Source: Heliopora coerulea (lineage: Eukaryota; Cnidaria; Anthozoa; Scleralcyonacea; Helioporidae). From it: a DNA stretch of 64,000 nt. The stretch lies in NCBI GenBank assembly GCA_030142905.1, contig JASJOG010000475.1, positions 1-64,000 of the forward strand, read 5' to 3'. Shown here in pieces: positions 1 to 64,000 of the stretch. The position numbers and the translations under genes are program-made. Under the pieces are notes generated by a model. That model saw only the letters and a list, made by a program, of their open reading frames with translations. It was not told where the DNA came from and ran no database searches. The number at the start of each line of letters is the position of its first letter. Position 1 is the first letter of the stretch.

Positions 1-42
1 AAACAATAGTGCTGCCCCCCAAAAAATAGTGCTGCCCCCCCC
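1..42. repeat. Short direct duplication at window edge
   Basis: The segment aatagtgctgcccccc occurs twice in a row, separated by a short A run. It is probably the edge of a repeat that continues to the left of the window. No coding content is visible. Confidence 0.4.
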
Positions 43-253
43 AAATTTTACATCCTAGCTACGTGCCTGCTGTTAACGGTGAGGGAACGTTGACCTTCGC
101 GGCCTCTTCTACACCAGTACAGTACCGAGTGAAACCACACACAACGAAGAAGAAATAGTGGATGGTTCAGGTCGAAAACGCCGCTTGTTTTCAGCTTGGC
201 GAAGTCTTCTTGCTCCAGCGGCGGTTTGTGCTAGACATTCTCTGCCAATTTAC

Positions 254-936
254 TTCAGCTGTTTTATTTTGGCGTCGAGCGTGTGGTTTGACCGTGTAAA
301 GCTCGGGTTTGAAGCTATTTTAATCCCTCTGTTGAAAGGTGGATTATTCAGGTATCTTTTAATACCGTGTCTGAAGCCGAGCAGCGCTGATTTGCTGTAT
401 TCTTGTTTGCCCTTGGTTCTCGCTTCGGAGATTAAAAACGACGGAGGTTCTCGTCTAGTTGTCCGGTTGTCATTTGCTCGAGCTTGGTCACAATGTTTTT
501 CTGCTTGCACCATTCTAAATGTATGGAACAGTTTCGTCAGGTACTATTCAAAACAAAACTACTGAGTATTGTGTTTACTTTTTTATTGTACGACTAAAAT
601 ACACTTATTTTTACTTGACAAAACATTTAAGAATGTCATGTTTATATAATTTTGTTGCTTTGGCCTGGGTTACTGTCGAAATGGCCATTTTTACACGTAA
701 ACAGTTAGATAAATTCGCTTTGTTGCTGCAGTATACAGTGTACAGAAAGCTTTTAAAAGTCTCAAAAAATTTTACATACCTTTGAAAGTTTTAACTGCCC
801 AGTTTGTCGCGTTTTTGGTAGCCTTTGAGTGTCTATTTTCCAACAAAAGGTTCAGCTCAGAGTTGGAAACAGCAGCGAATCTTCCTCCTCCGTAGTCGAC
901 CCGTTGTCTCTCATTGGCAGGTTCAGTTGTGGACAT
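254..936 (-). pseudogene. DUF3504/Crypton-like (QRICH1/ZMYM type) gene, two exons, frameshifted
   Basis: Two minus-strand exons can be joined. Exon 1 runs 936 to 780, starts MSTTEP, contains the motif RFAAVSNSELNLLLEN, and ends in phase 1 at a GTATGT donor (779). Exon 2 runs 514 to 254, begins after a TTTAG acceptor, continues with EWCKQKN, and later carries ARTKGKQEYSKSALLGFRHG and RYLNNPPFNRGI before a GTAAAT donor at 253. The order matches the N-terminal, core-binding-like part of the Crypton-derived DUF3504 family (KIAA1958, QRICH1 and ZMYM relatives). Near 432-440 the frame breaks: the upstream frame reads RRF then stop, while the downstream part is in another frame, so the copy is disabled unless the assembly is wrong. 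No later exon was found before the left edge. Such proteins descend from tyrosine-recombinase transposons, and their cellular role is generally unknown. The plus-strand ORF at 158-565 is the shadow of this gene. Confidence 0.7.
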
Positions 937-969
937 TGTGTATTTAGTAAATGGTATTTTTGTTATCAA

Positions 970-3011
970 ATTTTGTATTCAGAAATTTATTCACAATGTT
1001 TGGGAACACGTACAGGCGACGCGGGAAAATCAGCAAACCAAAACAGTGCATTGTTGAGTTATAATGCACGACCATTAGCCAATCAAATTGCATGTTGTAG
1101 TCTCCTTATTTTATAATTGATTTTGAAAGATGAAAAAGTGAAGTGGGTAACGATTTATGGATGAAAAAAAGTGGGGTTATGACATAATTGATCACTCGCT
1201 ATAAAAAACCCCTTGAATCGACTCTGAGTGTCATATTTGAAAAAATGAGCTGTAAGAGAAAGAATGAAAAAAAACGATGGTGACTTTTTGCGGTTACAGC
1301 ATATGTAGTATAAACCATGAGTGTAAAGCGATGAAAGCAGACGTTGTCCTTAGCTACTGAGAAGTTTCATAAGAAATAGATTTATATACCATATATGGAA
1401 CATATTTTGTTTACTGATGGAAAATAAAGTTATAAATGAGATGAAATAGGTTTGAAACCAAGAGGAAACCTTCTCGAGCATTCTTTTCAATCTTATACCG
1501 GGTGATAAAAATGTCTGCAAAGAATTTCTTTGACTCGACTTAATAGCGTGTCAAACGACAACTGTAGAGTAATACTGGTATTGTTGGTTTTAAAGAAGTT
1601 TCAAACCATGTGGCTTTGGGTTTATTTTGTAAAACAATTTAGCTTCAAAATCAAACAAAAAAAGAAGTAGAAATGTAGAGGTATGATGTCTTTTAGGTCT
1701 CTCGTCGAGAATATTTACAACCTTTATATTTGTTCTTAAATTGTCAACATAGCGCAATTTAAATGGAAACGTGCGTTGTAGTTTTTACCGAACGAATATC
1801 TACTTTCATAAAAACGATAAAAACTAGTTACAAGTCAAAACTGGAATAATATAAGTGCTGAATGCAAGAAAGACCGACAAAAGTTTTACCGAAGATTAAG
1901 GCGAAGTGTGGGTCTGAAAACCTTCTAAAATTTAAAGGCGTGAAAAAGCGGGAAGGTGAATTACATCACTTCATCTCTTATTTCAACAATCTTTGCTGCA
2001 GCTTCAACATTAGTCTCTCTGTTTCTTGGCTATGAAGAAAATCAAATTGTTAAAGGCTGTGGACAATAGTCACTGCAAGCATGTCACTTGGGATTATGTT
2101 GATGCTAAGGTTAAATATCTTATCCGCTGTTTAACCTTCTCACTAGCTTTGTTATAAACACAGTATTTCACACATCGTGAATATGATTTTTTATTAATTT
2201 ATCTAAAACTGTTTTGTGTCCAATTTACATTTTAACAATCTATCCTCAAAACAATAGTTTCAAAAGTTGAAAAAGCAACAACAAAAAAAAAAACATTTAA
2301 AGGGTACTTGGTACTATCAAGGAGCAATTTCAATGGTAATAGTATTTACTATGCTAATAGGAAAAATAATCAATAAAACACAATGAATTTTAATATCTCA
2401 ACTCTATTCCAAAGTAATCAATTTAAAATCTCTGAGTATCCAACATAATCATTTATATAGATAAGGATTAGTTGTTACAAGACTAGCATATCATTAAAAA
2501 CTTACCAGCATCTTATGGAAAACATTTGCACAAGTATCCTGTCAGGTTTGTTAGGCTTTCATGATCCAATCACCAAAAATAAATTGACCATGCTGAGGTT
2601 CTGAATATTAAACTAAAAAAGGTTATGACTTTTGAATCTGTTTAAATGCAACCCTTGCTAAGGATATACTTTTGTCCAACTAGAGAAGAGGTTTATACTG
2701 TAGGTGATCTTGCACTTGTATGCCAAACTGTTGAAACTTTACCATTCCAACTTTTCACAGATAGGTAATATCTGTTAATTAATATAATTTATAATAATTT
2801 ATGGAAATTCTTTTCTTTATTAGTATTTTTCCTGTAACACTAGAACAAAGAAAATTGGTCTGGAAGTATGTTTGAAGCCTTTAGAACTTTAAGAGCTTCA
2901 ACACATACATCTTAAACTCTTGAAATGGCATGCAGCAGAGCATATTTAGTACGCTTTAACAGACTATGTATTGTACTTGAACATCTTTCAGTTGTTTGAA
3001 ATAATCACAAA
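970..3011. other. No gene recognised
   Basis: This AT-rich stretch has stops in all frames and shows no motif I recognise. It may include the upstream region of the minus-strand DUF3504-like gene and intron sequence of the minus-strand kinase gene whose first exon lies at 4960-5109. The last eight bases (3004-3011, atcacaaa) are the left target duplication of the hAT element. Confidence 0.5.
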
Positions 3012-3197
3012 TAGGCTGTTGCGATATATCGATATTTTAAAAATATTGATATTCAATTTTTGTACAACTTAAAGTTTACAAAACACGTGTATGACGGCGC
3101 GATTGCAGTGATGACTCATAAAAATGGAATTTGCACTAATTTGAATTAGTAAAAACTTGGTCGAGTACTATCGCAAATGCTGCATTCTTATTGGGTA

Positions 3198-3237
3198 CGC
3201 TACTCGCTATCTATTCGTCGATAGATAGCGAGTAGCG
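3198..3237. repeat. 17-bp perfect hairpin in hAT element
   Basis: Arms 3198-3214 and 3221-3237 are exact reverse complements (cgctactcgctatctat and partner) with a 6-base loop. The hairpin lies four bases before the ATG at 3241. Confidence 0.85.
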
Positions 3238-3240
3238 AAA

Positions 3241-3390
3241 ATGGCTTCCGCCTCTCGTTTTTGTGATTTTTCTGAAGACGAAATAGATTGCCTACTTGAA
3301 AGTGCAATCCCAGAGAAGACGAAAAATGTTCTTTGCCAAGTGTTTCTACTAAAACAATTAGATTATTCGCTCTCGATTTCTATGAGGTGA
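3241..3390 (+). pseudogene. DUF3504-like N-terminal fragment captured in the hAT element
   Basis: The 49-codon frame starts MASASRFCDFSEDEIDCLL and continues ESAIPEKTKN. The pattern RF-x-SE-x-EI-x-LLE followed by KTK resembles the first exon of the DUF3504-like pseudogene at 254-936 (RFAAVSNSELNLLLEN, then ATKN). After about residue 30 the similarity ends, and the frame runs into the left arm of a 43-bp hairpin before stopping. This looks like a host or Crypton exon fragment carried by the hAT element. It could instead be chance; the similarity is short. Confidence 0.45.
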
Positions 3391-3459
3391 TAGTTTACTC
3401 GGGCTTCACCCTTGTCAACTATCACCTCATAGAAATCGAGAGCGAATAATCTAATTGTT
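3353..3459. repeat. 43-bp perfect inverted repeat (hairpin)
   Basis: Arms 3353-3395 and 3417-3459 are exact reverse complements around a 21-base spacer. A perfect stem of this length inside a hAT element suggests a recent inverted duplication or gap-repair event. The right arm ends nine bases before the start of the long frame that encodes the BED finger. Confidence 0.9.
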
Positions 3460-3578
3460 AATTATTAATGCAATATTCGCGTGCCTACGCGGGACCTTTA
3501 AAAACAAAGTATCAAATTATCATATTCCTTTCTAACTTCATGAGTTCTGCTGCGAAGCAAAGGATAAACATTAGCAAT

Positions 3579-3806
3579 ATGTCAAATCAAAGAAGTCCTG
3601 TGTGGAATTACTTTAAGAAAAATAATAAAAATGCTGACCCCACGTGCCAGCTCTGTAACAAAACCGTGAAAACTAAAGCGGGAAACACAACGAATTTGAT
3701 GTCGCATTTAAAATCAAATCATCTTATGGTGTATACAACGCTGAACAGAGCAAGGAAACGAAGTTCGTCTTCGAGCAGCTCAATAGCCAAATCACCACGC
3801 GTGTAA
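3579..3806 (+). CDS. BED-type zinc finger protein fragment of hAT element
   Basis: This 75-residue frame begins MSNQRSPVWNYFKKN. It contains the aromatic W/F pair, CQLC (CxxC) and HLKSNH (HxxxxH) that make a BED zinc finger, the DNA-binding module at the N-terminus of many hAT transposases. The tail is a serine run followed by a stop, so the dimerisation and catalytic parts are missing. An upstream in-frame ATG at 3540 or 3468 is possible; 3579 was chosen because the finger begins right after it. It probably binds hAT ends if expressed at all. Confidence 0.65.
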   Translation: MSNQRSPVWNYFKKNNKNADPTCQLCNKTVKTKAGNTTNLMSHLKSNHLMVYTTLNRARKRSSSSSSSIAKSPRV

Positions 3807-4087
3807 CAGGACTCTACGCACGTCGAGATTAGTACCCTCGCACCACGCTTCGCGCGGTGGGCGAGGGGATAAATCTTTAGACGTTTATAAACTGTTTTAA
3901 ATAAACCTTTAATGTTTTACTGCTTCCTTGAAACTTTGTCTTTCGCTGTTCGTGATGCGGTATACAACTTTACATGCATATACGTTTGGCTGGTTCGATA
4001 TTTCGATATAGTCGATACTATCGATATTTTTTTTTTCGATATCGATATATCGTTTTTTTTTCAATATCGCAACAGCCTAATCACAAA

Positions 4088-4959
4088 ATACTGTTTAAAC
4101 ATGTTCAATCTGTGCAATGTTTTTCTAACCATGAATAACTTTGCTTTTATCTATGCCAAACATACAACAACACTTTTCTCTTACTAATAAATTGTCATTA
4201 AGAAGTGTTACCCAATTTCACAATTAACTTTAGTGTAACTTCCACATACTACCCTTGAGAAAACTTTGGTTTTTCTGCACATTCTTACCAAACTATGTAC
4301 TTTAAAACAATCGGGGTGTTTTATTTAATTCAAGAAGAGCAAAGGCTAAAATACTCCAATTTTGTCAGCCATGGTCAAAACATCAAACCACTGACTAGCT
4401 TGTTTCCAGGAAAATTAAGACTAGATAATTTTGACATTCTCAAAGGATTAAAGAAACCTGACAGATCATGAGGCAACAAGCTCAACGTTGTCTTGACGTG
4501 CGACACAAAGGCACCAAAGCTACAGCAAATATTCTACTGAAGTAATCTTGTATAATCTTTCCTCCAATATTTCATTGTTACTGGTATAATCAAGCTTTTT
4601 AACCTACAACTCATCAACTACAGTGATAGAATTACCTAACTGTGTTTCGAAAATTACAAATTTGAATAGCATGAGGAAAAAAATGCAGCATTAACCGACC
4701 TTCCAAGTAATTATCATTTAAAGGAATGTTGACATAATTTGGTCAACGTACAACACGAAAAAAAGAACAACGTGTCGTTTTAGCTACGTCCAAAACACAA
4801 CTCAAGCCAGACGTCCTCCCACCTGATAAATCCAAAATGCCTTAACTACGTCTCCTTAAAGACTCCCTACTCCTTTCAACAGAAAGCCCTGTTCACTAGC
4901 AAAATAAATTACTCATTTGTTTAGTTAAAGAATATTCAATTACATCATACCCAACTGAC
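4088..4959. other. No gene recognised
   Basis: I see no coding exon here on either strand. If the kinase exon at 4960-5109 is spliced leftwards, this is its first intron. I looked for a second kinase exon (the AAAKV and catalytic-loop HRD region) on the minus strand and did not find one. Confidence 0.5.
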
Positions 4960-5109
4960 CTTATAAACCTTTCCAAAACTTCCATCCCCAAGCTCTCCCG
5001 TAGTTTCCCATACACTTGTAGGATCTACATCCAAAATAATATTCGGGTATTCCTTCTTCTTCTTGGTCTTGGTGAAATTGAATGGAAAGATTTTTTCCCA
5101 AAACGACAT
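4960..5109 (-). CDS. First coding exon of SLK/STK10-like Ste20 kinase
   Basis: The exon is read on the minus strand from ATG at 5109 to a GTCAGT donor at 4959. It gives exactly 50 codons, phase 0. The product begins MSFWEKIFPFNF, has a basic stretch TKTKKKKEYP, then DVDPTSVWE and the glycine-rich ATP loop GELGDGSFGKVYK. The short N-terminal extension, basic patch, VWE and GELGDG-x-FGKVYK match the start of the germinal-centre kinases SLK and STK10 (LOK), which phosphorylate ERM proteins at the cell cortex. The rest of the kinase must lie at lower coordinates or beyond the left edge; none was found in the window. The expected WEIIGE is WETTGE here. Confidence 0.75.
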
Positions 5110-5824
5110 TCTTCAAGGTTTCACACGGTCTTTGCACTGCCTTGAGCCGGTTTGACTTCCTCACCACAATATTCCTCACTAATTGGCAAAAACAAAAAGA
5201 CCAGAAGATTTATGAATTGCAGATCCCTCAAGCTTCACGGCCTATTTCGTTTTCCTCAGTAAATTAGCCGTTTGAGCGGAATTTATAAACACATTTTCGT
5301 CCAAAGGGAGTAAACTCAGCCATTTCCTTCACTCCCTCATGATCTCCTTCCTTTTTCCACCGAGACTTCACTCTTTCCCAGCCTCCCCGCCTTGAAATTT
5401 TTTCAGCTCTCACTGTATTACCATCATTATTCAAACGAGCAAGTTTTCTTTGACCAGTTTTTCCTTGACAAGCTTAATTTGCTCGTGTGTATGAAAAAAA
5501 TTAACAAGTTTTACTTAACAAGTCGCCTTTTTCAAAAGCTGGTATGACCTTATGAGCAAGGCGCCTTGTCACGGAAAACTTGGTCGTTTTTACAGCGCTT
5601 AACCCATTATGGGGAAAGGGCTTACTTCAGTATTTTACTCTGCATGGCTCACACGAGCGGACTTTACTCGTCATATGGATGCACGAGCCTTGAGCGTTAA
5701 GGGGTTAATCACCACAACATCAATTTTATAGCATAGAACTAAAACACAGAGATTCAGTTTTAGTGCCACTAGCTAGGTTGAAAATATGAGAGGGCGGAAA
5801 ATTTGCATATTATAATTTTTTAAT
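5110..5824. other. Upstream region of kinase exon; no other gene recognised
   Basis: This stretch should hold the 5' leader and promoter of the minus-strand kinase. A 19-codon minus-strand frame (MAEFTPFGRK...) near 5265-5325 could be an upstream ORF. I could not locate a convincing TATA box or initiator. Confidence 0.35.
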
Positions 5825-5859
5825 TTGCAGTTCATAAATATGCGTATTCTGTCCATCGA

Positions 5860-6720
5860 TGGATCTAGCAAATTTAGTGAGGGCTTTCTGAGGGCCACAG
5901 GCGCGAGAACTGTAGGGGGTCCGGGGGCATGCCCTCCGGAAAAGTCTAAAATTCTAGATGCTCAGAAATGCAATTTCCCACATTTTCAGAAGACGTTTCA
6001 CGAAAACATGCAGGTACCTTCATTCCTCAAATTTTACCATTTTAGCATCACATCCTCCAATAGATATACTGTACAAACCTAGCAGGCCACAATTTTCCAA
6101 GGATAGTGTTTCACAAATCACTTTTGTAGCACAAAGGCTGCAAAACTGATTGATGGAGTACCTCCATAAAAGTTTCATCACAAATAGCTGCACCATACAG
6201 GTAGATTCAGGTGGATCTCATACCCAAGCTTTGCTAGAGGTGCATACAAATACTTCAAAATTTTGAACTAATTCAAAATTGACTTCAGTGGCTTGATAGA
6301 ACAATGGTGTAGTCCTGGAACTTTAACAAGGGGGGCTCACCAACACAGTGTCCTGAACATCAGGGGAGGTCCGAAAAATGATAAACTTGAAAAATGCTAT
6401 TTTTTTTATTATTGGTAACAGTAATTCTGGAATTAAAATTTAACAGTGTTTCTGTGTTTGTAAAAGGTAAAATATTAGGAATCCAATCGCCACAATCAGT
6501 ATTTGGGCTGCACATGTTATGGCCGACTAGAAATTACTGAAATCATTCTTGTTGGAAATGACTGATAATCTTTACATAAATTTCACAGAACATTCAAACA
6601 TGATTAAAGTTCCACAATCTGCAAAAAAATATAAAGGGGGGCTCAGCACCCCCAAATTGCCATAGAATTTTAATAAGGGGGGATCAGCCCCCCTGAGCCT
6701 CCCCTCCACTACACCCCTGT
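5860..6720. repeat. Degenerate dispersed repeat fragments
   Basis: Two kinds of low-complexity, G/C-run sequence stand out from the AT-rich surroundings: ggtccgggggcatgccctcc near 5920-5940, and ggggctcagcacccccaaa with its mirror aaggggggatcagccccc near 6635-6720. Both look like decayed transposon ends. The short ORFs here are by-products with no recognisable domain. Confidence 0.4.
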
Positions 6721-7350
6721 GATAGAATTGCAGAATGGCAGGCAGGAAGGCTGAATAGTTCAAAGTTATCTGGGTACCACTGCACAATGGCAGGAAGGAA
6801 GGCTGATTAGCTCAAAATTATCTTCATACAACAGCAGAATGGCAGGAAGGATGGCTAATTAGTTCAAAATCATCTTGATATCACTGCAGAATGGTAGGTA
6901 GGAAGGCTGATTACTTTAAAATTATCTTCATACAACAGCCGAATGGCAGGTAGGAAGGCTAAATAGTTCAAAATTATCTTGATACCACTGCAGAATGGCA
7001 GGAAGGAAGACTGATTAGTTCAAAATTATCTTGATGCAACAGCAGAATGGCAGGTAGGATGGCTAAATAGTTCAAAATTATCTTGATATCACTGCTGATT
7101 GGTAGGTAGGAAGGCTGAATAGTTCAAAATTATCTTCATACAACAGCAGAACGGCAGGTAGGAAGGCTAAATAGTTCAAGATTATTTTCATACAACAGCA
7201 GAATGGCAAGTAGGAAGGCTAAATAGTTCAAAATTATTTTCATACAACAGCAGAATGGCAGGTAGGAAGGATAAATACATGTAGTTCAAAATTAACTTGA
7301 TAGAGCTGAAGAATTGCAGGTAGGATGGCCAAATAGTTTGAAATCATTTG
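6721..7350. repeat. Minisatellite, 52-bp unit, about 12 copies
   Basis: The anchor gcagaatggcaggtaggaag recurs every 52 bases, at about 6731, 6783, 6835, 6887, 6939, 6991, 7043, 7095, 7147, 7199 and 7251, with a last irregular copy near 7310. Units differ by a few substitutions, and the last spacing contains a small insertion. Confidence 0.9.
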
Positions 7351-7781
7351 ATAGCCGTGGGAAGCGCACTAGCCATTCATACCTGAACCGTCGATGTTTT
7401 CCACCACTCTCAGGAGTCGGCGGAAAGAGAAAGAGCTGGTCAGGTTTCTAGACATCCTGAATATTTCCATAAGATCGTAGAAGCACAAGTGCTAATAGAG
7501 ACTTCAAGTAAACGACAAATTTCTGTATTACATACATGTTTCGGCAAAACTCATGCCATCTTCAGTGCAAATGATAATAGGATATTTACAAGCGATATTT
7601 ATATGTGACCTGATAAACATTACTAGCGTATGACTCATCTAATATAAATTCTCACACGTGTGTCAGAGTGACTAATTACAAGGGTGCGACTGGTTAATGG
7701 AGGTGGTGGGCATTGAAGGCGAGATGTAGAATAGTTAATGAACTGTGGTAGACAAAAACAGTTAAGAAGAAGAAAAAACAA

Positions 7782-7820
<39 letters not shown>
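7782..7820. repeat. (TG)n microsatellite
   Basis: A short (AT)n run passes directly into about 16 TG units. It lies in the 3' flank of the Penelope-like fragment. Confidence 0.9.
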
Positions 7821-7821
<1 letters not shown>

Positions 7822-7826
7822 TTGAA

Positions 7827-8054
7827 TTATAAGCTAAACATGGTGTGAAGATGATGGACTTGAACATTAAGTTCGGGTTTGAGTTTCTTAATATGTAGCG
7901 CTTCTTTGAGTTTAAGAGAAAGGACAGATTTATCGGAGTCTATGATTTTAAAGCATGAGGAGTTATATTTAAGTTTGCAAGCAGAGGATTCTGAATAAAG
8001 TGCAATTTTTCTGCTGGAGAAAACCGGCCAATCGTTGCGTAAACGAGCACAATA
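7827..8054 (-). pseudogene. Penelope-like element, C-terminal GIY-YIG region fragment
   Basis: On the minus strand an open frame of about 75 residues runs into a natural stop at 7827. It contains LRNDWPVFSSRKIALYSES, then KIIDSD, LKLKEALHIKKLKPELN and a terminal VHHLHTMFSL. The EALHI...KPELN-x-Q-x-HHL ending is typical of the C-terminus of Penelope-like reverse transcriptase/GIY-YIG proteins in marine invertebrates. Upstream the frame is closed by a TGA and no RT core is present, so this is a 5'-truncated dead copy. The downstream flank (7360-7826) holds gaagatggcatgag followed by tgccgaaacatg on the minus strand, as in many such element tails. Confidence 0.6.
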
Positions 8055-8217
8055 TCAAAAGGAGAACAATCTTCTTTGCGACACACGAGTAGTACACGCG
8101 AGCCTTATTGTAGCACTAATCGATGATGGGTTTGCGATGAGTTCACTTTAATTAATTCAAGGTGCTTGACCAATAAAATACAGTTTCGATGGGTTCACTT
8201 TAATTGTCTGTGAGGTT

Positions 8218-8433
8218 TTAGCCAATAATATGAACTTTCGATGGGTTTCCGTGGGCTTCACGCAAGAAGCACTGGTTTCCGAGTTTCCACGCGATGGCTC
8301 GCGGCATACGCGAATCCTCCACGCTCATTCGGTTCGATTTTGCGGTTAATTCCAACAAATTTGGCGTGCCGGTTGTGCCAGCGGGAGAAGCGATAATAAA
8401 CACAATAATAGCAAATACATTGTGCATGCTCAT
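8218..8433 (-). CDS. Candidate small secreted peptide, 71 residues
   Basis: From ATG at 8433 the frame begins MSMHNVFAIIVFIIASPAG, a good secretory signal sequence (basic/polar start, hydrophobic core, small residues). It is followed by a hydrophilic tail containing RMPRAIAWKLGNQ and a single cysteine. No family is recognised. The frame could be a secreted or neuropeptide-like precursor, or simply a chance ORF with a hydrophobic start. The surrounding DNA repeats the segment gatgggtttccg several times, which argues for caution. An upstream ATG at 8532 would bury the signal sequence, so 8433 is preferred. Confidence 0.25.
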   Translation of the reverse strand: MSMHNVFAIIVFIIASPAGTTGTPNLLELTAKSNRMSVEDSRMPRAIAWKLGNQCFLREAHGNPSKVHIIG

Positions 8434-10223
8434 TTTTTTAGGAAAATTTGATGGGTTTCCGGAAACCCAGTGAGCTGGTCTGGATCCATCCCTGCTAACG
8501 TATAATAGACAAATAGTTGAGACATTTATCATGCTTTATGATATTGTTAAGATGAGGGTTGAATTTTACACTTTGTTAAAAAATATGAATCTACAACTCA
8601 CCTCTCACCGCTATCAACCTTGACTATTTTGGCAGACCATTAATTTCAAAGTCTTCACTCACTGTAACAGCAGGTTTCGCGAACTATTTCATATTTGCGT
8701 TTCAAGGTTGTCTTACACGCCATATATTCCGGTCTCGTTTTGAACTTTTCGTGGTAACAGAATTCGTTATAGCAGCATGGATGAATGGATAGCATTTGAA
8801 CTTTCTAATGGATTGCTTAATTCGAAAATGTCAGAAACTAGATCATAGTATGTGTCCTAGATCAAGCAAGAACAGAAATCGCTGTAAGTTCTGACGTGCA
8901 TGTCTGCTTGGATTGATCTGAAGCAAGTTCGTGTAGGATTCAAATTTTTGTCCATTTTTTTTCTTGCATTTGTTCGCCAATGCTAGCTGTTCAAGTTAAT
9001 TGCTTTAGAAACTACATTCCTAGCAGGAAATTAGACACATTCTCCTTCTATGGAAACTCTCCTGGTTGGGCTCGCATCAACGAACTTCATGCACACACAT
9101 TGGTTTGCAATACTTTGCTGTTTCATTTGGCCCAGATTTAACTATTTCTGCTGACCCTAATCTGAGCATAACCTCCAACATCAGCATGAATACTGATGGT
9201 AAACTTACACAACGAAGAAAGAAAAGGCACAAGAACGTCGAAACTGTGCAACATTACGGGCATATTTTCGCCGCCATTTTTTGTGACCTTTTCTAACGTG
9301 TAAAGTGTCATTTCCTTTTAACAAAACATGTTCTTCTCAGTAAGAAAATAAGCTCAAATACTGATAAGGTATTAGGGTGGAATGATCGATGCTCATAAGG
9401 CAAAGTTTAAGAAATTTAATGAAATATGGATCCCAAGTAATTTTATCGTCTATGGTCCTAAATCTCTTTACTTTATGATGTTGCGGTGTAAAGCAACGCA
9501 AAATGTTAGCAATAAATTTTTATACATTTGAAAAGTCATCATGTCATGCCTTAAAGTCATTTCCTGGGCACTAATATTCGTCTTTCAATCAAGATTTTAG
9601 TAGATCTGCCATATCCATCCAAATTTTATTATTTAGTTGAGTGTTATACCAGAACGAGCGAAGGACCAACAGTGCCAGTTGGACTGAGAATCTAGGAATA
9701 GCGGAAGAGTTCAACTTTGAAGGTAATCGTACTTATTTTGTAATTTTTCTGGATGTTTTTAATTCTGTTGGTATTTAAATGATTCAAGTGTTCGCTGTTG
9801 TAATTAGGTTTGCTGTCATTGCTAAGTAAATGTTAACTTGATGTGAACTACACAAGTGGTCATTAACAATAGAATTCGAATACTGTCCCTGATGGTATGT
9901 CTGTTGCACAAGCCTGCGCTAAAGATTGTGAACCATACTATTGCATAACACCTAGTGCCTTATTTCTTTTGCACGAGTATTGTTTTAAAGTCATGTTTGT
10001 CCTTTATCCCAGTTTATTCTTCGTATACATTCACATCAGTTAACAAGTACTTTAGCTGCAGATCCTTCATGAGTTTATCCCCTGCATAATACTTCTTTGT
10101 TGAAATCTACAATCCGTACAATATGAAACAGTAGGGAGTTTAAGCAAGCCAGTAGGGCAATTCCGTTTAACAACGTAGATTAATTTTTCAGCATTTCGTT
10201 AACATTGTAATCAACTCTCTAAA

Positions 10224-10594
10224 TTATTTTTACTCCTCTGAAACTTTCCTCAGAAGGTCTGATCTTCTCGTGATTTAAACCACCAAATATCTTCCACGCA
10301 CAATGTGCCATCGTAGCCATGAAATCGCAGAAATGCTCTGGACGATGTATTGTACAAAAGTAGGGCGGCTTTGAAAATACACTTGGAACATCAATGTAAT
10401 TAATTCCTTTTTTGAATGAAAATTTCTATTGTATGAACACGTTGCCGTAGTGTTTGAATAAACTCCCCAGTAACTTTTTGCGATATTTGTCTTTTATCTG
10501 ATTTAATCTTGGCCAACGGATGTCATTTTTTATTTAACAATATCTGATCCGATTTTTTCCAGTTAAAATATGAGAACACATCCCGCCGTTTGCA
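10224..10594 (+). repeat. Direct duplication, copy 1 (partner 12243-12610)
   Basis: About 370 bases beginning ttatttttactcctctgaaa are repeated 2019 bases downstream with roughly 90-95 percent identity by eye. No coding capacity is evident. It is either a dispersed repeat or a duplicated regulatory or intron segment upstream of the LRR gene. Confidence 0.85.
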
Positions 10595-12242
10595 TTTACA
10601 GGATTAAATCAAAAATCGACATTTTTCCTACACGCTGTTCGTAGAGTTTTGCAAAAACTTGGTGATACCGTTAAAATTAAAGAAGGTACTATAACATTTT
10701 TAATGAGAGGAGGTCTTGAAAATACACGACACTTTGAGCCCAAACGTTTTCAAGTGTTCAAACAATGATCATAGTGGGGAAGTGATTGACCTAAGAGCTA
10801 TCTGTGTCTCGGAAGAGTCTATTCCTTCGGAAGTTTTAAACAATCCACAAGGAAAGAAAATTCTGCTTTTTCATCGAAGTTGATCAGGGTAGCATACCAA
10901 TCGCCGATTTGTGTTGAAATAATTGGCATGAGTATGTTAGATTATTAACCTTTTTGAAATGGAGGACAAGAAAGGTTAATACAAATTAACTGAGTTGTAG
11001 CGCTTATTCTGTACTATCACAATTTGTTGAAATGCCCTGATTTCTCTTCGTTTCATCCAATCCGGTTTCTTTACTTATTTCTATTTCAAAATCTTCTTCT
11101 AACAATTGAAACAGAGCTACTACCGGTACTTTTTTTGCTTGTTATCAGTCGACATTCTATGATATTATATGATATACTGCACCAGCAAACAAATGACGAG
11201 GGCATTTGTAACAGGTATGGGCAGTTGTAGCGAGATGACCGAGTTTCACTGCAAACTCGTTGCGATACAAATTTGTGACAAAAAATCGGTGAGTGCAATC
11301 GTAGATTTAGCTGTTGGTGTCATTTTGTCAGGCTATTGATTCCTGTGTTGCTCACTGCACCTCGACAACTCATATTCGTTTAGCTTAGCCATTCGTCGTA
11401 TTTTACTTCAAGGTAAGCCAGTGAAGTGTTGTACATGTACCTTCTTCTCTAGATGGCTTAAAGATCTTCAAAAAGTGCATTATTTAGCCAGTTTAAAATA
11501 AAAGCTATCCTTTTCTTATGCATTCTGGCAATTAACCAGCGTAAACCAAACTGTAAATCGCTTGAATCTAACGTGTACGACCGTGGTTTAGACGCTCTAT
11601 GCGGAGATAAGCGTTAAAGCAGCATTTTCAAAAGCTGTCACTTAGTCTTTGTAGAGCGTTTTTGTGATTTCTGTTCTCATTCGAAGCAACACTATTGCTA
11701 CGTGGACTGGATATGAAAACGCAACAAAATGTTTTGGTATTCAAATACAAGGGTATCCGTGTAGAGGCTGCCTGAAATGCGACGTGTGAATGCATTTATG
11801 TGTAGCTTAGTTCAAATATAAATAACTCTTAGTTTCTTATCAGACATGAATTATAGTCAGGGAGATTGAAATGAGATGTATAAAACGGACTTTTGACTAG
11901 TTTAGTTGAAATGGTATCGGTGTTAGCTATGAGAAGTTTTTCAATTTTAAATTAACGTTTCGTTTGTGAAACGCCAACCTCAGTCTTGTGTCTTAAACCA
12001 CGAAAGCAAGGCTATAAGAGCAAAAGTTTTCCTTAGACTTACCGTAGTTGTTTAAAAGTTGGAGAACGAATGGGTTCAAGTTTATAATGCAAAATATTTT
12101 ACTTCTAAAAAATATGTAAACTGATGAACGATATAATGAGGCAATGAAGACGAAGTTGCTCGAGTATTCTTTCTAGAACTCCCATCCTGAGTATTTGAAA
12201 ACAATCAATCTTAAATTCCTTAGTTAGCCCGTGACTGAGATG

Positions 12243-12610
12243 TTATTTTTACTCCTCTGAAACTTTCCTCAGAAGGTCTGATCTTCTCGTGATTTAAACC
12301 ACAAAATATCTTCCACTTACTATGTGCAATCGTGGCCATGAAATCGCGGAAATGCTCTGGACGACGTATTGCACAAAAGTAGGACGGCTTTAAAAATACA
12401 CTTAGGACGTCAATGTGATTAATTCCTTTTTTGAATGAAAATTTCTATTGTATGAACACGTTGCCATAGTGTTTGCATAAACTCCCCAGTAACTTTTTGC
12501 GATATTTTTCTTTTATCTGTTTTAATCTTCGTCAACTGATGTCATTTTTCATTTAACAATATCTGATCCGATTTTTTCCAGTTAAAATATAAGAACACAT
12601 CTCGTTTGCA
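12243..12610 (+). repeat. Direct duplication, copy 2 (partner 10224-10594)
   Basis: Same orientation as copy 1. Differences are scattered single-base changes, for example cacaaaatatc against caccaaatatc, so the duplication is not brand new. Confidence 0.85.
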
Positions 12611-14709
12611 TGAGACTGAGATTATAATGTGACTTGCGCTTGTGTGGGCAGCACATTGATAGGAAACAGTAATAAAAAATAAATTCCTTCTCCAAATGAA
12701 AACAGGAATGCCTCAACTTCTTCAGGAAAACCGGTCTAAGTAAAGTATATGTTTGCATGTGAATTTAAAAGCCTGCTTTCCATTTACTCGTTAACTGTGT
12801 TGGTGTCCCATATTGTCGCAGACATCCTCGGTTGAAAAGTGTCGCAGTGAAATCACAGCATGTCCTTTGCAGTATTTCCATTTAAAAACTTAGATCTCGA
12901 GCTGTCTTTACCATTTGTTTAGACAGACGCAGGCTCAATCTGCACAATCACTATCGACACGTAGCTGGCGAGCACAATGAAATCGGGCTAAACCAGAGAA
13001 GTTTAGTGTCAAGTAAATAACTTGCTTATGTAATCTTTTAGGTGATTATTTTTCCTTAATACTCAATTTTTCCAAGACCTACGCTTGCAAGTTATGCTAA
13101 TAAAGAATCAAGTATTGAAATCTCCGTAGCACATTTACCAGTTACTCGCTGGAGGACCAACTCTTCGGCAACGAAATAGCATTGGAAGAGAACACGATCG
13201 AGTGAAGGTTAGTTCTTTTATTCTTGTTTATAAATATATTGAAATTAAGTGTCGAAGGTGACAGCTTTCATATGAGACCTCCTCTCGTATAATCCACTTC
13301 TTTGTACGAGAAATACCTTCTGAAGCTTTATTCGCATAATTTATGCGTCAAAGGCAACGAAAATTACTTCAGTCATCCAGAGATTGAACTTTTTCGGAAG
13401 GTTGAAGAGTAATTTTCATGTCCTAAGTTATTTTATAAGTACATTCATCGCCAACGTGAATATTTATGTAGGCTTTGTCGGAAAAATGCTGATACGTTTG
13501 GCAACTGACTACGGAAACTTATAGAGATTTCGAGGCTTGATTTAAAAAAACAACTTTAGATTTTTCTTCAAAATAATCGACTTTGTGTCAGCTTAAGAAA
13601 GTGTTATTTAGAAAAGTGATTTTGTGCAATTATATGCTTCATAATGAAAGCAGTCAAAGGTTTGAATAATAGTTAGATTATTCGTACTTTAGTATTTCGT
13701 TTCCTGCCAAATGCCCTCACCAATTTCTGACTTTTCAAATTGACATTGTAATAACATTATGGAACAGCATGGGACCCTTTGCCTTGAGGGTGGTTACATA
13801 CAGAAATTTTAGCTCGGATAACTGAGCCGAAATTTCAAGAGCTGTACTGAGGCATAAATTTAGGTCATGTTATCGCAAGGTAATTTTTTAAAGGGATTTC
13901 TTCACGAAACTGGGATGATATATTTCAAGGAAGGTTTAAGTTAGCTTGCGTTTCCATTTCCGTTTTTAGCTAAAATAAAACATCGAGAAATTTTTCATCA
14001 ACACATGACACGTCGTTTTACTTCATTTTCATTTTTCGTTATGTTTTCATTTATTCCAACATACATTAATGAAACATTACGGACAAAACTCCATAATTAT
14101 GCTGAGGATAGTAGGTACTTCTTTGAAATGTATTTCTGAGAATTCAGAAAGGCCGGGAAGACATGGAGAAATAAAAGATTGGATTATAATATTGGACTGT
14201 TAGGAATTACCATTTGAACAAACAGATGCAGACGGAAATTGTAACACATTTCCGACAAATGATTAAATATTCTTTTGTTCTGTCTATCTAAGGTTCAAAT
14301 GTTATAGTACTATCTACAACGTGAGTGGCCGTGTCAGTATACCCGACGTATATACAAACTTAAGCCAGTGAGAAGTTCTTTTATTTCCAATACAATACCG
14401 ATGTTTAAATTACGTACGACGCAAATATATTTAACTGTCCATATTTTCGACAATTTTCATATTACAAATCACAGAAGCAGAGGACACTAATTAAAGAATT
14501 TAGGTATATCATAAGGATAATTTATGACATTTAATACAGCTGGCCAAACAAAGTGTAGTTGGACTAAACATTTCTTTTCTTATACCCCAAGAACTATTAT
14601 ATAGTGAATATCTTCCGCATTCATCGATATGTCACTTTGAACAATTTCTTGTAGGAGTTAATGGAGTGTTGCATTTAAAGATAAAATAGATGGACGATCA
14701 TAAGCTGTA

Positions 14710-17700
14710 ATGATGAGTGACAATTCTGTAACTGTTCAGGGTGTTACGTGTAAACCATACACGCAAAATGACGGCGTCACGGTGATTGATCTGAGACCAG
14801 CAGGTTATTTGAAAGAAACCATTCATAAAGACCTGCTTCGTTTTAAAAATGTAATGAAACTTATTCTTTATCATGAAAATGCTGTCAGCTTTCTTGACGC
14901 AACCTCGGATAGTCTGCCACCCAGTATCACGATTGAAATGTTTGGTCAATGTGATAAGAACCACCCTTATGCAGAAGAAATAGATGGCAAATATTTATGG
15001 AAGACCTGTCACATCGAAATTGATGAACACGGCTCAACTTTCCTTGATTTACGATGTAAAGCTCTAAGTGGACAGCCCCTCAAGTTTCAGACGCCAAAGA
15101 AACTACGACAACTAATCTTGAGGGATTATGAAGATAGTGTTCTGGTTGGTGACAGCAGTGGAACCTTTCAATTTTTAGAAGAACTGATCATTAGTGGTGG
15201 CAGACCAGGAGACAAAACGTTGACCATAAATGTTGGTGTAAATTCATTTTTTAATGAAGATTATGAAACACTCACTTCCATTTTGTTCAAAGGTATTACT
15301 GTAAATGTAAGTAGATCCTGGAAGAGAGTGGACAATCTTCAGCAACTTACCAAATATAGCAGACCTTCTCTTGCCGAAATGTTCAATCTCAGGAAGTTCT
15401 TCGTTAGTGCTGATGGAAATAACATATTCCCTACTGGACTAGATAGACTGCCATATCTTGAAGAGATATCCATGATTGATAATCCAGCTGCCCGTGAGCT
15501 AGCCTTAAAGAAGAATTTGACTCAAGTGAAAAGAGTGAACTTTGTCAATTGTGGTTTAGAACTGTTAAGCAATTGCATGAAGGCATTTCCTGATGTTCAG
15601 GAACTGAACCTTTGTGGTAACAAGAGTCTTGGCAGGCAAACAGAAATACTTCCCCAGTCAGCACATTTGAAGAAGCTTAACTTGTGTGGGTGTGGTCTTC
15701 AACAATCACCAGCTGGGCTTGAGGAGTGTTCGGAACTAGAAGAGTTGGATCTTAGTACGAATTGGGGGCTTGGTAAACACCCAGTAACTCTTCCAAAATC
15801 AAAACACTTGAAGAAGCTTAACTTGTCAAGGTGTGGTCTTCAACAATCACCAGCTGGGCTTGAGGAGTGTTCGGAACTAAAAGAGTTGGATCTTAGTGGG
15901 AAAGAGGAGTTTTTTAGCCTCCCAGTTAGTCTTCTAAAATTAGAACACTTGAAGAAGCTTAACTTGTCAAGGTGTGGTCTTCAACAATCACCAGCTGGGC
16001 TTGAGGAGTGTTCGGAACTAGAAGAGTTGGATCTTAGTTGGAATTGGAGGATTGGTAAATACCCAGTAACTCTTCCAAAATCAAAACACTTGAAGAAGCT
16101 TAACTTGCAATGGTGTGGTCTTCAACAATCACCAGCTGGGCTTGAGGAATGTTCGGAACTAGAAGAGTTGGATCTTAAGGCGAATGGGGAGCTTGGTAAA
16201 TACCCAGTGACTCTTCCAAAATCAAAACACTTGAAGAAGCTTAACTTGTGTGGGTGTGGTCTTCAACAATCACCAGCTGGGCTTGAGGAATGTTCGGAAC
16301 TAGAAGAGTTGGATCTTAAGGAGAATGGGGAGCTTGGTAAATACCCAGTGACTCTTCCAAAATCAAAACACTTGAAGAAGCTTAACTTGTCAAGGTGTGG
16401 TCTTCAACAATCACCAGCTGGGCTTGAGGAATGTTCGGAACTAGAAGAGTTGGATCTTAAGGAGAATTGGGAGCTTGGTAAACACCCATTAACTCTTCCA
16501 AAATCAAAACACTTGAAGAAGCTTAACTTGCAATGGTGTGGTCTTCAACAATCACCAGCTGGGCTTGAGGAATGTTCGGAACTAGAAGAGTTGGATCTTA
16601 AGGCGAATGGGGAGCTTGGTAAATACCCAGTGACTCTTCCAAAATCAAAACACTTGAAGAAGCTTAACTTGTGTGGGTGTGGTCTTCAACAATCACCAGC
16701 TGGGCTTGAGGAATGTTCGGAACTAGAAGAGTTGGATCTTAAGGAGAATGGGGAGCTTGGTAAATACCCAGTGACTCTTCCAAAATCAAAACACTTGAAG
16801 AAGCTTAACTTGTCAAGGTGTGGTCTTCAACAATCACCAGCTGGGCTTGAGGAATGTTCGGAACTAGAAGAGTTGGATCTTAAGGAGAATGGGGAGCTTG
16901 GTAAATACCCAGTGACTCTTCCAAAATCAAAACACTTGAAGAAGCTTAACTTGTCAAGGTGTGGTCTTCAACAATCACCAGCTGGGCTTGAGGAATGTTC
17001 GGAACTAGAAGAGTTGGATCTTAAGGAGAATGGGGAGCTTGGTAAATACCCAGTGACTCTTCCAAAATCAAAACACTTGAAGAAGCTTAACTTGTCAAGG
17101 TGTGGTCTTCAACAATCACCAGCTGGGCTTGAGGAATGTTCGGAACTAGAAGAGTTGGATCTTAAGGTGAATTGGGAGCTTGGTAAACACCCAGTAACTC
17201 TTCCAAAATCAAAACATTTGAAGAAGCTTAACTTGTGTGGGTGTGGTCTTCAACAATCACCAGCTGGGCTTGAGGAATGTTCGGAACTAGAAGAGTTGGA
17301 TCTTAAGGCGAATGAGGAGCTTGGTAAATACCCAGTGACTCTTCCAAAATCAAAACACTTGAAGAAGCTTAACTTGTGTGGGTGTGGTCTTCAACAATCA
17401 CCAGCTGGGCTTGAGGAGTGTTCGGAACTAGAAGAGTTGGATCTTAGTTGGAATTGGAGGATTGGTAAATACCCAGTAACTCTTCCAAAATCAAAACACT
17501 TGAAGAAGCTTAACTTGCAATGGTGTGGTCTTCAACAATCACCAGCTGGGCTTGAGGAATGTTCGGAACTAGAAGAGTTGGATCTTAAGGCGAATGGGGA
17601 GCTTGGTAAATACCCAGTGACTCTTCCAAAATCAAAACACTTGAAGAAGCTTAACTTGTCAAGGTGTGGTCTTCAACAATCACCAGCTGGGCTTGAGGAA

Positions 17701-18592
17701 TGTTCGGAACTAGAAGAGTTGGATCTTAAGGCGAATGGGGAGCTTGGTAAATACCCAGTGACTCTTCCAAAATCAAAACACTTGAAGAAGCTTAACTTGT
17801 GTGGGTGTGGTCTTCAACAATCACCAGCTGGGCTTGAGGAATGTTCGGAACTAGAAGAGTTGGATCTTAAGGAGAATGGGGAGCTTGGTAAATACCCAGT
17901 GACTCTTCCAAAATCAAAACACTTGAAGAAGCTTAACTTGTGTGGGTGTGGTCTTCAACAATCACCAGCTGGGCTTGAGGAATGTTCGGAACTAGAAGAG
18001 TTGGATCTTAAGGAGAATGGGGAGCTTGGTAAATACCCAGTGACTCTTCCAAAATCAAAACACTTGAAGAAGCTTAACTTGTCAAGGTGTGGTCTTCAAC
18101 AATCACCAGCTGGGCTTGAGGAATGTTCGGAACTAGAAGAGTTGGATCTTAAGGAGAATTGGGAGCTTGGTAAACACCCAGTAACTCTTCCAAAATCAAA
18201 ACACTTGAAGAAGCTTAACTTGCAATGGTGTGGTCTTCAACAATCACCAGCTGGGCTTGAGGAATGTTCGGAACTAGAAGAGTTGGATCTTAAGGCGAAT
18301 GGGGAGCTTGGTAAATACCCAGTGACTCTTCCAAAATCAAAACACTTGAAGAAGCTTAACTTGTGTGGGTGTGGTCTTCAACAATCACCAGCTGGGCTTG
18401 AGGAGTGTTCGGAACTAGAAGAGTTGGATCTTAGTTGGAATTGGAGGATTGGTAAATACCCAGTAACTCTTCCAAAATCAAAACACTTGAAGAAGCTTAA
18501 CTTGTGTGGGTGTGGTCTTCAACAATCACCAGCTGGGCTTGAGAAGTGTTGGAAAGTAACCAAGTTGGATCTTAGTGAGAATTCAAGACTTG
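14710..18592 (+). CDS. Exon 1: N-terminal region and LRR array
   Basis: The start is ATGATG at 14710, with an in-frame TAA three codons upstream. The first about 300 residues (MMSDNSVTVQGV...) form a less regular region with LRR-like strands (LRQLILRD, LEELIISG, LEEISMID, VKRVNFVNCGLELL, VQELNLCGN). From about residue 320 follow 21 copies of a 47-residue double LRR of the form LNL-xx-CGLQQSPAGLEECSE plus LEELDL-xxxx-LGKYPVTLPKSKHLKK. The exon probably ends at 18592, where a GTAACG donor leaves one base (phase 1), matching the next acceptor at 22090. Reading on instead gives a hydrophobic 22-residue tail to a stop at 18658-18660, a possible intron-retention product. The long uninterrupted exon and near-identical repeats point to repeated unequal exchange. 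No transmembrane segment is seen. Confidence 0.9.
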
Positions 18593-21500
18593 GTAACGAC
18601 CAATTACAATTTTGTATTTATTTTCACATATTATACTCCCAATCAATACATTCATCTTAATTGTCAACAGGAAAAACTGCATTCTTGATTCAGGATTCTG
18701 ACCCGTTCCATCGAGTGCCATCTGGCGCCATTTTTGGGCCAGGATACCTTGCCAGGAGAACGCCGTCATTCTTACATTTTCAGCTTTTGGACGGCCCCAT
18801 TTTAGAGTTTATTGCGCGGCTCAAGATTGATATTGAGCAGGGGTGATCTTTTGTATTTTGACGTAATTATGTGGATTTTGATCACAGGGACGTCAAAATT
18901 TTCTTAATGACGTCAAAATTAAAAAGAAATCTTTCACTGTTCATCGACGCTAAACCGCAAACTCCAACATGGGCGCATCAAATAGTAGAAACTAGGAGAA
19001 TGACGTCGTTTGCTTCCTCGAGTGCATCGGTTAATAACCTGAAACGTTTAACTTTTCTGTGCTCCACACGTAATTTTCCTCCATGTAAAAGTGATATTTT
19101 TTCGCCAGGTTTTCATTTAAAAAAGAAAATTCTTTTACACGAAGAATGTAATTTAATAGCAAGATGTTAAATAATCTCAGTGAATACCTGCTCTTTTATA
19201 GGTTCTTACGCCAGGATATATCTTTATCGTAAGTATTATTATTGGATTGAGATAATTTTTAATTACTTCATTTTGGTATTTGAGAACTACTGTGAAAGAA
19301 ATACTGAAGACTGCAAAAGTTCGTCAATCTCACAAACTCAGATGATTTCTCAGCCCCAGACGGGACGCAAACCTATACCTTCTTATCTCCGATTACTTTG
19401 TCTTGAATAAGATGATATGTGAAGGAAGGGAAGCCTTACCGATAATGAGGGTAGCCTTACGGATAGCCCGCATCGTTAGCTAATTTTACATTTGGTAAAG
19501 TCGGGTTGCAATGCAAACCATTAATTTGATTGTGATTTTAAAGGTGGTATGCACCGTAGTTACTAGAAAGGTTAAGTCAATACGTAGGAAGCACGGTCAA
19601 GTCATTCAGGAAAAGTTTTACCATAATCTTCAAAGTATCCAAGGTGCATCTAAAACGGTTCAAAAGGGAATACAATGACCCTTGTGTAGAAAGTTTTTCA
19701 TTGAAGTACAAGTTGCTAGTGCTCAGTGATTTTAAAGTGCTAATGAAGCAAAAATTAAGTTTGTCTTATTTGGAAGAACTCTTGAAATATAATGGAGTCT
19801 CATCGGCGATCAGAAGGTTACGGGTTCGATTCCCGTAAGGGACTCAGAAAGTTTTTCTGAGAGAACAGCTTGAGAGCGTGCGTATTAAGAACATAATTCC
19901 CCAGCTACCATAATCACATAATGGAGAACCTTATACAGTTTTTCAATTTTCCATTTCGTTGTGCAAATATTTCGGCTTGTTTGACTTGTAAACGAGATAA
20001 TCTGAGACGTTACTTTGTTGCCACTGCATTTTGAGTCAATCAAAAATAAGTTACATGTCGAAGATTACTGAACGAAATAACTTGAAACTTTGTGCTTCGA
20101 ATCAGTTCATGATAGTGAACCAGCTTTACAGTAAAATAATATTGTCACAATGATTTGCTAATTCCTAGGCCCTTGTCTTTAAATCATAATTTTTGTTATA
20201 TTGTAGTGATAAAGCATGGTACGGTATCTATTCTCTGACATGATGTATAAAATGCTTAAGGCAACATGTATGAGTAATAGTGAAAAAAAATGCCCACGAG
20301 CGTTCTCCAAACAAGGAATTATGTTTTATGGATTTGAAAGATCTAAAAGCAGAGAAATTACTGAAGTATTAGCATATTATTGCGGAGCTGTTCAGTTGTG
20401 AACTTTCAAGTGATTTCGCTGAATAATCTCGGAGATATAGCTCAAGTTTGTTATTGTTCAAAATGTTGTAACAACGAAATGTCACAATTGGTCATATTAC
20501 GTATTAAACAAATTGAAACATGTAAAGGACGAAATAAGCTTAGAAAAACTACAGGAAGTGGTCCTTTTATTTTTTCAAAAGTTATTTTCAATAAAACAAA
20601 CTCAATTTACGCTTCATAGGCACTTTAATATAAAGGTTATAGAAAGAATGTACGTTGGTGAACGAACTGGAATAGAAAGCTTTAGATGAGTAAGGAAAAT
20701 TCTTTTGTGCTCCAAGATTTTGCCGTAAACACCAATTTCACGAGGATGAAAGTGAATGAGGTTGAAAGACAAGAATCATATGAGAGTTGAGATAATAGAT
20801 GAACGATCGTCCAACTCTATCCTCAGAAAAACGATTCCTGAACCCCAGACAGGGATTGAACCCACAACCGTGTGATGACCGGTGAGACGATCTAACTATT
20901 GAGCTACCAAGACTCGGATGGTGAGGTAAGGTGCAAGTTCGGTATATGTGCGACCTGTGCGGGAGCTAATATATGTTAATAACGATATAGAGGAAATTTA
21001 TATTTTAATATCAACATCATTATTAACATATAGTGGCTTCCGCTCAGGTCACACGTATGTCGAACTTGCACCTTAGCTCACCATCTGAATCGTGGTAGCT
21101 CAATTGTTAGAGCGTCTCACTGGTCGTGAGAAGGTCGAAGGTTCGATCCCCGTCTGGGGCTTAGAAGTAATTTTTCTGAGGATAAAGCTTGACAATCGTT
21201 CATCTATTGTCTCAAGATATCTCCAAGCTCTCACACTTCTAAAATATAAATTTCAGTTGTATGAGAGTTGTCGTAACTGTTATCAGCACCAACTGATTCG
21301 ATCAAACGAAATCACAGCTTGGAATTATTATGACATGGGACTGTTATTACATGGTTGGACAAGTCAAAACTGTCGTCGAATCAGATGAAACTTTGAACCA
21401 ATTCGAACGTCGATGAGACTTGATGACAGAAGAGGAGAGTTGATTAAAATAATAGTGAAATAAATGTGAGAGTTGGAGTTGACGGTCATCCTTCATCCGT

Positions 21501-24500
21501 GTTTGATGGGGACTTTAGATATTTTATATAACTAAGCTATTATTTATGAATTTAAAAATTATGCTTTTGCATATTGGATATACAGAAGTGTAATATCTTA
21601 TCTAATTTGTTAATAATTCATTAGATTTTACTCAATTCCTAAAACGCTTTTCTGTCACGTATATTGAGTGAAACACTAATAAGTTTGATGAAGTATCAAA
21701 CATTAGTGAATGATTTATCTTGATATCGATTTTTAATTTTAAAAATACTCTATTGAAACAAGAAACATTATAAACAAGTATGTATGGCAAGGCGACCTGA
21801 ATTGTTTATTGTCATTTTATGTGATAAACCACATCGAAACTCGGTCTGTGTTTTTTACCATGGTGGCCAAACATACAAATACCAAAAAAATCTGTCAGGA
21901 TTGTGCCATTCGAAATTTCTTTGCTTTCTCATATTTTGATATAGTTGTCAAACCCAGAGATTCGGTTTTGGAGCAGAACATAAGCAAATTTTACTGATAA
22001 GCAAATAGTTTTTTTTAAATTTGAGATGGAGTAGATATTAACTTTTATCGAATAATCCACTCTTCGCTAATGTTCTAATTTATTTCCAGCCTCAATATAT
22101 GAACTGAAACAGATCAGAGATGTCTTTTCAGAAGAATTTCCTTTAGTCCAACCCAGTGACTTTGGTAAGCAAATTGTTTTTTTCAGGGGTGTTAATGTCT
22201 CTCTTCCGGTCATGCTCTACAGGATCAGGTTAATTTATTTCCACAGAATCTGTGGTGGCTTACGAACAAGAAGCTGGAGGTTTAAATGGTGCTAAAAGCC
22301 AGTCATTAGAACACATTTATTTGTATACACTATACCAGATAAACGATAAAATTAGCTAAATACAATACTATTATCAAGTTGAGGTGTCACTTCAACTCTG
22401 GGTGTCACTTTAGGTACCTTCAAAAAGTCTGGAACAATTTCCATCTCAAGAGATGAGTTAAATATATGACGTAGTGGAATATATAAATGTTCTGCTGAAG
22501 TTTGAACAAACTTAACAACAGTTGGTATTGGAATTTAAATTTGAATTTGAATTTATTGAACTCTGACTGCAATTATGAGAAAGTAAAAATAAATACACAT
22601 GTAAATAAGACAATATGCAGTAAGCAGAGGCTCGCAACAGGCCCAAGATCTAAACAAGGCCCGTCACCCTAAAAGTACACATTACATAAAAAAGAAAACT
22701 ATTATTGCATAAAAGAAAAACTAAAAACAGCAGTGACATGCAGAATTTAGAGCCAGATTAGATTTTTCATGGCATTTCGTACACATCGTACGCCAAGTAT
22801 AAATATCATTAACTTTAAATCTTAATGTAAAACATTCAAGTAAGTGTTTATGGAGCCACACTTTAAAAGAATTAAAAGAATTTATAGAAGGAATACGGCC
22901 AGGTAACAAGTTCCAAAGATCAACTGTTCGATTAAAATAACTAGATTTAAACGTTTGAGTGTGCGCAAAACCAGATTGCAACAGTACATTATTTTTTTGA
23001 TAATCTCGTCGCAGATGCAACTTTAGTCGAAACATAGCGAAATGCGTCAGTTGTCGAAGGCTTATTTAAGTATTTGTGTAAGTAAATGAGGTCCTTGTAC
23101 TCGTGCTAATAATTCACAGGATGTAAGTTCAGCTTGACTAATCGTTTCTAATTCTCTGAGCAGTAATCATTCAAGATAAACTTAGTAGCCCTTCGCTGCA
23201 ATTGTTCTAACAGCTTCATGTCCTTATGGAGATAGGAAGACCACACTTCGCTTGGTATATATGAAACCACTCGGCGGTATGAAGCCAGTAGCCTTAGAAC
23301 AATCGAAGTTATGGATCCATTACAAGACTTTCAAAGGTGATACTGTTTGCAACGAAAAAGGTCCTAGAAAAGCTGACTTCATCCAGCACTTGAATGATTT
23401 ATTTGGTTTAGCCAGCTTGTTAGCTAATGATGATCCCAACTTTGTGAAATATCTTTTAAAAGTATTAGCCATTATTATTTTATTTGTTTGTTTATGACCA
23501 TTTACAGATACTTCTAACATGTTAAAATGGCTGTTTCGCTTCTTTAGGACTTTCAACGAAAAGCAGTGGTTATTATTCTGGAACCAAAATAATTGGTGCG
23601 ATATTTTAATATTTTGGTAGATAAACGATCTTCAAGCTCTATACTCAGAAAATGATTTCTGAGCCCCATTTGTGCGATTTGTTATAAGCTAAGTTTGTTG
23701 AGTGGTGGTGATGTTCATTCGAAATCTTTTAAAAACGAAAGAATTCTGTAAGAATATTTGTAAATTTAACCGAGTTCTCGACATTAGCGAGATGCTAACG
23801 TCACTGCGGCTTTTGCTCATACGTTAGGTGGCGACTCAGTCATCACATGTAGATGGACAGCACTTAGAGGTGAATTATTGCTGCACGTACCTAGTTGTCC
23901 CTAACAAATGAGGTATTTGGGTCAAGTGCTGTTTAACGGACCCCAGAATTAATTAGGCAATCGCAGACTCAACTAACGTAATTCTAATCCTATCCCGAAC
24001 GTAGACTGTAGGCTTAATCAATGATTGTGAGATATATATTTTGAATTGTGGGAGCTTGGAGATATGTTTAATGAGAAATGTAAGTTCTTCAAGCTCCACC
24101 CCCAGAAGAACGATTTCTGATATATTTCTCATAGATATATATATATATATATATATTTCATAGATCTCATTATTAACATATGTCAACTTCCCTTTAGGTC
24201 GCACATAGATTAAACTTGTACCTTAGTTCACAATCTGAGTCTTGGTAGCTCAACGGTTAGAGCTTCTCACTGGTCATGAGAAGCTTGCGAGTTCGATTCC
24301 CGTCTGGGGCTCAGAAATCGTTTTTCTGAGGGTAAAGCTTGACGAACTTTTATCTTTTAATCAATGGTTTTTATCAAATCTGATCAACTTAAAATAAATC
24401 CATTAATTAAAAAAAATGCCTTCGAAAAACTAATAACTTATGAGGTATATGATCTACTATGTATGGAAATTGCTATGGAACTTTGGCGTTCAAAACCATG

Positions 24501-27500
24501 GTAGGCATATTTTAAACGATAATATTCTTTCATTATACTGCTTAAATCCTGCTTCAATGTTTTAACTGCTATCTAAATTATCTTTCATTCAAATCAAGAG
24601 CTGGAACGAAGATATTGTAAATGAAAGACATAAATACTCGGCTTTATTTTTCCACAGTAATTATTCTACTAAGTTTTCTTAAAATTGTATTTGAGTGAGA
24701 TTATGTATTCTGCATATATATTTTTAGACAATGCACTATAACATGAAGTTCAACTATTTATCGCGGTTAATCTATTTTCAGGTAAAAGACGTATATTAAA
24801 AGTACCCAGTGATGTAACCAAGCCTTATTATGATAAGCTGATTGAGTCTGAGGAATCTAGTGAACTGAAAATCAAAGTAACTGGTAAGATATTTAAAGTC
24901 AAACTTTTAATGGCAGTTAAAATAATGTTGTGATCATCTCCTTTAGGATGGCTTCGATGTTATTCCAAAGTTCTTAAATAACAAAGGACTGTTACTAAGC
25001 ACTTAGTATTGTAGTCTTCTTAACAAGATACATCATGACGTCTGATGTATTTCTAGCACAAAAATCTTTACCTCCTTGGGAAGTAAGGAAATTTTGTTGA
25101 AAAGTTTTGGCACTCTCTGGAAGTTTTTTTCATTTCAAGAAACTATAAGACCAAAACATAAGTTTTTTCGAAATGCCTATGCATAACCTAAGAGGAGAAA
25201 AAGCAGCAATACCAATTTAACTAGAGACACTTAAGATATCATTAAAATGCATTTGTTCGGTCAGTTGACCAAAGCCTGGATACCTTTTCTAATGGATATT
25301 GTGTAAGTAGTAGATAAATTCGTTATTCAGTGAAAATATATCGGATAGAAGATACCAAGAAGATAGCGCTATCCATGCATTGAATAAACAACCCTCTGCA
25401 CTAGACACATTTTGTTTGCTAAATAGGAGTTATCCTTTGGTTACAAGTTATCCAAACTTTAAACAACAGAATTAAGTCTTAGTATCCAAATCATAAAGTG
25501 CTATTGTGCACTTTTGAGGTAGCAGATGGAGGATGGTCAAGGAGACGGCCTTACATTTTATTAGACGTTAAAATCAGGCGTCCTCTGAAGACTGATAAAC
25601 GGAAATTTTTTGTCTCTCGTACCTGATGATACGCAATACCTAAACGAATTTCATTTAACATGTTATTTGAGAATAAGAATGGTACATTATGGTAACTTTT
25701 TTTTATGAAGATTTAAGAACAATTTATGGTTTACCTCCAAACGTCTACGAACACGCTTGTATGATGTTAAACATGCCCATTCCGGATGGAGATTGTGAAG
25801 TATTGGCAGAATACTTGGGGTACTCTGCTAAACAACTATCCAGATTCAAACAGTCGAAGAATCCTGCAGACGCCATTTTGTTTCATTGGGCTACCCAACC
25901 TGGAAATGGTTTAGACAGACTTATTGAAATCCTTAAGAAGATGAAAAGACATGACGTTGTCGAAACTCTTGAAGGAAAAGGTAACTCTCATTTTCACGGT
26001 AAACAACAAAGCAAAACAACATATAGAAGTAGATGAACGATCTTCAAGCTGGATACTCAGAAAATGATATCTGAGCCCCAGACGGGGATCGAACCCGCAA
26101 CCTTCTGATGACCGGTTAGACGCTCTAACCATTGAGCTATCGAGACTCAGATGGCGAGCTAAGTTGCAAATTCGATATATATATATGTGCGACCTAAGCG
26201 GAAGCCACTATATATTGATAATGATTGAAGCAGTTTGATGTTTAGGAAACATGAGAGCTTGGATATATTGAAGTAGATGAACGATCTTCAAGCTCGATAC
26301 TATCTACTTCAATATATCCAAGCTCTCATGTTTCCTAAACATCAAACTGCTTCAATCATTATCAATATATAGTGGCTTCCGCTCAGGTCGCACATATATA
26401 TATATCGAATTTGCAACTTAGCTCGCCATCTGAGTCTCGGTAGCTCAATGGTTAGAGCGTCTAACCGGTCATCAGAAGGTTGCGGGTTCGATCCCCGTCT
26501 GGGGCTCAGATATCATTTTCTGAGTATCGAGCTTGAAGATCGTTCATCTACTTCAATATATCCAAGCTCTCATGTTTCCTAAACATAAAACAACATATAG
26601 TTGATATACTTATGTAATGAACATGGACATAATTATTCTGTGTTTTATTCCGTCGCTCACCTTTGAATTCCATCTTATACATCCTGTTTTGCAATAGTTA
26701 GGTATTTAGGCTGGGGTGCTGTATAATTTCGATCACTCTGATGATGTTACTTGCGTAATAAAAATTTTTATGTCTTTAGCACATTTGCGTCCCTATGAGT
26801 CTTTTTAAAGTTATATGTTGGGCTATAGTTTTTATCACAAGAATTTTCTTTACACCTGATACTTCCACCGCCACAATTTTGATTTTAGCTTATTTATATA
26901 AACATATGCATATATATATAACATAAGGCTATAGCCGAGTGTTTTAGATCCGATAAGGCACGGACTGCGAGTATTTTAGATGGCTTCTAAAATGGACCAT
27001 TTAATACGCTAATTCGCGAAGAAAGTTTGGAAATTTACTTTTTTTAAGCCGAAAAAGATGAACTTCTTTACATATAAAGGTACATGTGTCTTTATTACAT
27101 ATAAAGACACGACACGGTTATGATTTTCTTTTGAATTTTCCTCATAAATTTTTAATGAATTTTATATGTAAAATTTAAAAACCGAGCTGAAGTACTTTAT
27201 CGGGATTTAAAACACGAGGCGATAGCCGAGTGTTTTAGACCCGATAAAGCACGAACTGGGAGTTTTTTAAATGTCTTATGAAATTCACCTCTTAATACGC
27301 TAATTCGTGAAGAAAGTTTGGAAATTTATCTTTCGTAAGCCAAAAAAATTGAACTATATATATCTTAAAAAATTCATTAAGAATTCATGAGGAAAATACA
27401 AAAGAAAATCATATTCCGGTTTCCGTCGATTGGCCAGATCTCTCTTACTGACAAGTAAAATGGTCTGGAGTAAAACAGTAGTAGACTGATACTGCTTGCT

Positions 27501-28785
27501 AAGAATTAACCCCACCTAGTCGTTTTAACTGAATTCTAAAACTATATTCCACTCTCTGGAAGCTTTTTTCATTTCAAGAAACTATTAGGCAGAACATGAA
27601 GTTTTCTTGGAAAAGCCTATGCATAACCTAACAGGAAAAAAGCAGCAATACCGATGAAACTAGAGACACCTAAGACATTATTAAAATGCACTTGTTCGGT
27701 CAGTTGCTCAAAGCCTGGATACCTTTTCTAATGCATATTGCGTAAGTAGTTGATAAATTCGTTATTCAGTGAAAAATTAACGGATAGAAGATAGCAAGAA
27801 GATAGCGCTATCCATGCATTGAATAAACAACCTTCTGCAGTAGACACATTTTGTTTGCTGAATAGGAGTTATCCTTTGGTTACAAGTTACCCAAACTTTA
27901 AACAATGGAATTCATTTAGTTTAGTACCCAAATCATAAAGTTTTATTGTGCACTTTTGAGGTAGAAGATGGAGGATGGTCTAGTGGACAGCCTTACATTT
28001 TATTAGACGTTAAAATCAGGCGTCCTCTGAAGACTGATAAACGGAAAATTTTTGTCTTTCGTATCTGATGATACGCAATACCTAAACGAATTTCATTTAT
28101 CATGTTATTTGAGAATAAGAATGGTACATTATGGTAACTTTTTTTTATGTAGATTTACGAACAATTTATGGTTTACCTCCAAACGTCTACGAACACGCTT
28201 GTATGATGTTAAACATGCCCGTTCCGGGGGGAGATTGTGAAGTATTGGCAGAATACTTGGGGTACTCTGCTAAACAACTATCCAGATTCAAACTGTCGAA
28301 GAATCCTGCAGACGCCATTTTGTTTCATTGGGCTACCCAACCTGGAAATGGTTCAGACAGACTTATTGAAATCCTTAAGAAGATGAAAAGACATGACGTT
28401 GTCGAAACTCTTGAAGGAAAAGGTAACTCTCATTTTCACGGTAAACAACAAAGCAAAATAACATATAGTTGATATACTTATGTAGTGGGCATTGACATAA
28501 TTATTCTGTGTTTTATTCCATCGCTCACCTTGGAATTCCATCTGATACATCGTGTTTTGCAATAGTTAGGTATTTAGGCTGGGATGCTGTATAATTTCAA
28601 TCACTCTGATGATGTTATTTATGTAGTGACGAAACGTTAGAAATAAAAATTTTTATGTCTTTAGCAAATTTGCGTCCCTATGAGTCTTTTTAGAGTTATG
28701 TGTTGGGCTATAATTTTTATCACAAGAATTTTCTTTACACCTGATACGTCCATCGCCACTGTTTTGATTTTGGCTTATTTATATA

Positions 28786-28825
<40 letters not shown>

Positions 28826-31800
28826 AGTGTGTGTGTGTGTGTGTTTGTGTGTAATATTTAAAAACCCTCTATCGGGACTTAAAGTACGAGGCTATAGCCC
28901 AGTGTTTTAGATCCGATACTGTGAGTTTTTTAGATGGCTTCTAAAATGGACCATTTTATACGCTAATTCGCGAAGAAAGTTTGAAAATTTACCTTTTGTA
29001 AGCCGAAAAAGATGAACTTCTTCACATATAAAGGCACATGTGTCTTTATTACACATAAAGACACGACATGGTTATGATTTTCTTTTGTATTTTTCTCATG
29101 AATTCTTAATGAATTTTATATGAAATATTTAAAAACCGAGCTGAAGTACTTTATCGGGATTTAAAACACGAGGCGATAGCCGAGTGTTTTAGACCCGATA
29201 AAGCACGAACTGGGAGTTTTTTAAATGTCTTATGAAATTCACCTCTTAATACGCTAATTCGTGAAGAAAGTTTGGAAATTTATCTTTCGTAAGCCAAAAA
29301 AATTGAACTATATATATTTATAAAATTCATTAAGAATTCATAAGTAAAATAAAAAAGAAAATCATATTCCGGTTTCCGTCGATTGGCCAGATCTCTCTTA
29401 CTGACAAGTAAAATGGTCTGGAGTAAAACAGTAGTAGACTGATACTGCTTGCTAAGAATTAACCCCACCTAGTCGTTTTAACTGAATTCTAAAACTATTC
29501 TCAAACCAAATAACAGCTTGAAAGAAAATAGTCTTCAGTACTCGACTTAATTTTCATCGATCATTTTGTAATTATGCCTTCAGTGTGTTTTAAATTGTAT
29601 TTGTAGACCATCAGATGCATGAATATAGTCTAAATGTACTTTAAAACAGCACATTTTAGTATTAAATTCATTTCTACTAAAGTCGGTTTGTGGTTTATTT
29701 ATTTTCTGGCCTAGAACATAGCTTCCGAAAGCCTAGTGGTGCAACCAAGCCGTATTCCGATAAGCTGATTGAGGATGAGGAGTCCAGTCTACCTAAAATC
29801 AAAGGAATTGGTAAGATATATTTAAAAAGACGGTAGAACGTCTAGTGTAAGTGAATGTAATGTGGTAATTATTTCAGTTTGATGAGTTTGATTATATGCC
29901 AAAGTCTTTAGTGGTCAAAAAGAGTCATTTCCAAGTACTTCTGGTTGTAGTTTTCTCTTTAACTTTAACTTAAATCTAGTTTTCAGAGATGCAACCAGGT
30001 TTTCTGTAAGGGAATTCAGTTCAATCATTTTTCTGCTACCCGTGGAAGTATTTTTCTATTTTAGAGCCTTGAAAAAGCACGAAAAATGCATTCCCCTTCA
30101 AAAATAATGAACAAAATAAATACAAACAAACAAAGAAAAAAAAAATAACGAAAAAATCCCCCACAATTTCCTTGAAAAAGATGCGGTATGTTTTGAAATA
30201 TAGGACTGTTTCACACGTGGAGGCAATTGCTTCCATTCTTTCCTGGTTGCGCCCCATACAATTTTCCATTGATAATTGCGACATTCGTTGTAAGACTCGT
30301 TTAGTTATTTGTGCTCTACCTAAACCACCTATTTTTAATTACGTTATTTTGCCGTTCACCCAAGATGACTATGTCCTTTGTCTTGTGAATCTCTGGGGGT
30401 TGAGTTGAAACGATCTATATAAGTTCGTTTTTGCCGTATGGACTTGCAACGTATCAGACAGAACTTAAATATTTCTTGGAAAAGTCTTTATATATCAAAA
30501 ATATGCAATAAAATACAGCTGTCCAAGTCTAACTAAATATGCTCCGACCTTCATTTAAACGCACTTGTTGGGTCGGTTTTTCAAAGTCTGGATACCTTTT
30601 CCGATGGATATACCGTAATGAGTAGATGAATTCGGTGTCAGTCAGTGAAAAATTAACGGAGTGAACGTAGAAAGAGGACAGTGCTGTCGTTCCTTTGAAT
30701 AACCAAACTTGTGCAGTGGACACATGTTGTTTGCTTAATAGGAATTATCCTCTGGTGACAAGTTAACCAGACTTTGAAAAACTTCCAATAAGAAATTGAA
30801 ATTGTTTAGCCATGTTTATATAGCGTGATGCAAACACGTGGAGAAGGTTGGGAGAATTTGAGTTATACAGCCATTTGAGAGTTCTCGCAACCTGTCCGAG
30901 TGTTTGCATCAGGCTATATTAACAGAACAAAACAGTTTCTATTTCTTTAATAAGATGAGCAAAGAAATGAACAATAATAATTGTGAATAGCCTGATATAA
31001 ACATCGTAACTGACCAATCATTGCGTGCGTAATAGGAAACGGTAAATGCTAAAAAGTATACAATAAAATAACGTTTCTGCAAGAAGCCTAGAAACGAGGG
31101 GGTGGAAAGGAGTTCAAGGATTGATTAAAGCGTTATACTGGTTTTTAGGTTGGGTTCAGAGCTATGGTTAGGATTAGAGTTCGTTTTAGGGTTTAAAATA
31201 GGTGGTAGATGTTTTGAAATACATACTTAGTTTCAATTCCTTATCAATTGATTCGTTTACAGTCTCTCCTCGAAACCTTATTTTAAGGTATACTTTTCGT
31301 CGAATTTTTATTGGAAGGTAAATTAGAGCAGGTTAGAAAAAACTATTCAGTTGATAACATCTATCATGTGAAAGAACCGATTACGTGGCTTGAAGGTAAT
31401 GTCGTCTACTTGTGAAATTTGCTGGCACCCATTTCTCAATTTAAATGGGCAATTTTTGTCTTTGCTGCATTTTCAGATCTCAGCTGTAACCCACAAACGA
31501 CTTTGATTGAAACTCTGATGAAGAGTGGAACGCGGATTTGTTTTGCCTGCAAAGTAGCAGTTAATTTTTCGCGGGAGTCTATCATTACTGAACAAGTGTC
31601 AGATATCGTTTGAAATAGGTTCATTAACCTTCAAGGGTTAACTTATTCCTAATACGCTAGAGTAGGAAGTTTAATAACTTGTTCAGGTTAAAAGTTTTTT
31701 GCGTCAGAATTTTAAATTCGAGCAACCGCAATTCTTTTACTGTCGGCAATTACGTTTGATAGTTGTCTTGCACTACAAGTCCTAAATCATTAACGTTGTG

Positions 31801-34800
31801 ATTCGGAGGGCTGGTTTAAAAACTAGTTACCCCCTACTGGTTTTATAACTACTCGAACATTTACTTATATTCATATCATTCCCACTATTACGACAGGGAG
31901 AAGCAAAGAAAGGTTTTCAATTCGTGACCTTGATCCATTGGTATACAACATCATCTGTAGAAAATTGAACTGGCCATATCCGGGTAAAGATTACAATGCA
32001 TTAGCAGGACACATGGGATACACCGCTGGCAAATTAAATACATTTCGATTGGAAAAAGATCCTTCCGATGCTCTCCTGTCCGACTGGGGAACCAAGTCTG
32101 AGAATGACGTCAACAAGCTGATAGTGTTCCTTAAAAAGATGGGAAAAGATGACCTCATTTGGTTATTGGAAGCAGAGGGTAATTTTTATCTATTTAAATC
32201 AATCTTCAGTTATGGCAAAATAGGTTCACGTATTTTCCGGCGCATTAATCGCCGTATCAAAATCACCTAACAACGCTACTACACTGTGTCTGAAGTTATT
32301 ATGCAAGAGTGATAATTTGAAATATATTTTTATGCGTTTTGCAAAACCTCACAGCAATCACACATATAATAAAGTGATATACAAGAAAACTATCTTCACT
32401 TGTATTTCAGTTGTTTCGGGCCCTGCTACGGTATTTCTAACAAAAATTTATAAAGTTGGGTGTCTGAAGGTATTATGCAAATGGGAATTTGTCTGACCAA
32501 ACACTGAGCTTTAGTGATGTTAATGGAATATTTACTGCCAGAAACCAATCTAACATTCTATTTATTTCTAAACATCAAACAATGGAATCATTTTACATGT
32601 AAATATATTCACCTTTTTTATCAATTATTTTAATAAGTAGATCATCCATTGAATTTGTGAGAGACTTCACTGTTTCAGGCTTGATTGCTGGACTTGCTTT
32701 TTTAATTGCCTCCCACAACTCTGACTGGCTTCTGTACTGTTTACCACCACTATACAGTTCCCTCTTTACCAGTGGCCACATGTTTTCAATCGGATTTAGA
32801 TCACGAGAGGACGATGGCCATTTCATTAATTTACTTCCTGTAAACCCCTTTTGAGCCAAAAAGTCAGAAGTACTTCGTGGCGCATGAGAGGGGGCATTGT
32901 CTTGCATGAAGACGCAGTCCTTCTTAGATTTTCGACTTTGAGCTTTGTACCATTTGAAGAATGTGTCTTCCAGTAAAACGCAATAGTTATCACTGTTTAG
33001 ATTCATTCCTTCATCCACTTTGAATGGCCCAATTACTTTGTCATTGACAATCCCTGTCCACATCATGATTCCACTACCTCCGTGTTGTCTCCTCAGCATT
33101 GGAGGAGCTTCCTTATCACAGAGAACCCACCCTTTAGACCAACCATACGGACCATCCAGAGTCACCCTTGATTCATCAGTAAAAATCAATTTACTAAAGT
33201 CAGTTTTCAAGTTCTCCCTGGCCCAATTCAAACGGTTCTGCATGTGTGTTTTATTGAGAGGAGGTCTACTAACTGATTTCTTGGCTGTGCTCATTGTTCA
33301 AAGGATTCTACACCTTTTATCACGTTTCACTCCCGTTATTCCTACCTTGTCAAACACTTCCGCGCTACTTAGTAGTGGATGCTTTGTTAGAATATGCTTC
33401 AATTTTTGTTTGTCTCTGTCGTTAATGTTCTTAAATCCTTTTTCTTTGCTTCTTACCCTCTATTTGTTTACGTCTTCCATTGCATTTATAACTATTCGAT
33501 GGTCTCTTCGTAATATCTTTGAAATTTCTAATGTTGTTTTTCCTTTAGCTAATAACTGCACAATTTCCTTTTTCTCAGTTGCTGATAAATCTTTCTTTTT
33601 GCCCATGTTAACTTTTTAAGTAAGAGATCGGCAGCGTTATAGCAGCATTAGCAGTGTTATTACACTTGCATAATAACTTCAGACACTGCTTTTCTAATTA
33701 GTTGGCTATTTTGGGAATAAATCAGACCAGTTCGTGTAACGTGCGTGTAAATATATTGGTATTAATTGCTTATATATCGCTTTATTATATGTGTGATTGC
33801 TATAAGGTTTTGAAGAACGCATACAAATATATTTCAAATTATCACTCTTGCATAATAACTTCAGACGCAGTGTAATTGATTTCAGTGGGCAATCGAACTC
33901 CCCAATTTTAATATGCTTATTCAGCGCTCTGAAGGCCGGGTTTTCTAAAAAGTTTAAGGATAAAAACTTCTTCGTGAATTAATGAACGTCATTGACATAA
34001 ACGTGAAAAAGAACTGGTACCAATACAAACCCTAGAAGGACACCATAAAGTATGTCAACAAAATCAGAGTTTTTATCACCAATAACTACATATTGCTTTC
34101 TATTTTTTAAATAATTTCTAAATCAGTCTAATTCTGTCCCTCTAATACTATAATAAGGAAGTTTTTATAATAAAATGTCATGACTTACTGTATCGAAAGC
34201 TTTCGACAAATCTAAAAACACTCCAATATTTTAAAAAAACACTCTAATATTTTAAAAAAACACTCCAATATTTTGTCTTTGTCAATTGCATCCGATATTC
34301 GTTGGGTAAAATGTACAGTTGATATTGTGGTGTTCCTCCTTTTACGAAATCCAAATTAAAATTTATATAATATAGAGTTAGCTTCAAGATGTTTATTAAT
34401 TGCTCTCAAACTATTTTTTTGAGACACAGGTCTGTAATTAGAAATTACTTGCTTATCCGCTTCTTTTAATAATGGTGTAACTTTAGCTACCGTCAAAATG
34501 TCCGGGGCAATTCCCATCTCAAGAAATGAGTTAAATATATAACATAGTGGAATATATAAATGTCCTGCTAAAATTTGAATAAACGTAGCACCAACTGGTA
34601 CAAAACCAGTAGCCTTAGAGCAATCCAAGTAATAGTTATATTCGAAGACTTTCGAAGGTGATACTTTTTCTAACGAGAAAGCTCCTAGAAAAGCTGACTT
34701 CATCCAGCACTTGAATGATTTACTTAGTTTTGCCAGTTTATTAACTAATTATGGTCCCAATTTTGTAAAATATCTGTGAAAAATATTAGCTGTCGTTAGT

Positions 34801-37279
34801 TTGCTTGTCTGCTTATTACCATTTACAGATACTTCTGATATATTAGAAAGGCTGTTTCGCTTCTTTAGGATCTCTTTTAACAAAAAGCAGTGGTTATTAT
34901 TCTGAAGAGCTGAGCGACCAGGAGTCTGGTGAACTTGCAACCAAAATAGTTGTTAAGAAATTTTAATATTTTGGTAGAACTTTTGATGATGGTGTGTGCG
35001 ATTTGTTATGAGCTAAGCTTGTTGAGTGGCAATGATGTTTATTCCAAGTCTCTTAAAAACGTTAGAATTCTGTAGAAATATTTGTAAATTTAACCGAGTT
35101 CTTGACATTAGCGAGATGCTTACGTCGTTGCGGCTTTTCCGCATGCGTTATGTGACAACTCAGTCATCACATGTAGATGGACAGCACTTACTGGTTAATT
35201 AGGGTTGCACATACCTAGTTGTCCCTCATAAATGAGGTGTTTGGGTCAAGTGCAGTTTAGCGGACCCCAGAAGTAATTAGGCAATCGCAGACTCAACTAA
35301 CCTAAATCTAATCCTATCTCGCACTTAGACTATAGGCATAATCAATGATTTTTATCAAATCAGGTCAACTTTAAATAAAACCATAATGTATGGTAACTGC
35401 TATGGAACTTAGTCGTCCAAAGCCATTTAAAGGACAATATTCTTTCATCATGCGGCTTAAATCCTGCTTAATTATTTTGACTGCTTTCTAAAATTACCTT
35501 CAAACCAAATGAAGAGCTGGGAACGAAGATATTGTGAATGAAAGGCATAAATACTGTACTTCATTGTTATTTTTCAACTGAAATTATTCTACCACGTTTT
35601 CTTAAAATTGTATTTGTGCGAGATTATATGCATGTATGCATTCTGCATATATTTTTAGACAACGCACTGTAACATCAACTTCAACTATTTATCGAGGTTA
35701 ATCTATTTCCAGATGAAAGACGTATATTAAAAGCACCCGGTAATGTAACCAAGCCTTATTATGATAAGCTGATCGAGTCTGAGGATTCCAGTGAACTGAA
35801 AATCAAAGAAACTGGTAAGACATTTATTGTCGAACTTTTAATGGCAGTGAAAATAATGTTGTGACCATCTTCTTTTGGGTGGCTTCGATGTTATTCCAAA
35901 GTTCTTAAATGACTAAAGGGTCTTTTCTAAGCACTTCGTATTGTAGTACTTCTTAACAAAATACATCATAACGTCTGATGTATTTCTAGCACAAAAACCT
36001 TTACCTCTTCGGGAAATAAGGAAAGTTAGTTGAAAAGTTTTGGCACTCTCTGGAAGCTTTTTTCATTTCAAGAAACTATTAGGCAGAACATGAAGTTTTC
36101 TTGGAAAAGCCTATGCATAACCTAACAGGAAAAAAGCAGCAATACCGATGAAACTAGAGACACCTAAGACATTATTAAAATGCACTTGTTCGGTCAGTTG
36201 CTCAAAGCCTGGATACCTTTTCTAATGCATATTGCGTAAGTAGTTGATAAATTCGTTATTCAGTGAAAAATTAACGGATAGAAGATAGCAAGAAGATAGC
36301 GCTATCCATGCATTGAATAAACAACCTTCTGCAGCAGACACATTTTGTTTGCTGAATAGGAGTTATCCTTTGGTTACAAGTTACCCAAACTTTAAACAAT
36401 GGAATTCATTTAGTTTAGTACCCAAATCATAAAGTTTTATTGTGCACTTTTGAGGTAGAAGATGGAGGATGGTCTAGTGGACAGCCTTACATTTTATTAG
36501 ACGTTAAAATCAGGCGTCCTCTGAAGACTGATAAACGGAAAATTTTTGTCTTTCGTATCTGATGATACGCAATACCTAAACGAATTTCATTTATCATGTT
36601 ATTTGAGAATAAGAATGGTACATTATGGTAACTTTTTTTTATGTAGATTTACGAACAATTTATGGTTTACCTCCAAACGTCTACGAACACGCTTGTATGA
36701 TGTTAAACATGCCCGTTCCGGGGGGAGATTGTGAAGTATTGGCAGAATACTTGGGGTACTCTGCTAAACAACTATCCAGATTCAAACTGTCGAAGAATCC
36801 TGCAGACGCCATTTTGTTTCATTGGGCTACCCAACCTGGAAATGGTTCAGACAGACTTATTGAAATCCTTAAGAAGATGAAAAGACATGACGTTGTCGAA
36901 ACTCTTGAAGGAAAAGGTAACTCTCATTTTCACGGTAAACAACAAAGCAAAATAACATATAGTTGATATACTTATGTAGTGGGCATTGACATAATTATTC
37001 TGTGTTTTATTCCATCGCTCACCTTGGAATTCCATCTGATACATCGTGTTTTGCAATAGTTAGGTATTTAGGCTGGGATGCTGTATAATTTCAATCACTC
37101 TGATGATGTTATTTATGTAGTGACGAAACGTTAGAAATAAAAATTTTTATGTCTTTAGCAAATTTGCGTCCCTATGAGTCTTTTTAGAGTTATGTGTTGG
37201 GCTATAATTTTTATCACAAGAATTTTCTTTACACCTGATACGTCCATCGCCACTGTTTTGATTTTGGCTTATTTATATA

Positions 37280-37319
<40 letters not shown>

Positions 37320-40300
37320 AGTGTGTGTGTGTGTGTGTTTGTGTGTAATATTTAAAAACCCTCTATCGGGACTTAAAGTACGAGGCTATAGCCCAGTGTT
37401 TTAGATCCGATACTGTGAGTTTTTTAGATGGCTTCTAAAATGGACCATTTTATACGCTAATTCGCGAAGAAAGTTTGAAAATTTACCTTTTGTAAGCCGA
37501 AAAAGATGAACTTCTTCACATATAAAGGCACATGTGTCTTTATTACACATAAAGACACGACATGGTTATGATTTTCTTTTGTATTTTTCTCATGAATTCT
37601 TAATGAATTTTATATGAAATATTTAAAAACCGAGCTGAAGTACTTTATCGGGATTTAAAACACGAGGCGATAGCCGAGTGTTTTAGACCCGATAAAGCAC
37701 GAACTGGGAGTTTTTTAAATGTCTTATGAAATTCACCTCTTAATACGCTAATTCGTGAAGAAAGTTTGGAAATTTATCTTTCGTAAGCCAAAAAAATTGA
37801 ACTATATATATTTATAAAATTCATTAAGAATTCATAAGTAAAATAAAAAAGAAAATCATATTCCGGTTTTCGTCGATTGGCCAGATCTCTCTTCTTGACA
37901 AGTAAAATGGTCTGGAGTAAAACAGCAGTAGACTGATCCTGCTTGCTAAGAATTAACCCCACCTAGTCGTTTTAACTGAATTCTAAAATTATTCTCAAAC
38001 CAAATAACAGCTTGAAAGAAAATATTGTAAAAGAAATTCTTCAGTACCCGACTTAATTTTCATTTTTGCATTGTAATTATGCCTTCAGTGTTTTTTAAAT
38101 TGTATTTGTAGACCATCAGACGCACGAATATAGTCTGCATGTATTTTTAAAGAGCACATTTTAGTATTAAATTCTTTTCTACTAAAGTCGGTTGCGGTTT
38201 ATTTATTTCCTGTTCCAGAACATAGCTTCAGAAAGCCTAGTGCTGTAACCAAGCCGTATTCCGATAAGCTTATTGAAGATGAGGAGTCCAGTGGACCTAA
38301 AATGAAAGGAATTGGTAAGATATATTTAAAAAGTCGGTAGAACTTCCAGTGTAAGTGAATGTAATGTGGTAATTATTTCAGTTCGATGAGTTTGATGACA
38401 TGCCAAGTCATTGATGGTCAAAAAGGATAATTTCCAACTACTTCTGGCTGTAGTTTTCTCTTTAACTTTAATTTAAATGCAGTTTTCAGAGATACAACCA
38501 GGTTTTCTGTAAGGGAAGTCAGTTCAATAATTTTTATGCTACCCGTGGATATATTTTTCTATTTTAGAGCCTTGAAAACGCACCAAAGATGCATTTCCTG
38601 TAAAAAATATTCAACAAAATAAAAACAAACAAAAAAAGAAAAACAACGAAAAAAATCCTCACAATTTCCTTGAAAAAGATGCTGTATGTTTTGAAATATA
38701 GGACTGTTTCACAAATGAGGGCAATTGCTTTCATTCTTTCCAGATTCCTCCCCATACAGTTTTCCATCGATAATTACGACATTCGTTGTAAAACTCGTTT
38801 AGTTATTTTGTGGTCTACCTAAACCATACTTTTTTAATTAAGTTATGTTGCCGTTCACCCAAGATAACCATGTCCTTTGTCTTGTTAATCTTGGTGAGTT
38901 GAGTTGAAACGATCTATATGAGTTCGTTTTTGCCCTTTGTATTTGCAACGTATCAGACAGAACTTAAATTTTTCTTGGAAAAGCCTATACATATCAAAAA
39001 TATGCAATAAAGAACAGCAGTCCAAGTCCAACTAAAGATGCTCCGACCTTCATTTAAATGCGCTTGTTCGGTCGGTTTTTGAAAGTCTTGATACCTAAAG
39101 TCATACACAATGATATGCAATACCTAAACGTATTTTATTTAACATGTTATTTGAGAAAAAGAATGGCACACTATCGTGACTTTTTTATAAAGATTTAGAA
39201 ACAATTTATGGTTTACCTCCAAACGTCTACGAATACGCTTGTATGATGTTAAACGAGCCCTTTCTGGGTGGAGATTGTGAAGTATTGGCGGAATACTTGG
39301 GGTACTCCGCTAAACAACGATCCAGATTCAAACAGTCAAAGAATCCTGGAGACGCAATTTTGTTTCATTGGACTACCCAAACCGGAAATGGCTTAGACAG
39401 ACTTATTGAAATACTGAATAGGATGAAAAGACATGACGTAAAGACATAAATGAAAGACATAAATACTCTTCTTCATTTCTATTTTTCCACTAATTATTCT
39501 ACCAAGTTTTCTTAAAATTATATTTGTGTGAGTATATGTATGTATGCATTCTGCGTATACTTTTAATAAAAAGAAGTCCAAGTCCAAGACCTTCATTTAA
39601 ATGCACATTTTCGGTCAGTTTTTCAAAATCTGGATACGTTTTCCGATGGATATACCGTAGTGAGTCGATGAATTCGCTATTCAGTGAAAAATGAACGGAT
39701 GGAACGTAGTAAAAGGACAGTGCTGTCGTTCCTTTGAATAACCAAACTTGTGAAGTGGACACATGTTGTTGGCTGAATAGGAGTTATCCTCTGGTGACAA
39801 GTTAACAAAACATTGAATAGCTTTCAATAAAAAATTGAAATTGTTTTACTATGTATATATAGCGTGATACAAACACGAGGAGAAGGTTGGGAGAATATGA
39901 ATTATACAGCCGCTTGAGAGTTCTCGCAACCTGTCCGAGTATTTGCATCAGGCTATATTAATAGAACAAAACAGTTTCTATTTCTTTAACAAGATGAGCA
40001 AAGAACTAAGCAATAATAATTTGGAATAACGAAGTTAATTTTCAATATCAAATGGCAAGTTCTTATAGATTCGTAAACCAATTAGAAGTTCTCATTCGCA
40101 CCGAGAACAAATTCTGGAGTTAAGCGGTGGCGTGATGTCATAACCCCAACATGACCGCTAAAAAAATTAGAAAGTACGGGAATGACAGCGTTCGCTTTCT
40201 CTTTATAATTTTTGCAATAATATTTCGTGACTCACTGTATCAAAAGCTTTTTACAAATCTAAAAACAGTCCAAGTGATATTTCACCTTTGTCGATTGCTT

Positions 40301-43300
40301 CCAATGTTCGTTGAGTAAAACCTACAATTGATATAGTGATGTTCTTCCTTTTACAAAATCCAAATTGAAATTCTAATAAGGAGTTATCCTCAAGATAGTT
40401 TATTAATTGCTTACAAACCATTTTTTCTAAAATTGTGGAAAAAGGAAGAAAGCACAGACACAGTCTTTGACTAGAAACTTCTGACTTATCTGCACTTTTT
40501 AATATGGGGATTACTTTAGGTACCTTCAAAATGTCTGGAACAATTCCCGTCTCAAGAGATAAGTTAAATATATGACATACTGGAATATATAAATGTTCTG
40601 CTGAAGTTTCAACAAACTTAACATCAGTTGGTATTTGAAGTTAAAATTGAATTTGAATTCATTGAACTTTGACTGCAATTATATTAGGAAGTAAAAATAA
40701 ATACACATGTAAATAAGATAATATGCAATAAGGAGAGACTCGGAACAAGCCCAACGTCCTAACAAGGTACGTTACTCTAAAAGTACACATTACATAAAAA
40801 AGAAAACTTATGGTAAAAATAAAGATAAAAGAAAAACTAAAACTAGTGTGAGTGTTTCAAAGCCTTCAAGTCTAGTATTTTGCTTGTTAGCTCTCCAGTT
40901 TCAAGGATACGTGCATGAATTACTTCATTCTCTGAAACAGATCTATCTGTCGCCCAATCAATCATCAAAGACATATAATTTGAATTCTGCAGAGCATTGG
41001 AATTACTGTGTCTAATTGTACTTGTCACTGTTGACAGCATTTCTACACATCTTCTATCATTCGCGTAAGGCGGTGTTATCGACAGGCCATTCTTTTATTG
41101 CAAAATCAATAAAGGTCTGACCTTTGTGAAGAGTAGCTCTTCTTTTCCAACGCGATACTCTCTGTTGAATTTCATCTTCAACTTCTGGGTGGCTTTCTCT
41201 TCATCCTTCTTTTCTATCGCAACAAACTGTTTTGCAATTTCAGAATCCTGAACGTGTTTTGTCTTCGACAGAGCCCAGTCGCAGCACTTTGCATGTTTCT
41301 GACTTTTTCCAAGGGCTCCAATATTTTCCTTCTTGAATTTTGTTGAGTTATTAACATATTCTGTGTTTCCGGCCAACTGACGGACCTGCACGTTGGCAGA
41401 AGTCACAATACATAACGTTCGCCTCACTGTTGTAGCAAAGCCATTCAAACTCCACTAACCATGACTGAAGAAACCACGCGTTTCTGTTTCTGTCGTGGAA
41501 TTTTTCTTACGCTTTTTTGCAACTAATTGCTTTTCATTGTCTTCTTTGCATTGTAAAATGTCTGTTCTAACGTAAAACTTGGTTATTACTCCAGCCGACG
41601 CCATTTGCGTACACAATCATACACGAAGTAGTCTTAACTTCTGTCTACGAAACCACTGATTTGTTACTTTGTGGGCTCATAAAAACACAGGATTGTTCCG
41701 AGAAATTGGAAAACATTGTGCTTCAATTTGAGAATTTGTGAGGAAAATTTTGTAAACCCAAATTTTATAGAGCGGACAAAGTAATATTTTATTGATAGAA
41801 ATAGGTTGACGTCAAAGTTGTCAAAAAAGATCAAGATCATATGGACAACACTCGCCAACTAGCAAGTGTTACTCGCACTGCCGTGCTCTGCATACCGTAA
41901 AATTCCAGTTATAAGCCCACGCGATTATAAACCCACCAGATTTTAGACCAATCTATTTGTAAACAAAAAATTTATTTCTGTTATAAGCCTCCCACTTATT
42001 GGCCCATGTATATGTAAATATCCAAAAGAAAAGGTATTCCTTATAAGTACTTCCGCTGAGAAACCCCAACCCCTTCTTTGTCTTGTTACCTTAACCATAG
42101 TTGCCTTTATAAAATTATTTTCACAGCACAAGTAGAATACGGAACAATGATTTTTTATTATCTCTTCAGATACCGTTAAAGAAACCATTCAATGTTTGAC
42201 CGTAGTTTTCAGTGTACAACAGTTTAAACGCCGACATGCAGAGCATCTGTTCTTACCATTACGTTATCAGCTCGTTTCGAAGCCCCCCTTATAAGCCCCC
42301 CCCCCTCGAAAATTAGCCCCGCCGGATATAAGCCCACCCGAAACCTCTTTCGAAATTGTATGAACCCTGGGCTTATTACCGGGATTTTACGCTATGGTTC
42401 TGAAAACGGAATCTGAGTTGCAACTGGATGTTGTATGGATGAGAAATATAAAAGTATTGTTACTTTGGTTTTGCTTTTTTATAATTAGTGGTTCTGAATA
42501 AAGATTATCAAAGAATAAGCGTGTCACTTCTCTACATCTAACCCTCGCTGTTTATAGAGAGTTTGCTTGACGTTGAGGCAACTAAATAGAATTAAGGTCG
42601 TAATTACAGAGCTGCACGAAGGCGATCTATTCTTTGAAATATACTGACCCCCAATCAACCTTGAGCGAGGTAAACATCGAAATGGCGATATTAATGACGT
42701 TCTTGTCGATTCACCGGCGCACTCAGCCCTAATGATGGCACCACACCTTTTTCGGATCAAATTCCAAAATTTCCAATTGAATTTTAGATATTTCAAGTGA
42801 AATTCAGAAATTTCGAAACGAATTTCAGATAATTTAAATCAAATTCCGAAATTTCCAATTGAATTTCAGATATTTCAAGTGAAATTCCGAAATTTCCAAA
42901 CGAATTTCAGATAACTCAAATCAAAATCAGAAATTTCCAAATGAATTTCAGATAAATATATTTCAAATTCAGAAATGTCAAAATGTATTTCAGATAATTC
43001 AAATCAATTTTAGATAGTTCCAAAATGCATTTCAGAATACTAATAAATTTCAGACAGTTTTGTTTTATTATACATATCAATTCACAAAATACATCGCACA
43101 ACAATATTAAAGAGGCAAGTAAAACAAAACAACAGAAGCATTAGGCTCCTACGTCCATGTCTTGTAAATTAAGCGCACGCTGGAAAAAGCCTTGTGCATG
43201 TTGATATGCATTTGCAATATCTCGTGCAGCGATTTGTCTCATAGCATTATCATATTAGTGCTTCGACGTAAGCCAGACGTTTATCACCTACTGCGAGAGG

Positions 43301-46300
43301 TTCAACTTGCGGAACTCGCATTTGCTGTCTTACAACGGCTTTCATCTTGCTCGAAATTGTCTCCATGGAATTCAGCATTGGCGAGTACGGTCCCAAACGA
43401 CAGATAATTAACCCCGGGGAGTCATTTACACATGCTTCAAACTTGGAGTGACAAGGTACATTGTCACAGACGAGAACTACGGAGTCAACTCTTACTCCAG
43501 CCGGAAGATTCTGTAGCATCTCCAAAACCCAAGTCTTCGCTATATCGGATTTAAAAGCTCCACGACGTTGTGTACTGTGAATCATCTGATATGCAGATAT
43601 TGCACACACAACATGAACACTTGGTCCCTTAGAAGTTGGTAGCGGCATAACTGCTCTGTCACCAGCACGTGCGCGACCATGAGACCTTCTACAGAAAAAA
43701 TTAATATTGGTTTCATCCATCCAAATTATCATTTTGCCTTCTCGCGTGTACTCCCTAATTCTTGCAACATACTGGCGACGAAGCTCCTTGTTGGCGTCAC
43801 TATTCATTGTTGTAGGAATAACATGTGCCTTTTTCAGGGTTATGAGTTTCCCATTCAGGTAGTTGTGGATAGTTGATTTACTAAAGTGAACTCCAAATGC
43901 TTGTTGTGTTCTCTCTGACAAGTGGTTTAAAGTTAAACCAGGGTCCCTTTCGATCATGGCCACGTCATCCATTTGATCATCCGTTAGCTTCTTCTGACGT
44001 CCACCTTTGGGTTTTGGATGTTCGGCATCAGCGGGAATCCAGGCATACGCAGTTTTGTATTTCAACCCTAACTGTTCGGGAAGCTTTCGCCAATTTCCAC
44101 CATTATTAGCTAACCTGACAATTCTTTCTCGGTCAGCAAGCGATATTCGAGAGTAAGGACCACGTTGCATGTTTCTCTGCACATCAACAAATTGTCAATT
44201 GTGATAAGGACATTTATTTAGAAATTATGTATATCATTTGGAAATGTCTGAAATTCACTTAGACAATCTGCATATCATATGGAAACGTCTGAAATCCCTT
44301 TGGACATTTCTGAATATCATTTGGAAATATCTGAAATCCATATGGAAGATCTGAATATCATTTGGGAATATTTGAAATCGTTTTGGAAATTTCTGGATTC
44401 AATTGAGAAAAGGTGTAGATTTAGGTATCGAAGCGTTGGGTTTGTTTTGGTTATTTCGCTTACTGAAATTTCCACCAAGCTTTCTCTGAGACAGCCATTA
44501 CACACAGTGCAGCTTCGCACGGTTCGCTTCTCTTCGGGTTTCAGAGGACTTATTCGTTTGGTCCATGAATTTCTGTTTCGTATATTTCATTTCAATTTTT
44601 TGGTTCTAAAATTTATTTAAAGCTAGTGAATGAAACCCGAGTAACTGACTATGGGCAAATTAAATATTTTTATTAAGGAGATTTTGAAATTTGTTATTGT
44701 TGAGGAGTAAGTAGATTAGTAAGTTTAGCGCACAAAATAGAAAGCACAGTTATTGAGTCTAATTATAAATGTTTGAGAAGTCCTTCTTACATTATCTTTT
44801 GTCATCTTATTCAGAGATACTCGACGAATTCATTCAAGGAACGATTAAAAATGAAAGTTCAGGTAAACATAGTTTTTTTATTAGACATGTCAGTTTATAA
44901 CCTGCTAATGCCGTATCCCAACCCGTAACATAACGGGTTGAGTTTGAGTTTATTAAGTTTACCACAAAATATTACAAAAGATAATAAATATTAATATTTA
45001 TACCGACATGTGGAGAGGAAGTCTAAAAAAAAAACCACATAAGGCTTATAAAACTGATTTAGACTTTCTCCAATGGAATTAAATGAAATTACAAATATAA
45101 AAAATAGGCACACAGTGTGTGCATGTGTCCACTTACTGAGTGGTTGATGACATAAATAATAATAAGATATACAGGTTTCAAAATGGATACAAATGAAGTG
45201 AATAAAAATAATTCTTTTGGTATGGTAACGGTTTAAGTAATTAAATGCCAGTGGCCTTTCGCGCAAATGACGTCTTGTAAGTGTGATCAGCGCAAACGCA
45301 ATGGCTCCGTTGATATACACACGTAACGAGAATCTGACACTTGTCCAAGTTGTGGAAACGAGAAAAAACACGAGTGTTTTCTAAGTGCTGTATCAATGTA
45401 GAGCGGTCTAGACTGCTCGGTTGCAGAGAAAGCTGACAATACCTATGCCTGCGAGGCTCATAAAAGAGTTGCTTGTTGCAGGGACTGAAAGATTAGACCC
45501 GGGCAAGATCAGTTAAATCTGACGAAGATGACGAATAAACCGACTCCACAAACGTCTTAACAGCGCAATATTCGCAGTGACCTAAGGTCTAGTCCATAAG
45601 TTGAAGTTCAGTCGCATTTAATGCGGCCAATTCTGTTTGACAGAAATGCGACGTCTGAAGTGATTTTATTGGACACGTTGAATTAAATTCGACGAGCACC
45701 GTCGCATAATTCGACGGGAATTCGATGTTGATTGAGACGTCGCATAAAACACAGTCGGATAAAATGCATAAATTAGTAAAATTAGTTTTCTTATCCAATG
45801 ACACGACGTTTGAAGCTTCGTGGACCCCACGAGTATCATTTTCAACATGGCATAGGAGCAGAACACTTGTCCAAGTTGTGGAAACGAAAAAAAAAACAAG
45901 AGTGTTTTCTTTGTGCTGTGCCAGTGAAGAGCCGTACAGACTGCTCTGTTGTTGAGAAAACTGACGATACTCGTGAATGGGAGGCTAATAAAAGAGAGTC
46001 GCCTCTTACAGGGACTGAAGTATTAGACCCAGGCAATATCTGTTAAAGCAGACGATGATGACGAATTAAATGACTCCTCAAACGTCTTAATAGCGCAATA
46101 TTCGGAATCATCTAAGCCGATTTTTTCTTCTTATTTTGAAAACTTTGGTCTGAATGACCTCTTTCTGCTTGGTGAAATAATCAACAACCGCGCTGTTTGG
46201 TGTCACATTTCAAGCTTCGAATTGAATGCGACACATTAAATTCTACTTCGGAGCTGAGACTTTTCACCTCAGTCGAGTCTTCGTAGTATTAAATGTGACG

Positions 46301-49300
46301 AATTAAATGCGACAGAACTTCGACGTCTGAACTAGGCCTAACACAGAACGTTCTCCTCTCTCTGACGTCAAACGTAGGACCATGCGCTCCCCTCGATATT
46401 CGCGACCTGTCCTTCACGTTCCGTTAATTCTTCACTCATACCCATAACTTATTTGGCTATCACGTAGTTGCCACAAACCCAGCCAGCCAACCACCCACCC
46501 ACCCACATCAAGACGCTTGCATAATGCCGTTTTGGCCTTCTATAGAATGGTCAGCGGACACAAAAACCTAAATTATGACGTACAAAAATATTCGTTTGTT
46601 TAATACCTTTAGTTTAGCCGTAAAAAATTTCAACGAAACAGAGTTAATAATTTAATCGGCAAGTGAATTAACGATCTTCGGTGCTTGATATCTTATATAT
46701 CAATATTATAATGCAACAGTGACTTCCACAACAGTCAGTATACTTTTCGAGTGCACTGACAAGTCTTGATATGAAAATTTCTGAACTGCTTTTAAAGCAA
46801 ATGAGTGAGAACTTCAGGTAATTTTTTAAGTCTAAGATTTCCGACACGAAATTGTCTCAACACAGCGACATCCCTTTCGACGTTATGAATGTTGTACAGT
46901 GACATGCAAGTGCAAGCTTGGAGGCTTACACATGAATAACTGTGATAAACAACATTCATAAAGTTGATACAGAATGGTCGGTTCTCCTTATTACGTCAGC
47001 TAAATGCAGGTACGAGAATACCTTACGACGTTTTCTTTTTCATGCAAGTATTTAATACAGAAAAGGAATGGAAGGACAGTTGATTACTTCAGATGATAGA
47101 CAAGCAATCGTCGAAAATAGCGTGAATAAATTGATTAAGAAAACTAAGGAAGACTATTTTAAAGAAAAGGCTTCTGAACACAAGACTAATTCAAGTAAAC
47201 TTTGCAACTTGATCAAGTGTTTGTCTAAGGATGGCAGTGAAAAGAAAAATGGAATATTGCAAATAGTTGAGAACAACGCAGTAATAACGGAAAATAAAAC
47301 TATTGCTGAGATTTTCAACTGTTACTTTATTGACCAGCCTAAGAAAATCCTTGTATCGTTTTGCAGGTACCAAAGTCCGTCTGATATTAGTTTTATACCA
47401 GATAGTAACTCTGAGATGTCGCCTGTTGTTCAAAAGGATGTATTAGAATTGTTGTTGCTATTCCATCACATAAGGCAACTGGTGATGAAGACGTTATTGT
47501 GAAGATCCTTAAAATTACTGCGCCTGCTATAGCGCCTTCTCTTACTAGGGTGTTAAATTTATGTTTGTCTACGAAACAGTTTCCGATTGTCTGGAAAACA
47601 GCAAAGGTTATACAGGTTTATAAAGGGAATGGAAGCAGAGATGACTAGAACAGCTACCAACCAATATCAGTTTCACCAATTCTGTCAAAACTGTTGGAGA
47701 AACACATCTGTCGAGCTGCATGTGCATTTCTCAGTAAAAATAAACTTCTCTATAGACTCCAGTCCAGGTTTAGAAAATTGCATTGAACTGAGACAGCCTT
47801 AATAAGATTTGTAGATCAGTTTTTACTTGATCTCGATAAAGACTGAGTAACTGGGATAGTTTTCGTGGATTATAAGAAAGCGTTTGACCTTGTAGATCAT
47901 CACCTGTTGATATCTAAGCTCAAGGCTCTTGGAATTGGTGAGGACTATCTTCCATTATTTACAAGCTACCTACGTGGTCGTAGATAATATGTAAACATAA
48001 ATGGATGTCATTCTAGGGCTGAAAGAGGAAATCTTGGGGTTCCGTAGGGTAGCATTTTGGGACCCGTATTGTTCCTCATTTTCATTAATGACTTCTTGTT
48101 GGGTGTAAAGTTAGACGGGAAGTTGTCCTTTGACGAGCATGTCGATTCTCTCTGTAACAAGCTTTCTCAACGCATCGCTGTTTTGCGAAAAATCAAGAGT
48201 TTTACTCACTGAGGTACTCACTGAGGTACTCACTGAGCATCATGGCTCGAGAGGGTGCTCAAGAAGGTAGTAAGAGGGCACTCACTGAGCATCATGGCGG
48301 CCGGTCATGCTCTCAAGGAGCTCGCTATTTTTCTAATTTTTGTCTTCATTCTGAAATCTTTAAATCTTCCTGACTCAGATGGTACAAGCCAAACCATTCT
48401 TAGAACCCAAGTAATTGCTCTTCATGCTGGTGAAATGACGTCTATCGCTAATTACGAAGTATTTGTCTCAAACTCCGCAAAGATCTCTGTTAAAGCTAAG
48501 ATGGCGGTGGTCCAAAGACCCAAGAAACTGAGAACTCTATATGTTTACTCGCCTGCAAAGATATCTCAGCAAACCCAGGTCCACCAACTACGCCTACGGG
48601 AAATGTGGACGTGTTTAAACTTCCCACCAAAGACCTTCGTTTTGGACAATGGAATGTAAACTATTTAACAAAGACCAAGTTTGAAGAGATCAAAATGTGC
48701 CTGCTAAGCCTGGATAATCGAAAAAGCCTTGACATCATGGTGATTATCGAAACGTTTTTCTCAAGTAAAATGCCAGAGAAACTATATATTATTCCTGGCT
48801 TTGATCTACTACGAAAGGATGGTCAAACCGGCAGAGGAGGAGGTATTGCAGTTTATATAAACACTGAGCTCAACATCAAGCGTCGTACTGACCTAGAAGA
48901 GCCAGATTTAGAAGTCCTTTGGCTAGAAGTATGCCCCTTCAAATCCAAAAGACTACTTCTTGTGGCGGATGTTTATCGTCCCCCAAGCGTCAAAGCTGTT
49001 TACGACCATAAACTGGCCGAAAATATGGAGCGTGCTTATCTATTGAATATGGAGACAATCCTGACGGGAGACTTCAAATTGGATTATTTTCAGAAAGACT
49101 TAAATAAACATTGCTTGGTCAAGGAACTGAAAGACTCTAAATTTATCCAACTTGTGTCCTTTACTACGCGTCCTATCAGTAATTCTTGTCTGGATCACAT
49201 ATGGAGCAACAAACCAGAACGGATTGTAAACATCAAATGTCCTGAAATCTGCATTTCGGACCATCTTCCAGTTCTGGCTGTTCGTCTGTACAAGCATTGT

Positions 49301-49911
49301 TCTTCAGACAATACAAAGGATCATAAATATATCATCTACCGAAATCTCAAATCATTAGACCATGCAAAGTTTTTAAAGGAACATGAAGAGACCCCATGGG
49401 ACACCGCTTTCCTCTTTGATGAAATTGATGATATTGTAAATACAGGGTATTGTCTCCTCAATGAAACAAACGCAAACGCGCCACTGAAACAGAAGCGTGT
49501 CAGGGACTAAACAAAGCCTAAATGGTTATCACCTGAGATCTTAAGGTTGATGAAACTACGAGACCGTTTACTTAAAAGAGCCAAACGCTCCGACTCCCAG
49601 GATGATTGGTTAGCCCTGAAGCGTGCGAAAAATAAAGTCACAGAAGCTATTAGAAGAGCCAAGAAGAATTTCTTCTACGAATCTTTCAGAGAAAACCGCG
49701 GTGACTCTAAGAAGATATGGTCTGCGCTTAAGGATCTAACTGGCCAGAAAAATCATGGGGGTGTGTCCTATTTGGAGGAGAACGGGTCTATCCAAATACG
49801 CGATGAAACTGCAATGCTTGAGATATTCAATAAACATTTCACGAGTTTAGCGGAGAGACTCGTTGACAGCACTGTAGGCTAGTTTGATCCAATCTTTTAT
49901 ATCTATATAAA

Positions 49912-49953
<42 letters not shown>

Positions 49954-52900
49954 AACGATCTTTTATATCAGCTCCAGTCTGTCTTTAGGGAACACCACTC
50001 AACGGAGAAGTCCTAATTAACATCCTTCATCGTATACTCTTCAATCTCGATGACAACCGCATTAATGGTTTAGTTTTGGCCGACTTCCAAAAAGCATTTG
50101 ACCTGGTAAGCCACGACATCCTGATTGAAAAGCTACATATCTATGGTCTTGATGAATACAGCTTCGGTCTTATGCGCTCCTTCCTTTACAACTGCAGGCA
50201 GGGCACGGTCATCCGCGGAAATGCACAATCGTCGTCCCAGACTCTCACGCATGGAGTACCACAGGGGTCCGTACTCTCTCAATTACTTTTCCTGGTATTT
50301 ATAAACGACCTTCCTAAGGGAGTGTCGCAATCAACCGCAGTTGACATCTTTGTAGATGATACGACTTTCAGTTTGTCCTCGCCATACACAGATACTTCTG
50401 GACTGTGTTCTAAGCTCTGTGAGAGCACCCGTGAACTTGAGAACTGGTCCAGAAATAACCGTTTCAAGTTGAATACTGAGAAGACAAAGTCTATGTTTGT
50501 AACTGGAAGTAGGTTACGCACTAAAATCGGTGATACCAGTGTTAATGAGATGAGAATTTCTACCAGTAAAGGAGAAGAATTGGACAACACCACAAGTCAC
50601 AAGTTACTTGGAGCCTATGTTGATCAAGACCTCAGTTTTAATGAACATGTTGAACAACTATGTAAGAAATTGACAAAACGCATAGGTCTTCTTAGATCGG
50701 TCAGTCAATATCTTCCTCTAAACGAGCGCATACTTTTTTTATATCGCAACTATTAAGCCTGTATTCCTATACAGCGGAGTAGTCTGGAGTTCAACATCAA
50801 AGTGTAACAGTAGGCGAATTTTTCGGCTTCAGAAAAGAGCAGCTCGTGTTATTTTAGGTCTAAAAATGAGAGACTAACGTACTGTAACCCTTTTCAAGTG
50901 ACTTGACTGGCTACCCTTTTACGATGAGATCAATGCAAATAAATTATGTTTATTCTATAAATGCTTAAATGGACAATGCCCGGAGTACTTAGGCAATAGA
51001 TGAGTGCGTATTAGCGATATGTCAACCAGAACCTCACGCTATGGTGATATAACTATACGCTGCCCTAGGTATAACCATGACACAGAAGGTGGAAAAACTT
51101 TTCTTGTTACAGCTGCAAAACATAGGAACTCTCTACCTATTAGTATAAGATCTAGCACCAGTATTAATGCATTCTAGCAGAATTATTGTAATTTTATAAA
51201 GGAAGGTTATGTTGGCTTAGATAGCTTTCCTATTTCATAATTTTTTACCCCTTTTAATATTACATTTATTGTTTTATCTTTTTTAACATTTGTAAATTAG
51301 TCTATATATTTTAGGGGAGGGTCACAAGTTTAACAGTTTTCAACTGAAATGTGTCACCCTCGGTATATAAAGTTATTCATTCATTCATTCAAGAGTTTTC
51401 TTCCCGTTGAGCAGCGTATTATTTATTATAACGCTATGATCAAACAGCCTATAATGTAAGACGTAACCATGGGGTCATCGTGTAAAATAGAGAACTTACA
51501 AAGGGTCTTGCGACTTCAAAAGCTAGCTGCAAGGGTTATTCTAGATGCGGATGCAAGGGCGAATAGTGTCGAGCTATTTAAGAAATTGGAGTGGCTACCT
51601 TTTTTCTTGTGAAGTTAAAGTGAACGTGTGTACTCTGATTCACAAACGTCTGTTCTGCGACTGCCCAGTATATACAGAGGACATCTTAAGAGAAAATTCT
51701 AACATCCATGATCGAAATAGTCGATATGGTTCAATAAACTTGGTTTGTCCGCGCTTTAAAAGAGAAACTGAAGGAGGCTGGTCCTTTTCAGTCAGAATGG
51801 CAAGGCTATGGAACACCTTGACAAACAAACTGAAGGTGATCAAAAGTGTAAATAATTTTAAGAAAGCTCTGATAAATTTTTATGTTGATATTTTAAAGGA
51901 TATTGATCATTTTACAGTTTTATAGTGTCAATTTATAGTTGTTATATTTCCTATTTATTTATTTTGATTTATGTAATCGAGGACAGCTAGTTAATCAGTT
52001 AATGTTGTTATGTCGTTACCCTCTTTAATAAAAGTTGATTGATTGATTGATCCTCAGAAAAACGATTTCTGAGCTCCAAACCGGGATCGAACCCTCAACC
52101 TTCTGATTACCGGTGAGACGCTTTAACCATTAAACAGATGGTGAGCTAAGGTGCAAGTTCGACGTATGTGCGACCTAGGCGGAAGCCACTATATGCTAAT
52201 AATGATATTAATCAACTTTATATTTTAGAAGTGTGAGAGCTTGGAGATATCTTGAGATAATACATGAGTGATCGTGAAGCTCTATGCTCAGAAAAACGAT
52301 TTCTGAGCCCCAGACGGGGATCAAACCCGCAACCTTCTTGCACCTTGGCGCACCATCTGAGTTTTGGTAGCTCAATGTTAAGAGCGTCTCGCCAGTCATC
52401 AGAAGGTTGCGGGTTCGATCCCAGTCTGGGGGTCAGAAATCGTTTTTCTGAGGATAGAGCTTGACGATCGTTTATCTCTCACCTCAAGATATCTTCTAGC
52501 TCTCGCACTTCTAAAATATAAATTGATCAATATCATTATTAACATATGCCACACTAGACCTTGTGTTAACTAATATGCATGACTACTATTATTTGCCGCA
52601 AGCTTATCCACCATTTGGTTTATCTGACCATAACACTGTCGTGGCTTTGCTTAAAATTAAAGAACATAAAAGTAACACCATGAAAGTGATTACAAGACGT
52701 GACCGACGGAGAAGCCGTAAGGATGAAATGGGAAGATATTTGAACCTCGTGGATTGGTCTTTGATGTTTGCCCCTCTGAATAGTTGTGAAGAAATGTGGA
52801 ACACTTTTTATGGAGTAGTACATACTGGCTTAGATTTACTTATGCTAGAAAAACAGATTCGGATCTCTACGGCTGATGCTCCATGGATGGCTCAGAAATT

Positions 52901-55134
52901 AAAATCTCTTATTCTGAAAAGACAAAAAAGTTTAACAAATACAGTACGAATTCTTCTAAATTTAAGTATTATAGAAATTTAGTCAACAGAGAAAGGAAAA
53001 ACTGCAGAGCAAATTATTATAAATTGAAGATACAGCAACTGAAAGGGGAAAATCCAAAGAGATGGTGAAAAGAAGTGAAACGTCTTAGTAATATGAAAAT
53101 CAAAAACAGTGACGTAACATGTCAAATGAATGTTGACGAGTTTTCGAATCTATTTGCAACACGAACAAGCTAATGTTATTAGTGCAGCTTTTTTGGAACC
53201 GCTTCAAGAGTACCGTTTCCCAGCTCAACCAGCACGTCTTCCCTTGGAGGAGTCGCCGGAGTTCCTAAATATAACTGAAAGTCGGGTAGAGAAGGCCTTG
53301 GTGAAGCTTAACCCAGGTAAAGGGTCTGGACCTGATGAAATACCAAACTAGTTTTTAAAGGAATATTCGAACATGGTGGCCCTTCCCTTTATGTACGTCC
53401 TAAATGCTTCCTATCGTGAGCAATGTTCACCCACCGTTTGGAAGATGGCTGATGTATCACCAATACGAGAACGAAGTCCGTTCACGATCTCAAGAAAGAC
53501 TTAAGACCTATTTCGCTCACACCTTGTGCTTCCAGAGTGGCGGAAGAGTTCATAGTAGAAGACTATGTCAAACCAGCAATATTAAAAGTAATTGATGCGA
53601 ATCAGTTTGGAGTAATCCCAAAATCTTCTATCAAGATAGCTTTAATTCGTGTGTTGCATCACTGGTATCTAGGGACTGATGGTAATGGGGCAACTGTAAG
53701 AACTATATTATTTGATTATCGTAAAGCTTTCGATCTCATTGACCACAACATCCTAATTGATAAGCTATGTAACCTGGATTTACCTAGAAGTGTCGTCAAT
53801 TGGATAATCAACTTTCTAACGAACAGATTTTAAAGAATTAAACTGGCTGACAGCTGCTATTCGGAGTGAGGATCAGTCCCTTCTGGGGTACCACATGGAA
53901 CAAAGTTGGGACTTTGGTGTGTTTATTCTTATGATCAATGACCTAGAAATCAACGATCATTATGTTTGGAAATATGTAGATGATACGACAACGTCCGAAA
54001 TAGTTCTCAAGGAGGAAGTCAGCAACGCCCAGTTTACAGCTGATCGTGTTATGGAATGATCACATGAAAACAGAGTCCACTTAAATCCGAGCAAATGTAA
54101 AGAATTAAGAATTTCATTTGCGAAGATACCTGCAGTTTTTGATCCTGTAGTTGTTAATGGCAAGGAGTTGGAAGTAGTGAATTGCGTTAAACTGTTAGGT
54201 TTGACTGTTAGTAACAACTTGACCTGGAATGCCCACATAGATGAAGTTATAAAGAAAGTTGGTAAAAGATTGCATTTTTTAGTACAGTTAAGGCGGGCTA
54301 AAGTACCAGCCATAGGCGTAGAGTTTGGAGGGGCTGAGGGGCTCGAGCCCCCCGAGAAATTTTCATGAGGGCGCTGAGCCCCTCAAAGATTTTGCAAAAA
54401 ATGACTAAATAATCACTTTAGGGGGTAAGGTATAGCCTCACCATCCCGTTCAGCCCCCCGAGAAAAATGCAAAACTCTACGTCACTGGTACCAGCGCAAG
54501 ATTTAGCGTTGTTTTATGTATCGTGTATTAGGTCGGTGGTAGATTATGGAATACCAGCTCTTTACCATTCCCTACCGCAATACTTAAAAAGTGAGTTTGT
54601 GCGTCTGGAGAAAAAGACCATGACTATTATTATGGTAGACGTGGAATATTATACCGCTCTTGAAAGTTTAGGTGTTAAACCCATGAAGGACCATCATGAA
54701 CATCTGTGTAATAAACCTTTTCAATTTATAACTTCAGATCCAAGCCATAAACTAAATAAATTATTACCAGAAAGATATAATCCATATTATAAGTTACGAA
54801 ATCAGCGAAATTTTGACATCCCACACGTTTAAACAAATAGAACAATAAACTCTTTTATTTTCGCTATGCACGATTAATGAAACGTCCGCCTATACTCTAA
54901 TTTGTATACTTGTTAAATTTTTAAGTTTTTTGAAAATATTATTTGGTTAATTTAATGTTATATAGTTTTAAATCTAATTAAAGTTATTCATTAAAAAATT
55001 ACTTGTCAGATACATAGGGTAGTATAGTATAGATAAAAGTTTTATTGGAAAAATTTTTAAATGTAAATAATTACGAAATTCAGCCTTTCTTAGGCTGCGA
55101 TGTAATTTTAATAAATCTATCTATCAATCAATCA

Positions 55135-55200
<66 letters not shown>

Positions 55201-58200
55201 AGTGGCTTCCGCTTAGGCTGAAAGGCCAGCCACGGATTAAAATCTCGTAGTTATCTACATGGTGCATAAGTGTACTTCTGTCGGAATATAACTGTTCAGA
55301 ATCCCTCTAGTAACTGTTGTGTATTTAGAATGAAAAGTCTTTATTTCACGTTCAAGTGATTTGTTTACAATGTAGTTCTCGTCACACCCCTCTTATTGCC
55401 GCGCTCGCTCTTCGAGGGCCTGGTTCGTGCCCTTCGGACAACTGCAGTTCATTGGTTAACATAACTCAACAATAATATAATGAATACACTACACTCCTCC
55501 TTCCTTATCGAATCCATACCTATCTGGTGATTGTCTGCATCGTGTTGGGCATCTTCTGCATTCATTGGTGTTTGAACCTTCACTCACAATCTCTGTAGGC
55601 AGTTCTGACACATTAGAAGAACTAACTGGCTCTTGTTTGTTCGGCTCGACAGAAGGGGTTTGCTCTGAATTGGTTGAGGTAGCACCATCTATTGACCTAA
55701 CTATAGGCACGGGCATCGCCGAACTTCGCCTGAGATTCACCGATGAATCACAACCCCTCATTTGATCCACGTGCCTCTTCCAAACGACTTCGCCCACCTG
55801 GGTGCGATAAGAAACAGGTCCCGTCCGTTCTATTACCGTAGCTGAAAGCCACTTTGGTTCACCTCTGAAATTTTCAACTAACACGGTATCACCCACTTCA
55901 AATTCTCTAGCTTTGCTTCTGCTGTCATGTTTTTCCTTTGAAATTGCTTGCTTGGTGGCTATTTTCGCGCTCAAGTTAGGGTGCAACAATTCTAATCTGG
56001 TGCGCAGTTTCCTGTTTAGAAATAGTTCTGCATGTGTTCGTGTTGTCACCGTGTTTGGCGTGGTTCGGTACGTGAAAAGAAATTGCGCCAAATTTTGCCT
56101 TAAATTCCCAGGGTCCCCGTTCCCTGCCTTAAATGCTCGTTTGAATGTTTGTACAAACCGCTCTGCTTCCCCATTTGAGGCGGGGTGTTTTACCGCTGTC
56201 CTAATGTGCCTAATGCCGTTTGCCTTCATAAACCTGGTGAATTCCTCTGACGTAAATTGTGGACCATCATCCGAAACTAGCTGCTGTGGCAAACCATTCC
56301 TTGCAAAAATGTCCCTCAGTTCTTCTATTGTCCTATTCGCTGTGGTACTCTTCATCATCACCACCTCCAACCATTTTGAAAAAGAATCCACAACAATCAG
56401 AAACATATGATCCATGAATGGCCCTGCAAAATCGACGTGTATTCTTTGCCATGGCATCTCTGGCCAAGACCATGGATGGAGAGGTGCAGCACTAGGTCTA
56501 TTTCTTACAGCCTGGCATGCATTGCATGACCTCACCATGGCTGCCACATCCTCATCTAAACGCGGCCACCAAACATGAATGCGTGCAAGTGATTTCATAC
56601 GTACAATCCCTGGGTGAGTTGCATGCAATTCTTCCAAAACTAAACCCCGAAGTTTGGCTGGAACGATCACGCGGATACCCCACAATAAACAACCATCTTC
56701 AACAGTTATTTCATTTCTTCGAACGTAGAACGCCCGAAATTCTGGGGGAGTCTGTTCATGCCAACCCTTAAGGGTGTACTCTAAGACTCTTGACAGCATG
56801 GAGTCTGTCTGCGTTGCATGTTTCAACTGCTCTGCAGTTACCGGCATTGATTCTATTTGCATCACGTTCACTGACTGTGTTTTTTCTGAATTCTCTGAGT
56901 ACTTTGCCTTTAGTGGCAATCTTGAAAGGCAGTCTGCATTTGCATGTTTCTCAGTGGGTCTGAATTCTACTTCATAATTGTGTGCTGACAAGAACAACGC
57001 CCAACGTTGCAGGCGCTCTGCTGCCAAGGTGGGAATCCCCACTTTGGGACCCAGTATTGTTGTGAGTGGTTTGTGGTCGGTCCGTATTTTGAATTTCTTT
57101 CCAAACAAATATTGGTGAAACTTTTTAACCCCATGTATAATTCCCAATGCTTCCTTTTCGACCTGAGCATAATTCCTTTCAGAGCTTGACAGTGTTCTGG
57201 AAGAAAATGCAATTGGCCTTTCCTCCCCATTATATAATTTGTGTGATATGACTGCACCAACACCATAAGCTGATGCATCAGTGTCTAAAATAATTGGCAA
57301 TTTTGGATCATAATGGGTCAAAACTGGTGCAGTGGCTATTTGATGCTTCAATTTGTTGAATGCTTCAGTGGTTTCATCAGTCCACTTCCAAGGAACTCCC
57401 TTTTTTAGTAGATCTGTAAGTGGCTGGGCTGTTATCGAATGGTTGTGAACAAATTTTGAATAATAATTTAGCATGCCTAAGAATGCTCGCAATTCCTGAA
57501 CATTTGTTGGAATGGGTGCTTCTGAAATTGCTTTGACTTTCTTTGCAGTTGTATGTAAGCCTTGTGCATTTATCAGGTATCCCAGGTATTCCACTGATGG
57601 CTGCATAAATTTGCATTTTCCCAACTTCAGGCAAAGGTTGGCATTTCCCAACCTAGTTAGCACTTGATCGAGGTGAGCCAAATGACTGTCATCATCATTA
57701 CCTGAAACTAAGATGTCCTCAACTCTACAAACAACCATGGGAATTCCCTGCAAAAGTTGTTCCATCTTAGACTGAAATATGGCACTGGCTGGTGCTACCT
57801 CATATGGAAGTCTCCGGAGCCTATACAAACCCCTGTGGGTGTTAATGGTTACATATTCCCGAAAGCTTTCATCTAGCATTATTTGATTATAAGCATTCTT
57901 TAGGTCTAATTTGGTGAATTTTTCACCTCCACTTAATTCCACAAACAAATCTTCTGCCTTAGGTAATGGGTGTTTATCTACTTCTAAATATGGATTCACA
58001 GTAACTTTGTAGTCTCCACAAATTCTTACACTGCCATCTGGTTTCATCACGGGCACTATAGGAGCAGCCCAATCCGAGTATTCTACTTTCTCAAGGACTC
58101 CTTGCTCCACTAATCTTTCAATACCCCTTTCTATTGGTTCACGTAATGCGTAAGGAACTGATCGAGGTTTACAATACTTTGGCTTTACATCTGGCTTGAT

Positions 58201-61200
58201 GTGTAACTTAGCTTTCACATTCTTAAACACTCCTAACTCATCTTGAAACACTTCCCTATGTTTATCCAACAACTCATCTAGGTTGTTGACTACCCTCTTA
58301 ATTGACCCCCAGTTTAACTGAATGCTACGCAGCCAATTCCTTCCTAACAACGAAGGACCGTTTCCTTCGAGAACATGCAATGGCAAACTTGCAGTTTGTT
58401 TCTCATACTCTACATTGACGTCTACCTTACCGACTACTTTTAATCGTCCTCCTGTGTAAGTCCGTAAGCTCATTCCCGATTTCTTTAGCGGGATTCCTTT
58501 CAAATCGTCCCTCCAAGTCTTCTCCGATATCACCGAGACTGAAGCCCCCGTGTCAAGTTCAAAATTCACCTTCGAACTTCCGTTCAACAGCAGAGGGACC
58601 AATATTCTGGAGTCCACGTTCTCAATTTGTAGTCGATGAAGACCTAGCTGCTCGTCGTCCATCATCTGATCATCATCGTCTTGGTCGCTTTCTCCGGACA
58701 CATATTTCGTTTTAGATGCCTTGCTTGCTTCCTTCGACCTCCCAGCATTTTTATCTGTTCCGCTTTCTTCACCACCACGCTTCACTTGTTTTCGGCACAC
58801 TCGAGCAATATGACCTTGCCTTTTACAATTCCTGCACCTCTCAACTTTAAATCTGCATTCAGACGCTCGGTGATTTGTTCCACTGCACCGCCAACATGTG
58901 TCGGCTCTTGATTCGGAATGTTTGTCAACTTGTCTGTCTAGAAGGTTCACGGTTTTCGAATCATCACTCCACCCGTTCTTTAGAGTTTGGGCTTGCCTCG
59001 CAGCTGCTTCCATGCCTTGCGCTATCTCCAACGCCTTCGTCAACGTCAGATTAGCTTCAGCCAACAAGCGTTTTTGAGTTGCTATATCTCTCAAACCACA
59101 AACCAGCCGATCCCGTAAGGCTTCTTCAAGGAACGCTCCAAACTGGCAGTACGTTGCGTGTTTACGTAGCGCTGCACTATATTCAGCTATTGTTTCAGTT
59201 GCTATCTGATTCCTTTTGTGAAATTTGAATCGTTCTGCTATAACTAATGGCTTCGGGTCATAGTGCTTGTTCAACTTCTCCATAATTTCCTCATATTTCA
59301 GCTCTGAAGGCTTTGTTGGTGCCACAATATCCCTCAATAGCGAGTACGTTCTCAGGCCAACCACCGTTAAAAGTGTTGCGACCATTTTCTTGGGATCTGC
59401 GATGTCATTCGCCACCAAATATTGTTCGACCCTCTCCGCGTAGCTTGGCCATTCCTTCGGGCCACCGTCAAATGGTTCTATCTTCCCAAAAGTTCCGCTA
59501 GATCCCATCCTCGTCGCCAGTTGTTGTGTATTTAGAATGAAAAGTCTTTATTTCACGTTCAAGTGATTTGTTTACAATGTAGTTCTCGTCACACCCCTCG
59601 TATTGCCGCGCTCGCTCTTCGAGGGCCTGGTTCGAGCCCTTCGGACAACTGCAGTTCATTGGTTAACATAACTCAACAATAATATAATGAATACACTACA
59701 GTAACATTATTATTATTATTATTATTATTAAAAACTTATTTACAAACAATAACCCTTCAGTTTAATTGCTGCTTTTAAAGGGGTTGTTTAAAAAGAAGAT
59801 AGAATATTTACAAAAATTAGTATCATACAACAATGTTAGCAGTCTCTTGGTCAATGTAAGTGTTTAGTAAGGACTGCTTTAAAAGAATATGCAGACAGTT
59901 GCTCGTGAATATCTAAAATTTCGTTGGGTAATGTATTCCAGGCATAAGCTCCTCGGTACGAAAATGATTTTTTCATAAAAGATCTGTTAGGTTTCTCAAG
60001 AAGTAGCTTACGCCTATTGCTACGCGTTTGATGATAAATATTATCGCAGTATGTAAACATGTCGCAGATGTACTCTGGTGCAATGCTACGGACAGCCTTA
60101 AACGTGGTTAGAAGCTCTCTTCTTTTAAGAATATTTTCTATTGGGCTCCACCCTAAGGTCCGGAAAATTGTTTTTGATCTTATCTGATAATTTGAGCCAG
60201 TTATTGTACGAGCAGCTCGTTTTTGAATTTTCTTGAGCTTTTCTAAATTTGTCTTGTTTCCGTCGTTCCAGACTGTTGAGCAATATGTAAAGTAGGGGAG
60301 TACCAGAGAGTTGTACATACAAATTAGGTCGTTGTGAGGTACATATGGCTTTGCTTTTCTAAGTAGGGCTATAGCACTCGAAAGTTTTTTGCATTGTTCT
60401 TCAATATGTTCCGTCCACTTCAATTCGTTATCAATTATAATACCTAAAGTTTTCTTATGTTTAACTTGTTTAATATTGGAACCATTTATTAATATTCCGA
60501 GATCAGCAGAAGATTGATTAAGTTTTCTGTTTGAGGCTATTAACATAAATTCGGTTTTCTTGGTGTTCAATGTTAACTTATTAGCTTCCAACCATTTGCT
60601 AACATGAAACAAGTCAGCATTTAATTTGTTTTCGATTTCAGTTAAGGTCTTTCCTGTACATGATAGATTAGTATCGTCAGCAAACATGTATGCTTGTGTA
60701 TGCTCAAGGCAATTTGGTAAGTCATTTATGTATAATGAAAATAGTAAAGGTCCCAAGTTGGAGCCTTGTGGTACCCCACTTTGAACTAATTTTTGCTCTG
60801 ACTTCACGTTATTAACTACGCAAACTTGTTTCCTGTTATACATATACGATGTAAGAAGTTTTAAAGCTGTCCCCTTTATTCCGTAGTGTTGAAGTTTTCG
60901 CAAAAGAATAGAATGGTCAACGGTGTCGAATGCTTTTTTAAAATCTAAAAAGAGGACTCCGTTAATCAGACCTTTGTCCATATTTAACAACCATTGGTTT
61001 GTACAATTTAGAAGTGCAGTTTCTGTGGAATGGTTTGGCCGAAACCCTGCTTGCTGTTTACAAATAATGTCATTTTCGTTAATGTACGAGCTTAATTGGT
61101 CGTAAATAAGTTTTTCTAGGATTTTTGCAACTGCAGGAATAACAGATATAGGCCGAAAGTTTCCACATTTAGTCTTGTCTCCTTCCTTGTAAATTGGTGT

Positions 61201-64000
61201 TATCTTAGCAAGTTTCAAATCGTCAGGGAAGACACCAGTGTCCAGTACAAGATTAAAAATAAGTAATAAAGAGTCGTATATGGCTTCTCCAGCTAATTTT
61301 ATTAGTTTGTTTGAAATTTTATCTAATCCTGGTGCTTTATTTAAGTTGATTTTGCCAATTATTTGACTTAAGTTCGCCTTAGTTAATGTTCTTAAAGTGA
61401 ATTCCGATCGACAAGGCTGGATGAATTGTGTTGGATCTCTAGATTGCTCTAGATTGCTCATTACCCGAAACATTTAACCATATTACCGTTCCGAAAGCTA
61501 AGTACAGTTATAGCTGCATTTACTTTGCATTTCGTGTTCGATAAAAACTCCTCACGACACTAACGCCTTCTCACTCACACTCAAACTCAAAGAGTGGACG
61601 CTCATCCTCCATAAGTGCAACTCACTACTCATTGAGTCCCCCGACACACTGATAGAGTTTGGTACTGCACTTACACTGCAGCTATTCAAAAACAGCACTC
61701 ACCCTCAAGGGAAGCTCAAATTTGGAGTGAAGTGTGAGTGAAAGGTATACCTCCCTTGACCTACACTCACCTGTACTTAGTAATACAAACATGACGGATC
61801 GGTGGCTAAACAGTCTAACATCAGTTGATAATATTCCCGTTCACTACAGAAATAAACGAAAGACGTACAATTTTGATTATGAGCAATATGACGAGGAACA
61901 ATTTCGGAGCCGATACGGGTTAACGAAGGCTGGTTTTCGTGAGCTACTGGCTATAATCAGACCAGATATTTGTGCACATAATGACCGAGCAAAACCCATT
62001 CCTACTGATATTCAATTGTCGTTAACGCTCCGGTTTTATGCCACTGGTACGTTCCAGTTAGCATGCGGTGACTTGTGTGACATTTCGCAGCCATTAGCAA
62101 GTAGAATTATAAAACGCGTATCTGAGATAATTGCACGCTTAAAGAAACATTACATTAACTTTCCTGCCGATGATACTTTTCCATTTGCGAAAAATATTGC
62201 CCACTTTGAGACATCTGGCATGTGCAGCAGCGACTTGCGAACTATGCAACCGAGACTCAACAACGAGTATCAATAGCTCAAACAATCCCGATTATTCACC
62301 GTAACGCACTCCAGTAAGTGACACTAGAGTAATCTTTTTACATACAAATTCACCAGATTTTTTAACGAATGAGTGCTTCCTCGCAGAGTGAACATTCAAA
62401 CTCATACTCCACTCATTCTCACACTTCAATCGTACTTGAGTGCATCTCATTGGAGTCGAACTCAAGTGTGAGTGTGAGTGAACTTTTAGAATACAGGCGT
62501 AAGTCGTGTAAGATGTCATTACTGTTGTGATGCTTTTTATGTGTGTTAGATATAAAATTTACTTTATATTTGGATTTACAGAAAACAAAGAACTTGAGGC
62601 AGCAGCTTCAGTGGCAGTGAAGCATGGAAGGACGCGAAATAATCGTATCTCCATCTTCTTTATTGGTCAAGACCGTGTGGGAAAGACATCATTGAAGAAA
62701 AGAATTCTCGGAGAAAACTTTGACCATCAAGAACCTAGCACAGTCGGCATTGAAGTCGATATCGTTGAAGTTGACAAGAATGACAAGTTAAAACCTTGGC
62801 AACGTACTGGAGATCAACAACGTATGGTTTCCCAAAAACATGTCAATGACGTCATTGGTGAAGCTGCAGCTAAGTCGATTAAAGATTCCACAAAATCTAA
62901 TAGCACTGAAGTTAAACAACAGGACAAAGTAAAATCTCGTCAAGAAACTCAAGATCAGCAGCACATGGTACCTGATGAACGTGAAAATGCTGTCATGGGG
63001 AAAGGTGCAGCCAAAATGACGAATCACTCCGAAACGTCCGGTGGCATTGAAGTTAACGAAAAATCCGATACCACTGCCATTCGACAAATGGAAACGACGA
63101 AGCCCCATCAACATCTTCCAGATCAGCAACGTCCAGTATCTGAACATGTCAGTAGTGCCATAGCTGAAGAAGCCAAAACAATCGCAAGCTCCGAAAAGTC
63201 CGATATCACTGAACATGTCAGTAGTGCCATAGCTGAAGAAGCCAAAACAATCGCAAACTCCGAAAAGTCCGATATCACTGAACATGTCAGTAGTACCATA
63301 GCTGAAGAAGCCAAAACAATCGCAAACTCCGAAAAGTCCGATATCACTGAGGTTAAACGACAGGACGAGGCAAAAACTCATCTCACCGAAAGTGAGATCA
63401 TGGCATCAAATGAAGGAAGGAATAATGGTGCACCTGAGAACCGAAGCAGTGATAAGAATGGGAATAAAACTGGTGAAAAAAGTATCGACAAAAGCAATGT
63501 CGTTTTAACTCCCGAGTTAAAAAAAGCTATTAAAGAAAATATGTCAAAAGTTGACCTGTATGGTGACGACGACATGACCAAGGTCAGGTTGCTGCTGCAA
63601 GACGTAGCTGGCCAATCCTTATTTTATGATATTCACTCGATATTTCTGAGACCGCAGTCTTTATTTGTCCTGGTTGTTGGTCTTGACGAAGATCTTGATG
63701 GCAAAGCTAATCCATTGTTTGTCGATCAAAGAAAGAACATAAAGATAGAAATTGAGAACTACCTGGTGGAAACAAATCTAGACTATGCAAATCGGTGGAT
63801 GTCAGCTTTGCGTCATGTCAGCTTACTCGGTGAACGTACTGAGGGAACTAACTTTGATCCACCTGCTACCATTCTGGTCCTGACTAAGCCTGATTCGGTT
63901 ACTGGTACTCCAGATGAAATAGAGCGGAAGATCCAGAGAGCAACAGATATGTTGTTAAACAGCTTCACAGATTATCAATGTCGAAACCATATAGTTGGGA
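14710..64000 (+). CDS. Multi-exon LRR / multi-Death-domain / Roc GTPase gene (3' end outside window)
   Basis: Joining exons at 14710-18592, 22090-22164, 24782-24883, 25711-25980, 28153-28422, 29715-29810, 31897-32178, 35713-35814, 36647-36916, 38219-38314, 44815-44862 and 62582-64000 gives one uninterrupted frame. Every intron is phase 1 with AG acceptor and GT donor. The predicted cytosolic protein (no signal peptide) has an N-terminal LRR region, a run of linker plus Death-domain modules, a connector and a Roc GTPase. Roc domains belong to ROCO proteins (LRRK, DAPK1, MFHAS1), usually followed by COR, which should lie beyond the edge. LRRs would bind ligand or partner, Death domains would recruit homotypic partners, and Roc would act as a nucleotide switch; that role is inferred. 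The usual association in DAPK1 is Roc before Death, so several Death domains before Roc is unusual. A decayed extra Death exon (39193-39449) was left out. Exon usage is predicted and may vary between transcripts. Confidence 0.8.
15673..18592 (+). repeat. Coding tandem repeat: 21 units of 141 bp (47 residues, two LRRs)
   Basis: The HindIII-like aagctt in the unit recurs exactly every 141 bases from 15673 to 18493, giving 21 units. Within units almost all change falls in two short windows. One is the dipeptide after LNL (CG, SR or QW). The other is the four to six residues after LDL (STNWGL, SGKEEF, SWNWRI, KANGEL, KENGEL, KENWEL, KVNWEL, KANEEL, SENSRL). These are the positions that face the concave surface in an LRR. 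A silent marker (gaggag or gaggaa before tgttcgg) tracks the second window: gag with S-type, gaa with K-type units. Confidence 0.95.
19793..19880 (+). mobile_element. Fragment of tRNA-like SINE (3' half)
   Basis: It contains gatcagaaggttacgggttc and a B-box-like ggttcgattcccgt followed by ggactcagaaag, matching the tRNA-like body and tail of the copies at 21089 and 26434. The A-box half is missing. Confidence 0.6.
20805..21260. mobile_element. Inverted pair of tRNA-like SINEs
   Basis: A minus-oriented copy (tRNA-like part about 20842-20914) and a plus-oriented copy (21089-21161) meet head to head near 21010. Both have an A box close to tagctcaattg, a D-arm gctc...gagc, an anticodon stem (plus copy tctca/tgaga around ctggtcg, so GGT in the anticodon position) and a B box ggttcgatccc. 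The acceptor stem of the plus copy is poorly paired. Both continue into a shared tail (ctgaggataaagcttgac, then atctccaagctctcacactt). These are degenerate tRNA-derived elements and not working tRNA genes. Confidence 0.75.
22090..22164 (+). CDS. Exon 2: connector after LRR
   Basis: TTTATTTCCAG precedes 22090 and GTAAGC follows 22164. The 75-base exon is phase 1 to phase 1 and encodes ASIYELKQIRDVFSEEFPLV followed by QPSDF. It carries no known domain and is acidic and helix-prone. The G left by exon 1 plus CC completes the first codon, which supports the join. Confidence 0.75.
22371..23560 (-). mobile_element. CR1/L2-like LINE relics (composite)
   Basis: The minus strand encodes, in pieces, a LINE open reading frame. 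It includes ANTFKRYFTKLGSSLANKL and KSAFLGPFSLQTVSP from the linker/RT start (23560-23250) and a C-terminal tail SYFNRTVDLWNLLPGR (23035-22721). A separate RT fragment lies at about 22390-22520. Frames are broken, and the RT palm with its YxDD is absent. The same composite junction (RT piece joined to a LINE 3' end) recurs at 40500-40830, showing that this block was duplicated with the locus. Confidence 0.7.
23622..23670 (-). mobile_element. SINE tail fragment
   Basis: The segment agataaacgatcttcaagct followed by ctcagaaaatgatttctgagcccc matches the tail and start of the tRNA-like part of the family seen at 26027-26586. Only about 50 bases remain. Confidence 0.6.
24035..24350. mobile_element. 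Inverted pair of tRNA-like SINEs (one truncated)
   Basis: A minus-oriented tail fragment (24040-24122) is followed by an (AT)n run and a plus-oriented copy. The tRNA-like part of the plus copy is 24239-24311: acceptor gtcttgg...ctggggc pairs with wobbles, the D-arm is gctc/gagc, the anticodon stem is tctca/tgaga and the B box gttcgattccc. The plus copy ends in the usual ctgagggtaaagcttgacga tail. Confidence 0.7.
24782..24883 (+). CDS. Exon 3: linker module L1
   Basis: The 102-base exon lies between TATTTTCAG and GTAAGA, phase 1 on both sides. It encodes GKRRILKVPSDVTKPYYDKL followed by IESEESSELKIKVT. The same module recurs at 29715, 35713 and 38219. It is charged and probably a flexible or helical spacer before a Death domain. 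Confidence 0.8.
25711..25980 (+). CDS. Exon 4: Death domain 1
   Basis: Acceptor TTTTTATGAAG, donor GTAACT, 270 bases, phase 1 to phase 1. The 90 residues start DLRTIYGLPPNVYEHACMML. They contain the Death-domain hallmarks LAEYLGYSAKQLSRFK, NPADAILFHWATQ and LIEILKKMKRHDVVETLE, which correspond to the six-helix fold of Death domains in adaptor and receptor proteins. It should mediate homotypic protein contacts in the cytosol. The exon belongs to a unit of about 2 kb that is tandemly repeated at 27550-29515. Confidence 0.88.
26027..26586. mobile_element. 560-bp foldback element made of two inverted tRNA-like SINEs
   Basis: The insertion is bounded by an exact 14-bp direct repeat aaaacaacatatag (26013-26026 and 26587-26600). 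The paralogous sites at 28452 and 36946 lack it and keep one (slightly changed) copy. It holds a minus copy (tRNA-like 26074-26146) and a plus copy (26434-26506) of one SINE, joined by a complementary middle, so the whole can fold into arms of more than 200 bases. The plus copy has A box tagctcaatgg, B box ggttcgatccc and a 7-bp acceptor stem with wobbles. Confidence 0.85.
27195..27249. repeat. 55-bp imperfect hairpin (copies at 29149 and 37643)
   Basis: ctttatcgggatttaaaaca on the left pairs with tgttttagacccgataaag on the right around gaggcgatagcc. The same hairpin occurs at 29149-29203 and 37643-37697, and weaker relatives near 26928, 28890 and 37385. It marks the repeated Death-domain unit. 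Confidence 0.75.
28153..28422 (+). CDS. Exon 5: Death domain 2
   Basis: Acceptor TTTTATGTAG, donor GTAACT, 270 bases, phase 1 to phase 1. It encodes 90 residues nearly identical to Death domain 1, with PVPGG for PIPDG, FKLSK for FKQSK and NGSDR for NGLDR. The amino-acid sequence is identical to Death domain 4 (36647-36916). No linker exon was found between Death domains 1 and 2, so they would be joined directly if both are used. Confidence 0.88.
28789..28855. repeat. (AT)n(GT)n microsatellite (copy at 37283-37349)
   Basis: A run of about 16 AT units passes into GT repeats. It creates the apparent ORF at 28680-28910, which has no biological support. Confidence 0.9.
29715..29810 (+). CDS. Exon 6: linker module L2
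   Basis: Acceptor CTGGCCTAG, donor GTAAGA, 96 bases, phase 1 to phase 1. It encodes EHSFRKPSGATKPYSDKLIE followed by DEESSLPKIKGI. TKPY-x-DKLIE is shared with all linker modules. It is two residues shorter than L1 and L3 and pairs most closely with L4 (38219). Confidence 0.8.
31897..32178 (+). CDS. Exon 7: Death domain 3 (divergent)
   Basis: Acceptor ATTACGACAG, donor GTAATT, 282 bases, phase 1 to phase 1. The 94 residues start GRSKERFSIRDLDPLVYNII. They retain LAGHMGYTAGKLNTFR, DPSDALLSDWGTK and LIVFLKKMGKDDLIWLLEAE, again a Death domain. It is much more diverged from the other four copies than they are from each other, so it is an older or functionally distinct member. It is flanked on the right by the mariner element. 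Confidence 0.85.
32282..33872 (-). mobile_element. Tc1/mariner transposon, 1591 bp, DD37E type
   Basis: Terminal inverted repeats of about 100 bases start CACTGTGTCTGAAGTTATTA on the left, with the right end CACTGCGTCTGAAG on the other strand. They are flanked by TA at 32280-32281 and 33873-33874. The element carries one transposase gene on the minus strand. It sits in the intron after Death domain 3. Confidence 0.92.
32593..33606 (-). pseudogene. Tc1/mariner transposase, two in-frame stops
   Basis: The frame is 338 codons from ATG at 33606. The N-terminus has a helix-turn-helix-like start (MGKKKDLSATEKKEIVQLL). The catalytic part has IFTDESR (first D), FMQDNAPSH (second D) and RDLNPIENMW (E), with 37 residues between the second D and the E, so it is DD37E and not the DD34E of Tc1. 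An in-frame TAG after about 50 residues and a TGA just before MSTAKKSVSRPPLNKT interrupt it, leaving a 233-residue C-terminal frame. No frameshift was seen. It is probably inactive but recent. Confidence 0.85.
33890..34960 (-). mobile_element. CR1/L2-like LINE relic
   Basis: Minus-strand pieces encode SVNGNKQTSKLTTANIFHRY, KSAFLGAFSLEKVSPSKVF, DILTVAKVTPLLKEADK (RT start) and a palm segment LDLSKAFDTV further down. Frames are broken and a short AATATTTTAAAAAAACACTC unit is tandemly repeated near 34220-34270. It corresponds to the relic at 22371-23560, and both lie just left of a linker exon, so they were duplicated together. Confidence 0.7.
35713..35814 (+). CDS. Exon 8: linker module L3
   Basis: Acceptor CTATTTCCAG, donor GTAAGA, 102 bases, phase 1 to phase 1. 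It encodes DERRILKAPGNVTKPYYDKL followed by IESEDSSELKIKET. It is closest to L1 (24782), as expected if the 22-30 kb and 34-40 kb blocks are duplicates. Confidence 0.8.
36044..37864 (+). repeat. 1.8-kb near-identical block, copy 2 (partner 27550-29370)
   Basis: This is the second copy of the block described at 27550, including Death-domain exon, hairpin and microsatellite of the same length. Linker exons on either side differ between the two loci at several residues, so the identity is confined to this tract. Confidence 0.88.
36647..36916 (+). CDS. Exon 9: Death domain 4
   Basis: The splice sites and sequence are the same as exon 5, and the predicted 90 residues are identical to Death domain 2. 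It follows linker L3 by about 0.8 kb of intron, the same order as L1 to Death domain 1. See exon 4 for domain motifs. Confidence 0.88.
38219..38314 (+). CDS. Exon 10: linker module L4
   Basis: Acceptor CCTGTTCCAG, donor GTAAGA, 96 bases, phase 1 to phase 1. It encodes EHSFRKPSAVTKPYSDKLIE followed by DEESSGPKMKGI. It differs from L2 at four residues. If the following Death exon is indeed dead, this linker would join straight to exon 11. Confidence 0.75.
39193..39449 (+). pseudogene. Decayed Death-domain exon 5
   Basis: After a TTTATAAAG acceptor-like site the frame reads DLETIYGLPPNVYEYACMML and keeps LAEYLGYSAKQRSRFK and HWTTQTGNGLDRLIEIL. It ends RHDVKT and then a stop where the other copies read RHDVVETLEGK and a GT donor. 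The last helix and the usual donor are lost. A GTAAAG sits inside the end (gac-gtaaag) but would break the phase-1 rule. I treat it as a dead exon. It could act as an alternative terminal exon giving a protein truncated before Roc. Confidence 0.7.
40190..40830 (-). mobile_element. CR1/L2-like LINE relic (composite)
   Basis: The minus strand encodes KVPKVIPILKSADKSEVS, ILEKMVCKQLINYLEDNS, FGFCKRKNITIS and GEISLGLFLDL from the front half of a reverse transcriptase. At about 40620 it is joined to a non-coding LINE 3' end that matches 22540-22700. The junction is the same as at 22520-22540. Confidence 0.7.
40843..41620 (-). pseudogene. KIAA1586/ZMYM-like hAT transposase relic
   Basis: In minus-strand order the pieces are WLVEFEWLCYNSEANVMYCD (aromatic residues and CDFC of a TTF/BED-like finger), a frameshift near 41370, then FKKENIGALGKSQKHAKCCD, and after an in-frame stop at 41095 the segment NSNYMSLMIDWATDRSVSEN. 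The LMID-x-ATDRSVSENE block marks the first catalytic Asp region in the hAT-derived KIAA1586-type proteins. The C-terminal half is missing. This is a dead copy in the long intron region before exon 11. Confidence 0.6.
41895..42392. mobile_element. 498-bp MITE with TA flanks
   Basis: The ends CCGTAAAATTCCAGTTATAA and GGCTTATTACCGGGATTTTA (then CGC) are inverted repeats. The dinucleotide TA flanks both sides (41893-41894 and 42393-42394). The inside is rich in ataagccc blocks in both orientations and has no coding capacity. TA flanks suggest mobilisation by a Tc1/mariner-like enzyme. Confidence 0.7.
42744..44415 (-). mobile_element. IS630/Tc1-like DNA transposon with subterminal repeat arrays
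   Basis: The ends share CACCTTTT in inverted orientation. The right end is followed by TA and the left is preceded by CA, probably a mutated TA. Between each end and the transposase gene lies an array of short repeats built from gaaatttccaa and aatttcagat (42770-43070 and, inverted, 44215-44400). Such subterminal arrays are usually transposase binding sites. The transposase gene is on the minus strand. Confidence 0.7.
43141..44182 (-). pseudogene. IS630-type DDE transposase with one late frameshift
   Basis: The main frame runs 44182 to 43250 (310 residues). It has an N-terminal helix-turn-helix region (SLADRERIVRLANNGGNWRK...YKTAYAW), a second DNA-binding part (GRQKKLTDDQMDDV, FSKSTIHNYL) and a DDE core: IWMDETNINFF, VLVCDNVPCHS and LNSMETISSKMK, with 33 residues between the second D and the E. 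It stops after YVEALI, but the C-terminal tail AMRQIAARDIANAYQHAQGF continues in another frame to a stop at 43141. A single base is therefore out of place near 43246. Otherwise the gene is intact, so the element is young or the frameshift is an assembly error. Confidence 0.8.
44815..44862 (+). CDS. Exon 11: short connector
   Basis: The 48-base exon lies between TCTTATTCAG and GTAAAC, phase 1 on both sides. It encodes EILDEFIQGTIKNESS. Its phase, acceptor and donor fit the chain between the Death-domain array and the Roc exon. It is short, so chance cannot be excluded; transcript evidence would decide. Confidence 0.55.
44900..45330 (-). repeat. Possible LINE 3' fragment
   Basis: The stretch gagtttattaagtttaccac followed by aaaatattacaaaag resembles a LINE 3' untranslated end in minus orientation. 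A small hairpin caacccgtaacataacgggttg lies just before it. No coding sequence remains. Confidence 0.3.
45586..46338. mobile_element. Harbinger-like non-autonomous element with TAA target duplication
   Basis: The outer about 40 bases are inverted repeats. The right end reads GGCCTAGTTCAGACGTCGAA from outside and the left end GGTCTAGTCCATAAGTTGAA, both continuing into gtcgcatttaat. TAA flanks both sides (45583-45585 and 46339-46341), which fits PIF/Harbinger. The interior segment 45867-46110 is about 80 percent identical to the sequence just left of the element (45340-45580), so it seems to have jumped into a relative. The interior contains CPSCGNEKK-like codons but no intact gene. Confidence 0.6.
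46342..47019. other. No gene recognised
   Basis: There is no supported feature. A stretch at about 46738-46820 has acceptor- and donor-like ends (acagtcag, ttcaggtaat) but the frame would leave in phase 2, breaking the phase-1 chain. Confidence 0.4.
47020..48203 (+). mobile_element. LINE A, 5' part (interrupted by LINE B)
   Basis: Plus-strand pieces encode a CR1/Jockey-type reverse transcriptase: NKLIKKTKEDYFKEKASEHK, HKATGDEDVIVKILK, FVDYKKAFDLVDHHLLISKL and GSILGPVLFLIFINDF. Several stops and frameshifts are present, and the segment with the catalytic YxDD appears deleted between INDF and LDGKLSFDEHVD. The element continues at 51389 after an inserted LINE B; the break has an 11-bp duplication tcaagagtttt (48193-48203). 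Confidence 0.75.
48605..49510 (+). pseudogene. LINE B apurinic-like endonuclease domain
   Basis: The 301-residue frame has the exonuclease/endonuclease/phosphatase motifs in order: LRFGQWNVNYL, IMVIIETFF, GRGGGIAVYIN, ILTGDFKLDYF, SCLDHIW and ISDHLPV. These are the metal-binding and catalytic positions of LINE endonucleases, which nick target DNA for target-primed reverse transcription. The frame ends in a stop right after KQKRVRD and before the linker, so ORF2 is interrupted. The motif usually GDFN reads GDFK here. Confidence 0.8.
49547..49882 (+). pseudogene. LINE B linker and start of RT
   Basis: It encodes KLRDRLLKRAKRSDSQDDWL, RAKKNFFYESFRENRGDSKK and FNKHFTSLAERL, the typical linker between endonuclease and RT in CR1/L2-type LINEs. 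It stops at 49882. The next about 100 bases, which should encode the RT fingers, are replaced by a TA microsatellite. Confidence 0.7.
49911..49975. repeat. (TA)n microsatellite with flanking duplication
   Basis: About 16 TA units sit between two copies of ataaacgat and atcttttatatc. It replaces the region of LINE B that should encode the first part of the reverse transcriptase. Confidence 0.85.
49985..50756 (+). pseudogene. LINE B reverse transcriptase palm and thumb
   Basis: The frame contains FREHHSTE, LADFQKAFDLVSHDILIEKL, GVPQGSVLSQLLFLVFINDL and the catalytic FVDDTTFS, followed by a thumb with NRFKLNTEKTKSMF and LLGAYVDQDLSFNEHVEQL. The catalytic DD is kept, but the fingers are missing. 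The frame ends at 50756, and a short further piece (FRLQKRAARVILGL-like) follows in other frames. Confidence 0.8.
51389..52051 (+). mobile_element. LINE A, 3' part
   Basis: After the target duplication the LINE A reading resumes with SFLPVEQRIIYYNAMIKQ and RLQKLAARVILDADARA, then VKVNVCTLIHKRLFCDCPVY and FSVRMARLWNTLTNKLK, the usual C-terminus. It ends in a (ttga)n tail near 52050. Confidence 0.75.
52048..52545. mobile_element. Cluster of three tRNA-like SINE copies in inverted arrangement
   Basis: It begins with a minus copy whose tRNA-like body is degenerate (52075-52137), followed by a second minus-oriented partial copy (52265-52340) and a plus copy (tRNA-like 52361-52432: gttttggtagctcaatg, ggttcgatccc). 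The plus copy ends in the family tail gaggatagagcttgacgatc, then agctctcgcacttc. It abuts the (ttga)n tail of LINE A, so it probably used that tail as a landing site. Confidence 0.7.
52563..55200 (+). mobile_element. LINE C relic with (CTAT)n tail
   Basis: Plus-strand pieces run from the end of an endonuclease (PPFGLSDHNTVVALLK) through the linker, the RT start (KALVKLNPGKGSGPDEIPN), the palm (ILFDYRKAFDLIDHNILIDK), a catalytic YVDDTTT near 53972 and the C-terminus (DLALFYVSCIRSVVDYGIPA, DPSHKLNKLLPERY). Many stops and frameshifts make it inactive. It is interrupted by a hAT MITE at 54311-54487 and ends in (ctat)n at about 55118-55200. Confidence 0.75.
54311..54487. mobile_element. 177-bp hAT-type MITE inside LINE C
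   Basis: It is flanked by an exact 8-bp duplication gtaccagc (54303-54310 and 54488-54495). Its ends CATAGGCGTAGAGTTT and AAACTCTACGTCACTG are imperfect inverted repeats. The interior is rich in gggctgag and agccccccgag and has no coding capacity. The LINE C reading continues on the other side. Confidence 0.88.
55118..55220. repeat. (CTAT)n microsatellite and SINE scrap
   Basis: About 20 CTAT units end LINE C. They are followed directly by agtggcttccgcttagg, the head of the tRNA-like SINE family. Nothing recognisable lies between 55221 and the LTR at 55315. Confidence 0.8.
55315..55493 (-). repeat. 3' LTR of the Gypsy element
   Basis: The 179-bp long terminal repeat is bounded by TG...CA. 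The polyprotein stop codon (55489-55491) lies just inside it. Confidence 0.93.
55489..59508 (-). CDS. Gypsy gag-pol polyprotein, 1339 residues, intact frame
   Basis: There are no stops across 1339 codons. In order: a gag-like N-terminus (MGSSGTFGKIEPFDGG...), two zinc knuckles (CWRCSGTNHRASEC and CRNCKRQGHIARVC, about residues 205-240), an aspartic protease (FELDTGASVSVIS), reverse transcriptase (KLDLKNAYNQIMLDES), RNase H (ILDTDASAYGVGA, RTDHKPL) and integrase with HATH...CNAC, D in HVDFAGPF, D in VSDDGPQF and E in SNGEAERF. The normal RT catalytic Y-x-DD reads RVED (VCRVEDILVSG), replacing the first catalytic Asp by Glu, and the nearby RLPYGV reads RLPYEV. RT may thus be inactive although the frame is open. 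The start codon lies inside the primer-binding sequence. Gag and pol are fused without a frameshift. Confidence 0.93.
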   Translation of the reverse strand: MGSSGTFGKIEPFDGGPKEWPSYAERVEQYLVANDIADPKKMVATLLTVVGLRTYSLLRDIVAPTKPSELKYEEIMEKLNKHYDPKPLVIAERFKFHKRNQIATETIAEYSAALRKHATYCQFGAFLEEALRDRLVCGLRDIATQKRLLAEANLTLTKALEIAQGMEAAARQAQTLKNGWSDDSKTVNLLDRQVDKHSESRADTCWRCSGTNHRASECRFKVERCRNCKRQGHIARVCRKQVKRGGEESGTDKNAGRSKEASKASKTKYVSGESDQDDDDQMMDDEQLGLHRLQIENVDSRILVPLLLNGSSKVNFELDTGASVSVISEKTWRDDLKGIPLKKSGMSLRTYTGGRLKVVGKVDVNVEYEKQTASLPLHVLEGNGPSLLGRNWLRSIQLNWGSIKRVVNNLDELLDKHREVFQDELGVFKNVKAKLHIKPDVKPKYCKPRSVPYALREPIERGIERLVEQGVLEKVEYSDWAAPIVPVMKPDGSVRICGDYKVTVNPYLEVDKHPLPKAEDLFVELSGGEKFTKLDLKNAYNQIMLDESFREYVTINTHRGLYRLRRLPYEVAPASAIFQSKMEQLLQGIPMVVCRVEDILVSGNDDDSHLAHLDQVLTRLGNANLCLKLGKCKFMQPSVEYLGYLINAQGLHTTAKKVKAISEAPIPTNVQELRAFLGMLNYYSKFVHNHSITAQPLTDLLKKGVPWKWTDETTEAFNKLKHQIATAPVLTHYDPKLPIILDTDASAYGVGAVISHKLYNGEERPIAFSSRTLSSSERNYAQVEKEALGIIHGVKKFHQYLFGKKFKIRTDHKPLTTILGPKVGIPTLAAERLQRWALFLSAHNYEVEFRPTEKHANADCLSRLPLKAKYSENSEKTQSVNVMQIESMPVTAEQLKHATQTDSMLSRVLEYTLKGWHEQTPPEFRAFYVRRNEITVEDGCLLWGIRVIVPAKLRGLVLEELHATHPGIVRMKSLARIHVWWPRLDEDVAAMVRSCNACQAVRNRPSAAPLHPWSWPEMPWQRIHVDFAGPFMDHMFLIVVDSFSKWLEVVMMKSTTANRTIEELRDIFARNGLPQQLVSDDGPQFTSEEFTRFMKANGIRHIRTAVKHPASNGEAERFVQTFKRAFKAGNGDPGNLRQNLAQFLFTYRTTPNTVTTRTHAELFLNRKLRTRLELLHPNLSAKIATKQAISKEKHDSRSKAREFEVGDTVLVENFRGEPKWLSATVIERTGPVSYRTQVGEVVWKRHVDQMRGCDSSVNLRRSSAMPVPIVRSIDGATSTNSEQTPSVEPNKQEPVSSSNVSELPTEIVSEGSNTNECRRCPTRCRQSPDRYGFDKEGGV
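59505..59519 (-). other. Primer-binding-site-like sequence of Gypsy element
   Basis: Three bases inside the 5' LTR the minus strand reads TGGCGACGAGGATGG, which begins with the TGG that pairs with a tRNA CCA end. The ATG of the polyprotein is within it. The tRNA was not identified. Confidence 0.6.
59522..59700 (-). repeat. 5' LTR of the Gypsy element
   Basis: Partner of 55315-55493 with two differences in 179 bases. It should hold the element promoter; no clear TATA box was chosen. Confidence 0.93.
59706..61480 (-). mobile_element. LINE D (CR1/L2-like), 5'-truncated, (TAA)n tail
   Basis: On the minus strand the coding part ends at 59851, and the element finishes in an (attatt)n plus-strand run (59706-59731), that is a (TAA)n tail. 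The 5' end near 61480 lacks the endonuclease and linker, as expected for incomplete reverse transcription. The Gypsy element sits immediately beside the tail. Confidence 0.8.
59851..61473 (-). CDS. LINE D reverse transcriptase, 540 residues, uninterrupted
   Basis: The frame covers the complete RT region without stops: KINLNKAPGLDKISNKLIKL, AKITPIYKEGDKTKCGNFRP, KQQAGFRPNHSTETALL, LFLDFKKAFDTVDHSILLRK, GVPQGSNLGPLLFSLYINDL and the catalytic YMFADDTNLSC. The thumb has ANKLTLNTKKTEFML and LGIIIDNELKWTEHI, and the C-terminus RRAARTITGSNYQ-like and YAWNTLPNEILDI. The endonuclease is missing, so it could not insert itself. The retained frame suggests a fairly recent insertion. Confidence 0.88.
   Translation of the reverse strand: MFRVMSNLEQSRDPTQFIQPCRSEFTLRTLTKANLSQIIGKINLNKAPGLDKISNKLIKLAGEAIYDSLLLIFNLVLDTGVFPDDLKLAKITPIYKEGDKTKCGNFRPISVIPAVAKILEKLIYDQLSSYINENDIICKQQAGFRPNHSTETALLNCTNQWLLNMDKGLINGVLFLDFKKAFDTVDHSILLRKLQHYGIKGTALKLLTSYMYNRKQVCVVNNVKSEQKLVQSGVPQGSNLGPLLFSLYINDLPNCLEHTQAYMFADDTNLSCTGKTLTEIENKLNADLFHVSKWLEANKLTLNTKKTEFMLIASNRKLNQSSADLGILINGSNIKQVKHKKTLGIIIDNELKWTEHIEEQCKKLSSAIALLRKAKPYVPHNDLICMYNSLVLPYFTYCSTVWNDGNKTNLEKLKKIQKRAARTITGSNYQIRSKTIFRTLGWSPIENILKRRELLTTFKAVRSIAPEYICDMFTYCDNIYHQTRSNRRKLLLEKPNRSFMKKSFSYRGAYAWNTLPNEILDIHEQLSAYSFKAVLTKHLH
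61570..62490 (+). mobile_element. Harbinger-like element with partial transposase
   Basis: The ends share inverted repeats (left tctcactcacactcaaactc; right gagtgtgagtgaac, the reverse complement of gttcactcacactc). Exact ends and target duplication could not be fixed. It carries the N-terminal part of a HARBI1-like protein and lies 90 bases before the Roc exon. Confidence 0.55.
61734..62276 (+). pseudogene. HARBI1-like transposase, N-terminal half only
   Basis: The useful frame starts at MTDRWLNSLTSVDN (61791) and includes FRSRYGLTKAGFRELLAIIR, RAKPIPTDIQLSLTLRFYAT and GDLCDISQPLASRIIKRVSE, the DNA-binding and first structural part of PIF/Harbinger nucleases. After FPADDTFPFAKNIAHFE it changes to unrelated sequence and stops. 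The CIDGTHI-type catalytic part is absent because of an internal deletion. It needs a complete relative to move. Confidence 0.75.
62582..64000 (+). CDS. Exon 12: Roc GTPase domain with repetitive insertion (open at window end)
   Basis: The acceptor GGATTTACAG ends at 62581. Reading in phase 1 gives ENKELEAAASVAVKHGRTRN and then 473 codons without a stop to the window end. The GTPase motifs are P-loop FIGQDRVGKTSLKK (G1), PSTVGIEVDI (G2), LLQDVAGQSLFYDI (G3) and ILVLTKPDSV (G4, TKPD for NKxD). The order and the GQ after DVA match Roc domains of ROCO proteins. Between KPW (62799) and G3 lies an insertion of about 250 residues, charged and rich in E, K, S and T. It holds three tandem 23-residue repeats (EHVSSAIAEEAKTIASSEKS then DIT) at 63142-63348. 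The COR domain expected after Roc should follow beyond the edge. The antisense frames 62788-63381 and 63123-63347 are shadows of these repeats. Confidence 0.88.
63142..63348 (+). repeat. Three 69-bp in-frame repeats in Roc insertion
   Basis: Units start at gaacatgtcagtag (63142, 63211, 63280), each 69 bases (23 codons), differing by single bases (gcc/acc, agc/aac). The length is a multiple of three, so copy number can change without breaking the frame. Confidence 0.95.

Follow-up and report, generated by a model that had tools for sequence, protein, structure and literature searches.

Probable parts of two neighbouring genes, an LRR gene with a Death-domain array and a ROCO GTPase gene, in a contig of Heliopora coerulea

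A stretch of 64,000 bases from the anthozoan Heliopora coerulea, called the window below, carries LRRs, a row of Death-domain exons and a Roc GTPase exon, all on the plus strand. The question raised by this order is whether the three parts are joined in one protein or belong to neighbouring genes. The original prediction favoured one protein, encoded by one frame running through 12 exons, all of phase 1, with Roc in place of NACHT. The window covers bases 1-64000 of contig C418 (152,864 bases; GenBank JASJOG010000475.1), and the searches of the same genome covered 430 Mb in 769 contigs. The features of the window are the following.

14710..18592, plus strand: LRR exon, probable first coding exon; ATG at 14710, in-frame stop just 5' of it, weak donor GTAACG at 18593
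15663..18582, plus strand: tandem array of 141-bp (47-aa, two-LRR) units within the LRR exon; 93% matches; amino-acid variation at codons 8, 9, 31, 32, 34, 35, 36 and 39
24782..24883, plus strand: linker exon lkA1, phase 1/1
25711..25980, plus strand: Death exon D1, phase 1/1
28153..28422, plus strand: Death exon D2, phase 1/1; same protein as D4
29715..29810, plus strand: linker exon lkB1, phase 1/1
31897..32178, plus strand: Death exon D3, phase 1/1; divergent type, about 41-43% to D1/D2
35713..35814, plus strand: linker exon lkA2, phase 1/1
36647..36916, plus strand: Death exon D4, phase 1/1
38219..38314, plus strand: linker exon lkB2, phase 1/1
39193..39440, plus strand: D5, degenerate Death exon lacking the donor of its sister exons; outside the exon model
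62582..64000, plus strand, continuing to a stop at contig position 65161-65163: Roc-COR exon, a ROCO GTPase module, probably of a separate gene

The 44 kb between the two large exons (18600-62590) were scanned for exons of at least 60 nt with phase 1 at both ends and splice scores above 4. The scan gave 23 candidates, which include four Death exons and four linkers (96-102 nt); the linkers are of two related types, 102 or 96 nt long. Homology support was not found for other candidates, such as those at 34869-34928 and 22090-22164, which were dropped. D5 was dropped as a coding exon as well: it stops about 7 codons short of its sisters, has no donor and looks degenerate. The donor of the LRR exon scores 3.8, under the cut-off of 4 used in the scan, and the acceptor of the Roc exon scores 4.1. 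When concatenated, the ten exons (LRR, four linkers, four Death and Roc-COR) give 2651 codons including one terminal stop. The phase-1 joining and the open frame of the original prediction are thereby recovered, but ten exons can be followed and not twelve. The pieces themselves are confirmed, the LRRs, Death domains and Roc by Pfam matches and the G1-G4 motifs of Roc in the sequence letters.

Transposon-like reading frames are found at 3462-3806, 32593-33297, 43250-44194, 48500-50756, 55489-59547, 59851-61473 and 61731-62276, and sit in introns and in the gap before the Roc exon. Their classes, named by eye, are BED finger, Tc1/mariner-like, LINE-like, Ty3-like and Harbinger-like; the frame at 61731-62276 has no Pfam match.

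The LRR exon is part of a 1318-codon open frame (14704-18660) that starts right after a stop codon and matches Pfam LRR_4 (4.4e-71) and LRR_8 (1.5e-52). Degenerate LRRs form its N-terminus and are followed by 20.7 units of 141 bp with 93% matches. Since no signal peptide was seen by eye, the protein is taken to be probably intracellular. Its N-terminus, compared with 5.8 billion proteins, had no match at E<=0.001 among 6195 candidates. Elsewhere in the same genome, an LRR exon at C50:740615-750652 has an open frame of 4995 aa, or about 100 units if it is built like that of the window, and several other LRR exons exceed 1800 aa.

Pfam Death matches five stretches of the plus strand (1.7e-6 to 8e-11), and four of these are intact exons with AG/GT borders and phase 1 at both ends. 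The nearest solved structures are the Death domains of p75NTR, NRADD and MyD88, and a Death profile found 62 proteins among 2216 candidates. The proteins of D2 and D4 are identical because each exon lies in a tract of ~1.6 kb (27.7-29.3 kb for D2, 36.2-37.8 kb for D4) and the DNA of the two tracts agrees at 99.5-100%; the flanks of these tracts are about 88-91% alike. Recent gene conversion, duplication and an assembly fault are all compatible with such tracts. D1 and D2 compared within the window show little constraint (1.5 synonymous changes on 56.5 sites, 4.5 nonsynonymous on 210.5).

A paralogous Death array with pieces of about 73-95% DNA identity is present on contig C592. Splice borders and frames of D1, D3, lkA2 and lkB2 are kept there, and the donor is lost in two of the five linker copies compared. 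For D1, the two loci are separated by 4.0 changes on 55.2 synonymous sites and by 3.0 on 211.8 nonsynonymous sites; for D3 the values are 5.5 on 57.0 and 11.5 on 222.0. Nonsynonymous change is thus lower than synonymous change in both exons, on small counts.

The right-hand exon matches Pfam Roc (PF08477, 4e-14) and contains GQDRVGKTS, a G2 threonine, DVAGQ and TKPD, which we take to be the G1-G4 motifs. The original prediction proposed extending the sequence rightwards to look for COR or kinase domains. COR is indeed present just outside the window, directly after Roc (COR-A, PF16095, 3.1e-16); a kinase was dropped from consideration, there being no Pfam match after COR within the exon. As both Roc and COR are present, the exon is a ROCO module. 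Its frame is open for 859 codons, and its sequence is conserved across 15 aligned sequences; the database relatives amount to 17 proteins among 7991 candidates scored, the best at 71%. At 62780-63540 the Roc domain is interrupted: a long insert separates G2 from G3 and includes a 23-residue repeat in three copies, recognized by eye. Aligned relatives that cover this part also carry extra sequence there, the insert of the window being the longest. The C-terminus is rich in cysteine and histidine, a property common to several relatives. No 5' exons of a ROCO gene were found. Further along the contig, an open frame at C418:101848-102645 has a PNP_UDP_1 match (2.3e-6); PNP_UDP_1 precedes NACHT in a fungal NLR, according to the available part of PMC4986451.

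The order of the corresponding exons across same-genome paralogues bears directly on whether the parts belong together. The candidates scored were 82 of 264 for Roc-COR, 150 of 460 for D3, 150 of 503 for Pfam Death and 126 of 879 for the LRR N-terminus. The LRR list holds 92 places, the window's included, from 128 rows, the 36 dropped being repeat-only rows and second pieces. For Roc-COR, 82 of 92 rows were used and 10 short C-terminal pieces dropped; some of these 82 places have stops, and they are exons, not a gene count. The two sets of 150 Death rows were merged to 260 places. Neighbouring LRR, Death and Roc places are nearly always on one strand per contig, as in head-to-tail gene clusters.

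Among the scored places, a Death exon lies within 30 kb on the same strand downstream of the LRR in 47 of 92 cases and upstream in 4 of 92 (sign test p=1.2e-10, loci not independent); without the window's own gene the counts are 46 and 4 (p=2e-10). These p-values overstate the certainty because the places are often recent duplicates and only scored hits are counted. Death exons on the opposite strand were found at 0 of 92 LRR places within 30 kb and at 2 of 92 within 60 kb. A scored Death exon is missing within 30 kb downstream of the remaining 45 of 92; the 17 top LRR places (at least 84%, the window's included) divide into 8 with and 9 without one. Because Death sits downstream of LRR so much more often than upstream, the LRR exon and the Death array look like parts of one large gene family, as judged from exon order.

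No such order is seen for Roc. Starting from the 260 scored Death places, Roc lies within 30 kb downstream of 5 and upstream of 5, and at 60 kb the counts are 10 and 11. Starting from Roc, Death is upstream of 7 of 82 and downstream of 4 of 82 within 30 kb (p=0.27). LRR places have Roc within 60 kb downstream in 4 of 92 cases, the window included, and upstream in none (p=0.06), a small number that leans to a composite gene.

The six closest relatives of D3 among the 150 of 460 scored (86-93%) are on C530, C331, C592, C497, C97 and C197. None of the six has a scored Roc-COR downstream on its contig, where about 56-259 kb are available. C592, with the same linkers and Death exons as the window, has no scored Roc-COR on its 82-kb contig. 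An LRR lies upstream of the D3 relative at C497 (21.5 kb), C197 (10 kb) and C331 (about 91 kb). No LRR match was found 5' of it on C530, C592 and C97, only about 20-25 kb being present there on C530 and C592; a match to the LRR N-terminus is absent from C592:1-40000. In the tracts C66:671001-711000, C474:40001-60000 and C99:413001-433000, which contain Death arrays, neither an LRR nor a Roc match reached the cut-offs applied; in the genome search made afterwards, LRR matches lie 28.6 kb upstream of the array on C66 and 20 kb upstream of that on C99.

The six closest scored relatives of the Roc exon are on C182, C331, C568, C304, C593 and C398. A scored Death exon was not found on the 5' side of the relatives on C182, C331 and C568; the C304 relative is only 3.5 kb from the contig end, too near to be informative on a 5' Death exon. 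C182 and the window share 98.7% DNA identity along 1.26 kb starting at 62021. On C331 an LRR is followed by two Roc places and then by Death. On C593 and C398 a 59% D3-like exon is found about 21 kb 5' of the Roc relative, and a second Roc-COR match sits between the two. At C398, C384 and C593 the distance from the end of a Death exon to a Roc-COR match 3' of it is 571 bp (by coordinates at C384 and C593). These three look like copies of one locus, and are the best evidence that Death is able to precede Roc; at C398 this Roc-COR is without the G1 part and has a frame change near its end. At C63:508466-513426, a Roc-COR exon comes first and two D3-like Death exons come after it, on the same strand and within about 3.5 kb; they would be either a Death part after Roc-COR or the start of the next gene.

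From these observations the window is read, with a probability of roughly 0.7, as parts of two neighbouring genes, an LRR-Death-array gene and a separate ROCO gene. The Roc-COR exon is assigned to a neighbouring gene because the order of Death and Roc is unassociated and all six of the closest scored D3 relatives are without a scored downstream Roc. An LRR-Death-Roc transcript with a Roc switch replacing NACHT in an NLR-like sensor is unlikely by comparison. It would account for the phase 1 of all exons, the phase-1 acceptor on the Roc exon and the single open frame of 2651 codons, and it gains from the 4 to 0 lean of Roc to the downstream side of LRR, from the 7 to 4 excess of Death upstream of Roc (p=0.27) and from the 571-bp spacing at C398, C384 and C593. 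A precedent would be the ROCO proteins of Trichoplax that carry death, CARD and LRR domains according to the available part of PMC4104024. Against it stand the 5 to 5 balance among the 260 Death places, the six D3 relatives and the approximately 23 kb, rich in transposon-like frames, which separate the last Death exon from Roc. A common exon phase is also usual in domain-shuffled genes. Of the composite protein originally proposed, the join between LRR and Death is supported by paralogue order; for Roc as a replacement of NACHT in the same protein, the paralogue order lends no support.

It is more doubtful still that the array and the Roc exon are degenerate or non-expressed copies, that is, duplicates decaying in a transposon-rich region. 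The missing donor of D5, the lost donors of two of five linker copies on C592, the internal stops in a number of paralogue rows and the many transposon-like frames in the window would fit such decay. The LRR and Roc-COR frames are nevertheless both open, over 1318 and 859 codons, nonsynonymous change in D1 and D3 is below synonymous change between loci, on small counts, and the scaffold codons of the LRR units vary far less in amino acid than at silent sites (pN 0.001 against pS 0.040).

This last comparison comes from the repeat units of the LRR exon. Twenty units are readable in register, 12 of them different, and their mean pairwise amino-acid identity is 89%, rising to 91% when the divergent unit is omitted; the least similar pair stands at 68%. 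The array appears recently shuffled. Codons at which the amino acid differs in at least three units were defined as variable, which gave the eight of 47 listed above. With the divergent second unit left out, the eight codons have pN 0.279 and pS 0.088 over 19 units, a ratio biased upwards because the codons were picked by their amino-acid variability; the values given for the scaffold apply to the other 39 codons of the same units. Codons 8-9 and 31-32 come directly after LxxLxL motifs. In a model of nine units, predicted from a single sequence with moderate confidence (mean pLDDT 70.9), positions 8 and 31 mark the ends of several strands. Among solved folds the model is nearest to SHOC2 and further LRR proteins; the LRR of the Chlorobium tepidum Roco comes at ranks 32 and 40. 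Four of the eight variable codons fall among ten concave sites fixed beforehand, a marginal enrichment (p=0.05). Half of the variable codons are thus predicted to lie on the ligand face, a distribution that would resemble the pattern of fungal non-self receptors.

The LRR-Death gene can be compared with several known systems. PIDD1 has the order LRR - ZU5 - UPA - Death. It is similar in combining an intracellular LRR part with a Death domain in the absence of a NACHT module, the succession of LRR and Death being present in the window by exon order and open frame. ZU5 and UPA had no match in the window exons scanned, and the linkers (31-33 residues) are too short for them. The gene of the window differs further in its several tandem Death domains with short linkers, in the near-identical units of its LRR array and in its many paralogous loci. 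Neither NACHT nor NB-ARC had a match when the LRR, Death and Roc-COR exons were scanned, and the gene is therefore classed as an LRR-Death protein and not as an NLR.

Some fungal NLRs have near-identical WD, ANK or TPR repeats that vary in number and are under selection at few codons of the binding face (available part of PMC4986451). The criterion of that work, identity above 85% over at least 100 aa, holds for the LRR units of the window, which also share an array length differing between copies and may share the few variable codons toward the binding face. The fungal proteins differ in that no LRR was found among their repeats in the same part of PMC4986451, whereas the repeats of the window are LRRs, and the gene of the window has Death domains and no NACHT or NB-ARC in the exons scanned. 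As a member of the LRR-Death proteins, the gene product may work like an intracellular recognition protein that assembles through its Death domains, with repeat diversification of the fungal style.

For the ROCO side, the available text of PMC11378527 describes 9-47 ROCO genes per species in brown algae, with LRRs diversified by exon shuffling and selected sites on the concave face. The shuffling of LRR repeats, the large ROCO number and, as predicted for the window, the concave-face sites are points of likeness. In brown algae each LRR is an exon of its own, 72 bp long, and part of the ROCO (same part of PMC11378527), whereas the units of the window are inside one exon of what is read as a different gene; the 82 Roc-COR places exceed 9-47, but are exons, some with stops, and not counted genes. 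The Trichoplax ROCO family is alike in consisting of Roc-COR GTPases of an early animal lineage and in the death and LRR domains reported for it (PMC4104024, available part). A difference is that the scored Roc-COR exons of the present genome have no consistent order relative to Death exons. Toll-like and MyD88-like proteins with Roc-COR are reported from Aplysia in the available part of PMC9334734, and the available parts of PMC8195603 and PMC8260672 hold nothing on ROCO-Death proteins. In the accessible portions of the open-licence literature, neither LRR-Death arrays with near-identical LRR units nor an animal ROCO set of such size was found described.

Under the two-gene reading, the first gene would encode an intracellular protein with a long N-terminal LRR solenoid followed by a row of Death domains with short linkers. 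The face of the solenoid would bind a ligand, and unequal exchange among the near-identical units would alter their number and order. Ligand binding may expose or cluster the Death domains, which could then recruit Death-domain adaptors by helical assembly. Such a protein would act as a sensor-oligomeriser that lacks its own nucleotide switch, presumably with a role in immunity. The second gene would encode a ROCO (Roc-COR) GTPase, with the large exon that starts at 62582.

Tentatively, and with slightly less than even confidence, we propose a large animal family of cytosolic receptors with LRRs and multiple Death domains. Its diversification would be like that of fungal non-self receptors, it would have no NACHT, and an unusually large ROCO family would stand beside it. 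The composite reading of the locus is corrected in one respect, the adjoining GTPase being probably the product of a different gene. If the proposal is true, codons of the ligand face would vary on an otherwise homogenised repeat, the repeat number would shift by exchange within a single exon, with open frames of up to 4995 codons, and the receptors would signal through stacked Death domains. The prediction follows that repeat number and order differ between individuals. Dozens of LRR-Death loci, with repeats varying at a handful of codons on or beside the ligand face, would offer a system testable by sequence for the question of how animals without adaptive immunity come by large and fast-changing recognition repertoires.
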